Source: Tubulanus polymorphus (lineage: Eukaryota; Nemertea; Palaeonemertea; Tubulaniformes; Tubulanidae). From it: DNA of 64,000 nt. This document shows, piece after piece, positions 1 to 64,000 of the stretch (its first letter is position 1; every line of letters starts with the position of its first letter). The stretch covers positions 5,501,001 to 5,565,000 of the forward strand of contig NC_134031.1 in assembly GCF_964204645.1 (NCBI RefSeq), read 5' to 3'. A model generated the notes under the pieces. The model did no database searches, was not told where the DNA came from, and saw nothing but the letters and a program-made list of their open reading frames with translations. The translations under genes and the position numbers were made by a program.

Positions 1-899
1 TAGTAGAATTTTCGACACGGTTGACAACGATCGGCGACCTATCAACGACCATCGTCGTCGAAATATCAAAAACGCGTCACTTCCAGAATACATCCTTTTC
101 GAAAATCCGCGAACGTCGTCGCAGTTTTTAACATATACGTATATAGTTGAACGCGCTTTATCGACTGAACGGATGGGACGCGATTGACCCAACACCCGCG
201 TCCGAATTCTAAATTCTACAAATCTTTACCGATAAAACAACAACAACAGCAACGACGATGACGACGTATTCCGTCTGCTGTAGACCCGACACGCGAATAA
301 ACTCTCGCGCATCATCGACTAATAAATTCTGTTTAACGATGACATTTACGATTTTCCAGTTCGGTGTCAAAGACGAATATATCGTTTCCCAAGCGCGCGC
401 GCACACACGCCGTTTCGAGGGGTTACGAAAGGAGAATCGCGGGCAGACAAAATGCTCCGTATTGTCGTCACAAAATGCCAGCGATGCTACGCGACCGGAG
501 TATACCTCCAACAATGTCATCCGTCGCCGCCGCGGAGACGTATTATAAATCACGCAATCAACGCGAAGCTTTATTGTTGTCGAGATCAATCAACGATCAA
601 TTTGTGGCCTCAACGATATAACGTCTGACCCCTGATGGTTTTAATTTTGCGTCGGTCGTCGTCTGCGGATACACTCGCAGCAGAAACAGACCGCGTTATT
701 AGATTTATATCAATCGCAATAATATCCGTCGGGTCGTTTTGTTTTCTGGCAGTTGTTATTAGACTGAGTGAATAGAGAACCTATTTACCAGAACCTTAGT
801 TTAAAATCATCGCAATTGATCATAGTTACAATATTCATATCCCCTGTGTACGGTGTAATCGCCAATGCTTCAATGTACGATGATTCCATAAATGATTTC
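1..899. other. CG-rich stretch without a supported gene
   Basis: This stretch is rich in CG dinucleotides and in CGACGACG-type runs, unlike the AT-rich DNA after it. Short open frames exist on both strands (for example minus 209-589), but they show low-complexity composition and no recognisable domain. It could be the untranslated or promoter-proximal part of a gene lying outside the window. I see no splice-supported exon. Confidence 0.3.
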
Positions 900-1307
900 A
901 ATTTCGCATTAAACCTGTGGAACTGGATCCAAAGTGAAACCATATCCACAGTTGAATCGAACCCACTGATTTAATGAGCTGAGAGTGCGGATCAAATTAA
1001 ATCATCTTTCTGTGTATACAGGGTCAAATCATATCCACAATTGCGTAACTGGTGGAACTGGATCCAAGGCCTATGGACATGTATTACCGAACTGAGGGTG
1101 GGCCCCCAGTCAAGTCCAAATCACAAAACCGGTAACCACACGCGAACCGGGTTCAGCGTCTGTCCATTAAGTCCACAACTGCACTATATTGGAACCGGAG
1201 TCAAGGTCACAAGCATGTATAAAATATAGTTCAGAGACAAAACAGCACTGGCTCAAATCTACAACTGTGGGACTGGATCCAGACTCGACCTATATACAAC
1301 GGGCAGA
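900..1307. repeat. Degenerate hairpin-element debris
   Basis: The motif AACTGGATCCA and its relatives (wording such as 'tccaca(g/a)tt', 'gtggaactggatcca') recur near 920, 1050 and 1270 with intervening inverted pieces. This resembles the GGATCCAGTTCCACAGTT elements near 51,780-51,993 and 53,569-53,670. I read it as decayed copies of that family; the boundaries are not sharp. Confidence 0.35.
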
Positions 1308-1480
1308 TCCAGAGGGCAATTTTGAAGGACTTCTCGCATCCCAAAAGGGCACTTAGATGTCCATAAAAGGGAATACAAGGTGCACCCCTGCACTGAAATG
1401 CACCAATAATCTATATTTACTAAATGAAAAAGGTACACTTAAACAATTTGATGGACTTGTGCAAGTCCCCCTGGATCTGC
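1308..1480 (+). repeat. Dispersed repeat, copy 1 (partner at 40,121)
   Basis: The block containing TTTTGAAGGACT, CCCAAAAGGGCACTT, GATGTCC, AAAGGGAATA and CACTGAAATGCACC matches, in the same order and orientation, a block at about 40,121-40,295 inside a GAPVD1 intron. Two matching copies 39 kb apart indicate a dispersed element of unknown class. No open frame or terminal inverted repeat was recognised. Confidence 0.6.
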
Positions 1481-1975
1481 CGCAGCTATATAATTATGCA
1501 TGGAACTCAGATCAGAGTCAAACTAGATCGACGATTGTAAAACTTGATCCGTCTTTCAAACTGTACATGGATATCATAATGTAACGCTAATCATAACTAT
1601 CAGCCTCGCGACAGAGTCAGACGTCACAGTCAGTTTAAAAACCTGATTAAAATCGTTTCATTTCGAACATCGCGAGTTATTATTTACCGATAGATCATGT
1701 TCTAACGATCGGTTTAGCATAAATCATTGACTGTAAAATGGCACGTGAACGCAGCCAGCTCGCCGAGCCCGTGATTACAGCCACTGGAGAACATTAAAAG
1801 CGCCGAACGATCCACTCGACAAAAACAAAAACACGCACGAAATGAAAAACATCAAGCCAAACGTCACTATTCTGAATTTGCTACGAAAAAGGTCTATCCT
1901 TGGTATCACGATAACGATAACCGAATTTTCTATAGCGCCCTTCACACTGAGACACAACGTTCAAAGGGGCTTTTC

Positions 1976-2330
1976 ATTGGTATTTTTACCCCCAGCCTAT
2001 CGGGCCAGGAACCCATTTGCTCCTGGGTGGAGAGAGGCAATGAGGATAAGTGCCTTGCCTGAGGACACTACAGGAACCCTGAGCGGTATGGGTGAGTGGT
2101 TAGAGCGTTCGACTCTGGGAAGCCAGCTCTCGGGTTCGAACCCCGTACATTACCGCAGTGTCCCCAGGCAAGACACTTATCCTCATTGCTTCTCTCCATC
2201 CAGGATTAAATGGGTACCCGGTCTGATAGATGACTCCCGAGCGCTAACAGCTGCTCGGATATTACTTCTCTCCAGGGAGACTGATACATGGAGATACATG
2301 GAGTTATAGGCTGGGGGTAATAATACCAAT
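1976..2330. mobile_element. Fold-back element with tRNA-like core
   Basis: The ends are inverted copies of each other: the left end reads ATTGGTATTTTTACCCCCAG, and the right end is its near-complement finishing at 2330. Inside, a second inverted pair of about 60 bp (around 2005-2075 and 2155-2215, containing GCAATGAGGATAAGTG) flanks a tRNA-like centre at 2083-2157. That centre carries an A-box-like TGAGTGGTTAGAGC and a B-box-like GGTTCGAACCCC. The anticodon arm does not pair well, so it is not a functional tRNA. It could be a fold-back DNA element that captured a tRNA/SINE head, or two SINEs fused head-to-head. Confidence 0.6.
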
Positions 2331-2451
2331 TTAATGGAAAACGCTGTTGAACATAGTATTACAGTGAAAACTGCGCTTAAGAAATTAAACAACTATTACT
2401 TTTATCATCATAACCATTCAACTTAACTAAAAAATACTTAAACAAAAATAC

Positions 2452-2745
2452 TTAACCCTTTCAGTGTGTCCAGACCGCAGAGCAGTGTATAAACTAGTGA
2501 TGGATTTTGCTAGTACACCGCACTGCGGTGTATTGATTTAATTAGTAATTAATAATTATCTCTTGAAAGATGGCAGCACCTGTCAAACAGAGTGAAATAT
2601 TAGTAACTAACGATACACCGCGCCACGGTGTAGACGCACTATAGTGGTATTCCCGTTATTCAACATACTAGAGTGGAATTTTTCAAAAATTTCAAATTGT
2701 CACCAGCACTATAGGGTATTAACTAGTCAGCACTAAAAGGGTTAA
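2452..2745 (+). mobile_element. TTAA MITE copy 1 (piggyBac-like)
   Basis: The element is bounded by TTAA on both sides. Its ends are CCCTTTCAGTG and, degenerately, CAGCACTAAAAGGG in inverted orientation. It contains paired ACACCGCA/TGCGGTGT palindromes and the shared internal segment GATGGCAGCACCTGTCAAAC. No transposase frame is present, so it must have been mobilised in trans. TTAA target sites plus CCC termini are the hallmark of piggyBac-type transposons. Confidence 0.8.
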
Positions 2746-3060
2746 GTGAAATATTTTTCCACATGAGTTAAGCGTGCCTGAAAATCAAGCGTAAATGAAG
2801 TGTCATCTGTTTGTTTATCGCGCAAATATTTCGGATACGTCGAAATTCAGGCGTGAAAATATTCGAATTCGAGTACGCCGCGAGAACTCGTCGCTGAGAG
2901 ACCATCGAGGATACGGAAATCATTTGACAACGTTTTACCATCTACTTAATATAGTCGGCGTATAATATCAAAACAATCAATAACGCCGGCTTCAAGCAGA
3001 CGCAAATATACCTAATGGAATCAAACTGGTCAGCGTAAGCTAACGGGGAGAGAGGAGGAG
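2746..3060. other. No gene seen
   Basis: AT-rich single-copy-looking sequence between a TTAA MITE and a SINE-like piece. No coding frame, RNA gene or repeat is recognised here. Confidence 0.5.
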
Positions 3061-3185
3061 ATGAAGAGGCAGATATTGAAAGTATGAAAAAAGGAAACAT
3101 CCTCCCCCGGCTGGGATTGGAACCTGATGGTATCCCTTCATTCAGCCAGGGCATGAACCCCTGCACTAAAAAACCCCGCCACACT
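3061..3185 (-). mobile_element. tRNA-derived SINE-like copy A (minus)
   Basis: Read on the minus strand, the piece begins with the leader TCTAGTGTGGCGGGG. It continues through an A-box-like CCTGGCTGAATGAAGGG and a B-box-like AGGTTCCAATCCC, then GGGGGAGGATG. The same order is found at 3693-3790 (plus) and 27,870-27,950 (plus). The A/B box spacing matches a tRNA-type RNA polymerase III promoter. It is inverted relative to copy B, with a minisatellite between them. Confidence 0.55.
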
Positions 3186-3692
3186 AGAAACTCTGCTCTG
3201 CCACACTAGAAACTGCTCTGCCACACTAGAAACCCTGCCACACTAGAAACTCTGCTCTGCCACACTAGAAACTCTGCTCTGCCACACGAGAAACTGCTCT
3301 GCCACACTAGAAACCCTGCTCTACCACACTAGAAACTGTTCTGCCCCACCAGAAACTGCTCTGCCACTCTCTCTGAAACTCTGCTCTGCCACACTAGAAA
3401 CTCTGCTCTGCCATACTAGAAACTCTGCTCTGCCACACTAGAAACTGCTCTGCCACACCAGAAACTCAGCTCTGCCACACTAGAAACTGCTCTGCGATAC
3501 TAGAAACTGCTCTGCCATACTAGAAACTGCTCTGCCACACTAGAAACTGCTCTGCCACACTAGAAACTGCTCTGCCACACTAGAAACTGCTCTGCCACAC
3601 TAGAAACTGCTCTGCCACACTAGAAACTCAGCTCTGCCACACTAGAAATCCTGCCACACTAGAAATCCTGCCACACTAGACTGGGTGCGATG
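3176..3692. repeat. Minisatellite, unit about 20-24 bp
   Basis: Roughly twenty tandem units of the form TGCCACACTAGAAACTGCTC fill the interval. Variants carry two to four extra bases (AAACTCTGCTC) or a shorter AAATCC unit, and the block near 3,480-3,640 is the most homogeneous. The unit core GCCACACTAGA is the complement of the leader TCTAGTGTGGC that begins both flanking SINE-like copies, suggesting that the array expanded from that leader. Confidence 0.85.
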
Positions 3693-3790
3693 GTCTAGTG
3701 TGGCAGGGTTTCACCATGGCTGAGTGAAACGATGCCATCACGTTCGAATCTCTGCTGAGGAAGCATGGAAGGGGAAAACCAGAGATGATG
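3693..3790 (+). mobile_element. tRNA-derived SINE-like copy B
   Basis: The leader TCTAGTGTGGCAGGG is followed by an A-box-like CATGGCTGAGTG, GATGCCATCA, a B-box-like CGTTCGAATCTC and CTGAGGAAGCATGG. It is the inverted partner of the copy at 3061-3185 and resembles the copy at 27,870-27,950. No poly(A) or short-repeat tail is evident, so the 3' limit is uncertain. Confidence 0.6.
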
Positions 3791-4440
3791 GTATGGGAAA
3801 CGTTAGTCATGGACAGGGAGATAAGAGAAAGGCTGTATTGATCATTCTGAATTCATTCCATGCCACCAGTAGTCTTTGTTTTCTCTCTCTCACTGCGGAG
3901 AGAGGTTTATCGCGAAGTAAATAACAGGACATCAATGAGCCCCGAACGCTCTTAATGAAATGGCAATAAAGAGCCCTATGTCTAATTTCCTTTCAAAGCT
4001 CAACCTGGACAGCGCGAATACAATATACAATCAGTATAGGTCCAGGGATAGAGGTGGAACGCGTGCTTCTGGTTTCCGGAATGATTAAGCGCGGAACATC
4101 AGTCTCAGGTACGCGAACAAGGACGCCGTGGTGAAAAGAATGATGAAAATAGACCTCTTTCATTAGTCGGTTAGCGTCTGGACCCGCGCAACCCTGATTG
4201 ACGACGAAGAATTTCTCCGTTTAACAGAAATAGCCCACATTTCATAGATATATAGATAAGGCATATTTATATTGATGAGTGTAACTGAATGTACGCATTT
4301 TATGATGTCATGAATCGAAATTGAATGACCAGAGCAAGGAGGCGAGGAACTTCAGCATTCAAGATTGCGATTGTAGGAAAAAGTGGACAAGAAAAAAATG
4401 GCCACGGAAATAAATAGCAGTACAGTTCTTTAAACTTCTG
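3791..4440. other. No gene seen
   Basis: No supported coding frame. The first part may be the body of the SINE-like copy that ends near 3790; the rest shows nothing recognisable. Confidence 0.45.
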
Positions 4441-4566
4441 GGGCCAGTTGCGTAGGCATGGCTTAGACTTAGGCTCAGTCTAAGACCAACGAAGTTCTAT
4501 AGCCAATCTAACAACTAAAGACAAGACTTACAATTTAAGACCACTTTTGGACTTAAGTCACGACCC
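4441..4566. mobile_element. GGGCCAGTTGC hairpin MITE (family B), copy 1
   Basis: The copy starts GGGCCAGTTGCG, contains GGCTTAGACTTA, CAGTCTAAGACC, TATAGCCAATCTAACAAC and CCACTTTTGGACTTAAGTC, and is followed directly by a family C element. Related copies lie near 16,469, 17,585, 18,402, 43,068 and 49,800. The element is short, self-complementary at its ends and non-coding. Confidence 0.6.
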
Positions 4567-4684
4567 AGGGGCAAGTTGCTTTAAAAGTTTGTTAAAGATA
4601 ACCGGCAGATAAATACCAACAATTGTCACCATGTCAACTGTCCACTGGTTAACTCTAACCAACTTTTGAGCAACTGGGCCCCAG
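4566..4684. mobile_element. Hairpin MITE (family C), copy 1
   Basis: The left end GGGGCAAGTTGCTTTAAAAG and the right end CAACTTTTGAGCAACTGGGCCCC are inverted versions of each other. The interior has GATAACCGGCAGATAAATACC and CCACTGGTTAAC. Copies recur at 10,701, 23,362, 51,985 (interrupted) and 55,258. It is non-coding. Confidence 0.65.
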
Positions 4685-6063
4685 CGTATGAATATTGTGA
4701 ATTTCGTTCGGTATTGCTGCTTCTGCCATCTAGTGGCATAATCCCATATCATCCACTGCCGATCGCTCGTGCTTCATGCTTTTTCCTCGAGACTTGTTCG
4801 TCATAAAAGGGTTATAATATAACAGAAGGAATGATAATTCTGGTCACGACACGGATCTCTTAACTCATTTTCCAGGGAAGCTCCAGCTATGAAAATTCGG
4901 AGTTATGCGACGATCAGGAAGGCTAGTTGCAATAGACGTACATGATTTTATTCTTCAGATTCACCGTCGAGTAACTTGGGAATACGCTGCAAGATGTATC
5001 AGGCTCCAAGAATCATTACACACTTAACTGCTTGTTTATGGATTTACCTTCTATTTATACAATAAGGGACCAACTGAGTGCATTTTCCTTTATTGAAAAA
5101 TTGTCCTGTGTTTAGCAATAACGTATCAAGATGAAATCTTGGTGCGCTGTGTACAACTTTGATGATGATATACATGGTAATCGGTTTTTCCCATGACTCA
5201 CTATATAGTACATGGCAGAGCTTTTTACACTATGTTCTATATGCATGTTCTTGATAATGACGTCATTGAACTTGGATGCTGAAGGGATTTCCCAATGATG
5301 TCATTATCAAGAAACCAGGTCAAGCACAGATTAGTAGAATGGGGAAAAATTCAGACAGTTTTTTTTTGCATTTTCTCCGCGTACTTCCAAACGGCACAGA
5401 GCTGATGGACAATACTCTCTCCATATTAATTCCAACCCCTATTTCCCTCCTCATGACAACATATCAGCCGTGTATATCCAGTGGCTACAATTTGTGCCAC
5501 CAACAGCTAACAGAAAGTTACACTCAGAACCATTCTATAAGGAGCATAGCAGTTGATCCTAAAAACTACAAAAGTTGACAGACATGTTTGAGTATACCAT
5601 TGATTATAAAATAAACTGTCATCACAGATGCGTAATTGAAAGATGTCTAATTGATTGTGTAATGAGTAATTAATTGCGATTAAAAACAATAGCAGATCTT
5701 TAAAACCATACGCGTATATCTTTTTTTACTAAATATCTTCGAAACATTTGGATCGTCGAAATAGAACGAGACAAACCTGACGCTCGTAAAGAAACACTGC
5801 TCATGTTCGATACCAACTAATGCAAGATGAAACCCTAGAATCAAAAGGGTAGAGGCAGGAGTGGATCGAGTTCAGTCTTATATATACAGAAACTCGTCAC
5901 GAGAGATTTTCCAAGAAAAATCCAGACGCATATTACACTAGCTTATTACTTAGCGTATTATGTTAGCATCTTAGCGAGCGGGTAGATAAATTTCAGAATC
6001 TAGTACTTTCCGTTCATCAGTATACAGACGATACATGCTTATAATATACGTATTAATACAGTG
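4685..6063. other. No supported gene
   Basis: One 100-codon open frame (plus 5276-5578) begins here but lacks a recognisable domain or splice support. I see no RNA gene and no repeat with clear partners. Confidence 0.45.
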
Positions 6064-6352
6064 CGGCGGATCCTGAAAATTTGTGTTCTTGATTTCTATA
6101 GTGTACCTTCGAAAACTGCAGAGCTTTGAAGAATTACGCTAGCATTTCAAACTCAATCGAACCTTAAGCCCTTATAGTGCAACAATTATGACTTCGATTT
6201 TCTTGGGCAGCGGATCCTGAAAATTTGTCTACTCGATTTCAATAGTGCACATTCAAAACCGCAGAGCTACGCAAGAACAATGCTTCATTTTAAACTTGAT
6301 TGAACCTAAAGCCCTAATAAATCAACAATTATGACTTCGGTTTTCTGGGGCA
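6064..6352 (+). repeat. Tandem duplication, about 145 bp x 2
   Basis: The segment starting CGGATCCTGAAAATTTGT and ending TATGACTTCG(A/G)TTTTCT..GGCAG occurs twice head to tail, at about 6064-6208 and 6209-6352. The copies differ by many substitutions, so the duplication is old. No coding frame spans it. Confidence 0.8.
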
Positions 6353-7179
6353 GGTCGAATCCACCTACCCTCCCCTTTTAGCATCCAGCCTCTTCTGATA
6401 ACCCTTCTTGTCAGATATCCTGAATGTAGTCTTGGCAGTCTTGGCGTTGGGACAAATACAGTCTAGTAACAAGCTGGATCCACCGCTGCATTATCGGAAA
6501 TAGTCATAATTCAAACCATATAATATAATATGGTAGCAAAAAGGCGAATTTACCTGCCTTTCATTAATCATAAAAACCGTTTTTATTGTCGAACAAAATA
6601 CGTTCTGGTGGACGCAAAGCCGAAATGGGGGCATTAACACCCCTCTTAGTTCGTTGTGCCTGCACTAAAACACGGGATATTTAGAAATGGGAAATGGAGC
6701 TGATAGTAGTCTCAACCTCTCCGTATGGTGAGGTCGAGAACAAGGGAGGTCGCGAGGACTGGAGTTGAAAGACAGTACCGGTGAGGTCTCTATTGATGAT
6801 CCGTTGGTTTTATGATGAATGATGAACGTAGTCAATTATTAACAATAATACTATTTATCCAACTGCTACGATAAAAACAATAAAACACAACGATGTTAAC
6901 GATGACATATGTGTAAAAAAATTGAATGAATGAGGTTTGTAGTGAATTGGTTCGAATGTACACAACTTCTAGCGAGTTAGGGGCTAATGAATCAGCGTTA
7001 GGTAGGTTGGTACAGTACAGGTACCCAGGGGTATACCTCGGGGTACCCTCGGTGCACCTGAGGGTATACCTCGAATACGTATAGAAGCATGGACATTGAG
7101 CGTTGGGTGTAAAGTGATTGCCCATGGGGGCAGCCATACCTAGTGAGAAGTTAACAACTTACAATTACGATGAATGCTT
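6353..7179. other. No gene; small GTATACCTCGG repeats
   Basis: No supported gene. Near 7020-7080 the words GGTATACCTCG and GGGTACC recur within 60 bp, which looks like a short local duplication leading into the tandem array that follows. Confidence 0.4.
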
Positions 7180-7690
7180 CCCAGCCCAGGGTACTATGAA
7201 CACTGCAGGAGCATGGAGGTGCTGGCCAGGGTTAGATTACTGTAGATATACCAAGTGCCCGGTGAAGAAGTACCAGCCTGGGGTTCATTGAATACCGTAG
7301 GAAGTATTGCCTAGGGTACTTATATTACTGTAGATATATGGTACGGGTATCCAGTGAAGGAGCATCAGCCTAGGGTTCATGGAATACCGTAGGAGCATGG
7401 AGGTGCTGCCTAGGGTTTAGACTACTGCAGATATACAGGTACCCAATGAAGAAGGACCAGCCAAGGGTACTTACATTACTGTAGATATATGGGATGGGTA
7501 CCCAGCGAAGAAGGGCCAGCCTAGGGTACATTGAGTACTGTAAGAGCGTGGAGGTGCTGCCTAGGGTACTTATATTACTGTAGCTATATGGGATGGGTAT
7601 CCAGTGAGGGTACTTAGAATATTGCAAGAGTGTAGAGGTGTCCACCAGGGTACATTGAATGCTGTAGAAGTGTGAGCACCGAGTGAAGAG
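7180..7690. repeat. Degenerate tandem array, unit about 100-130 bp
   Basis: Four to five diverged units repeat the order CCAGCCTAGGGTTCATTGAA, TACCGTAGGAGCATGGAGG, TGCTGCCTAGGGTACTTA, ATTACTGTAGATATATGG and GATGGGTACCCAGTGAAG. Individual blocks have been shuffled or lost between units. A minus-strand open frame crosses it, but this follows from the repetition and is not evidence of a gene. Confidence 0.8.
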
Positions 7691-8639
7691 TATTCGCCCT
7701 TGTGAACACTTCAGTATCATAACATTTCTAGTTGTTGCGTCTGATATTGTGCAACAATCCGCGAGGGCCGTTATTCCCGTTTGAACGATCACCTTTTCAC
7801 CGATTGATTGGTTATTTTTTTACCAACCGGTGTTACACGTTGTTGTAGATGCCAAGATGAGCCCTGTTACCATGGCGACTAAAAGAACGTTCAATCTGAC
7901 GGGGAGGAGGGCCGCCGCCGTCGTAGTCACCGCAAACGCTTTTATCGTTTGTATATCGAGTTTTTTCTTTTTTCGAGAGTTGTTGATCTTTTCGCTGCTG
8001 CTGCTGCTGCTGTGATGGTGTTACGACAACAGTGGCTAACGGAACCGACCTCAAAACAAACAGCTAGAAATATCCACCTGTTAAACTCTTCTTCGGAGAC
8101 CGAGACTTCCGCACATATGTAACAAGTCTTTCTTTGACAACGTAATGGCCGTTATAATAATGTTTATATCATACATTGATACCTAGAATGCATTGTTCAA
8201 GGGGCTCTATTTGAGTCGATGCGCACATCATCAATATCGGCACACGAATAAAACAATTACAATTGTGAATTTTGGTGTTTATTTTGTTTTCAAATATATT
8301 TCTAGACTCATTATTCTATTTTGGAATTCAAATCCGAAATAGCTTTATTGGTCTTTGATATATAATTCATATTTTATCATCAATTGTCAACAATATCAAG
8401 CAATGCTTCATCTTTCAAGGCATCGATTAACTTTCACTTGTTAGTTTTTTAGTTGAATCCACATTCGTCATCTATTGCTTGTAGTTTATGACTTAAAACC
8501 GTAAAACATAAAACAATCAAATAATGATTGCGCCATATCATATCATTTTCAAATTCCCTAAGTTTTTATATACTCTAAAAGTAACAAGCCACAGGTAATG
8601 ATTCTTGGGCTTGAACTCGAATTCCGAAATTTCCATGCA
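7691..8639. other. No gene; one dispersed repeat copy at about 8130-8280
   Basis: No supported gene. The part at about 8130-8280 (GTTATAATAATGTTTATATCA, ACCTAGAATGCATTG, GGGGCTCTATTTGAGTCGATG) matches 12,095-12,220 in the same orientation, so it is a two-copy dispersed repeat of unknown type. Confidence 0.45.
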
Positions 8640-8965
8640 CTAGTGCTAATTGCATTTTGGATATGTCGTATCTTGGGCCAATAGCAAAATTTTATCAAGA
8701 CAACTCATTGAATTTCGACCGCGTCCCTCAGTTATGAGGTCATCTTCGAGGCCATGTCGCTGAAAAACAGTTTTTAGTGCCCAGTTAGCTAGGCCCATTC
8801 TTTGCACTGCACAACTAGACCCCTGTACTAACATTGCACCCAAGATTCATCAAGATGAACCCGATATTGATGAAGCTAAGTAGCTGAAAGACAGATACAA
8901 AGACAGACACACGTAGACAGACAGACAGACAGACAGTCACGCATGCAGACAGACACGAGAATAAG
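8640..8965 (+). mobile_element. Possible retroelement 3' tail with (ACAG)n
   Basis: A segment ending with ATTCATCAAGATGAACCCGA and then a run of GACAGACAGACAGACAGACA occupies this interval. Ends of this style, a 'TTCATCAAGAT' block followed by an ACAG microsatellite, are typical of non-LTR-type elements in marine invertebrates. No reverse-transcriptase frame is visible, so this is a tail fragment at most. Confidence 0.4.
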
Positions 8966-9524
8966 GATCTCACGGAAACCCGAGAACCAAAATTATACCT
9001 TCCGCAGTTGCTTCGCGCGAATGATTAACAAAAAAAAAACCAGTCGATCTATAGCGGCGAAATTAGGCACGCGCTTCTCATGCAACTTTTATCATATTCG
9101 GCAGTTCACTTTTCAGATCAATAACTGGGGCTAAATTAGCCGGCAATCTACGTCTCGATGCGAAACGAGACAATGCGTAACGTTTCGGTTAGATTTCCGA
9201 TAAAACTCTCTATATTGATGAATGCATGTTTTACCGCAGTGAGTGATGATGATGAGGAGGACGACGACATCGGTAATGGCAACAGGCAAATTCACGGGCG
9301 ACGGTAAAAGCTAAACCGACTGGAATGATATTCGTTGAATAAACGGCTACTATCGGAGCGCTTGTTCTTCGTATTTGCCCGTAGCGTTCGGTATATATTT
9401 GCATACGCGGCCGGCTCTGAAAGTATATACGCTGAATCCGATGATGATTTACCTACACGCGCGCGATTACTGATTTTCGACGGGCTCGAAAAATGGTTCG
9501 ACTGATATCATCATCATCGGTGGC
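8966..9524. other. No gene seen
   Basis: Moderately CG-rich, non-repetitive sequence with no coding frame that I can support. Confidence 0.45.
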
Positions 9525-9745
9525 ATCTTCTGCCGTATGAGCCACGATTTGGCATAGGCCAAAATTGGTCGGCGCCTTAACCACTCATTTGATACTAAAC
9601 GATGCTTTAACAAAGCATTTTGAGACACTTCCTGAACCAGTCGCGATTCAAACGCAATAAGTTGACCCGTGCTTGAATTTGGCTCGGGTCTAGGCCGTCA
9701 TTTTTGGTCGGGCTGAACTTGGCACGGGCCAAAACGCTTGTGCAA
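9525..9745. repeat. Dispersed repeat, copy 1 (partner at 57,128)
   Basis: The words TTTGATACTAAACGATGC, GAACCAGTCGCGATTCAAACGCAATAA and the many GGGCCAAA/TTTGGC(A)C(A) blocks match 57,128-57,475, where they appear in the same order. GGGCC...GGCCC-type ends suggest a hairpin element, but its limits are unclear. Confidence 0.55.
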
Positions 9746-10700
9746 TAGCGGCTATAGTCTACTACAGATTTTTGTAGGAGGAAATATAAAAAAAATCCAC
9801 CGTCTTACAAACCGTGGTAAATACCCCTTGGATCCATAAGTAGACTGCCGTACATGGCTACGATATCATAAATAAATTATGAAATTGGATTTCAAAAATG
9901 ATTTCGTCAAATTTGAAATATCCAACAGGTGATATATGATCGCGGCGACCCTGCGTAGAGACGGATCCAGATCACAGTAAAGATAGTACGTACTACACGG
10001 ACACGGACGAGATAATATACGGTTTTTTATCTACGACGAAATCTTTTTCCCGCGCTCGCTTCTCGGGTCGGAATCAGATTACGCTATGTTTACTCCGTGT
10101 TTACTCCTTAAACATTTAAGACTGTCAGGTAACGATAGGAGGATAAATAGAGCGTATTTTGTTTTCGCCGTCCTTTTCTGCTGGTAACGTGGTCGGATGT
10201 CAGCCCCGGATCAGTCGGTACACAATGTCCGTGCAAGATGCATGAATATACGAGGAAAAAATCCAACCATAGATTCAGCCAAAGATGAAAAGTTCGATGG
10301 CTAATAGTTATTATTCATATACACTTCTTTTCAAGAACTTTTCATCCTCGGCTGAATTATTGCGGGATTTCTCCCGTACGGCCCTGGATCTGAATTCAAA
10401 TCCTTGAACAGCTACAGCTAGGGTTTGTGACAGCCTAGCCGCTATCAGGTATCCCTATCTATGCGTGGGTGGGGAGGAAGAATGCGGCGCTGATCATGTA
10501 ACCACAAATCAAGGACATCATTACAGTTTAATACCGCATATACTGAATCTCAATTCAGATTATATAATACTCTATTCCCAAAAACAAATCCTCGATTCTA
10601 ATCACCAGCAGCGTGAGGTATGTAGCGTTCTCAATGAAGATTTTTCAAGAATATCCGAATACTTCATCCACAAGTAATGCTTAAAACGCATATCGACGCC
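9746..10700. other. No gene seen
   Basis: No supported coding gene. A 70-codon open frame at 10,465-10,677 has no recognisable feature. An imperfect hairpin is present at 10,250-10,350 (AGCCAAAGATGAAAAGTTC against GAACTTTTCATCCTCGGCT). Confidence 0.4.
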
Positions 10701-10832
10701 AGGGGCCATTCGCTGAAAAGTTGGTTAAAAGATAACCAGTGGATAAATACTTAAGTAACATTGAACTTGTCACTAGATATCTCGACTATCCACTGGTTAC
10801 TTCTAAACCAACTTTTCAGCAACTGCAGCCCC
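10701..10832. mobile_element. Hairpin MITE (family C), copy 2
   Basis: It starts CAGGGGCCATTCGCTGAAAAG, ends CTTTTCAGCAACTGCAGCCCCTG, and contains GATAACCAGTGGATAAATAC and TATCCACTGGTTA. The inverted ends pair over most of their length. Confidence 0.7.
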
Positions 10833-10937
10833 TGAAATCTGTATTTCTGTAAAACATTTTAGATATTCTACCGTCATTCCGATGTACTTAATCCAAAGCC
10901 AAGTGGGATACACTCGCCAGATGGTGCAACAAAATAC

Positions 10938-11050
10938 CTGGCCCCGGCTTTAAAACTGGTATTATCTGTAACCCGGGGGGGCTAACTCAATTCATTTTCA
11001 ATCGAGTTAAACCCCAGGTTAAAGGTAATACCAGTCTATAAAACGGACCC
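10938..11050. mobile_element. Short hairpin element
   Basis: The left arm GGCTTTAAAACTGGTATTA and the right arm TAATACCAGTCTATAAAACGG are complementary, and further GGCCCCGG / CCCCGGG ends bracket them. The centre is TTCATTTTCAATCGAGTTAA. It resembles the other short hairpin MITEs of this window in structure but not in sequence. Confidence 0.55.
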
Positions 11051-12500
11051 CGGGTTATTCCTTGTGAGAAAATCAGTTTATTTTCGATGAAATTTGACTC
11101 AATTTCTAGGCTTCGAAATCCGAAAAATTATCAAACAAGTCAACGGATAAATACAAGATTCACTTTCTCACTCAGTGTATGGCATAGATTTCATCGAGAA
11201 TTGATTCGAAAATCAGAAAAGTCGATTCGAATTTAATTGAAATGTAGACAGTAACCCAGGTGCCACTGCAATCCTGGCGGATTATCGCGGAATCCTTGCT
11301 TGCCTCCGCGGCCTTGTCGGTATCCCATTTTTGATGGATTTAACTCCCGATTTTCCGATTTTTCCTACATACTTCATTTTGAAGAAGATTATTCTACAAT
11401 ATCCGATATCGGAAAAAACCTTTTCGATTCCGCCGGTTGACAATACCGGTGATTGATCGCGAACTAATGATCGATCGCGAATCGATCGGCCGTCCTACCG
11501 GCGACACCGTCGAGACGCGCCGATTCCGTTAAGATTCCGCGCTCGCGTAAGAACACGAGAAAAATTCACGACCGATGATTTCCTCGACGACAACGACGCG
11601 AGAATACACAACACCGAATACGAAATACCTGCATTTTGTAAGAATTTCCGGTATCCATCATCATGCACGCGCGCGCGAACTAAAGCAGCAACATCTACGG
11701 CTACCGCGCCCGCTCTCTCTCTCTCTCGACGGTTATAATATATTTCACAGAGAGATGACGACGACGACGGTCTATATAGCCGGGTTTATTGATTGTATCG
11801 TTTAAACCGGTAGTTGACGAGAGCACTCTCTCCGCTCTCTCTCTCCTCGCTATCTCATCAGTAAAAGGCAGTATATATATACGTCGTCTGCCTGATGCGC
11901 AGTCAGCTGCTTCAGACGCAATTAAACTAACCGAATTACGACGGTTGAACGTTTTTCAATGAATAAAACAACGAAAAAATTTGAAACTGGAAAACCGGAG
12001 AATTTTTCCAGGCAATTGGATTCCGTTGAAACAGTCTATTCGCACGTGAAGACATTTGGCCACCGCGATGAACAATGATTTTTTGACGCCGTAAAAACAG
12101 TAATGATAATGTTTAGATACGTTGATATCTAGTATGCGTTATCTATGGGGTTCTGTGTTGAGTCGATGTGCCTGGTCAATATTGGCGTTTCAAAATAACA
12201 ATGATGATCAGCGAAAGAAAATTCTGAAACTAGCGCAATTTCTTCACGAATTAGGAATAAACAAACTTACTGGGCTGAATTAACATATATTCAATCAACC
12301 CTGGCCCAGTTTCGCGAAAAGGAGGAGCTACTATATAATGATTTGAGAAAAAATAAAACGAAGCATGAAGAAATTAAGTCGATTTAATCCTTTTTGTTAG
12401 GCTTTAGACTGGCAAATAGGACGTGAACACTAAAAACCGGTTTACAGAACTTCGATGCAGAGAAAACATGCCGCGTTAGAAAATTAACAATTCTAGATAT
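11051..12500. other. No gene; promoter-like CG-rich patch at 11,450-11,960
   Basis: No coding frame is supported. Between 11,450 and 11,960 the sequence turns CG-rich with CTCTCTC runs. A TATA-like GCAGTATATATATACG lies at about 11,868-11,883, followed 25-35 bp later by GCGCAGTCAGCTGCTTCAGACG. This arrangement resembles a core promoter, but no downstream exon was found, so the call is only a suggestion. Confidence 0.25.
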
Positions 12501-12503
12501 AGA

Positions 12504-12952
12504 TACGGTCAAACCCACTTAATCCGTATCGGCTTAATCCAGATTTTGGTCTAATCCGGACATTATTTGCAGTCCATTTGTTCATTAACCCTTTCAGTGC
12601 GGTGTATGAATCGGTGATAGATTTTGCTAGTACACCGCACTGCGGTGTATTGATTTAATTAGTAATTAGTATTTATCTCTCATAAAAATGGCAGCACCTG
12701 TCAAACATAGTGAAATATTAGTAACTAACTATACACCACACCGCGGTGTAGACGCACTATATTGGTATTCCTGTTATTCAACACATTAGGGTAGAATTTC
12801 TAAAAATTTTCAAATTATCTCCAGCACTATAGGGAATTGATTTGTCAGCACTGAAAGGGTTAAAACACAAGAAAATGAGTAATCTGGATTTCCCGTAAAC
12901 CAGATGAATTTTGTTCGTCCCGAATCATCCGAATTAAGCGGGTTCTAATGTA
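12504..12952. mobile_element. Pogo/Tc1-like element interrupted by a MITE
   Basis: The left end TACGGTCAAACCCACTTAATCCG and the right end CCGAATTAAGCGGGTTCTAATGTA are inverted versions of each other, each bounded by TA. The inside repeats CTTAATCC/GGATT words. The element is split at 12,585-12,863 by a TTAA MITE. TA boundaries and a CAG(T)-RAACC-type terminus suggest a Tc1/mariner-pogo relative; no transposase frame is present. Confidence 0.6.
12585..12863 (+). mobile_element. TTAA MITE copy 2, nested in a pogo-like element
   Basis: It is bounded by TTAA on both sides with ends CCCTTTCAGTGC and GCACTGAAAGGG. The internal CACCGCACTGCGGTGTA palindrome and GATGGCAGCACCTGTCAAAC-type segment (here ATGGCAGCACCTGTCAAAC) are present. 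Its insertion into another element gives the relative age: the host element is older. Confidence 0.85.
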
Positions 12953-13163
12953 TTTCTAACCGATGGTTTTCCGTGCTGAGATCACTTTTTTCTGGACGAC
13001 GACTAAATCTGGCATTCCGAATCAGATAACGTCGTAATCGAGTTTAAGCGCGATCTTCTATTTCCATTCTACGCGAAGGTATATTTCTAAACGGATGCTT
13101 CGAATGACGTGATAAAACTACGCAATAAATCGCGAGAGACGAATGAAATATGAGTCCCACAAT

Positions 13164-13500
13164 CACAAGTTCGAAAGAGATTTTAAAACATCAAAACTAT
13201 AAAGAATTTATTAAAACATCGAATTTTCGGTATTATCCTAAAAACCATTCAAATTCCTGTGTCAATGGTATCCTTGGTTTCTCCCCCCATAATAAAATTT
13301 TGTCCCTATACATTTCCTCTCTGGTTAATATTATCTAGTTTTCATGTGCAATAGTGTGTGTAGTTCTTACTGGTATATATACTGTGAAATGTCATAATTT
13401 TAGTCACTCTTGAGAATGGTTCTTAGGATAAAACCGCAAATTCGAGGTTTTAATCAATTCTTTATAGTTTTGATGTTTTAAAATCTCTTTCGAACTAGTG
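13164..13500. mobile_element. Long-armed inverted-repeat element
   Basis: The left arm (13,164-13,250, beginning CACAAGTTCGAAAGAGATTT) and the right arm (about 13,412-13,500, ending AAATCTCTTTCGAACTAGTG) are inverted copies with about 90% identity by eye. The 160-bp centre is non-coding. It looks like a fold-back or MITE element; no target duplication was identified. Confidence 0.75.
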
Positions 13501-14521
13501 AATGCTTCTAATGTCGACATCGACTTTTTACTGGACAAAATATCGCATCAGTCATCGCGAATCAGATACCGGGTGAGAACGATCCGCCATTTCCCAAACG
13601 TATGATAGAACCGCATTTCGATATCAGAAATGTTCCTAATTACGCAACACTGGGGTTTACGACGCATCAAAACATCTAATCGTAACATATGCTCCACTGA
13701 CGTAGGAGACTTTTTACGAGTAATTATTCCACGAGAACTGAACCGACGTCGGCGTCGTCGCACATCGAGTTTGACATGTCAAACACGGTAAACATCGACG
13801 ACGCCGACCGCAAATACGAAAAAAAAACAAAAAACATTAACAGCGCGTTCAGTTCGTATTCACGTTTGAACAGCGGCGGTAATTTCCTAAATGGGGCTTA
13901 TCTCGTAAGATGATTAATTTCTCTCATTTATGGGTTTATCATTGACGACGACGAAAAAAGGTTTAGAAACCTTGATTAATGGCGAATGACCGCGCAACGG
14001 GAGCGTACCGGTCTAAAGCCTAACTAAAAGGTTAAGATCCGATCAGATCATCGGATCGTAAGCAGTGAAGTCCGCGATTTATTAATCGGGAACCTTTTCG
14101 ACCCGTGTTTACTAACGACCGCAACGGATTGATTGCAGACTGATCTTAAGGATAGAAAAAGTTCTATTTTCTACGACTTATTGTTAATTCGTAGCCAATC
14201 AGCGACAGGTGTTGCATCACATGACTGGCGATGATTGAGTCATATTCGACCTGAAAACTCTTAAGATCGTGAGAAAAATGAAAGTTTTGAAAATTTAGGT
14301 ACCGGTACATTTTTATGCAATTCTAGGGCATATTACTGCTTGAATCGAGTCATAGATCATTGTCGGGTGGAATTTTTCATATGTGATCTCTACAAGGGCA
14401 CTTGATTAGAAAAGGGGGGTTCAGACCCCCCGAACCCCCCTCTGGATCTGCACCTGATGTGTACTACTGATGTATAGGCCTATGGGAACACAGTCTCATA
14501 ACCTCTTTTCGGGTGAAGCGC
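13501..14521. other. No gene seen
   Basis: Mixed CG-rich and AT-rich sequence with no supported frame. A short segment at 14,390-14,450 with GGGGGGTTCAGACCCCCC forms a local hairpin. Confidence 0.45.
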
Positions 14522-14810
14522 TTAACCCTTTCAGTGCGTCTTCACCGCAGTGCAGTGTATAAATCAGTGATGGATTTTGCTAGTACACCGCACTACGGTG
14601 TATTGATGCAATTAGTAATTATCTCAATTGATAGATGGCAGCACCTGTCAAACATAGTGAAATATTAGTAACTAACGATACACTGCACTGCGGTGTAGAC
14701 GCACTATAGTGGTATTCCCGTAATTCAACACACTAGGGTTGAATCTTTCAAAACTTTTAGATTATCCCCAGCGCTATAGGGTATTAATTAGTCAGCAATG
14801 AAAGGGTTAA
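14522..14810 (+). mobile_element. TTAA MITE copy 3
   Basis: TTAA flanks both sides. Ends are CCCTTTCAGTGCGTC and CAGCAATGAAAGGG. Two internal ACACCGCACTACGGTGT/ACACTGCACTGCGGTGT palindromes remain nearly intact. Confidence 0.85.
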
Positions 14811-15343
14811 AAACTACGCATAACAGTTTGCAGTCGCATTTTCCGGGCGATGATCTAAGAAACTTGAAGACTACACATTCATTTTACTTTCTGATTGCAT
14901 CGGGTGAAAATTCACTAAATTTGACTCGGGAACTGGTCCAGACCGAATCACCTCCCGTACGACTCATTTCGGTTATAACGAAACCCAGGAGTTGGACTTG
15001 TCAAACTTGATAAATGTTATGCACACTGAAACAACACCTACAAGGCTGTTCTGAGACCTAACACAGAGTTCCTACCACGACCTCGACAGGAAATGTTTCG
15101 GAAAATTATTACCGATTTTATCGTAACCATAGCGATAATATTATTAACGGCAATTTACACTCCTTCATGTGATTCGAAGCGATAATAGTAATCACCTGGA
15201 TTAGAGCAACAACAAAAAATTGGAACCCAGGATAGCCGTAACAAGGGGTCTAGGGACACCATGCCGGCTTGGCGAAATACTGGACGATCTGACAACTTCA
15301 ACATTCAATGCCATCTGATGAAAAAAAACATAACAGTAGTAAA
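14811..15343. other. No gene seen
   Basis: A 70-codon open frame (plus, 14,798-15,010) begins inside the MITE and is therefore not credible. Nothing else is recognised. Confidence 0.45.
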
Positions 15344-15520
15344 TAACGAGACGAGTAGTACTATATAGGTTGACTATTTATTTGATGCGAGAGCTTTCGT
15401 TACTAATGTATAAAAGAAGAAGCTTCATCGGGTGAATGAGTGATGAAGCTTCTATTCATTAGTAGCGAAAGCTCGTGCGCCAAATAAATAGTTAACCTAT
15501 ATAGTACTACTCATCTAGTT
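15344..15520. mobile_element. Inverted-repeat element (about 85-bp arms)
   Basis: The left arm starts AACGAGACGAGTAGTACTAT and the right arm ends ATAGTACTACTCATCTAGTT. They pair through CTATTTATTTG, CGAGAGCTTTCG and GAAGCTTCATC with few mismatches, leaving a loop of about 10-20 bp. This nearly perfect fold-back is non-coding. Confidence 0.8.
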
Positions 15521-16468
15521 ATCTATTCTAAACTCGGTTAACTCTCTTCAGAATTTTCTCACCATAACAGCAAAAAAACATGTATTTTTGATAACAGTAA
15601 TAGTTATCTATGACCTCATAGAACGTATCATGAGATACAATTTTGATTTCGATAACAAAATATGCATAGGTACCGATACGTACATAAAATGTTATTCTAT
15701 TTTTATGCCAAAGCGGACTAAAACAGGCATCGAATGCTTCGATAGATAGATAGATAGATTCATGTAGATATTTTATTGTACACAAAAAAAAATTTGCATT
15801 GACAGAATCTGTTTTCAATGTTAGTGCACGATATCATTACTTGTGTTATAAATGGCAAGTAGGGATTTATCAGCAACAGCAGCAGCGGCAGCAGCGGCGG
15901 CATCAGCCACACCGGCGATGGGCAGTTTTACATCAATTTCACACATTGAAAAAAAATTCGAATTCAAAGGTTATCCTAAGCAACTGCAATATAGATGCGG
16001 CAATCACAGCATACATGGTGGTGGCGTCACTTATGATATCAGTGATCTTTAAAAAGTGTGCCGAGTATAAAACTGCTGACGTTCCTCGTTATAGCAAAAT
16101 CAGAGTCAGGGTTTTGAGTGGAGTCCTCAAGTCCCCATAGTCCTAGTGGAATGGGAAGAGGCCAGAGCAGAACTATTGACAATATCACCATGAACCCTGA
16201 ATTGATATTGACTGACTGCCAATATATGGACTGAAATAAGACCTCAGTACAGCGAAATTCACTAGTTGACTAGTTAGGACGATCATGATATTGATGACTT
16301 ATCAAAATGACAACTTACATTTAGTAAAATGAAATGGAATACGAATTGGAACTGAAATAAAGTGACCACACTACACCACCAAAGTAAAGTAAAGTGCTTA
16401 CTTATCAGGTGATGACTTAAACAGAGTTGGGCTATCCGAGAAGAATGGGAGACCAGGATTTGGAAACC
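15521..16468. other. No supported gene; weak ORFs near 15,800-16,140
   Basis: Overlapping frames at 15,799-16,140 and 15,852-16,052 include a GCA/GCG alanine run (the same bases read as CAG glutamine in the other frame). No domain is recognised and neither frame is clearly favoured, so I do not call a gene. A TAGA microsatellite is present at about 15,742-15,758. Confidence 0.35.
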
Positions 16469-16596
16469 TGGGGCTAGTTCCATAGTCACAGCTTAGACTT
16501 AAGATCAGTCTACAAACTTCTTGGTTATAATAGCCCATCTAACAACTTAAGAACAGTCTTAAGATTTAAGATCACTTTTGGACTTAAGTCTCGCCT
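16469..16596. mobile_element. Hairpin MITE (family B), copy 2
   Basis: It starts TGGGGCTAGTTCCATAGTCA, continues AGCTTAGACTTAAG and TAGCCCATCTAACAACTTAAG, and ends near CACTTTTGGACTTAAGTCTCG. It is a diverged copy of the family described at 4441. Confidence 0.55.
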
Positions 16597-16616
16597 AAGG
16601 TTAGTCATTGGATTTA

Positions 16617-16630
16617 ATAATAATAATAAC

Positions 16631-16682
<52 letters not shown>
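16617..16682. repeat. (AAT)n microsatellite
   Basis: About twenty AAT/TAA units with one AAC interruption follow one another immediately after a family B MITE. Confidence 0.9.
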
Positions 16683-16683
<1 letters not shown>

Positions 16684-16689
16684 TAACGA

Positions 16690-17584
16690 TAATATTAATT
16701 TATTTTCTTATTAAGCACTTAACTAAAACCATAATCTAAGCGCTAGGGATTTAGCCCTGGATTTACAACGTGCTAGACCCAATGGACTGTCTTGGGCCAT
16801 TGCATAACTCTAACACAATTACTCGAGGTGAAATCAACATTCATAAGTAGCTGACATCAATCAAATTGAAAGTTCGGCTCGTTTAATGGCCCGATAAAGA
16901 ATATTCATTTCGAAATTGGTATAAGACGTCGAAAGAAACCACAGAGGATTCCACTGCTGTCGATGTTATCTGTGTAAAAGGGAAATTGCGATAACGAACT
17001 GCAAATAACCCGCAGCTACGTTTCGTTAAAAAAAAATCCGCCATTTATCAAATGACAACTTAAGAGAGAAGTTGACTGGAGGGAAAACGATATTCCTTGC
17101 ATGGTTAGTAAACCGTGGCCGTATCGCGAAGCAATATAATAAATTGATTGTTAGGGCGGTAGGAATCTACCACAGGGGGTTTCGCATATACCTCGCTAAA
17201 TATGGTGGTGATTACCACCAGGCTGGGCGGTGATAGGAAATCCATGGAAACTGGCTACGCTAACAATTCCGGTATATCCGAAATATTCTTTTTTCCAAAA
17301 TATCCTAAATTTTCAATCATCCCTGATATAGGCCTTACTATCCGTTATTGGCCTTACTTGGCTGCATAGAATTGGTATCAAATCTAGATTCGATACGCAC
17401 TAAAAATACTAGGGGGAGAGGGGCATACTTAAGTTTCAAAATAATTTGATTTAAAAAAATAAACATAGTATTAAAATCTTTGAGGTGTCGCAAAATTAGT
17501 CATATTGCCGATAGGCATATCTAGATATCCATCAAGAACTACGCTATAGGAAATGATTTGTAATGAAATGATTTTAGGCCCAGC
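16690..17584. other. No gene seen
   Basis: AT-rich sequence without a supported frame or RNA gene. Confidence 0.45.
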
Positions 17585-18015
17585 AGGGGCCAGTTGCACA
17601 GTCGTGACTTAAGTCAAAAAGTGGTCTTAAATCTTAAGACTGATCTGAAGTTGTTAGATTGGCTATAGAACTAAGTTGGTCTTAGACTGGTTTTAACCCT
17701 TTCAGTGCGTCTACACCGCAGTGCGGTGTATAAATCAGTGATGGATTTTGCTAGTACACCGCACTGCGGTGTATTGATGTAATTAGTAATTTGTAATTAT
17801 CTCTATTGAAAAATGGCAGCAAGTGTCACACATAGTGAAATACTAGTAACTAATGATACACCGCACTGCGGTGTAGATCACTATAGTGGTATTCCCATTG
17901 TTCAACACACTAGGGTGGAATTTTTTAGAATTTTCAAATTTTCTCCAGCACTATAGGGTATTAATTAGTCAGCACTGAAAGGGTTAAGTCTAAGCCATGA
18001 CTATGCAACCGGTCC
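17585..18015. mobile_element. Hairpin MITE (family B), copy 3, split by a TTAA MITE
   Basis: The left part begins GGGCCAGTTGCACAGTCG and runs to 17,692 through AAAAAGTGGTCTTAAATC and TTGTTAGATTGGCTATAGAAC. The right part, 17,988-18,015, completes it with GTCTAAGCCATGACTATGCAAC. The ends pair as an inverted repeat once the inserted TTAA element is ignored. Confidence 0.8.
17693..17987 (+). mobile_element. TTAA MITE copy 4 (best-preserved)
   Basis: This is the most regular copy. TTAA lies on both sides, and ends are CCCTTTCAGTGCGTC and CAGCACTGAAAGGG. Three internal palindromes are intact: ACACCGCAGTGCGGTGTA, ACACCGCACTGCGGTGTA and ACACCGCACTGCGGTGTAGA. Because it interrupts a family B element cleanly at TTAA, its exact boundaries are certain. 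Confidence 0.9.
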
Positions 18016-18401
18016 CCTGCCGAACTGGTTAGTGAGAGCTGATGATGTGTTCCGATAACATCGGAATGTAGGACCTATAATATTTTATTTGGATTGCATC
18101 AACAAAATATTCTAATCAGAATACAAGTGGCTATTCTACGTACAGGGGCGGTTCCAGGGGTAAGTTCCGACGGTCTTACCAAATATTCTAGGGCAAATTA
18201 CGTCAGACTCTGCTCGAGTCGGATCTGATTTCAGATGTTTGTTGAAATATTTTTTGGGACACTGTTTACAAAATACATAAAAAATCCCAACTCAAATACC
18301 ACTCAAGTCGCATACATCTTTACGATCCCAAAAGGTTGGACTTTGGCAGAGTCTACTTTTAAGCCAGGCATTATGGCAGAACCCATTTGATACCTTTACC
18401 G

Positions 18402-18526
18402 TGTCCAGTTACTCAGTCATGACTTAGGTCCAATAGAGTTCTTAATTTCGAGATAATGACTAACTTTAAGTTGTTAGATTGGCTTAGACTGCTCTCAAAA
18501 CTAAGCCATGACTGTACAACTGGCCT
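18402..18526. mobile_element. Hairpin MITE (family B), copy 4
   Basis: It reads GTCCAGTTACTCAGTCATGAC at the left and CTAAGCCATGACTGTACAACTGG at the right, with TTGTTAGATTGGCTTAGACT inside. Diverged but recognisable. Confidence 0.55.
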
Positions 18527-19775
18527 CGGGATTTTTGACAAAATTTGTCCTTTTTTAGATTTCTGTCTAAATTCCTAGGCCTATGAAGGTTTTTGGAAAA
18601 AGTGCCTTTAAGAAATTACGATTCTCAAAATTATTGGGTCTTCTGGAATCTCATAAGACTCCTGGATCCGTCCCCTGTACAACACTAGACAACATTCAAG
18701 AAGATGTGAGGCTACTTACGTTAACCTCTTTTAATGGAATTCCTTTCATTTACGTGAGCTTTAAAAATATAAATTAAGTCAAAATACGATTTACTTATTC
18801 ATATCCTCATATCGAGAAATAGGTTTTTTTGAGGACCCTTATTGCCTTGGGTGCTCTGCGTCTAGGCCTTTATCATTACGATCTGCACCAAGACCCGTAG
18901 ACATACTGCGAGTCTGTTACAACGACCATCCATAACCACAGCCAAGACTACGTAGAGCTTTGAAACAAATTTAACGTTAGGCCTATTGTATTTGGTATTT
19001 TGAAGTTTTGACAACATAGGCCTACTTAAGTTTCGACATAGGCCTACCGGTACATTTGTTGGCATTATTATGGCATGAAAACAGACTGCACATCTGAAGT
19101 GTAATTGTGATATGGACTAAAGTCAATGATGATGCTCTATGCAATATAAAAGCACTCTGAAGGTTTCTTATTAAGATCGTATCATTTGAAGTTAATCACT
19201 TCATATTGACATTAAAAATCCTGGGCATCTTAATATTTGGATGCTTTGGTCGCATCGAATCACTCATTTAACTTGTTAGTTAGTAATTACAATTTTCATG
19301 ATTTTAGATGATTTAAGATACGGGTTAGAGCAACTATAGCTGAGTCTACAGTTATCGGTGAGCCTCAGCCACACACATTCACACACACACACAGTTTTAA
19401 TACATTGCAACAATTCCAAGTCGTAACATTCGTTCGATTTCATTCTTACCTTTAACTTCAATTGAACAGCATGAAATACGATATGACAACGAATCCTAAT
19501 TTCCAGGTACGTAGAGATGACATGCGACAAAAAGCGTCCAGGTCATCGGAGGAGAGATACAAGCAGCAGCGGCACTGCAGCTTCATTACGCTCCATCATT
19601 AAGTTCCATCAGCTACTGAATGGCGGCAGCACCTTCCGGGGCATATTTTACAATTTCATATGTAAATAGTGTATGTATATATTGACATAGAACTATTAGT
19701 TCTATGATATTGATAATAACTTTGTGGTTAAGACAAGTTTATATTTTCTGTTAATAGTAAATATTGTATACTTTG
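18527..19775. other. No supported gene
   Basis: Two short open frames (plus 18,583-18,777; minus 19,276-19,530) show no recognisable domain. A short (AC)n run occurs at 19,378-19,394. Nothing else is seen. Confidence 0.4.
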
Positions 19776-19932
19776 TATACCATGGAAATGGTTGGAGTGT
19801 AAATAAAATCCTAATCCTATTTTGTTGCGTTTCTATTCTTTAAATTCTTATCATTTTTTGTTTTGTAAATATTTGTATAGATATATGTAATACTTTTCCT
19901 CCATATACCATGGAAATGGTTGGAGTGTATAT
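19776..19932. repeat. Direct repeat of a 24-bp word
   Basis: The word TATACCATGGAAATGGTTGG(AGTGTA) occurs at about 19,778-19,802 and again at 19,905-19,929. Each is followed by AATAAAATCC- or ATGAATTATAATC-type A/T-rich sequence. This resembles two 3' ends of one retroposed element, but no coding region supports this. Confidence 0.45.
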
Positions 19933-19974
19933 GAATTATAATCATAATCGCAATCACCAGCTAAACCTCGAATA

Positions 19975-20135
19975 CGATTCTTTTTAAAAAAGACGAAACC
20001 TTTTATTAAGACAATTTCCAGCATTTTCCAGCTTAGATCAGGTATCAATCCAGATTTGGACGATACAAAACCCGTTCAAATACAACAATTTCAATTTTGC
20101 CCAAAAGATTCGTATTGACAAGGTCCACTGTATAT
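19975..20135. repeat. Pogo-like fragment, copy 1 (partner at 21,835)
   Basis: TTCCAGCATTTTCCAGCTTAGATCA, ATCAATCCAGATTTGGA and AAACCCGTT match 21,880-21,945, and both copies end in (G)GTTCCACTGTA or AAGGTCCACTGTA. This terminus is that of the pogo-like element at 21,191-21,368. Confidence 0.5.
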
Positions 20136-21190
20136 TGAGTTTACAGAAGGCTTATAAGTGATACACTGTTTCTCCCAATCTACAAAAAACTACAATCATA
20201 TTTGTTATCAGTTCATTTCTATAGCTATGCCGGGTCAGTAATTGTTAGCTCAGTCATAATTTTAAAAAAAAGTAATGTACAGGTTAGATAGGCAGCTAGT
20301 CAGGTGAACTTATAAGCTGGGCTGAAATGAGAAACAAGGTACCGGATATCAATTTTTTTAGCCAAGGGGTTAACTACATAAAGAAGAGAAAGAGAAAATA
20401 GGTACAAAGAAAAGGTGAAAAAATGCATATGTATAAATTATCTTTATTCCCTGAATTCGAAGAGAGCATTAAAAAGCCAGATCAAGATCAATTGATCATA
20501 TGTATATATATATGATAACAAGCACACCTTATTTATACGTCATTCTTCAGATCTTTGCTATACAAAATTCAGCTGCTTTTTGCAAACAATTCTATTTCTC
20601 GTAGATTATTAAGATATTCTAATATCTGTAGTTCTACTATTATTATAATGACGAGTGATTGAAATATAGCTACGAATCACAGAACAATAATATCCCTTGA
20701 GCTCATGTAATGTCCAGAGTTAACTGGTCACTCTGGAGAAAGGAAAGCAAATCATTGAATCCCTTAAATGCTTAAGGTATCAGCATTTAAAAACAGGTTA
20801 AACAACGGTGAATCATATCAATGGCAATATGAATACAGTCACTAACAACTGCCATAACTAACAGTCTCTCAAATAAAATTCATTTCGATTACCGGTATGG
20901 GATCATTCGTTTATTACGTACGCATAAAATTTGAATTTTTCAACCCCCCCTCCCCCTCTGTACGCAAAATCGGCCATTTTTTCATATACATTAAGCATTA
21001 CTGTACGCAATTGCACTGACCCCTCCCCCCTCCCTTGATGCGTACGTAATAAATGAATGACCCCAATATTATCTTGTTAGCTGATTGTGATTCGAAACCT
21101 TGAAAGCCTTTCAATGCCCACAACGAAACCCTTTCAATGCCAACAGCACCAGAACCCGATTCCTTTCTTAGTCTGGTTGATGATTAAAAC
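20136..21190. other. No gene; inverted patch at 20,905-21,060
   Basis: No supported gene. GGGATCATTCGTTTATTACGTACGCA at about 20,900 and TGCGTACGTAATAAATGAATGACCCC at about 21,037-21,062 are inverted repeats flanking a C-rich centre (CCCCCCCTCCCCC). This is another hairpin element. Confidence 0.5.
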
Positions 21191-21368
21191 TACAGTAGAA
21201 CCTCGTAATAACGAACTGGGATACAACGATACATCGGATATAACAAATATAGAATTTGGTCCCGAGTAAGAAAATTTGATTATTTTCATACTGGATATAA
21301 CAAACTATCGGTTATAACGAATATATATTCTGGTTCCATGAACTTTGCTGTTACGGGGTTCCACTGTA
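21191..21368. mobile_element. Pogo/Tigger-like MITE
   Basis: The left end CAGTAGAACCTCGTAATAACG and the right end CTGTTACGGGGTTCCACTG are inverted repeats, each flanked by TA. Internal ATAACGAA/ATAACAAA words recur. TA target duplication and CAGTAGAACCTCG-type ends match pogo/Tigger relatives of the Tc1/mariner group. There is no transposase frame, so the copy is non-autonomous. Confidence 0.7.
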
Positions 21369-21985
21369 TTGCAGATTGTCAAAATATGGTACACTTTTCA
21401 ATTGCTTGGACCTGCGGCACAGAAGACCTCAAGATTCAGTTTCTGGATAAGTAAAAACTTAATATGTTAAGACTGAATTGCCGTCGTGAAATTATCAATA
21501 GCAACTAAACCAGGGGCCTAGTTTCACAAAAAAATTTAACTGCTCAATTTAATGAGTTAATTTTCTTCCTTTTTGTGAACACTGGGCATTGAATCCCAGG
21601 TCAAGACCTGTGAGCGTCTTACCAAATAAAAAATAAAGGTAAATTAATAAGGGTCTGGTAGCACCTTTTTGATTCCTTTCCAGAATCTCGAACAATAATT
21701 GTCTTTGTCTTTACAGAAATTACCCTTTTTAGATTTTTTCGACAAAATTATGCCCTTTTCAGAATAAAGCCTTTAAATACAGGCGCAAACAAAATCCGCC
21801 CCGGATCTCCCTCATATAGGAAAGGGAAAAGTTGAAACTCGTTAATACGATTTCGTTTAAGATGAAACCGACTGATTTCCAGCATGTCCGAGCTAAGATA
21901 TTTATATCAATCCAGATTTGGATAATAAGAAGCCCGTTTAATGAGGTTCCACTGTAGGTACAAAAACCGATTATACCGTAAAAAT
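21369..21985. other. GUCD1 3' flank with a pogo-like fragment
   Basis: The right half (21,835-21,960) is a second copy of the fragment at 19,975 and ends TGAGGTTCCACTGTAG. The left half shows nothing recognisable. The 3' untranslated part of the minus-strand GUCD1 transcript must lie here; no AATAAA is obvious close to the stop codon on that strand. Confidence 0.45.
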
Positions 21986-22753
21986 CTATTTATAGATAAA
22001 TATGATATCTTCGTCGGTGCCGTACTGCAGCCGCGCGTTATTCAGCGTCGAGTAACGACAAGCGCAGATACGCTTCGACATCGACGGATCGCGATAAAAC
22101 ACAAGCCCTTTCGACTTGTCGTAGCCGCATAAAACGATAAAATGTCCCTGATATGTTCCCGTGCAACGGTGGCATGATTTAATGCCGCATAATCCGCACG
22201 AGTGCGCGTCGCACCAAACGCAACTCATGTGCGACCAGTCGATGAGCAAAATCACGAGATCGCGCTGCGATAAATGGTCGACGATCTCCTTGATGCGTAC
22301 GGAGCGTTTGTCGACGCGCACGCCGCGCCGCGTCGCTCCGTTGAACAGCTCGGTGACGCGGCATTCGTCGACGGTGAACAGCTTCGTGTAGTAACGCTCT
22401 TTCGAATATCCAGGGTCGACGCCTAACGTTACCGTGTACATTTGACACTTGACGCCGTAGTGTTCGAGTATGTACGCCAGGTCGATCGTCCAGACGCTTT
22501 CTTTGAAGTCTAGATCGGCGCAAACGCGATCGAGATCGTTGAGCTTGCGCCCGAAGTAGCCGAGCACCATTTTTACGCAGGCGATACCGCAGTCCCAGTG
22601 ATACGACTGTTTCACGTGCGGAACCGTTTCGAGGATGACGCCGCCGTCCGTCTTTTTAGCCATAGGTGGCGTTGTCGTCGACCCCGCGTCGGAGAGCGAC
22701 TCGGGGTCAGCCTGCTCGGCTTCATCATCACCACCATCATCTAAAGACAATCC
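21986..22753 (-). CDS. GUCD1: GUCD1-like protein (guanylyl cyclase domain-containing 1)
   Basis: One open exon encodes the whole conserved domain of GUCD1, a small eukaryotic protein of the Guanylate_cyc_2 family with a papain/C39-like fold. Despite the name, enzymatic activity in animals is not settled. Visible motifs are HWDCGIACVKMVL near residues 51-63 (candidate nucleophile-type Cys), ESVWTIDLAYIL, a Cys/His-rich stretch ending SCHRCTGTYQGHFIVLCGYD, and the C-terminal GTDEDIIFIYK before a TAG. The frame stays open upstream to a splice acceptor (TTTTCAG on the minus strand, exon from 22,753), so an upstream first exon may supply the start. An internal ATG at 22,661-22,663 (MAKKTDGG) would give 225 residues. 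The acidic stretch before it is poorly conserved in type. It is head-to-head with the caspase gene. Confidence 0.88.
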   Translation of the reverse strand, partial: GLSLDDGGDDEAEQADPESLSDAGSTTTPPMAKKTDGGVILETVPHVKQSYHWDCGIACVKMVLGYFGRKLNDLDRVCADLDFKESVWTIDLAYILEHYGVKCQMYTVTLGVDPGYSKERYYTKLFTVDECRVTELFNGATRRGVRVDKRSVRIKEIVDHLSQRDLVILLIDWSHMSCVWCDAHSCGLCGIKSCHRCTGTYQGHFIVLCGYDKSKGLVFYRDPSMSKRICACRYSTLNNARLQYGTDEDIIFIYK

Positions 22754-22795
22754 TGAAAATGGAATCGACAGTTGCTAAATTTAGAGGCGAAAGTT

Positions 22796-23044
22796 GAAAC
22801 CCTTTCAGGCATCTACACTGCAGGTAGATACCTGACGCCTTTGCAAGTACACCACATTGCAGTGTATCAATGTTAATAGTTAATTGTTTTTATCTCTATT
22901 GAAAGATGGCAGCAGTGAAACAGTGAATCATTAGAAAATAACTAACGATACACCGTACCGCGGGGTAGATACACCAGTATGCCGTTATTCAACACAGTTC
23001 TCCAGCACTTTCAGGTATTTATCAGTCAGCACTGAAAGGGTTAA
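22796..23044 (+). mobile_element. TTAA MITE copy 5 (degenerate left flank)
   Basis: The copy begins CCCTTTCAGGCATC and ends CAGCACTGAAAGGG followed by TTAA; the left TTAA has decayed to TGAA. It lacks part of the right-hand interior and has mutated palindromes. It lies in the intron or 5' flank of GUCD1. Confidence 0.8.
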
Positions 23045-23361
23045 GTTAAAAATTTCAAAATTTTTTCATTTTTAACACCTCCGAATTTCAGGTATGTAGC
23101 CTACTCCTGACAGCTGGAGGTATTGCATCATAAGCTCATAAGTCTAAGATACAAGATACAAGTCTAATGTCTACTTTATTATGCATTTGAAATATACAGA
23201 AGAATAGTATTAATTAGGATACCGTAGCCACTCTCCACATAAATTTTTATTGATTTTACCATTCCCCATATGGATAGTTCCACCACATCATCATCGCACA
23301 CAATCTTTTTTTTGTTGTTTTGACATTTTTAGGAGAAAACTGAATTAGGCAATTACATTCA

Positions 23362-23501
23362 GGGGCCAGTTGCTCAAAAGTTGGTTTAAGATAACCGGCC
23401 GTTAAATACCATAGTAACAATGAAATTTCAATTGTCACCAGGCATATCAACTAGTATCAATCCACTGGTTAACTAACCAACTTTTGAGCAACCGGCCCCT
23501 G
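23362..23501. mobile_element. Hairpin MITE (family C), copy 3
   Basis: Ends GGGGCCAGTTGCTCAAAAGTTGG and CCAACTTTTGAGCAACCGGCCCC are a near-perfect inverted repeat of 23 bp. The interior carries GATAACCGGCCGTTAAATACC. It sits between GUCD1 and the caspase gene. Confidence 0.8.
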
Positions 23502-23984
23502 ATCTGATTGGCAGAGTTGCATTACCTTTAAATTGACCATTGAGGTCAGACTTCGAGGTGGTCATCCTCGTCTACTTTGTTCGTTTTTCATGCCATAAAA
23601 ATCTAGGAAAAAATGGTAATGATGACGAAATTAATTAATTAATAACTATCCAGATTTTTCCATTTTCGCAACGACCTTGAAAAAAGGAGACTCATCCACC
23701 ACCGTAAAGGTTGAAACTAAAACTAAAAAGGCAACTTGTATCAAACTTCGTTTCCTTCACAATAATACGAAAATTGAATTCGGGAGAAATTAAATGAATT
23801 AAATAAATTTTCTATCTATTTCCATATCTCGGGGTCGCCTTCTTTTGATTTACGACAATAAAATTACATTGATTTTATCAAGCTAAGTATTGCAAGTGAA
23901 CGTCCAAATCACCTGTCAAAAAGGGTTCATCAGTGTTTTTCTCAAGTTTTGTGATTTCAGTCTCGCTAAAGTATTTTAAGCCTG
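23502..23984. promoter_or_regulatory. Head-to-head intergenic region, likely caspase 5' region
   Basis: Between the GUCD1 exon and the caspase start lie about 1.2 kb, of which this 0.5 kb is free of recognised repeats. GTTTTGTGATTTCAG at 23,946-23,960 is a good splice acceptor, so the caspase coding exon may begin at 23,961 with a non-coding first exon upstream. A shared regulatory region is plausible from orientation alone; no core promoter motif was identified. Confidence 0.3.
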
Positions 23985-26900
23985 ATGGAAGAAGGTCAAA
24001 GGAACGTATTAAGGAGGTTGAGACCTGAACTTGTGAATGACATTCAAAATCACGGGCGTTTATTCGATGTTTTGGAGTCTAAACGAGCACTCCCAAAATC
24101 TATCATCGATAAAATTAGAGTAAGTCCTGCTGAGGAGTAAGTCTAGCTAATGACTGATGATTATGTGTATTTGTCACAAAATTATCACATCTACTAGTAG
24201 AGTATATTTTACAAGTTCTCTAACAGTAGGCCCATCGCCTCGTTGAGGCCCAGTTTAGTTTCATTTTGAAGACACTTTCTTTCCCTCAACAATCATCTGC
24301 AATAATGGATGGGAGGGGCTTTTGTGCAACCCCTTAGGGAGCGTCTCAAAATTTCAAAAGTTGGTCAATTAGTATAACTGTCTAATTCGTTTTAATTAAA
24401 TTTTTTTTTGCCATATTAAAGTTTATTATCAAATGTACAAATACAAGAAGACAGTTTATACGCTAGCAAAACGTCGATCTGACATTTTGTGTCTTTTTAT
24501 CTGACATTATGACTGTCAAATCGAGGACAGTTTTTTTCTTACAGTCGTTATCCGATGAAAAAGAACAAATTCGACAAATGTTGGACCGTCTTCAGAAACG
24601 GCCGGTGTTCGACGCGTTCTACGACTGTCTAATCGAGAGCGATAACGCATCGATCGCCGATCTATTAAAACCCGAATTAGCGGAGGATAGGAAAAGTTGG
24701 GAATCGTTGAATAAACGCAAGACGAGTTACAGCGCGATCGTGCCCGGCGGTTCGGGTAACGGCGGCATCGGCGACGGACTTGCTGAAAGAGTTGTGAATA
24801 GGTCAGAGGTGCGCAGAGGCAGCGGCAGCGTTCAAACATATCAGCCCAGCGAAGATGTCGAAAACAGGAGCTTATCTGGAGGTACGAATTGATGAATTAT
24901 AAAAAGAAACAACTTCTGCTTTTCGAATGATTATTTCATATATGTATCCCCCTTATCAAACTGTGATTACTGCTACGTTGATTATTTCTTGCAATATCAT
25001 TAATGACAATTTTAAAGTGTGCATGTTGTGTGTTTTTTATATTTCTCTTCTCCTTGTTCACTTATGTTTTATTTTTTGAGGGACTCATTTTACTGTTTCT
25101 ACAGCCCCTCCAAGTCTAATTCGGTGTATTTTGTACTTAAAATCTGTGTGCATTATGCTGTAAATTATATTTGATATTTGAGCATTCAATACCAATAGCA
25201 ATGACTGATGCTCATTCTGGACCCAGTTTCAAGGTTAAATTTAACTCCTGAGATTAGAAAACCTCATTATTTCCCTGTTGATTCGACTGCAGAGTCAAAT
25301 ACATGTATGAGCTCAGTATTGTGGTACTAGGTCCCGGCTTATTAAAACTCTGTGGTCGACCATTTCTTGAAAGAGATGATGAGTGTGGTGGTTGATTTTA
25401 CTGGATTCCGGTGCCACTTTTGAATCGGCTCCCACATCTCTTTGCGCTGCTAACACATCTTGAATCGCTTGTGGTGGGTTGGCTCTAAACATAAAGTATT
25501 CCTTCAATTTGGTCGATGCTCCACAGCTCGGTTGCTTCTGTTTTGCGCGACTTTCCTTTAACCTGTTTGTTGTATAACCCGCTTTACAAAATTTAGCGAT
25601 AGGCTGATTGAATACTCATACCAAATTTCTGCCATAAATTAATGCGATATCAATGTGGGGTTATCTTGTTGATTTCATTTTGCAGATGGGCCGGACCCTG
25701 AATGGTCACCTGATAAAGTGGTAGTTTTCCCGACGGATTCTCAATACATCACAGAATTGTATAGAACCAGAAGTTCGAAGGTAGATCAGGTTTTGAATTC
25801 TAGTTTACATTTCAATTGTTTTTTCAGCCCATTCAGAATGTGACTCCCGGTGGGCTATTGCATTCACTTTTCATCCGTATGTAGACTGAATCTAGGAGGT
25901 ATTAACACGCTTAAATTAACATACGGTCCTGATTTTTGTATGTATCTACCTTTAGCCTCTGCATACATTCACCCGGGGGTGTTGAATGACACAGTATTTC
26001 AATGTAAGCTGTCCCCAAAAAAGTGTACCAAATACAAGCTGTCCCTAGTTTCATTAATAGTAATGTTTTATATGCAGTGAGTTTCAATATCGTTGGTTTC
26101 TGTATATGTTCTCCAGGGGGTGTTGAATATCAAAATTTTCAGATTGTTAAGCATTTTAGACTACTTTCCAAGTAGACATGGTGATCCTGGAACCCGAGTT
26201 TAACCCTATCAGTGCTTTAAAGTTATCAGTCGCCAAAGTGCTGGAGATAATTTGGAAATCAATAAAAAAATTCTAGGCTAGTGTATTGAATAATGGGCAT
26301 AATGCTTTTGTGCATCTACACCGCAGCGTGATGTATCGTTAGTTACTAATACTTCACTGTTTGACAGGTGCTGTCATCTTTCAAGAGATAAACCTAATTA
26401 CTAATGATATCAACACACTGGATGTGGTCTACTAGAACTCCATCACTGATTTATTCGCCGCACTGCAATGTACTGAAAGAGTTAGGATCTAAATTGCGAT
26501 TTTTATGGAATAACTACCCTATCATGTATTTCAGTGTTATAATATGCATACGCATCCTCGTGGCCGAGCGATAGTGGCGTATAACAACAAATTCCCAGCA
26601 GACATTTTGCGAGGCACGTTTCAACGTGAAAATGATTTGAAGGCCGTGGAAAGATTACTGGAAGGATTAGAATTCAATGTTACCTGGTGGCAAGACTGTT
26701 CTAAACAGGTATATTGCAGAGTTTCTTCTTTTGGACCTATGCCATTACAGTTTATAAGTTTTATTCATTCTTGTTACATCAGATTACGATAAGGTGACAA
26801 AATGAATTAAACTATCCAGAAAATATGGATTTACAGGGGTGGATCTAGGAGATTGGAAGACAGGAGTCTAGAAGAAAAGACTAAAGCATTTTTCAAATAA

Positions 26901-28680
26901 AGCAGGACGCAGGTCTATAAATGACTTAAACTTTTCTCCGACAGGATTTTCTGAACAAACTCGAAGCCGAGTCTAAGAATCCGGATAACGATAACCACGA
27001 CAGTTTTATGATGATAATGTTGACTCATGGCACCGACGCTGGTCTACTCATGGCTGATGGAGGTATCGTTACCGAGCTGGAAATTCTCGAGTATTTTTCG
27101 ACGTCGAAGTGCCGGTATTTACTTCAAAAACCGAAACTGTTCTTCATACAAGCATGTCGAGGGAGTAAGTAAATTGTATCAAAAGGTACATGAGACAAAA
27201 TAACTTCATTTGTAGATCTAAGACATCGACTAGGTCTATGAAGAGACAGCATTTGTTTAATATACAGAGGGGAAAGACCATTCAATGCTTTAAAAACCAA
27301 TAAATCTGCCTTGAACTCACTACGTTTGTGTATAGGTAGCCAGTGCAATTCAAAAAGATCTGGCGTTATGGAACTCCAGTAAATACTGTAGGAATTGTAA
27401 ATACTGTAGGAATTTTGCTGTTTTTTTTTCAGTAAAAGAAATTTGCTTTTTAGGTTCTGTTTATTCTAATCGTAGAACAAAAAGATGAAGGACGGATGGA
27501 TGCACAGCCGACACAGATGGGGCTGGGTGAACTGTTGAGTCGGGCACCAGTCGCTGAAATGGGTTCCAAGGATGATGCCGATGCTATCCCTACGACAGCG
27601 GGGAATTTTGCCGACATGTTGGTGTCTAATGCAACTTTTACAGGTAATTCTTAAGATATGGCTGCCTGGTTTTTAAGGTATCTTTCTGTACTTACGATTT
27701 TGCATAGACTTGAAGAGTAAAGTTGAACAGTAATATCTCGTAATACTTTTCTTGATCCCAAAATTTAAAGAATCTGTTGAAAATATTCGCCAAAAGTCGT
27801 AGGGCCATTTTCTTTCCATCGTAGATTCTTCCCTGTTCCTGTATAATAATTCAGTGTAATATGTAAGTGCACGCTAGTAAAACAGGGTTTTGCGCCATGG
27901 CTAAGTCGAGCGATGCCATCAGGTCCGAATCCCTGCCAAGGGAGCATGGTCTCAGTCTAGTTACATCATGTAATAAAACCGTATCGTACTTTTAAAGGTT
28001 ATAAAAGTTACGCGTATTCTCAACGGAAAAGTACGTGGTATGTACAGACGTTAACTGAAGTTTTCTCGAAGAAATCTTGCGAAGAAGACGTCGTCTCGAT
28101 GTTAACTATGGTAATCGTCATCCACAAAGTCCGTCATAACAGAGCTGCCAACTGTTTCTGATTTTCAGTATTTGAAAGATGTTACTGAGGGTCTTACTGT
28201 TGATTAGTGATTAATTTGAACATTTTCTTTCATATTTCTATGAAATGTTACTGAAAAAAATTCAATTTGTTACTGATAGCACTTTTCAGAGGTTGGCAGC
28301 TCTGTTTTAACGCCATCTTCTTTATTACCACTGCCATCATTTTTCGGAGAAATAATTTGTCCAATCTAACTCAAATTCAATGAAACTACCATTCTTTATA
28401 GCGCCAAGTTAATGATCGTGATAAATCATTTCCAGTGGTATTATAAAGGACTTTTACTGTATTCACCATTGGGCTGCTTTATAAATGCTCAGTTCCTCCG
28501 TTTTCCAATAATTTTCGTTATATATAATATATATATATATGTATATATATATATATGTATAAATTATTCTAGGTTCATGACCTAATTTCGAAAGTTCGAA
28601 CAAAAGGGGACGCCGTGCAAACGCCGAATATTAGTATGAATACGCTGACGAAAAAGGTCTACTTTTTTCCTGGATTATGA
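23985..28680 (+). CDS. CARD-containing caspase (initiator, caspase-2/9-like)
   Basis: Eight coding exons: 23,985-24,119; 24,545-24,881; 25,686-25,780; 26,535-26,708; 26,945-27,164; 27,476-27,643; 27,998-28,110; 28,573-28,680. All junctions are GT-AG and phases agree, giving 449 residues. Residues 1-90 form a CARD (start MEEGQRNVLRRLRPELVNDI), the adaptor-binding domain of initiator caspases. The p20 part begins near residue 190 with CYNMHTHPRGRAIV, carries the catalytic His in MLTHGTDAG (about H275), and the active-site Cys in FFIQACRG (about C318). A linker with candidate Asp cleavage sites (GRMD, DDAD) follows, then the p10 part (KSTWYVQTLTEVF) and the C-terminus LTKKVYFFPGL. An AATAAA at 28,758-28,763 gives a short 3' UTR. 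Length and CARD fit caspase-2 or -9; which orthologue is not decidable here. Confidence 0.93.
26201..26484 (-). mobile_element. TTAA MITE copy 6, in caspase intron 3
   Basis: In reverse orientation, it starts TTAACCCTATCAGTGCT and ends TACTGAAAGAGTTA. It is strongly diverged: only parts of the palindromes remain (CTACACCGCAGCGTGATGTA). It sits in the intron between coding exons 3 and 4 of the caspase. Confidence 0.75.
27165..27355 (-). mobile_element. LINE reverse-transcriptase fragment in caspase intron 5
   Basis: The minus strand encodes, in one frame, MHWLPIHKRSEFKADLLVFK followed by ALNGLSPLYIKQML and PSRCLRSTN. The HWLP-x5-R-x-FK-x3-L-x-FKALNG-x2-P-Y pattern is the well-known end of the reverse-transcriptase region in Jockey/CR1/L2-type non-LTR retrotransposons. 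Only about 60 codons remain, and the frame closes on both sides, so this is a dead relic. Confidence 0.75.
27870..27950 (+). mobile_element. tRNA-derived SINE-like copy C, in caspase intron 6
   Basis: It reads ACAGGGTTTTGCGCCATGGC, an A-box-like TGGCTAAGTCGAGCG, GATGCCATCA, a B-box-like AGGTCCGAATCCC and TGCCAAGGGAGCATGG. The order matches copies at 3061-3185 and 3693-3790. Confidence 0.55.
28137..28307. mobile_element. Inverted-terminal-repeat MITE in caspase intron 7
   Basis: The left end AACAGAGCTGCCAAC and the right end GTTGGCAGCTCTGTT are perfect inverted repeats. The interior contains repeated GTTACTGA words. No copy elsewhere in the window was recognised, and no transposase frame exists. 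Confidence 0.65.
28526..28560. repeat. (TA)n / TATATG microsatellite
   Basis: An alternating TA run with two TG interruptions lies just before the last caspase exon acceptor. Confidence 0.8.
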
Positions 28681-29247
28681 ATCGAAGCCGGAACCAAACT
28701 ACCAGTATATGCATTGAAGCTCTTAGTAAAACCCGGACTTATACAGATTCTTTATTCAATAAAAATCTGTCTTTGCGGTTTCCGTTCAATAACTTCATAA
28801 AAACCCATGTTCTTTCGTAACGAAAAGTTGAATAATGATGTCGAGAAACATTTAATGAAAATAAATCAAATTTTTTTATATAAAAAATCATTTCATCTTT
28901 ATTTTACGATCTATTTCGGTTTCAACCCTTGTATGTACTTAAAATCATAGAAGTGTAAGTGAACACTAATATGTTAAAATACGCTGTAATGTCTAAGTAT
29001 AAAAACAACTTCTTTTTGATAGTTAAATCGCTAAGAAAACATTGTCGCTAAAATATTGAAACATCAGATAAATCAAAATCAGTACAGCCCATCCATTTGT
29101 TTATTGGTACATCTAATTTGCTCTATGCATTTTAAGCAGTATCTATTAGGGCCAAACTTGCTTATACAATTTGTCATAGTTGGGATGATCATCATGTTGA
29201 CGACTGGTTAGATTTTGAAGTGCAAATAGAGACTCAAAAGCAATGAT
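28681..29247. other. Caspase 3' UTR and intergenic sequence
   Basis: The first 80-100 bp up to the AATAAA at 28,758 are the likely 3' UTR of the caspase. Beyond it is AT-rich sequence with nothing recognised. Confidence 0.5.
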
Positions 29248-29559
29248 TTAACCCTTTCATTGCTGACTTTCAATACTTGAAGTGCTGGAGATAATTTGGT
29301 AATTCCACCCCAGTGTAATGTGTAGCAGGGAGTTTTTGGGTATCCTGATCTGAAAGAGCAGGCACACTGCTTTAGTTCGTATACACCATGGTGCGGTGTA
29401 TCGTTAGTTACTAATACTTTGCTATATTTTACAGGCCATCTTTCAATAGAGATAAAAATTGATAACGAATAACATAAATTCACCGTAGTGTGGTGTATCA
29501 GCAAAGTCCATCATCGATTTATACACCGTACTGCAGTGTAGAAGCACTGAAAGGGTTAA
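29248..29559 (-). mobile_element. TTAA MITE copy 7
   Basis: TTAA flanks both sides. Reverse orientation; starts CCCTTTCATTGCTGAC and ends GCACTGAAAGGG. Three decayed palindromes remain (ACACCATGGTGCGGTGTA, CACCGTAGTGTGGTGTA, ACACCGTACTGCAGTGTA). Confidence 0.85.
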
Positions 29560-30573
29560 CTGAGTCCGACACATGCATAGTTGAAATAGGGTTAATTCTA
29601 GATCACCCTACATTTGTACCGAATGAATAAATGGCCCTTATTTGATAGTGGAAAGATTTTTATAAAATATTTTAGTTGGAAGCAGAGACCTATCTGATAT
29701 AACGGATTAACAATCACTATCTGTCAACATTTGGCTCATTCAAACACATTTGCATATATATCATATGAATCTATCTACACGATGTGAATATGAGAAATTT
29801 ACAATAAAATGAGAGGAATGTATAACAATAAGCATAATATATACATTCTTAAATATACAAAGATTTTTATGTACATCCATTGTCAATTGTTCTAATCCAT
29901 TTACCTTGGTCCTGACATAGCAGTATTCGGTCGCTACTGCTTTGCTCTGTAGCTCACACAGTGTGACAGAGACAGAAAAGGCAAGACAGCGGGCTTCAAT
30001 GAAATTAATTCTATTGGGAGCGTAAAGCAAATCTCCGAGAATATGGTCTACTCTGCTTACCTCAAGTTTCGCGGGACTAATGAATTCTCTCCGAGATACG
30101 ACAATTGCGGGGTAGTCGGAGCTGGGATTCGTTGTTATCACAATAATTTGGAGTAAGAAAATCAGTAATATATTGTCCGGGGCATGCGAGGCAATAACAG
30201 GGTAAACAGAGTATTTTATTCATTGAGTGTATGATTAGTTGATTAATTTAGTAACGTTTTATGTCTTCACAAGACCTTTCTACTGGACACAACAGGTATA
30301 TTTCTATTCCTGAGATCACACTTCAACTATGAATACATTTTAATGTATATTTGTTTTTCATCATCGATTATTTACCAGTACATTCTTCGATGTATTCTAA
30401 CTTATGTATCGTTTGTCTAGTCTATTTCTACGTCCACACGATATCTGACCAATCACAGCAGCAGGATATGACGCGATACACAATTCAACCTGAACCTGAA
30501 AGTTTCATAAAAATACCAAAAGGCGTTATGTACGTTTACTAACGAAGATATTATATATAACAAAAGGATTCTT
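29560..30573. other. Convergent intergenic region; no supported gene
   Basis: This lies between the 3' ends of the caspase (plus) and mitoguardin (minus) genes. A 126-codon minus-strand frame (29,761-30,141) and a 63-codon plus-strand frame (30,351-30,542) lack recognisable domains. A minus-strand AATAAA (TTTATT at 30,215-30,220) could end the mitoguardin transcript, which would make its 3' UTR about 750 bp and place MITE material inside it. Confidence 0.4.
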
Positions 30574-30892
30574 TTAACCCTTTCATTGATTAATTAATAC
30601 CCAAAAGTGCAGGTGATAATTTGAAATTTAAGAATAATTCCACCCCAGTCTGTTGAATATTTGGCATACTGCTATAGTGTACGTCTAGATCTCAGTGCAG
30701 TGTATCGATAGTTACTACTATTTCACTATGCTTGACTAATAACATTAATACATTGATTTATACATGGCACTGGAGTGTAGATGCACTGAAAGGGTTAGTT
30801 ACTAATATGCCACTATAACAGATGATAGTGCGGTGTACTAGCATCATCGATTCATACACCGCACTGCAGTATTGACGCACTGAAAGGGTTAA
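30574..30892 (-). mobile_element. TTAA MITE copy 8, with an attached partial copy
   Basis: A reverse-oriented copy runs from TTAA at 30,574 to AGGGTTA near 30,797. It is followed without a gap by the distal third of a second copy (GATAGTGCGGTGTACTAGCA to CACTGAAAGGGTTAA at 30,892). The structure looks like one insertion into another or unequal exchange between two copies. Confidence 0.75.
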
Positions 30893-30975
30893 CACATGAA
30901 AACTAACATTGAACTGACTTACCTCTAATGAATATCACAATTATCATTTGATTATCTACTCAAATCTGGTGAAGA

Positions 30976-36534
<5,559 letters not shown>

Positions 36535-36566
36535 TCTACAACTGCCTGATGAGGTGGAGTGGCATC

Positions 36567-36630
36567 TAAAAATAAAATATCAATGTATCACCATTTGATT
36601 TATTCAGCTAATAAGTCCGTTCATTAAAAT
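36567..36630. other. Mitoguardin upstream sequence
   Basis: An acceptor-like TATTTTTAG on the minus strand lies just above the first called exon, indicating an upstream exon. No ATG exon or promoter could be fixed between here and 37,350. Confidence 0.4.
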
Positions 36631-37003
36631 TTAACCCTTTTAGTGCATCTTCTCCGCAGTCTGGAGTATAATCGGTGATTGGCTTTGTTAGTACATTGCG
36701 TCAAGTGGTATTGATGTTATTAACCCTTTCAGTGCATCTATAGTCTACAGCAGTGCGGCGTATAGTTTGGTAATGGACTTTGCAAGAACACCGCACTGCG
36801 GTGTATAGATGTAATTCGTTAAGATGGCAGCACCTGTCAAACACAGTTAGATAAAGTAAGTAACGATACACCGCACTGCGGTGTAGACACATTATTACTG
36901 ATGCCTGATATTTGATGCACTAGGCTGGAATATTCAAATATTTTCAAATTATCCACAGCACATTAGGAATAGGGTACTAATAAGTTAGCACCCAAAGGGA
37001 TAA
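36631..37003 (+). mobile_element. TTAA MITE copies 9a (partial) and 9b
   Basis: A truncated first copy (36,631-36,719, TTAACCCTTTTAGTGCATC to TATTGATGTTA) is cut by a fuller second copy beginning at the TTAA of 36,720-36,723 and ending near 37,003 (GCACCCAAAGGGATAA). The second retains two good ACACCGCACTGCGGTGTA palindromes. The rest of the first copy is missing, so deletion accompanied or followed the insertion. Confidence 0.8.
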
Positions 37004-37819
37004 ATTGGATTAGTAAAAAAATGTACAGTACTGTACAGATTTCTCTTGTCTTTTTGATGATAGCCTACTGCAAATCTCTAAAAATTAATGGATCAGGCTG
37101 ATTTTGATCTGAAAACTGACGACTTCATTATCATCACATTGTCTAACGACGTTATGATCAAATTGATTGTTTACCAGACAAAACACATGGAAGGAAAGGG
37201 AAAGAACATCTTTTTTCGGCGACCTTTTCCTAGACCCGGAAGTAAACCGGAAGTAGGCATTCTAGAGAATGTCGCGGGCGTTAAAATGACTCCAAGTTTA
37301 ACCGAAAAAAAATTACGGTTGACCTCCGTTAAAACATGTTCCTTCGATTAATCGAATATCCTACGTTAATTCGTGGTATTTTTTGATAATCACATTTGTG
37401 TAGAATAGAAGCGAAACTGGGTTTAATCATCTGTCTATAAATACCCAGGCCCAGGGGCAGCACCATCCGGTCACAAATAATCCACCTAAGATGGCCACTG
37501 CGACGTGAAGAAATGTCAATTTGTATTCTAGTCTAAATATTACCGAATTAACGAAGTTTTAATTGAATCTATCGTTAGGTAAATGCGCATGTTAGATAAG
37601 ACAATATTTTAGCGGTGGATTTTGTTCATTAAATGTTATCATTTTACTTGTTGTGGAGGATAAAAATGACTTGCGATCAAAAGTCAACAATTTTGAAGAG
37701 GTCCACTTTTTTCCCAGGGCCCAAGCTTTAAGCAACTTGCATCAGCAGGACTGTAGGACTGTAGGTCGACATGAGCCATTCTTAAACACTAGAGCTGAGG
37801 CCAGATGCTAGTGCACTTC
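37004..37819. other. Intergenic, mitoguardin / GAPVD1; no supported gene
   Basis: An 87-codon plus-strand frame (37,088-37,351) shows no recognisable domain. Both flanking genes diverge from here, so their promoters should lie in or near this interval; no specific motif was identified. Confidence 0.4.
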
Positions 37820-38030
37820 CTACCTACCATCAGCGCCAACGAGGCCAGTACCATCGGTGGTCCAACTTCTCTGACCTCTCTAATGATGAGTCTAGATTCC
37901 GGTGCTCCAACTTCTGACCTCTAGCGCCAATGAGTCCAGATTCAGGTGCTCCAACTTCTGACCACTTAGGCCAATGAGGCTAGATTCTGGCACTCCAACT
38001 TCTGACCACCAGCGCCAATGATGCCAGATA
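37820..38030 (+). repeat. Minisatellite, unit about 55 bp, upstream of GAPVD1
   Basis: Four to five units repeat the order GCGCCAATGAGTCCAGATTC, GGTGCTCCAACTTCTGACC. The units vary in length (the first are shorter and more divergent). The array lies about 220 bp upstream of the GAPVD1 coding start, in its 5' flank or 5' UTR intron. Confidence 0.8.
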
Positions 38031-38253
38031 AGCCTGTTAGTACCTCAACCTCATACTATCTATGCTTGTGACCCTTACCTACCTTATCTTAATACATAAC
38101 CAGGTCCAGTCCTGCGTCGGGTCAGTCCTGGCCCAGAGAAAACCTTATCCGTCGCACTACATTCCAATGGTACCTAAAAGGTTAATCGGTACTTTTGATA
38201 ACTTTTTTTCTAGAGTTATAGCTTTAAAACGCGTGCGAAGAAATAACGGGACG

Positions 38254-41200
38254 ATGAATTCCGGAAGCGAAGAAATCCTCGAGTTGATCCGGCACCTGAA
38301 GCAGGAACGACTGTTCGTCACGTCGGAGAAATACCAGCTGCAAAAACTAAACGAAAGCGTCCACAAAACTGCTGAGACCCTGTGTCACCTGGCGTGGATC
38401 GCGCGCGAGCAACGCATAAACCTCGAATCTTTGCTACGCGGCAATCCCGACTCGTCGCAACACGCCAGTTTCCACAAAGCGAATGCGTTGGAAGTCGTCA
38501 AGTTCGTCGACGCGTATCGACACCTGAGCTACCACGAGTCGAAATTCAGCGAGTTCTTCAAATCGTTGCGCGCGTCGCCGAAGCTGCTCGCCGCATGTTT
38601 AATCCGCGACAAACAACAAAGCGGCGTCGCGACGCAGAACATCGTCGGGATTATCATTTCGGCCGTTTACGCGAATTGCACGCTGCAAGAAGACGAACAG
38701 TACGTGTTGCAGATCACACGCGCGTTGATGGAAGCGCAGCTGCTCGGTAGCGACGACCCGGCGCGTGTCCTGCGCCGGGGTACGTGCGCGTTTTCGGTCA
38801 TCTACAAACAACTGATCGAAGGCTCGTACGCGGCGCGTCTGTTTCTGACCGCGGCGTTGAACGCGCCGGTCATGTTTCTACTGAAAGACTTTGAGTGGTT
38901 CTACGACGTCGACGCGGAAAAAGCGCTGCAACGTTTCTCGACGCTCGAACGCAAGCGCCGATTCGGCGCGAACGGCACCGACGCGTACCGCGTGAAAACC
39001 GGGGAGTATCGCGATTTCATCGTCAACAAGTTGGTCCAGTTGACCGAGTGTTTCATCGCCAGTATTAAGAAAACGATGTACTGCTTCCCGGCGAGTTTGT
39101 CGTGGATCGTTTCGCAGATGAACTACATTCTGACGAAGGACGGTAAAGTGTCGGCGGCGAAAGCGCGCGAAATGTGCATCGATTTGATATTCACGAAGTT
39201 TATCTGTCCGGCGATCTGTGACCCGGCCGCAGTTGGCATTACGTCCGACGTGCCCATCAGTTATATCGCTCGACACAATCTGATGCAGGTCGCCACGATA
39301 TTGCAGGTGTTGGCCATTTCGCAACAACACGAAATGGATAGCCGGGCGAAGGATGTTTATGGTAGATTTGATCGGGTGAGTTTGTCTTAAATGTAGCACC
39401 CGTTAGGTCCGCTCTGAGGGTCTGCTCTGTGCTACATATGTACTATTTCAATCTTGGAACCTACACGGTTTGGTTTTTAAAGGAAAAAGTGTCTCCTTTG
39501 GTTATTATCCCTTTTAAGCCCAAAGCTAATTAAAGGTGAGTGTGTGATGGCACATTTCTCATCACCTGCCTTAATTAGTTTCCAGAGAGGGCATCTTTTA
39601 AAGCGAATGGCCGGTATGATTGGTGGGGTGGGACAGAATCAGATCTGAACAGGCCTATTTCCCATCTAATTTCCACTCGTTGGCGGTTGCTTGAAAAAGG
39701 TGCTTTAATGAGTTATTTTCACAATCCTCGAATTCGTAGAGCCATGTCTTTAGATACGGAATATATCAGAAATTGACCGTTTTATCCCTTCCGACCATTC
39801 TGGAATAAACCAGATTCATGTTGAGACAAGATAAGTGATGAATGATACAGACAATGTCAAATCAGACTCTGACCTCTTTCACACCATATTCATTATAATG
39901 CCTGATTCAACTTGATTACAAGTTTTTAGTCTGTTGTGCAATTAACATGCATAACAGGTCTGATATAAGAGAAGTGAAACCCATTATTTCACTAACAACT
40001 TCAATTAGGGCTCTCCATGTGAGCCATTAATCATGTACGGATTTGATAAAATCTGGATTAGATTTTTCTTGATTAGGCGAGTTTAACTGTACTATTACAG
40101 CCAATTCTCCTACAGAGGCAGATCTTGAGGTCAATTTTGAAGGACTCGGTCACACCCCAAAAGGGCACTTCGATGTCCGAAAAAGGGAATATTAAGCATA
40201 CCCCCACACTGAAATGCACCTGTTGAATTTATTGACATAATGAAAAAGGCACTTCAAAATATTTTATGGCATAAGCATCCCCCTTGTACTATCTTTTACA
40301 ATCATGTTTATTTATTTTAGCACTGTTTGTCGTCGTTGTTTGATCCGATGTTGGAGATCCCGTCGTCAGCCTTGCCGCCTCAACCGAACTGTCAATTACC
40401 GGGTGTCGATCGTTCGGCCGTGCTCATCACTCCCACTGAATTGAATGATCTGGTAAGAGATCGAGTATTTATATCATGTCGGATAGTTTCGATGAAAGTA
40501 CGAAACTTTTGGGGAATTTTTTACTGAGTTTACTTAACCCTTTCAGTGCTGACTAATCAATACCCTATAGTGCTGGAGATAATTTGAAAATTTTGCAAAA
40601 TTCCGCTCTAGTGTGTTGAATAACGGGAATACCACTATAGTGCGTCTACACTGTGGCGCGGTGTATCGTTAGTTACTAGAATTTCACTATGTTTGACAGG
40701 TGCTGCCATCTTTCAATAGAGATAATTACTGATTACTAATAACATCAATAGCAAAATCCATCACTGATTTGTACACGCGGTGTAGACGCTCTGAAAGGGT
40801 TAACAGGATCCTGACAACTCCTCGATTCCTTGAAAACGCCGTTCAAACGGAAAATGTTTTCAAAGGTGCTTGAAGCTCCTTTATTTTGAACAAAATGCCC
40901 AAAACTCCTTTGATATTCATTGAATTTTGAGAAATAAGCAATTAGATTATTTTGTAGTTGTAGAGAAAACTATGCTTAAATTGGTACAATCGGCCCGAAG
41001 ATAAACAGTTATATATCAGAGATGTACTGATTTAGAAGGAGTCTGCTGTAAGATTTGGATATGAAAGTGATAATGCAGTCACTCCTCAAAATTTGAAATT
41101 TCCTCCTTTAAAACCCTTTGCATCCAGGAATTACCGATCTGTTGGAACCCTTCCATAACCTATCTAATGAATTGTAAATGCTCTTATGACTTGGAGTGTA

Positions 41201-44200
41201 TGTTTTGACTTAAATCTTAAAGACTCTGAAGAGTGTGAAATGTTAATATTCATCACATGAAATGTCTTTCTATTAATGTTATGTTTGTAGATTACATTCT
41301 TGCAAGGAATTCAGTTGAATTTACCGGTCGATGACGAAGATCGTAAATCGCTGGACGAAATGTTGAACAATCTTCCAAAAAATGTCATTCAGACGACGTC
41401 GACGCCTAGTTCAACCCCGTCAGGCACACCGCCTGGAACACCTTCATTTCCTGCTAAAAAATCGATGAAGGGTATGTCTCGAATCTTTGAGGCCAGCTAA
41501 GAATATATTTATCTTAGGAGGCTTTTTTAATCTCAATCCATTTATACCACTTAACGAGAGGGAGCAGTATAAACAATTCAAAATTTTTGTTTAACCCTTT
41601 CAGTGCGTCTACACTGGAGTGCGGTGTATAAATCAGTGATATATTTTGCTAGTACACCGCACTGCGGTGTGTTGATGTATTTAGTAATTAGTTTTTATCT
41701 CTTTTGAAAGATGGCAGCACCTGTGAAATATGGTGAAATATTAGTAATTAACGATCCACCGTGCCGCGGTGTATACGCACTATAGTGGTATTCCCGTTAT
41801 TCAGCACACTAGGTTGAGATTTTTCAAAATTGTCAAATTATCTTCAGCACTATAAGGTACTATTAAGTCAGCACTGAAAGGGTTAAACCCTTTCAGTGCT
41901 GACGAATCAATCCCTGAAAGTGCTGGTGATAATTTGAAGTTAAAAAAACTCCACCACAGTGTGTTGAACTTGAATACTGGACATATTGCTTTAGTGCATC
42001 TATGCCATGGTGCAGTGTATCGTTAGTTACTAATGTTTAAATGACAGGTGCTGATATCTTTCAATAGGGATCAATAGAACACAATACGCTATGATGCGAT
42101 GCGGTGTACTAGCAAAGTCCATCACCAATTTATACACCGTACTGCGGTGTTGACCTACTAAAAGGGTTGACATTTCGTCACCTTTACTAATCGAAATTTG
42201 ATGGTCGGTTTGTTTATTTAAGGCAAGAAGAAGTCTAGTATATTGACCGTAGAAGATGTCGTAGTCGATGAAACCATCGAGCCCGATCTCTTTCAGCCAG
42301 AAGACGTACTAGTAATCAGTATAAATCAATCGGGTGACTGCCTGGGTATGATGTCTGAAGATAAGGTTCGTATACATTCTTAAAGCTTGTGGCACTTATA
42401 AACCGAGTCTTTTGAGTATAGGAATGTTTTGCTCAATTCCTCCATTTTTAGACTGGAGAAGGGTGGTAGGAATCACCTGAAATATTTGTTGTATTTTAGA
42501 TCAACTTTTTAGTCTTTCAACAATTGTGGAATTTTACATTTATTGTCTCAATATATTGCCGGATATTGAACACTATGTCATTTTGCGAAAGTCAATGACT
42601 TGTGCATATTGATTAATTCTGATGTCACCTTGCGGGTGTGTTTTGTCGACGTAGGTCGTGCAGCAGGAGCAGGAAGTTCATCAGCGTAAGATCAAACAGA
42701 ATTTCTATCCCGGCTACGATGACGGCGAAGACGTCAACGAGGAGGAAGTGCAAGAAAAACGAACTCGATTTTCACTTTCGCACGATCAGGATTCGATAGG
42801 TGTGTGCTGTGCATATTACAGCATATATGATAGAATCATTTATTTGATCTATAATATAGTGTTTAACATTCGTACAATAAGGGGTTTATTCAATGATAAT
42901 TTTAGTCAGGGTCCCTCCTTGATTCCTAAGAAACTCCTTAAAAACGGAAAATGCTCTTGAAGTTGCTTGAAGCTCCTTTTATTTGAACGAAATGCCCAGA
43001 GCACCTTTGAAACTCGTTCAATCAATTTTGAGAAATAGGGCAATACCTAAGATTCTGCTGCCCGGTTAGTGCACTGTCATGGTTTCGATTTTATTATCAG
43101 TGTTAGACCAACTTAGTTTTATAGCCAATCTAAGAACTTAAAGACTAGTCTTGAGATTTAAGACCACTTTTGGACTCAAATCACAACTGTGTGACTGGCC
43201 ACTGATCTTTTACTATTTCCACCTGCATTTTCTTCTGATTACTATAAAATTGCCTGAAATTCATTTATTTGAATATACGCATATTTATTGAACGTTGTAG
43301 GAAATACAAGTGATAACATAGAAGCAATATCCGAAGCGTGCTCTAGTCATTCGGTGGAATCTACCGATTCCGTTAACGGAGAAAATGATAATCTATCGGA
43401 CATGTTCTCGGCTAACGTCAGCGGTCGCGAAACTCCAAACATCAGCGGTCGAGACACGCCTCTATCACAGGTAAATGCAGGACAGATTCTCTGTTAGTGG
43501 GATGATGAAGTAATTCCAGGGGTCAGATTGATGTGGAAAATGGATGTCTTCTGCCTTAAAAATTGTTAACAGAAATCAGTAAAAAATGATGAACATGTGT
43601 GAAAATATAAGAAAATAATTTGGTCAAAATGTTTCAATCCCCCTTTTATACCATATTCCGTGGAGCTAAGAATTTACGCGCGAGCTATGTTTAAGTTTAA
43701 GAAATTTTAATCGAATCTGTCCAGATTGTGACCAAGTAATCACTTAATCACTTGTGTTATTTCAAATGGAAAAAAATGTGTGAAAACATGTGAAAAAAGT
43801 GAAAGGTCTCAATATTTTGTTGTGAAAATAATGCGAAAAAAAGCCACCCCTACAATTATTGATGATCGTAGTTATTTTCAAGTGCTTTTCAAAATGTGTT
43901 TATTGACGTTTGTAAAATGCTTTTCAGGCGGAAAGTGAAGAAGTTTTAGCTGAACAAGAAACTCGACGAGTTCCCGATTTGCCGGTCACGGTGCATAAAT
44001 CTAACCGCGAAGACGTCACCGAACGATTTCAGAAATTCGACATCAAAACTGAGCTCGAACGTGAGTTTCAATCAGGCGTGGATTTAGGGGTGGTGGTCTC
44101 GGGGGTCCGGACCCCTTCCTTCCCATTGAGGTGTCCCTTTTCATCGAGGCAGAGATCGTTAAAACCTGTATCGGCCTATTTGACACTCATCTTCTCGGAA

Positions 44201-47200
44201 ATTGCAACCTTTCGAATTCGTGTCTTCAAAAAATTTCTAAAACCGAGGGGAGAACCACGCGGCAGAAGAATTGAAGCTCTCGACTTGGCTGCTTTATCCA
44301 AAAAATGCCTTTTCTTTTCTTCTCGTCCATGGTTTCCTAGATCCACCGTGTCTAATTATCGTTACCATTTAGATCGTAGAGCATCCATTAAAATTTCTGT
44401 CCTTTTAAAAAAAATTATAAAAAACTATACTTATGCTATTCTATACTAGGTCAAGGTCGTAATTCATCCCTGTATCTGCCAGATGAGATTAAGTCGACGG
44501 TCAGCGATACGTGGAGCACAGACGTATTGGCGAGCGATTCCGAGCCGCCCGATTCGAATCAACTCGATCGTCTAGAGGAAGTTGCCGAAGAGATCGTTAC
44601 TAATGGTAACCTGATGGAAGATCAGGAGGTTCCTGTTTTCAATTTGTTGCTGTCGAACTCTTCGGTGCCCGACGTAGGCCCACCGGTTCGAGGCAGTTCT
44701 TTACATGTAAGTTAACACTGGTATTTTGTTATTCATCCCTCAACAGGAATTTTGTGTAATCACATGGAAAAATCTGGCAAAACTCTAGGATTTTGTAAAG
44801 TGGCCATCCTGTTGGAGGAATTACCTGGTGGGAGGTTACTTCTTCTATGTCAATGAGAGAGTCCAGTGATGAACCACTGACCGCTACCTGGGATTGAACC
44901 AATGAACCTTGTATTGACAATGCCAGTGTGTTAGATGGAATAAAACCATTCAAACACTACACCACAACAGTCCTGTATTTCCAAACGTTTGCTGATTTTA
45001 AGATACCTTTTGGAACTAAATATGTGAATAACGTTACAATATAATAATAATACCGTTGATAATTCGCAAGTCAAATCTGGATAATGTTAGATTGAAATTG
45101 TCAACTATGAGATAACTAGTTGTATAGGAATTCATAGTTTGAACTGGCAACGCTGATCGTGAATGTGTTAGTCTTCAAAATGTAACCGAATATTAATTAT
45201 TTGATTTCGGAAGGTGTCGGAGATGTCTGAAACGGCAAGTGAATGTTGGAGTACGGACGTATTAGCCAGCGACACGGACGAAAAACAGTCGGAACGATTG
45301 TTGGAACTGGATCAGGATGATTCGATCAGTATCAGCAGCAAGAGTCAGGGTATCGAGGACAATATGTCTGAATACAGTGAGACAGGTTCGTTAATGATTC
45401 GATATATACCCGATTACTATAGGCCTATATCAGTTTAAACCACTCTTCTAAGTAAGTTAAAAGCCCACTATATACAAAATTTAACCCGAGTTTTAACAGA
45501 ATTTGAAAATTCCAAAGTCTTAACCCTTTCAGTGCGTCTACACCGCAGTGCTGTGTATAAATCAGTGATGGATTTTGCTAGTACACCGCGTCGCAGTGTA
45601 TTGATTTAATTGGTAATTAACTCTCTTGAAAGATGGCAGCACCTGTCAAACATAGTGAAATAATAGTAACTAATGATACACCGCGCCGTGGTGTAGACGG
45701 ATTATAGGTGGTATTCCCACTATTCAATACACTAGGGTGGAATTTTTTCATCTCCATCACTATGGGGTATTAATTAGTCAGCACTGAAAGGGTTAAAAGA
45801 TTAAAAGCGACGAAGATCTCTAGTGAGAGTTCGAAACATGGTGTCTTTTAATTTTGATTTTCGATTAGTAAAATTCGCTTTTAATCATCTTTTAAACTTT
45901 GGGTTTTAAACTTTTTATCTATTCTCCACGTTAGAGTAAGGGCTATTCTACTATACTGAGGCTGCAGGTGTTGATCGGTCTCAACCACTGTATAAATGAT
46001 GAATGAAGATGATAAAAAATTGACAATATTATTTTTGTTTCAGGTCCCGACGTACAGAATTTAGATGATATAGTGGCGCCTGAAATTCCGAACAGAACTT
46101 CGACGAAACTGAAACTATCCCCGCGTCCGCCACATCGACCCGACAACTTCCTCGCGTTCGGCGATTCGGAAAACCCGCCACGTGAACTGACGAACGAAAT
46201 ACCCGATTCGCGAATCGACGACGTCTTCGACAGCGATTCATCGGCGTCGATTCTCGATCGCGTCGGCGAAAAAGCGAAATACCGTCGGTCGTCGCACGAC
46301 CGGCGCCTCGTGATACCGGACCTGGACGTCGCGTCGCCTGACCTCGGCGTCGAGAGCATGGACACGACGCCGGACGCAGGCGCCGCGTCGCAGCATCTCG
46401 TGCTCGGGTTGCGTGAACGCGATTCGGGAATCTCCGAGACGCCGATCGACGAATCGAAAGACGCCGGAGGAGTGATCGGCGCGGTCGCCGATTTGCACAA
46501 CTCGTTCAAATCGCTGAAATTAACCGAGCAGCAAAATACGAAAATCGACGCGAATCGTTTGTCGGCCGCGATTTCGATGTTCGACCCAATCCTGCAGGAA
46601 AGCGACGACGAGGTTAAAGAAGACGTCGCTATGGCGACCGGAGCGGCGAAAAGTGGTTCGTTGCTCGTACAGCTGGACGATACAGATGAAAAGGTAACGA
46701 GTAGATAAATGTGTTTCTTATATAGAGAATCCTACACTAATTTAACGATGAAGTCCGAATAGTTTACTTTTGGCTAATAATTTAGGCCTATTGATTCGAC
46801 GTTTCAAATATAATCTAATAGCTTAATCACTCTCTCTATATTGTCGCAACACTGACATAATGTTTCACCAATGACGAGAGAAATCCCACAATAATGAAGC
46901 CAAGATTGAAAAATTCTATATCAGAATGATTATATTTGAGGAGCGACGTTTCGGCTAACAACTGTTAGCCATCATCAGGCGTACTCAAAACTCAGTACGC
47001 CTGATGATGGCTAACAGTTGTTAGCCGAAACGTCGCTCTTCAAATATAATCATTCTGAAATAGAATTTTTCAATATTGGCTTCATTATTGTGGGATTTCT
47101 CTCGTCATCATCATACACGGATATTGTGTATCTTCTCGTCTAATGTTTCACCAATGATAAAAATGTGTTTCTTATTGCGGTCGAAGACCATATAGGCATC

Positions 47201-50200
47201 GCAGCATCGTAAAAATCCTTGTTCACCGAAGAACATTCATAGTATCTAGTTATCCCATAATCGAAAAATGCCTGTAACGCGTCATTTGCCTGTACCCACG
47301 ATCCTAGCTATGACTATCATAGCTTGTTGTATTTAGGTTCCCAAAATCGTTTAAAAAGCCACAAAAGTGTTAAATGGGACAGGTTACCAGCCCAGCCCTC
47401 CCCCCATGTATGAACCCCTCCATTTCAGTGGTTAGTGTAACTAAAGCAAGCGAAACCGTGATACACGAAGATTTTTGGAAATTGCAGGAACTTTCACTGA
47501 TTTACAATGAACGTTTATTTATGGTTAATGAAATTACAGTCATATAATAACTGGAAGCTGTATTCGGATGAAATTTTTAAAGGACTTACTATAGATTTTT
47601 TGTCATTGTATACAATTAGAATCGGCGAAACTTTATTGATTGAAATCCGTGAATAAGATTTAATTTATCCTTTCAGTTCTAATCGACAATTTCAACCGAC
47701 ATAAAGCCTGGTTGGTAAAGTTTTCACAATAGTTTATGAGATGGACTGCATTTAATGAATTAGAAATGATGAATTGGGAGAACGGTCATAGGGCCTAAAT
47801 TGTATCGTCAATAATATCTAGCGGGTAATATCAATAGGAGGCAATTCTAGGGAATCAGACTTAATGAAGATTGCACTCCACATTCAATTAAGTCTTTACT
47901 AAGAGACAGTTCAAACGGGTTCATTCAATAGAACTATAGAGAACAGTCTTACCGGTACATGGAGTTCGTACTGCTGATAATGATTGATAACATTTCTAGT
48001 ATCGGTACGACAAGGAATAGCTCAATGCTGCAACCCAGCCTGTGTCAACAGCATCAAACTCGTCCGGTTAATATTAAGTTCAAATTCAGTGTTTTAATGT
48101 ATTTGGGATGTTTTCTTCCCGCGTCAGTTCTGGGTATGATATTCAACGCATTCACGCTGTTTGTTCTGAAAAAACTGAAATCCGATGTTTACTTTCTCAT
48201 CAAAATTCTCGCTGTAAACGATCTTTTGTTTATGATTACTACGTTCATTCTTTTTCCGCTGAGAACCGCATACATTTACGCCATTTTAGGGGATATTGTG
48301 TTTCGCTTGGATGACTGGAAGTTTGGGTGGATTTTCATTTCAATTTCTTTGCCGTTTTTCTATATATTTCAGATGACGCGTAACTGGTGCACTGTATTGC
48401 TCAGTGTAGAGCGGTTAATCGTTGTTTTGTTTCCAATAAAATCGCGTAAAATTTCCAAGAAATCAATGGCGAAATATGCGATGCTGTTCATTTCATTGAT
48501 GGGTTTTTGTGGCCATTTTGGTCAGTTTTTACCCGAAAGACGTCTTGGATTCCTGAACTGTCCAGATTATTGGCCATACATTACACTACAGCGTACTGGA
48601 AAGATCCATTATGCCGGTATTGATATAAACTACTGGATTTACCAATTTTCGGAGAAATTGTTATTCATGTACCTTACTGCCACGTTTCCACTTTGCTTTT
48701 TAGTTTTCATCAATCTTACTCTAATTTCGGTGACGTTTTACCATCGGGTTACTCGACATTCAGAGCTTGGTGTAATTGATGAATTGTCTAGAAGGGAAAT
48801 GAGGGTTTTAAGGATGGTTTTATCAGTAGTTTTGTTGTTCGTTGTTTGTGAAGGTTTCGGTTTTTTAGATCGTCTGCAAGGGTTTGGTTACATCAAGATT
48901 AAGTCCCCCGTTGGTTTTAGACGAATTGTTCTGGCATTTTCTATCGTTGATTCTTCGGTGAATTTTATCATATACTGTGTAACAAATGATAAATTCAGAA
49001 AGTTATCCATGGATGTTATAAGCAATTTTTGTTCTTAATGAGGATCGTGATGAATTGCCATAATACTGGGTATGTGTTAAGATGAAAACTGATTTTAAGG
49101 CTAGCCGTAACCTGCATCTTTTGCTATTCAAATGGAGCGAATTTAAATGACATGGTTTCCTTAGGAAAGGCTTTTTCACTGTGCAACTGCGCATATATTC
49201 ATACACATCATGCATTAAAGCATTACCGGTATCCATTCTCCAATTCGTAGGAAGCAAAATTTTGAAAAAGTGCCTCGTTAGAATTTACGGGAGGAAAATC
49301 TGAATGCAAAAATATCAGTTTTAAAGAGCCAATCAGAGAGCTAAGTCTCCTCTATGATTGGATTAGCTGCAGAAATCACGTGAACCGGCGGTATCGTCTA
49401 CTGTTTTATTATTTTTATGAATCAATATTTGAGTCCTTAGATCGATTCTGTTGAAAATATACTAATTCTGACTTCATGGTGAAGCGTTTTATAATATGGT
49501 TACTAAAAACTTAAAAGTGTTGAGTGATTTTCATTGCGTTTATTTCCAGGAGAAGTTGCTGTTAGGGAGTAGTCTAGGCAGTGACAATGATGTGACTAAA
49601 TCAAGGACCAACACCGGTAGTAGTATCGGCAGTTTGAGTATCGAATTGCCTAAAGCTATTACGTTCGGATTCTTAGTACCTGAACGCGACGATAAAGCCG
49701 ACCGAAACAGAAAATCAAACTTCTTCAAGACGTTCAAAGAGAAATTCCATAAAGGTTCGTTTAAAACTGGTCAAACCTCCCGTGGTCACAGGTCCAATTG
49801 GTGGTGGGCTAAGACCGTCTTAGTTCGATAGTTAACCGGACAATTTGATACCTCATAACATTTGAGACCTCTTTTAGACTTAGTTCTTTAGTCATGACTG
49901 AACAACTGGGTTCTGAATTCTTATATTCCCACCGGTTCATGTAGTTGCACAGTAGAAGACTAAATGGGACTAGGATTTTTTACCCAATTCAGCAGTTACA
50001 AAATTAGAAACTGACTCTTTATAGAGTAAAGGATTATAACCGCTTAAAAAACCACTGAGTCAATGGTTTATCGACTTAAAAAGTGCTGATTTAGAAGGAG
50101 TCTTCTGAAATTGGGATATGAAAGTGACACAGACACTTCCTTGAAATTTGAAATTTTCTCCTATAAATTACCTTGAAAGCTCAAAATGTCCAGGAATGAC

Positions 50201-53200
50201 TGATCTGTTGGGACCCTGTATTTACTCTACTGTTATAAGCACTAATGATCTGTACATACCTATTCATGTAGGTGCCAAAAGGAAATCAAAATCTGATAAA
50301 GGGGAACCAATGGATGAGAAAGGTAGGGTTTACACCTCTATCTTCCCTTCATTATTACCTGTAGTCTTTTAATGGGGGTGGGGGATTTAATGTTCTGTAG
50401 TAAATTTAAATGATTTTGATTTCCAGCAGGTATGGATCCTAGTTCATGCATAAATGGCTCGGCGGGAGATATGAATAATGAAGGTAAAGTTTTGCATATT
50501 GGAAAATTTCTAAGCTGTGATTAGTTTGATTTGGATACCAGTGTATTATCGTCACGCTTTTTTTTTGTATTTCAGAAACGAGTGACGATATTCTGGCCAA
50601 GTACAGCAAGAAGATGACGACCGATCCTAGGTTCACCAGTCATTTGAGCAAGGTCAGTTTAGAAAATATTGGGCATGTTTCAGTGTTCTAACATCACTCG
50701 CTGGTTCTTAGGGATTATGATTAGTTAAATTTGAGTTAATTCAGTCATTTTCAATGAGTAAACGCGAAAGTCAAATGAGAAATTGTGTTGGTGTTTTCTT
50801 CAAGATTTGAATCTCTGGAAGGCGTATAGGGAGGAGGAATGTAGTGTACTACCCAGTTAATTAATTAACAAGCATCCATGCTCCTTGGCCTTAAACTCAC
50901 AACATAGTGGAACAGGGTCCTGAAGGTAATGAAGTACCAATGGCCAGACCGTACCGTCATCACCTACCGGTAGATTGATATGACCGGTGACAAATGAAAA
51001 GGACCGCTGTGCCACAACGGTATTCAATACTCGTTATCTCAAGGGAATACTGTATTCTAAATTATCTGTAATGTTAAATATTTTTCCGTAAAGTGCTCTG
51101 AGACATTATGAGATTTAGCGCTATATAAAGATACATTTTATTATTATTGTTATTATTATTATTATTATAATTATCTCCAACCTCTCGATTTGAGTTTATA
51201 CTAGATACAAAATTTAAAAGATTTGAAGCGAATTTTATTCATCAGAAATTATAATCAAAAGACACAATATAGTGGGATTTTAAGTCATTATCTATTCTCC
51301 ACGTCAGAGTGTACATTGCTACTCTACTATTCTGGATTTGAGGGTTATGAATGTGTTTTAGGATCGACCGGTAAGATGTGATGATGACGACAACGATGAC
51401 GAAGAGGACGATCTGCCGGCGTACGACCCGAACAACGTCGAGAACTGTCGTGCGTTTCGCAACGCGAAGAAAAAGCTGCGCATGGTGTTCAGCACGGCTG
51501 ATTTCCAGACGTTGCCGTGCTCGTCGTCGACGGCGATGACGCCGCGGCGTAACAGTCTGCTCGGCGTCGACGGCGATCATCGCCGCGACAACGAGGTCGT
51601 CGCGTTGTTGCGTATGCAGCAGGCCGAGGCGATTAACCTGCAGGATAAAGAACTGGTCGCTCAGTTACAGGAGACGATACGTTGCATTCGTATCTTCGAT
51701 CACGACGGGTAAGAAATCCTACCTTCGCCGTAATTTATTCTTCATAATCGGTTAACCTGAGTTAACTCTCTGGGGTCAGTTCCACAGTTGTGAGTTAGAG
51801 TTAACTCCGAGTTAAAATTAGTTCATTTTCAATTAGTTAACTCTGATTCAATCACAACTCACAACTGTGTAACTGGGTCCTGGATCCAGTTCCACAGTTG
51901 TTAGTTAGAGTTAACTCTGAGTTAAAATTAGTTCATTTTCAATGAGTTAACTCAGGGTCAAATCTTAACTCCGAACTGTGGAACTGGACCCTGGGGTCAG
52001 TTGTTCAAAAGTTATTTAAAGTTAACCAGTCGATAGTTGACATAGTGACGATTAAAAGTTCATTGTTACTATGGTATTTTATCCACTGGTTGGTACGATA
52101 ACCACACTCAAACGTGGTGAACAGATGATAAGATAAAAACCCACTATTTAAGAAATAAAAGAAATCTAAAATCGAGAATTTATTTATTGAAACAATTTAA
52201 AATATAAGAACACAAAGAAAAGAATAAGACATAAGAACACAGTGTTCTTATATTTTAAATTGTTTCAATAAATAAATTCTCGATTTTAGATTTCTTTTAA
52301 TTTGTAAATAGTGGGTTTTTATCTTATTATCCACTGGTTAACGAACTTTTGAGCAACTGGCCCGAGGAATTTCTCTATGTAGTGTCTATTACTCTTAACA
52401 AAATTCAAGGGAAAATCCACATTTATCGCGATACAGAAATTACTCACTTCCTGTTGTTATTCATGTATTACTACAAGTTTGTGTTATTTTGTTGTAAACA
52501 CACTATACTACGATATGATATGCGTTTGGTTGAGTTGAGGTGGGCCTCCAAAATTGTGACCTTTTCGATTTATTTGCCAACATTTTTCTCTAGAATAAAG
52601 AAGCTATTGCGCAATCTTAAGGAGGATTATAAGACGAGGTCGTACTACATTTCGTATCTGGTAAAATGTCGTCAGAATTTGCTGGCGACTCAATCTCATC
52701 TCGAACGACTCATCGATCGAGTTAGAAGGTAAGCGATTTTCATTACGAGTAAGTTGAATTGGAATTACGCAAATAACGATTCAGATATAGTGATGACAAC
52801 TTCGATCGAGTCCTGGTGCTCATACAGGGTGACCACTTACCTGGAAATCAGGAAAAAGTCTACGAATTTTATTTTCTTTAAGAAAGACAGGGAATAGTCA
52901 GTGGATTTTGTAAAAAAGCTAAAATCAGGGAAATTTGTCGAGACAGCTAGATCGCGCATAAAATCAATCAGTTTCCTTCTATGTCTTACATAGTTGTGTT
53001 AATTGATCAAATTCTTAGCTGATTGAGTCAGAAAACGACGTACATGTCGGGGAATAGTCCGAGGAAAAGCAAGTCAATAAAAGAAACATTCAGTAATTCA
53101 AATTAGACTCGAACTCTGACTAGAACTGAACACCGCATATAAACAGGTCCGCACGATGAATTTCATTCTAATCTCATGTTTTTCAGAGATAAAGAAATAT

Positions 53201-55055
53201 GTCACAAACATTTCATCTCGACGTGCGTTCATCGTTTTCTACAAAAACGTGAGAACTCGGTTATACGTTTCATGGATGAATTTCATAAACTTACGATGCC
53301 CGACGAAAAGGTATGCGACGCAAATTTCGATTTATGTTAAAAACCCACTACGTACAAATTTTGAAACGTAATTTTTTATTCAAATAATTTGAGGTTAAAA
53401 AACAGCGGACAAAATGTTTCGCACTCTCACCAACGATCATCGGCGGGTGCGAGGGTTACACAAAAAAACAGAGGGTATATATACATGGGATGCAAGTTTT
53501 GTCTATTTATGGTGAATTTCTTAAGATTTGTGATATTGTTAAGATTTATATTGAAGATTGAATACCTGGATCCAGTTCCACAGTTCCGAGTTAAGATTTT
53601 ACTCTGAGTTAACTCTGAAAATTAAATAACTTTAACTCAATTAACTCTAACTCACGACTGTGGAACTGGGCATGTAAGAATTTTTTTCAAGTTGAATTTC
53701 TCAAAAGAGATTAGCTGGTTAAATTTACCTGAATTTATCTGAAAATTCACCACATTGAAATGGTTCAGTTGATGATAAAGCAGTTATTTTTTCTGATATT
53801 TACAGACTGATTTGGTCGAGCAGTTTTTGGACGAGTTGTATAACGCTATAATGAGCGATTCGCAATGGCAGACGGCTAACGAAACTCAGATCGACGACTC
53901 GCAATTAGCGATCGAACGAATGATCATGAATCGAATTTATTCGATGGCTATGTTTCCGAACGGAGACGGCGACATTACTCGAGATAAGTGAGTATCGGTA
54001 TCATAGCCATCAGACATGATTTATACTGCTACGCGACATGGTGGCCACTTACTGGAATTCCGGGAAATCAGGGAATAGTCGGGGATATTTGTAAAAAAGC
54101 TGAAAATCTGGGAAAAGTCAGGGAAATTTGTTGAGATTGCTAGATCGTATATAAAATCAAACAGTTTCCGCTTATGTCTTACATATTTGACTGTGTTAAT
54201 TGATTAGATTCTTAGCAGATGGAGTCAGGGAAAACAACATGAATGTCATGGAATAATCGTGGAAAAAGCAAGTCAAATATAAGTGGCCAGCCATGCTGTA
54301 CGTACATTGATACCACTTAACAATAACGCTTTCGAAAAATATTCCGTTTTTCAGAATTCTTCATGAACACATTAAGAAGTTATCGGCTATGATGACACCT
54401 AGCCATCCGTATTTGCGCATTCCTAAAGTCTACCACTCGGAGGCTCCGTGGGTTTCGGCACAAGAGGAAATCAAACTTATTAATGCTTATAAGGTACATA
54501 TAAAAGATCATATCAACTGATAGAGCAGCAGCTCGGAGCCTAAGACTTAGCTTATATTCCCTTTAACGCCACTCAAGTGCGTGAAAATTGCTTCAAAATG
54601 CGCTGAAATTTCAAAATTTTCCTAAAACGTTTCGGCTTCGCACGCACCCTACGCGGACACTTGTCCTTCTTCACCGTAGATGCCCTTTTCATTTCCTTTT
54701 GCACTCCTGTCAAAGTCTGCCCCCGGAAAACGAATCTGTAAGTTGTTTTGAGAAGGTTCATGTATTCTCGTTCTCATTTCAGACGCCGAAAGATAAAGTG
54801 CAATGCGTATTGAACACATCGTGTACGATCATGAATCTGTTGAGTATGGCGTGCGAGAAATCGGTTCCGGCCGCCGACGATTTCACGCCGATTCTCATTT
54901 ACGTCGTCATCAAAGCGAATCCGCCTCACTTGCTGTCGAACGTGCAATACGTGAACAGTTTCTATCAGAAACGCATCGGCGGCGAGGAACAATACTGGTG
55001 GATGCAGTTCTCGTCAGCGATCGAGTTCATCAAAACGATGGAATACAACGTTTAA
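38254..55055 (+). CDS. GAPVD1: GAPVD1 (RasGAP and VPS9 domain protein, RAP6/GAPex-5)
   Basis: Twenty coding exons: 38,254-39,375; 40,321-40,452; 41,291-41,471; 42,223-42,365; 42,655-42,799; 43,301-43,470; 43,928-44,060; 44,450-44,706; 45,214-45,385; 46,044-46,693; 49,550-49,754; 50,272-50,322; 50,427-50,483; 50,576-50,652; 51,362-51,708; 52,594-52,728; 53,187-53,310; 53,806-53,987; 54,355-54,493; 54,783-55,055. Phases agree throughout; about 1,564 residues. It acts on endosomes as a GAP and as a VPS9-type exchange factor for Rab5-family GTPases. The first exon alone holds the RasGAP domain, with [10 protein letters not shown] (candidate arginine finger near R174/R175) and FTKFICPAI near residue 317. 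The middle is acidic, Ser-rich and presumably disordered, with the motif WSTDVLASD twice. The VPS9 domain ends the protein ([20 protein letters not shown]). An acceptor near 38,212 indicates a non-coding 5' exon. A GPCR gene lies inside intron 10. Confidence 0.94.
40121..40295 (+). repeat. Dispersed repeat, copy 2 (partner at 1308)
   Basis: In the GAPVD1 intron before exon 2, TTTTGAAGGACT, CCCCAAAAGGGCACTT, GATGTCC, AAAGGGAATA and CACTGAAATGCACC repeat the order seen at 1308-1480. Confidence 0.6.
40534..40803 (-). mobile_element. TTAA MITE copy 10, in GAPVD1 intron 2
   Basis: TTAA on both sides; reverse orientation; ends CCCTTTCAGTGCTGAC and CTCTGAAAGGG. It is shortened: the middle palindrome is missing and the last is reduced to ACACGCGGTGTA. 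Confidence 0.85.
40804..41160. mobile_element. hAT-like element pieces, GAPVD1 intron 2
   Basis: CAGGATCCTGACAACTCCT, AAACGGAAAATGTTTTCAAAGGTGCTTGAAGC and TTTTGAGAAATAAGCAATTA match 42,907-43,052. ACTGATTTAGAAGGAGTCT, GATATGAAAGTGA and CAGGAATTACCGATCTGTTGG match 50,080-50,215. Together the pieces look like two halves of one CAGGGTCC-ended element. Confidence 0.5.
41591..41886 (+). mobile_element. TTAA MITE copy 11, left of an inverted pair
   Basis: TTAA on both sides; ends CCCTTTCAGTGCGTC and GCACTGAAAGGG. The right TTAA (41,883-41,886) is also the left border of the next, oppositely oriented copy. It lies in GAPVD1 intron 3. Confidence 0.85.
41883..42170 (-). mobile_element. TTAA MITE copy 12, right of an inverted pair
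   Basis: It begins at the shared TTAA, reads CCCTTTCAGTGCTGACGAAT, and ends CTACTAAAAGGGTTGA, where the right TTAA has mutated. It is more diverged than its left neighbour, so the two did not insert as one unit recently. Confidence 0.8.
42907..43052. mobile_element. CAGGGTCC element (hAT-like), GAPVD1 intron 5
   Basis: It starts CAGGGTCCCTCCTTGATTCC and contains AAACTCCTTAAAAACGGAAAATG and TTTTGAGAAATAGGGCAATA. Homologous to 40,804-40,960 and to 34,190-34,300 in reverse. Confidence 0.55.
43068..43202. mobile_element. Hairpin MITE (family B), copy 5
   Basis: TTAGTGCACTGTCATGG, TAGACCAACTTAGTTTTATAGCC, GACTAGTCTTGAGATTTAAGACC and CTTTTGGACTCAAATCACAACTGTG mark a diverged copy in GAPVD1 intron 5. 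Confidence 0.5.
45520..45796 (+). mobile_element. TTAA MITE copy 13, in GAPVD1 intron 9
   Basis: TTAA flanks both sides; ends CCCTTTCAGTGCGTC and CAGCACTGAAAGGG. The first palindrome is intact (ACACCGCAGTGCTGTGTA), others have lost symmetry (ACACCGCGTCGCAGTGTA). Confidence 0.85.
46858..47157. mobile_element. Near-perfect inverted repeat with a 17-bp direct repeat
   Basis: The word TAATGTTTCACCAATGA stands at 46,858-46,874 and again at 47,141-47,157. Between them, arms of about 100 bp starting CGAGAGAAATCCCACAATAA pair almost perfectly around a centre at about 46,990 (GTACTCAAAACTCAGTAC). The right side has an extra 30 bp tail. Each arm contains CCTGATGATGGCTAACAGTT followed by GTTAGCCGAAACGTCG. 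It lies in GAPVD1 intron 10, upstream of the nested GPCR. Confidence 0.8.
47959..49038 (+). CDS. Intronless rhodopsin-class GPCR nested in GAPVD1 intron 10
   Basis: A single uninterrupted frame of 359 codons encodes seven hydrophobic segments, at about residues 42-71, 80-109, 115-150 (TM3), 170-190, 235-260, 283-305 and 320-340. It would be a plasma-membrane G-protein-coupled receptor; the ligand is unknown. Recognisable class-A traits are LAVNDL in TM2, SVERL at the end of TM3 (in place of DRY) and [19 protein letters not shown] in TM7 (in place of NPxxY). Missing are the usual TM3-start cysteine (the position 25 before the ERL arginine is Ile) and the TM6 CWxP. Asn-x-Ser sites lie in the N-terminus. 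It resembles the diverse FMRFamide-receptor-like families of invertebrates, but this is weak. A second Met at codon 8 is an alternative start. It shares the strand of its host gene. Confidence 0.85.
   Translation: MEFVLLIMIDNISSIGTTRNSSMLQPSLCQQHQTRPVNIKFKFSVLMYLGCFLPASVLGMIFNAFTLFVLKKLKSDVYFLIKILAVNDLLFMITTFILFPLRTAYIYAILGDIVFRLDDWKFGWIFISISLPFFYIFQMTRNWCTVLLSVERLIVVLFPIKSRKISKKSMAKYAMLFISLMGFCGHFGQFLPERRLGFLNCPDYWPYITLQRTGKIHYAGIDINYWIYQFSEKLLFMYLTATFPLCFLVFINLTLISVTFYHRVTRHSELGVIDELSRREMRVLRMVLSVVLLFVVCEGFGFLDRLQGFGYIKIKSPVGFRRIVLAFSIVDSSVNFIIYCVTNDKFRKLSMDVISNFCS
49800..49908. mobile_element. Hairpin MITE (family B), copy 6
   Basis: TGGTGGGCTAAGACCGTCTTAGTTC and TTAGACTTAGTTCTTTAGTCATGACTGAACAACTGGG form the two halves of a decayed copy immediately downstream of GAPVD1 exon 11. 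Confidence 0.4.
50860..51180 (+). mobile_element. SINE-like element with GCGCTATATAAA tail and (TTA)n
   Basis: The right end reads AAGTGCTCTGAGACATTATG, AGATTTAGCGCTATATAAAG and then TTATTATTATTGTTATTATT. This 'CTCTGAGA...GCGCTATATAAA' block followed by a TTA microsatellite is the usual 3' end of several marine-animal SINE/LINE families. The 5' limit is uncertain. It lies in GAPVD1 intron 14. Confidence 0.55.
51774..51993. mobile_element. Two tandem CAGTTCCACAGTT hairpin MITEs (family D)
   Basis: Two adjacent copies (about 51,774-51,882 and 51,886-51,993) each contain CAGTTCCACAGTTGTGAGTT or CAGTTCCACAGTTGTTAGTT, GTTAACTC(T/C)GAGTTAAAATTAG, TTCATTTTCAAT(G/T)AGTTAACTC, and an inverted right end with AACTGTG(T/G)AACTGG. 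A third copy is at 53,569-53,670. All lie in GAPVD1 introns. Confidence 0.75.
51985..52363. mobile_element. Hairpin MITE (family C), copy 4, interrupted
   Basis: The left part GGGGTCAGTTGTTCAAAAGTT runs to TCCACTGGTTGG at about 52,093. The family's right end TATCCACTGGTTAACGAACTTTTGAGCAACTGGCCC reappears at 52,328-52,363. The intervening 230 bp is an unrelated inverted-repeat element. Confidence 0.7.
52120..52325. mobile_element. Inverted-repeat element nested in a family C MITE
   Basis: The left arm GATAAGATAAAAACCCACTA and the right arm TAGTGGGTTTTTATCTTATTATC pair, and the pairing continues through GAAATCTAAAATCGAGAATT, TATTTATTGAAACAATTTAA and AATATAAGAACAC to a centre near 52,225. Arms of about 90 bp differ at only a few positions, so the insertion is recent. 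Confidence 0.8.
52826..53075. mobile_element. GTGGCCACTTAC element (hAT-like), copy 2
   Basis: It begins CAGGGTGACCACTTACCTGG and contains GACAGGGAATAGTCAGTGG, GTAAAAAAGCTAAAATCAGGG and CGAGACAGCTAGATCG, ending GGGGAATAGTCCGAGG. It lies in GAPVD1 intron 16. Confidence 0.65.
53569..53670. mobile_element. Family D hairpin MITE, copy 3
   Basis: GGATCCAGTTCCACAGTTCC at the left and CACGACTGTGGAACTGG at the right are inverted repeats; GTTAACTC-type words fill the middle. It lies in GAPVD1 intron 17. Confidence 0.7.
54038..54296. mobile_element. GTGGCCACTTAC element (hAT-like), copy 3
   Basis: It begins ATGGTGGCCACTTACTGG and ends AAGTGGCCAGCCATGCTG, so its termini pair. GTAAAAAAGCTGAAAATCTGG and TTGAGATTGCTAGATCG match copies 1 and 2. 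This copy best shows both ends. It lies in GAPVD1 intron 18. Confidence 0.7.
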
Positions 55056-55257
55056 AATGTTTTAGAGAAGATCGAATTACGAAATCGATCCAGTTCGTTT
55101 TCAATTATCTATCCGCGGACGTTTTAATTAGAATTAGTTCATACGGATAACTACGCGCAAGAGTTAGAATTTTCACTCACGGGCCCACTGAACTCCCGAG
55201 CCCACTTGCAAAGTTAAGACTTAGAGACCATCTTATTCTAAGCCGAGCTTAACTAGG

Positions 55258-55388
55258 TAGGGTCAGTTGCTCTAAAGTTGGTTTAAGTCAATGGATACCT
55301 GACATGGTGACAATTAAAACTCATTGTAACAAACTGTTGTACAGTCATCTGATGGTTGAGTTTGACCAACTTATGAGCTACCAGCCTC
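55258..55388. mobile_element. Hairpin MITE (family C), copy 5
   Basis: AGGGTCAGTTGCTCTAAAGTTGG at the left and CCAACTTATGAGCTACCAGCC at the right are inverted versions of each other. It would lie in the GAPVD1 3' UTR. Confidence 0.6.
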
Positions 55389-57127
55389 AGAATTTAAGAC
55401 TGTTTGGGTACTTGTATGACAAAAAATCTACGATTTCTGTTTTAAATTGACGTTTCGGTTTGATGTAGCAGTACACTGATGTAAACATGAAGATAACGCT
55501 GGTCAACGATTTCCAGAGTCTTAACGCCGGAAGTCGATAGTTTGTTTGTATAAAGGTTATCGCTGTATAGATTTACGATGCCGGATAAACTTGTTTTACT
55601 AACTTATGTTTTAGAAACAAATGTAATTTATTCGCGGATGGCTCCATCGTCGATATTGTCATTGTAAATGTTTGTACATAGTACGGAATCATCTGAATAA
55701 CGCCTTGCGGCTGCGAATCAGTTTGTGATTTCATTGTTTCACTTTCATTGAATAGCAATATAGATTCTTTAATCGTTTATAAATGGTTTATAAGATTTAC
55801 GATCATCTCGAACGCGGTCAACTAGTACACCTTTTTAAGTCTAAGGCTAATGTTCCCAAACTATGCTCAACGTTTATCCTTTTCAAGTTTATCAATGTCT
55901 CACGGTATTTTGCTGGTATTAGTCAAAATTTAAGAAATACTACATGTAAAACCAGAAAAATCTTTTTTGAATCAAAAATATCTTCTATTTAGTGTATACG
56001 ACTATGTCTGAAGTCGCAAAAGGAAAAATTCATGTTTTTGCATTGATGTCGAACAGGAATCATAATAGCCAAGTAACAATTTGTCAGCAATAGGGTATGA
56101 GTTGACCTGCTGCTGTTTATAATGTACCTGTACGTGTTTCTGTGGAATAGGTGCTGTAAGCTACATTAGCTCATGTTACAGTAGCTGGCTATTCAGCTTA
56201 TTACCTATTTCAGCCAATATAGCTATTCAGCCGACCGACCACTTCAAAGCTTAATAAGCTCCTCTAGCTCATTTCATTCAGTTACTTGGATAAAAAAGGA
56301 GGGATGATTGATAGTTATAGGCCCTTAGTGCTGGTTACTTCATTATTCTTTCCGGTTATTTCATGATTACTTACCAACAATGGTGCTTAGGTTGTTTGTT
56401 TCACAGTTGTGTACTATAGTTTATTTTACGAATAATGATAATGATAATGTTTAAATGATTTTCACTGTACGAATGTAAAATGTATCATTCCAGAATAGCC
56501 TAATCGTTAAAGGGCCATATTAGTTTGGTTATGATTTTACTACGCATAAGGACGGATTTAAGTCCAGGCATTGAGATTATAACTTATGCCGCTCAAAAAA
56601 TCTTGCATGAAGTGGCGTGTGTGTGTGTTTGTGTGAATTTGAATTTTTTCCGGGGTTTTTGAAACAATTTTCTTGCTCGGACCAAATTTTCCCTGATTCC
56701 TTTTTCGTGAATCCCTACCGTGGTCCTAGTGGGTTCATCTCTGCTTATACATGTTTTATTAGCTCAGCTGTGACCGAAGGCTCAGTCATAGAAAATAGAA
56801 CTTGTTCTATCCTTAGGATTGGTCAGCTATCAATCTGTTGAAAAGGTTCCCAACTATAAAATCGCAGACTTCACTGCTTATGATCCTAGGATCCGATCGG
56901 ATCTTAGTCGACTTGAGTTAGGCTTAGTTTTTATAATTGATTCAATGAATAGTGCATAATTTCTAGAATTATCTTCATCTTTCTGATATAACGGCTACTT
57001 TAAAGGATCTCTTATTTTATCTACTGCATTCGCCGTTGGTATATTGAATTTGTATGTTTATATATCTGTGCGAAACGTAAATCGTCCTAATAATGTACGT
57101 CTGTATCTTAAATCGAGTCTTTCTACC

Positions 57128-57475
57128 CTGCTGGACCCAGTTCACAGTCGGGGATCACACGGAAACGATTTGGCCAGGATCAAATTGGCACGTACGAGGC
57201 CAGAGTCAAATTTGACCCGCACCTAATTAGAGAGCGCGGTCACACGCAAGCCAAATCACTTGATACTAAACAATGCGCAGTGAGTCGCTTCCGAAACCAG
57301 TTGCTTGCAATTGATACGCAATAATTTCTTAACACATGTTCAACTTTGGCTCAAGTTTGGTTTGACGTTTTAATGCGGGCCAAACAGGCTCGGGCCCATC
57401 GGGTACCCGTGTGAACAGTTGTTCCGGGCCTTATTTGGCACAGGCTAAAAATGCTCACTTCAGAGGAGCCAGTCT
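57128..57475. repeat. Dispersed repeat, copy 2 (partner at 9525)
   Basis: CACTTGATACTAAACAATGCG, GAAACCAGTTGCTTGCAATTGATACGCAATAA and numerous GGGCCAAA / TTTGGCTC words match 9525-9745. This copy is longer and keeps GGACCCAGTTCACAGTCGGG at its left end. Confidence 0.55.
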
Positions 57476-58263
57476 TGGACTTATTGTAAATTATTCATTG
57501 TACAACTAGTCATTAGGGTTCATATCTTCTTGTGAGCCGTCGTCTGAATACCGTATGCGTTTGATACTCTATTCTTTTATAGGCATCTGGTATTTGGTAT
57601 ACTGAGTAAACTTCTGCCAGGCGTAATTCTGATGCAATGCTCAGCTGACCCAGTGCTGGAGATGTTTGATGATGAATAATTAGAATTAGACCTAAACATT
57701 TTTATCTCAGAAATAAAAAGATTTCGATATTCAGATAGATTTTTCATTGAATTTACTTCCTAATCGAACTGTTTTGTTTGTTTATTTGATTGTTAGTTTT
57801 GTTAATCGAATTTATGTTAATCAATATCACAAGGTTTGTCAATGATTTTACGTAACGAACGTGAAAGCGCAGTTTCAACTCGGCTGGTGGCTCCTCATTA
57901 TTGAAAGTCTTTCTTTTTGTTTTCAGTGCTGGTTCATTTAAAATTGATGAAAATGAGGTTTATGTTTCAAAATGTGTAAGCTGAGAGCCATATTGTAGAA
58001 ATAAAAATATATTTCAATTGAATCCTATTTCAATTACTTTTATACGAAGGAAAAAGGAATATTGATTGTTGATGGCGGAATCCAAAATTTGAATGGCTAG
58101 AGGAAAATTGCTTTGTAACGATGATGATGACGGAATCGTATTATTTGAAGAACGCTAGTCTTCATGAAGGAAAATTGCTGCTTTGACAAATGTATTTGAA
58201 CATCATTGGCAATTGCGATGCGTCTACTATACTGTTAGACTGTTGACGCACACAATGCAAGTG

Positions 58264-58336
58264 GTCCGCGTGGCCTAATGGATAAGGCGTCTGACTTCGA
58301 ATCAGAAGATTGCAGGTTCGAGTCCTGTCGCGGACG
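58264..58336 (+). tRNA. tRNA-Arg (TCG anticodon)
   Basis: The 73-nt sequence folds as a full cloverleaf. The acceptor stem GTCCGCG pairs perfectly with CGCGGAC, discriminator G. The D arm contains GGCCTAATGGATAAGGC, and the anticodon stem TCTGA/TCAGA encloses loop CTTCGAA with anticodon TCG (reads CGA codons, and CGN by wobble). The T arm GCAGG/CCTGT encloses TTCGAGT. A box TGGCCTAATGG and B box GGTTCGAGTCC are intact, there is no intron, and the CCA end is not encoded, as expected for a nuclear tRNA. It stands alone between GAPVD1 and the NmrA-like gene. Confidence 0.97.
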
Positions 58337-58766
58337 ATGATTTGACTTTTTTCTAATATAATGATTCCGTGTTATCTTTTATTTTTTTCCTATATGCTTC
58401 ATAAAAAATATTAATTGATATTAACTTAAATGTTAATAATTTTTACAAATTGCATGGTAAAGCTTAAATACCGAATCAGGCGCAGTGCAATTTAAGCAAT
58501 ACAAAAAAGAACCCGTCACCCGTATATGTATTATGCACCACTATTACGGCAGACAGAGGACATTATTCATACGGTCGAGTACCTGAGGGTATACAAAGCA
58601 AGTTTTTAATTTACAGTAAAACAAGTTTTGATATGTAGTATATATATCTAAGTCAGTCGAGCGGGGTGAAATTGTAAGGTATTATTCATACCGCAGGAAT
58701 CTCCGTCGCCACTCGGGTTGTTGCTGTCGTTTAAATCATTTGCCTGATATATAGGGCCTAAACAGG
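58337..58766 (+). other. NmrA-like gene 5' region with probable non-coding exon
   Basis: A strong donor CAG|GTAAGT at 58,764-58,772 follows a CG-containing stretch, and an acceptor ATTTCAG ends at 59,158, two bases before the ATG. The 58,700-58,766 segment is therefore likely a non-coding first exon. A TTTTTTCTAAT poly-T signal just after the tRNA (58,347-58,357) could terminate RNA polymerase III. Confidence 0.45.
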
Positions 58767-59160
58767 TAAGTTTCTAACTTCTTTTTTTCTATGGTTCAAG
58801 AGTTGACCATCGATTTCAGGGAAACCGAAAGACATTATGAAAAAAAAAAGTTTTCACTACGTTTTATATGGAATCCAAATGAACTAGGGTTTTGAGGCTT
58901 GGGGATCGATCCCAGTTATATTCGGCTAGTAGGCATACTATAGCTAATGTGTCTTTGTTAAAATGTATACAAGTCTATTATGTATGATATATACAATATT
59001 CCTGCTAATTGTGAAATAATACACATATTGATGAAATATTTCAATTGTTCTTTTAGACGGACTTGGTAACGAAAACGTCTTCAAGAAACGCCGGATGTGA
59101 AAATTGTTTTTTAGTATATACATAAAAACATTGTCCTGTACTAAATCCTAAATTTCAGAG

Positions 59161-61401
59161 ATGGCTAAAATCATCACAGTTTTCGGAGTGACTGGGAACC
59201 AAGGCGGTTCAGTTGCCAGGGCCATGATTACAGACAGCAAATTCAAAGTCCGTACCGCAGTCCGAGATATATCGTTCCCAACGGCTACCGAATTCAAACA
59301 ACTTGGAGCGGAGGTAGGCTAGTGGATCTGGGATTAACCCTTTCCTGGCAAACGAACAGTTAAGAACTATCTCCTCCAATTGTTCGTTTTGCCTTAATCG
59401 TTTTTTTAAATATCAGATATACATTTTCAAGATATTTCTGATTTATTTATAAAGGTGGTTGTAGCTGATTACAATGACATCGACAGCTTACGGAAAGCCT
59501 TGAGCGGAGCTGACGGATGCTTCATCGTGACGAACACAGATTTCACGGATCCCGAGTGTTTACACCAGGAGATACGCGAAGGCAAGAACGTAGCGGACGC
59601 GTGTCGCGCCGAAGGGGTTAAACACATCGCGTTCAGTACCCAGTTATCGGCTCGGGAAAGCGTCGGGACCGAGGCTCGACACATGGACGCTAAAGCGGCC
59701 ATTCACAAATACATGCAGAATCTAGCGCTACCGGTGACCGGAATTGTGGTGCCGTTTTATTACGAAAATCTGCTCGGGTTTTTTAAACCGGAAAGTGTCG
59801 GCGGTAACGAATGGAGATTGAGTAAGTAGTATTCTCACAAAAAAATCGAAATACCGCTACAATATTACTACAATCAAAACTGTCTCAAATGGCTTCATCG
59901 AACACTAATTAAGTATCCACAAAATGGACCAATCACAGGGGCTGATTTAGGGGGTCTAGACCCCTGCTCCGTGTTCCAAAATGTTTTTATAGTGGTATAA
60001 ATCATATTACGATGAAAATAATCACATATTCAACTCTTTATCGATCGCTGTCTGCCAGAAATAACTGTAAAGTAATGCACATATTATTGCAATTTTCTTT
60101 GAAATATGGAAAAAAAAATTGTATCTGGGAAAACGCTGCGCTTGACCCCCTCTGCTCAAATTTCTGGATCCGGCCCTGAATCATTACATGGACATCATTT
60201 AACGAAGGCACGACCATAGTGAGACTGAATTCCAAAAAATCTGGTCATTTGTCACCCAATTTAGTTGGACTAGGCGCCCATGTTTACGACAGCAATAAGT
60301 AGTTAAATGAAATAATTAAAAATCATTCATATTATTTTCTTTTTTATTACAGGGATACCGGCAATCGGACAATCAATATTTGATATAATCAGCGTGAATG
60401 ATGTTGGCGCCATAGTTCACTCCGTGTTCCTCGACCCGCAACAATTCATAAATAAAACCATCCATCCGAGCGGAGACAAGAAAAAAGTGCGAGAAATCGC
60501 TGATATTCTGTCGAAACATCTTCGCCCTAAGCTTATAACGGATGGGCAGGTACGGAAAATGAACCCGTGAATTAGTGAAATGTTTGAGACGTTAATATCA
60601 TTCATTCAGCGGCAGACGACCTCAGGATCTAGACAGGGCCGGCGGAAGCAAGTTGTCATCGGCCCGTCTCATCCGAGCGCCAAGTGCGCTAGCATTCTTT
60701 TTCGGGTGGGGTCTTCCCCCGAGAAAATGGTCATAGAGTGGCTCCTTTTGAATGGATGGATTTCGAAAGCTCTGGGTTTTTCAGGACCATACATATAAAG
60801 TTATGTTCCCGGGTTATGTTGCACAGATTTTTTAATTTCTACGTATCCAATATCAGGTGTTTCTAGATGGAAAATGATAAGATAGAAAAAATAGTCATTC
60901 ACGCACAAATCCAATGAACTCAAAAACATGTATATTCATCTGAGATCGCCAAATGTTTTACAACCACGGATATCCTGATTCAACCATCCGAAAAAGAAAT
61001 CACCATCGACAAACTTATTGGCCCGGCCAAAGTCGTCCCCGGCCACCCCTGCTAAATCGAAGATTTAAGATTGGACACTTTCGTCAAAAATGTTTCTTTT
61101 CTTATCGTATGGGATAGTTTCTTTTCTTACACATCACGGGCAAGATTACAAACATTGTTGTTTCAGTATCATGCCGCCACGCTTTGATGTTTACCATCTT
61201 TTTTTTCAGATGACGTACGCGGAATTCAAAAGCCTGCGACATTTTTCGGGAGCTGCCGATATCGCCAACCAGTTCGATTTCATTTCGAAAAAATTCCAAT
61301 GCGGCGACATGGAATTCACGACCAAGTTGAACCCGGGTGTAAAGAACTTCGAACAATGGGTGATAGCAAATAAAGACGCTCTTCACAGAATCTGCCAATA
61401 A
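59161..61401 (+). CDS. NMRAL1: NmrA-like family protein (NMRAL1/HSCARG-like)
   Basis: Four coding exons, 59,161-59,313; 59,455-59,821; 60,353-60,549; 61,210-61,401, join in frame to 302 residues, close to the usual size of about 300. The family is an atypical short-chain dehydrogenase with a Rossmann fold. In mammals the protein binds NADP(H) and acts as a cytosolic redox sensor rather than an enzyme. The N-terminal ITVFGVTGNQGGSVARAM holds the GxxGxxG dinucleotide loop (G9, G12, G15). NTDFTDPE and the HIAFSTQLSARE stretch follow the fold's strand order. The expected active-site Tyr-x3-Lys is replaced by HMDAKAAIHKY-type sequence, consistent with non-catalytic members. SVNDVGAIVHSVFLDP is also typical of the family. 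An AATAAA at 62,129-62,134 may end the transcript. Confidence 0.9.
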
Positions 61402-62583
61402 AACAACCGAAGTCTGCATAGTATTTCGCTAAACTGTTGCTCGATGCTTTTGCTAGTAGCTTTAAGTGTGATTGCGCAAGTGCGTGTCTTTTTATCAATC
61501 GGAATTTGTAGACATTTAAATTGAATTTTGTTGCACCAAATTCGATGAGATAATTGCCAATTTGAAGCCGATGATCTCAGGCAAGTACTGTATGATATAA
61601 TAGACGCTGATATGTAACGACTGTAAGATATATCTCATGAGCGCCTTCGCTTTTTGAACGGTGCTTTAGTTTTTAAGTCGAATTCCGATTTCGGTATATA
61701 TCAGTTAGATTTTAGTAGTGGATCATTCGTAAGGTATACGAGGCTTGTTTTAGGCCAATGAGGCTTATTCTGATCCACTGAAGTCGAGTTTTTGGTATAA
61801 TTCTCTTTAGCACAGTATATTGTTGCGCGTTTGTGACGTATGTCGCGCTGAATACAAATCCAACGATATTCAAGGCTATCACCTATCTTACTTTCGCATT
61901 TGTTCAAATTAACGAGCTTAGTGTAGAATCGTGCAAAATTGATTTGTGGATTTGCGTAAAAAAATCTAATTTTTTTTGTGAAATCTATTTTGTCATCGTT
62001 TGGTAGATATTTGCAAAGTGCAATGATCCGAGTGTTTTGTACTTGTCTAATTTTCTATTTCAAACTATTGGTTCCCGTATTAATCAAATTTGTAATCAAT
62101 AGGAAATTGAGAAGCGATTGAACAACGCAATAAAGCACCGGAGTCGGTCGTTTTATAGGAAATGATGGATAGATCGAGGGCAGGTGTCACACATCCCCCG
62201 ATTCTGTTCCGGTATGGGCTCTTAACGATGATCGTCATATTCTATGTGTATTTATTAGATAAATTATTCATGAATTACTCACACGTCGTTATTTTTATTC
62301 GTCAGGATGGATGATGTGTTTCGGAGGCGCGTTTGCGTCATCCTAAGACCTCGTCTAGTTATTACTCAGGAGTCGGATTTTTAAAGCGGTTTTTCACTTG
62401 AGTCCACGGGTTAATTCAACATTAAACCTAGACCGTTTTTGATCTTAGAATACGGATTGACCTTATATTTATTTGATTGGCAGATTTGGGTTGATTCGTT
62501 TCGATTTGGTGTCCCTGTTAGCTTTCGTACAAACTCTCTATACGTACCGGGAACGAAACAGGGGTTAAACCTAGACCTTTTAT
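61402..62583. other. NmrA-like gene 3' UTR and flank
   Basis: No coding frame is supported. An AATAAA at 62,129-62,134 is the first good polyadenylation signal after the stop codon and would give a 3' UTR of about 0.75 kb. Confidence 0.45.
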
Positions 62584-62786
62584 GGCTGCAGTATGGCGGC
62601 TGATAAGGACCATAGCGGAATCCCTGGTGTGCAAATGAAGGCACCAGAACGCCAGAACGCCAAAACGAAAAAAAAATTTTTTTTAGAGAAGATTTGACGT
62701 TTTTTTCGCTTTGGCGTTCTGGCGCCCTCATTTGCATACCAGGGATTTTACGTTGTGGCCCTTATCAGCCACCATACTGCAGTCGT
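62584..62786. mobile_element. Inverted-repeat element (about 90-bp arms)
   Basis: The left arm GGCTGCAGTATGGCGGCTGA and the right arm TCAGCCACCATACTGCAGTC are complementary. Pairing continues through CCCTGGTGTGCAAATGA/TCATTTGCATACCAGGG and CAGAACGCCAAAACG/CGCTTTGGCGTTCTGG to an A/T-rich centre. The element is non-coding and well preserved. Confidence 0.8.
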
Positions 62787-63556
62787 GGGCTTTATTCAAA
62801 TGATGAAAAAATTGATTTCTGAGTCATTGATTTCTGGGATATACGTAATGTATATTCACACACCAGGGTAAATGTGGGCCTATCACTATTGTTCTCTTTA
62901 ATCTATCTTATTGGTGTGGCCGAAACCAAAAAGTAAGTTACACCAGTGTGCACCCTCAATGGGGTACCCACAGTACTACTGTGACAATCGAGGATTCCAC
63001 GTATGGCAGGCGAGGATCCGCCAGGTTCGCTAGTAGATCGTCGTTCGTCCGCTTTCGATTTCTTCTACATTTCCATTAAATCTAAGTGGCTTTTTCTCTT
63101 AAATGAATCAATCGTTTATGAAAACTATACCGATATCCGAGTAGAAGAATTGAAGTATTGTATATTTGGTGGGTGCAGTGATAATATATGGACCCGGGAG
63201 TCTAAAAACCCAGTTCTAAGTTCATCGAAAATGAATTCATTTTGACAACGGACGACCTCTGCTCGTCACGCCATCTGATGAGATAGCTGGTCTTGCGGGT
63301 TCCCCTTTGATGTAATAACATTTTCTATTTCAATTTATATGTTTTCATGATTTGTGTATCTTGTTATAATTTCTTTGTAAATAAAGATATAGTCTCTAAA
63401 TGCATTTGCCGCAACTGTCTACTAATGTTGTTTGCGGTTTGTAATCGATTTTATTCATCTCACGTACGTCACGGCGATGGAACACTCGCGGTCGGGATGA
63501 TGATGGATGGATAACTGTTATAGAATCCTGACTCCGACATAAATCCGTCTGTTCAG
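62787..63556. other. No supported gene
   Basis: An 80-codon frame (63,003-63,245) and an AATAAA at about 63,379 are present, but no domain is recognised. If the terminal exon at 63,557 is real, this would be its intron or 5' flank. Confidence 0.35.
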
Positions 63557-63779
63557 AACGGAAGGTACGCCTGATCGAACAGCCAATAAAGAAGACGTGG
63601 TCGAGATACTAGATACGAAAAGCTCGCAATCACAGCCAACTGTTGCATATACAAACAACATTTACGCTTTTCGATCTGCATCCAGCTATATCGGGTTCTT
63701 GGGCTTAATGCGATATTCTTTGACAACAAACTGTAGGCTGTCCCATCGTAAAGGGCCAGTCGATGTAGACTACGTATAA
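63557..63779 (+). CDS. Possible terminal exon of an unrecognised gene
   Basis: A splice-acceptor-like CTGTTCAG ends at 63,556. The frame then stays open for 74 codons (TEGTPDRTANKEDVVEILDT onward, with YTNNIYAFRSASSYIGFLGL) to a TAA at 63,777-63,779. An AATAAAC at 63,903-63,909 could be a polyadenylation signal. The composition is less biased than in random frames here, but I recognise no domain and see no partner exon, so this may be chance. Confidence 0.25.
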
Positions 63780-64000
63780 TTCAACCGACGGCACATTCGA
63801 ACATCTGGTGCTGTTTGTCGCGCTATTTCAAGTTAGGAAATGCAGGAGCGTTAACCATTGCAAATGAACTAATTCAAACCATTTTTAATATTGTATATAT
63901 TCGAATAAACTTTAATTAATTCATAGTAACATTCACGGATCGAAACATATTGCATTCCGACCGGAATTCGAACCAGTTAGAACCGCAAGACTGCGCCACA
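63780..64000. other. Window end, no gene seen
   Basis: AT-rich sequence after the possible terminal exon; only the AATAAAC at 63,903 is of note. Confidence 0.4.

Follow-up and report, generated by a model that had tools for sequence, protein, structure and literature searches.

A TTAA-inserting MITE family of Tubulanus polymorphus with palindromes placed like transposase sites of piggyBac elements

In the genome of the nemertean Tubulanus polymorphus (268 Mb, 77 contigs) we describe a 288-bp non-coding element that is quite probably a non-autonomous transposon of the piggyBac superfamily, with internal palindromes acting as sites for dimers of the transposase cysteine-rich domain (CRD). The window analysed here, the whole stretch of 64,000 nucleotides at C7:5,501,001-5,565,000, holds 13 full or nearly full copies of this element and two extra left-end fragments (Table 1). 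A copy of the same element was found at each of the 13 places listed by the initial annotation, although the one put at 41,883 is better placed at 41,884-42,170. The element is short, non-coding, present in high copy number, uniform in length and bounded by TIRs, as a MITE should be, and it is a new family in a known kind of piggyBac MITE. It adds an animal MITE family with a PGBD3-like layout of three palindromes inside 288 bp.

The 12-bp TIR CCCTTTCAGTGC, allowing up to two mismatches, was found at 32 places in the window against 2.79 expected, the highest count among 100 shuffles being 8. Genome-wide, TTAACCCTTTCAGTGC occurs exactly 2,740 times and its reversed control not once, and the 28-base left end has 586 exact occurrences, or 1,202 if one mismatch is tolerated (none for the control). 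A genome DNA search with the 17,693 copy, proposed with the first description of the family, returned 3,010 candidates; all 40 that were scored are full length with 98-100% identity, and the preference for TTAA holds among the genome copies. The 288-bp consensus was built from the 30 best genome matches, all of which are 287-289 bp long and 28 of which have TTAA at both borders. It carries CCCTTTCAGTGC at both ends, in agreement with the superfamily definition in the cited section, namely TIRs of 12-19 bp with a CC[C/T]T tip (PMC2872659). One copy in the window is young (17,693; 98.6% identity to the consensus) and the other twelve are older, with 68 to 90%. When 359 kb were searched for other TTAA families (ends of the form TTAACC[CTA], with 11 or more matching bases among the 14 of the TIR and less than 4.5 kb between them), only ends of the 288-bp family were recovered. 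In the literature library searched, the TIR string is contained in seven papers, none of which deals with transposons, to judge from their titles and the beginnings of their abstracts.

The family inserts at TTAA. This sequence stands on both sides of 41 of the 51 copies that were aligned over consensus positions 8-288, and is missing on at least one side of the remaining 10. The TTAA borders originally ascribed to all the window copies hold for 8 of the 13; the rest do not have TTAA on both sides, as in the copies at 22,796 (GAAA at one side) and 26,200 (CTAA at one side). The TTAA target duplication typical of piggyBac is also visible at empty sites. In fact, the sequence on either side of the 17,693 copy belongs to another repeat, which is found without the insertion at window positions 4,440-4,564 and 16,477-16,596 and at three more places. 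Of the five junctions examined, three have a single TTAA and the other two a sequence close to it, TTTA or CTAA. Moreover, an insertion at locus L030 has an empty relative, with TTAA, at locus L010.

Several side observations concern individual copies. The repeat into which the 17,693 copy inserted belongs to a second repeat family (GGGGCCAGTTGCAC...), with several occurrences in the region. At loci L002 and L011, near 1497-1792, two near-perfect young copies are bordered by TTTA/TTTT and AAAA/TTTT and not by TTAA, for which non-TTAA insertion or longer excised ends are possible readings. Locus L024 has three left ends of the element within 1.8 kb; a left end at 1833 is interrupted inside P1 and continues into non-MITE DNA. 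The same locus holds, at 2702-3239, a copy interrupted by some 235 bp of DNA that is foreign and in part complementary to itself, flanked on both sides by consensus positions 155-166, a possible target duplication.

Table 1. Copies of the 288-bp element and their parts in the window (identities are to the 288-bp consensus)
Feature	Position	Strand	Remarks
MITE copy	2452..2745	+	89.5%; P2 perfect, P1 and P3 decayed
MITE copy	12585..12863	+	P1 deleted
MITE copy	14522..14810	+	89.2%
Host repeat copy, empty at the 17,693 insertion point	16477..16596	-	another at 4440-4564
Youngest window copy	17693..17987	+	287 bp plus TTAA on both sides; 98.6%
Left 12-bp TIR CCCTTTCAGTGC	17697..17708	+	17,693 copy
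28-bp unit AGTGCGTCT+P1	17704..17731	+	17,693 copy; consensus bp 8-35
P1, putative CRD-dimer site	17713..17729	.	17,693 copy; bp 17-33 from left tip
P2	17756..17772	.	17,693 copy; bp 60-76 from left tip
P3	17858..17874	.	17,693 copy; bp 162-178, i.e. bp 111-127 from right tip of consensus
Right 12-bp TIR	17972..17983	-	17,693 copy
MITE copy	22796..23044	+	68%; old lineage
MITE copy	26200..26485	-	76%; old lineage
MITE copy	29248..29559	-	TTAA on both sides
Shortened MITE copy	30574..30798	-	
Extra left-end fragment	30827..30892		after the 30574 copy
Left-end fragment	36631..36722	+	consensus 1-93; adjoins the 36720 copy
MITE copy	36720..37003	+	P2 and P3 perfect
MITE copy	40534..40803	-	P1 and P2 broken by deletions, only P3 visible
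MITE copy	41591..41886	+	
MITE copy	41884..42170	-	old lineage; adjoins the 41591 copy; decayed borders
MITE copy	45520..45796	+	

Three palindromes, each of the form ACACCGCA-N-TGCGGTGT, follow the left TIR (bp 1-12) of the consensus: P1 at bp 17-33, 4 bp inside that TIR, P2 at bp 60-76 and P3 at bp 162-178, 98 bp inside the right TIR. P1 and P2 are repeated at a distance of 43 bp. The regular spacing attributed to the palindromes at first is right in that their places are fixed, but these are uneven, successive starts being 43 and 102 bp apart. The claim of up to three palindromes per element stands, since one to three are recognisable in every window copy (at most 4 mismatches, centre free). 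All three are perfect only in the 17,693 copy among those of the window, where the exact 17-mer ACACCGCANTGCGGTGT occurs eight times. P1 of the 12,585 copy seems, from the sequence, to have been lost by a deletion between two AGTGCG motifs, at bp 8 and bp 24 (window 12589-12610), which makes this copy a natural P1 knock-out. The 28-bp unit composed of AGTGCGTCT and P1 is present in the consensus as an exact inverted repeat around P3 (right-end bp 102-129); in the 17,693 copy the P3-side unit has changed and matches the AGTGCGTCT+P1 unit over 22 bp. AGTGC occurs additionally at right-end bp 8 and 32. To judge from this arrangement, the element is made of two unequal ends, each with a core motif plus palindrome unit, and of an extra palindrome on the left.

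P1-P3 are most likely CRD-dimer sites because their positions resemble those in piggyBac, piggyBat and PGBD3/MER85; a palindrome just inside the left TIR, at bp 17-33, is found both in the MITE and in the long relative described below. The initial annotation had held such palindromes to be unusual for a piggyBac-type MITE. This view is rejected and corrected here, since the cited parts of the literature report palindromes at such places for Trichoplusia ni piggyBac, piggyBat and PGBD3/MER85. In the mechanism that we propose, a piggyBac-type transposase encoded elsewhere would excise the MITE and insert it at TTAA; two transposase dimers would be loaded at the left sites P1 and P2, which are 43 bp apart, and P3 would assist in pairing the ends, as in the tetrameric complexes of piggyBat and those proposed for piggyBac. 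The CRD binding, the tetramer and the transposase that moved the young copies are what we infer.

The genome contains 120 matches to the piggyBac domain PF13843 (DDE_Tnp_1_7), many of them in open frames of 500-700 aa. When 386 of the 586 exact left ends were compared with 115 of these 120 matches, one left end was found within 4 kb upstream of a match on the same strand. Since 0.20 such pairs are expected by chance and at least one occurs in 18% of shifted sets, proximity alone proves nothing and is only a lead. The left end concerned, with its tip at C4:17,827,830, does not belong to a MITE, as seen in the 341 bases examined. Its bp 1-77 are 88% identical to the young MITE consensus and 91% to the old one, with P1 at bp 17-33 (ACACCGCAGCGCGGTGT) and P2 at bp 60-76 (ACACCGCGACACGGTGT), at offsets identical to those of the MITE; 27 of the 28 arm bases of P1 and P2 are kept and 4 of the 6 centre bases are changed. 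Differences from the MITE fall on 1 of 28 arm and 4 of 31 spacer sites, too few to separate the two. After P2 the number of matching bases in 10 drops from 8 to 3. The frame MAAHRPKRRRFTLDQALDSI begins with an ATG at bp 262 and runs to the end of the examined piece; we take it to be a piggyBac-like N-terminus, and its first 20 residues had no match in the PDB. The PF13843 domain follows on the same strand at a distance of 1,616 bp.

The MITE-free part of this element has one other genome copy, at C6:12,991,870-12,992,113, which is 99% identical and is followed after 1,596 bp, in the same orientation, by a PF13843 match. Because the C4 and C6 copies have the same layout, a chance neighbourhood of left end and domain seems unlikely. 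The domain frames of both copies contain in-frame stops. The longer piggyBac relative that the initial annotation suggested looking for was thus recovered as to its left end; for the right end, 461 bases taken at C4 did not match the MITE anywhere and included a TA repeat. Right ends of the old MITE type were found at 61 places, none of them near the C4 or C6 elements, and the exact TIR in a different subterminal context was found at 24 places, of which none, on inspection by eye, is close to a PF13843 match. Sequence comparison thus shows that the left end of the MITE is also present in a long piggyBac relative, which is a candidate mover of the young MITEs. The assignment to a piggyBac type has the support of the use of TTAA, the paralogous empty sites and a long relative whose matching left end lies upstream of PF13843 on the same strand. 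By eye, PF13843 matches crowd in mid-contig (C4 8.9-19.3 of 27.4 Mb, C7 9.2-14.2 of 21.6 Mb); the exact MITE left ends, among those listed, are commoner toward contig ends.

The palindromes might instead be bound by a dimeric host factor of transcription or replication, or form cruciforms, and contribute in that way to the spread or regulation of the element, which we regard as improbable. As DNA hairpins, the 21-mers of the 17,693 copy have folding energies between -8.0 and -8.3 kcal/mol, where shuffled sequences average -1.6 to -1.8, but hairpin folding is a property of any short palindrome. On the other hand, three features match transposase sites: the place at bp 17-33, the repeat at 43 bp, and the joining of palindrome and AGTGCGTCT in a 28-bp unit of both ends. 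P1 and P2 also recur at identical offsets in the transposase-linked long element.

We give equally little credence to the palindromes being functionless relics of an ancestral element, with copies that hitch-hike. The initial annotation had proposed to test whether they are more conserved than the spacers among aligned copies, and had named the contrary result as a refutation; taken literally, that result is what the decayed copies give, since the palindromes are hardly better conserved: non-CpG mismatches in the 13 copies of the old lineage amount to 46/370 (0.124) in arms and 349/2,401 (0.145) in spacers, and those in the 8 copies of the middle lineage to 14/224 and 113/1,607. Both the small difference in decayed copies and the lack of signal in the middle lineage are compatible with relics. 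Yet the comparison among decayed copies alone was discarded as an unfair test, since drift is expected in dead copies and the palindromes are rich in CpG; neutral decay and CpG loss predict that palindromes should be hardly better kept there. In the old lineage, the mismatch rates at CpG sites are 0.257 for arms and 0.333 for spacers, and those at the other sites are 0.124 and 0.145. Two observations speak against relics: the homology with the long element stops right at P2, and the arms are unchanged between old and young consensuses (0/42, with 0/24 in the TIR), while 2/9 centre and 23/213 spacer sites (two of the latter being gaps) have changed. With lineages grouped by eye on identity, non-independent sites, and old and middle copies all from one 264-kb region, arms differ from spacers at Fisher p=0.018 and are less changed in 99.3% of bootstraps of the 13 old copies. 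Between middle and young consensuses the changes are 10/213 in spacers, 2/9 in centres, 1/42 in arms and 0/24 in the TIR (arms vs spacers p=0.70). The constancy of the arms between old and young consensuses may be regarded as a weak signal of palindrome conservation.

The centres of P2 and P3 are one or two bases off in the older consensuses and are exact (inverted) P1 copies in the youngest lineage, which is also the most uniform. It is conceivable, if unlikely, that the last burst was triggered by selection for tighter transposase docking, through perfect palindromes forming a full set of three sites within 288 bp. Such a record of selection would be suggested because only bp 1-77 are common to the MITE and its relative and because the P2 and P3 centres became P1 copies; if this were true, the family would be a natural record of it. 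A series of this kind, in which one genome has both a transposase-linked relative and lineages that differ in age, could show which sites a piggyBac transposase requires.

Another TTAA-using superfamily is a very improbable mover of these copies: Kolobok, for example, uses TTAA too, and the long relative is matched at the left end only, but the tips are CCCTTT and the left end is common to an element with a downstream PF13843 domain.

The high density noted from the outset is real: the window has 14 exact TTAA+TIR ends where the genome mean would give 0.65, an excess of about 20-fold, and the adjoining 100 kb contain 7 upstream and 0 downstream (1.02 expected each). TTAA frequency does not explain it, with 7.75 TTAA per kb in the window, 7.02 upstream and 6.28 downstream. 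At C7:5,461,000-5,547,000 there are 24 copies of all ages, together with fragments, in about 86 kb, followed by nearly 70 kb with none. Since copies of the old, middle and young lineages are interspersed, the cluster gathered over time. The window also contains host gene parts, namely a RasGAP domain (38041-39390) and a guanylyl-cyclase domain (PF09778, 21986-22774), further host genes for a rhodopsin-type receptor (47932-49038) and a tRNA-Arg (58264-58336), and a long GA/CT-rich simple repeat that is open in several frames (32625-32958).

Comparison with known systems places the family among piggyBac elements whose ends carry palindromes. The CMITE families of Acropora are similar in their TTAA, their mostly CCCTTT ends and a piggyBac-like relative that has only short end sequences in common with them; unlike the present element they are about 100 bp long, and the first part of the Results and the Discussion of their description name no palindromes. 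In T. ni piggyBac, according to the cited passage, the left-end palindrome bound by two CRDs occupies bp 17-33 (PMC7351741), exactly the place of P1; TTAA is used and the repeat is present on the right end too, but the left palindrome is single, the right one is nearer the tip (31 bp inside the TIR) and the sequence is different. piggyBat of Myotis lucifugus has, in the part of the work cited, a left-end core motif with an imperfect palindrome every 44 bp, two such units binding two transposase dimers (PMC11707139), as with LE88, where two sites are bound by two dimers; here P1 and P2 are 43 bp apart. In the cited section of a 2026 preprint the piggyBat transposase is a tetramer, and CRD binding to the second palindrome is argued to serve synapsis (PMC13405395). 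The right end of piggyBat is without a palindrome, whereas the MITE has P3 there. The closest layout is that of the human pair of long parent and MITE, PGBD3 and MER85, in the portion of the paper cited (PMC3459987): three copies of a 16-bp palindrome are found in PGBD3, of which the first is close to the 5' TIR and the last lies 114 bp away from the 3' TIR, and MER85 has kept one, 3 bp inside the 5' TIR and 96 bp from the 3' TIR, to be compared with 4 bp for P1 and 98 bp for P3. MER85 differs in having one palindrome instead of three, of unrelated sequence. According to the same portion, palindrome changes lower binding to MER85, and a perfect match to the palindrome consensus is present in 291 of 363 bound but in 48 of 526 unbound MER85s (PMC3459987).
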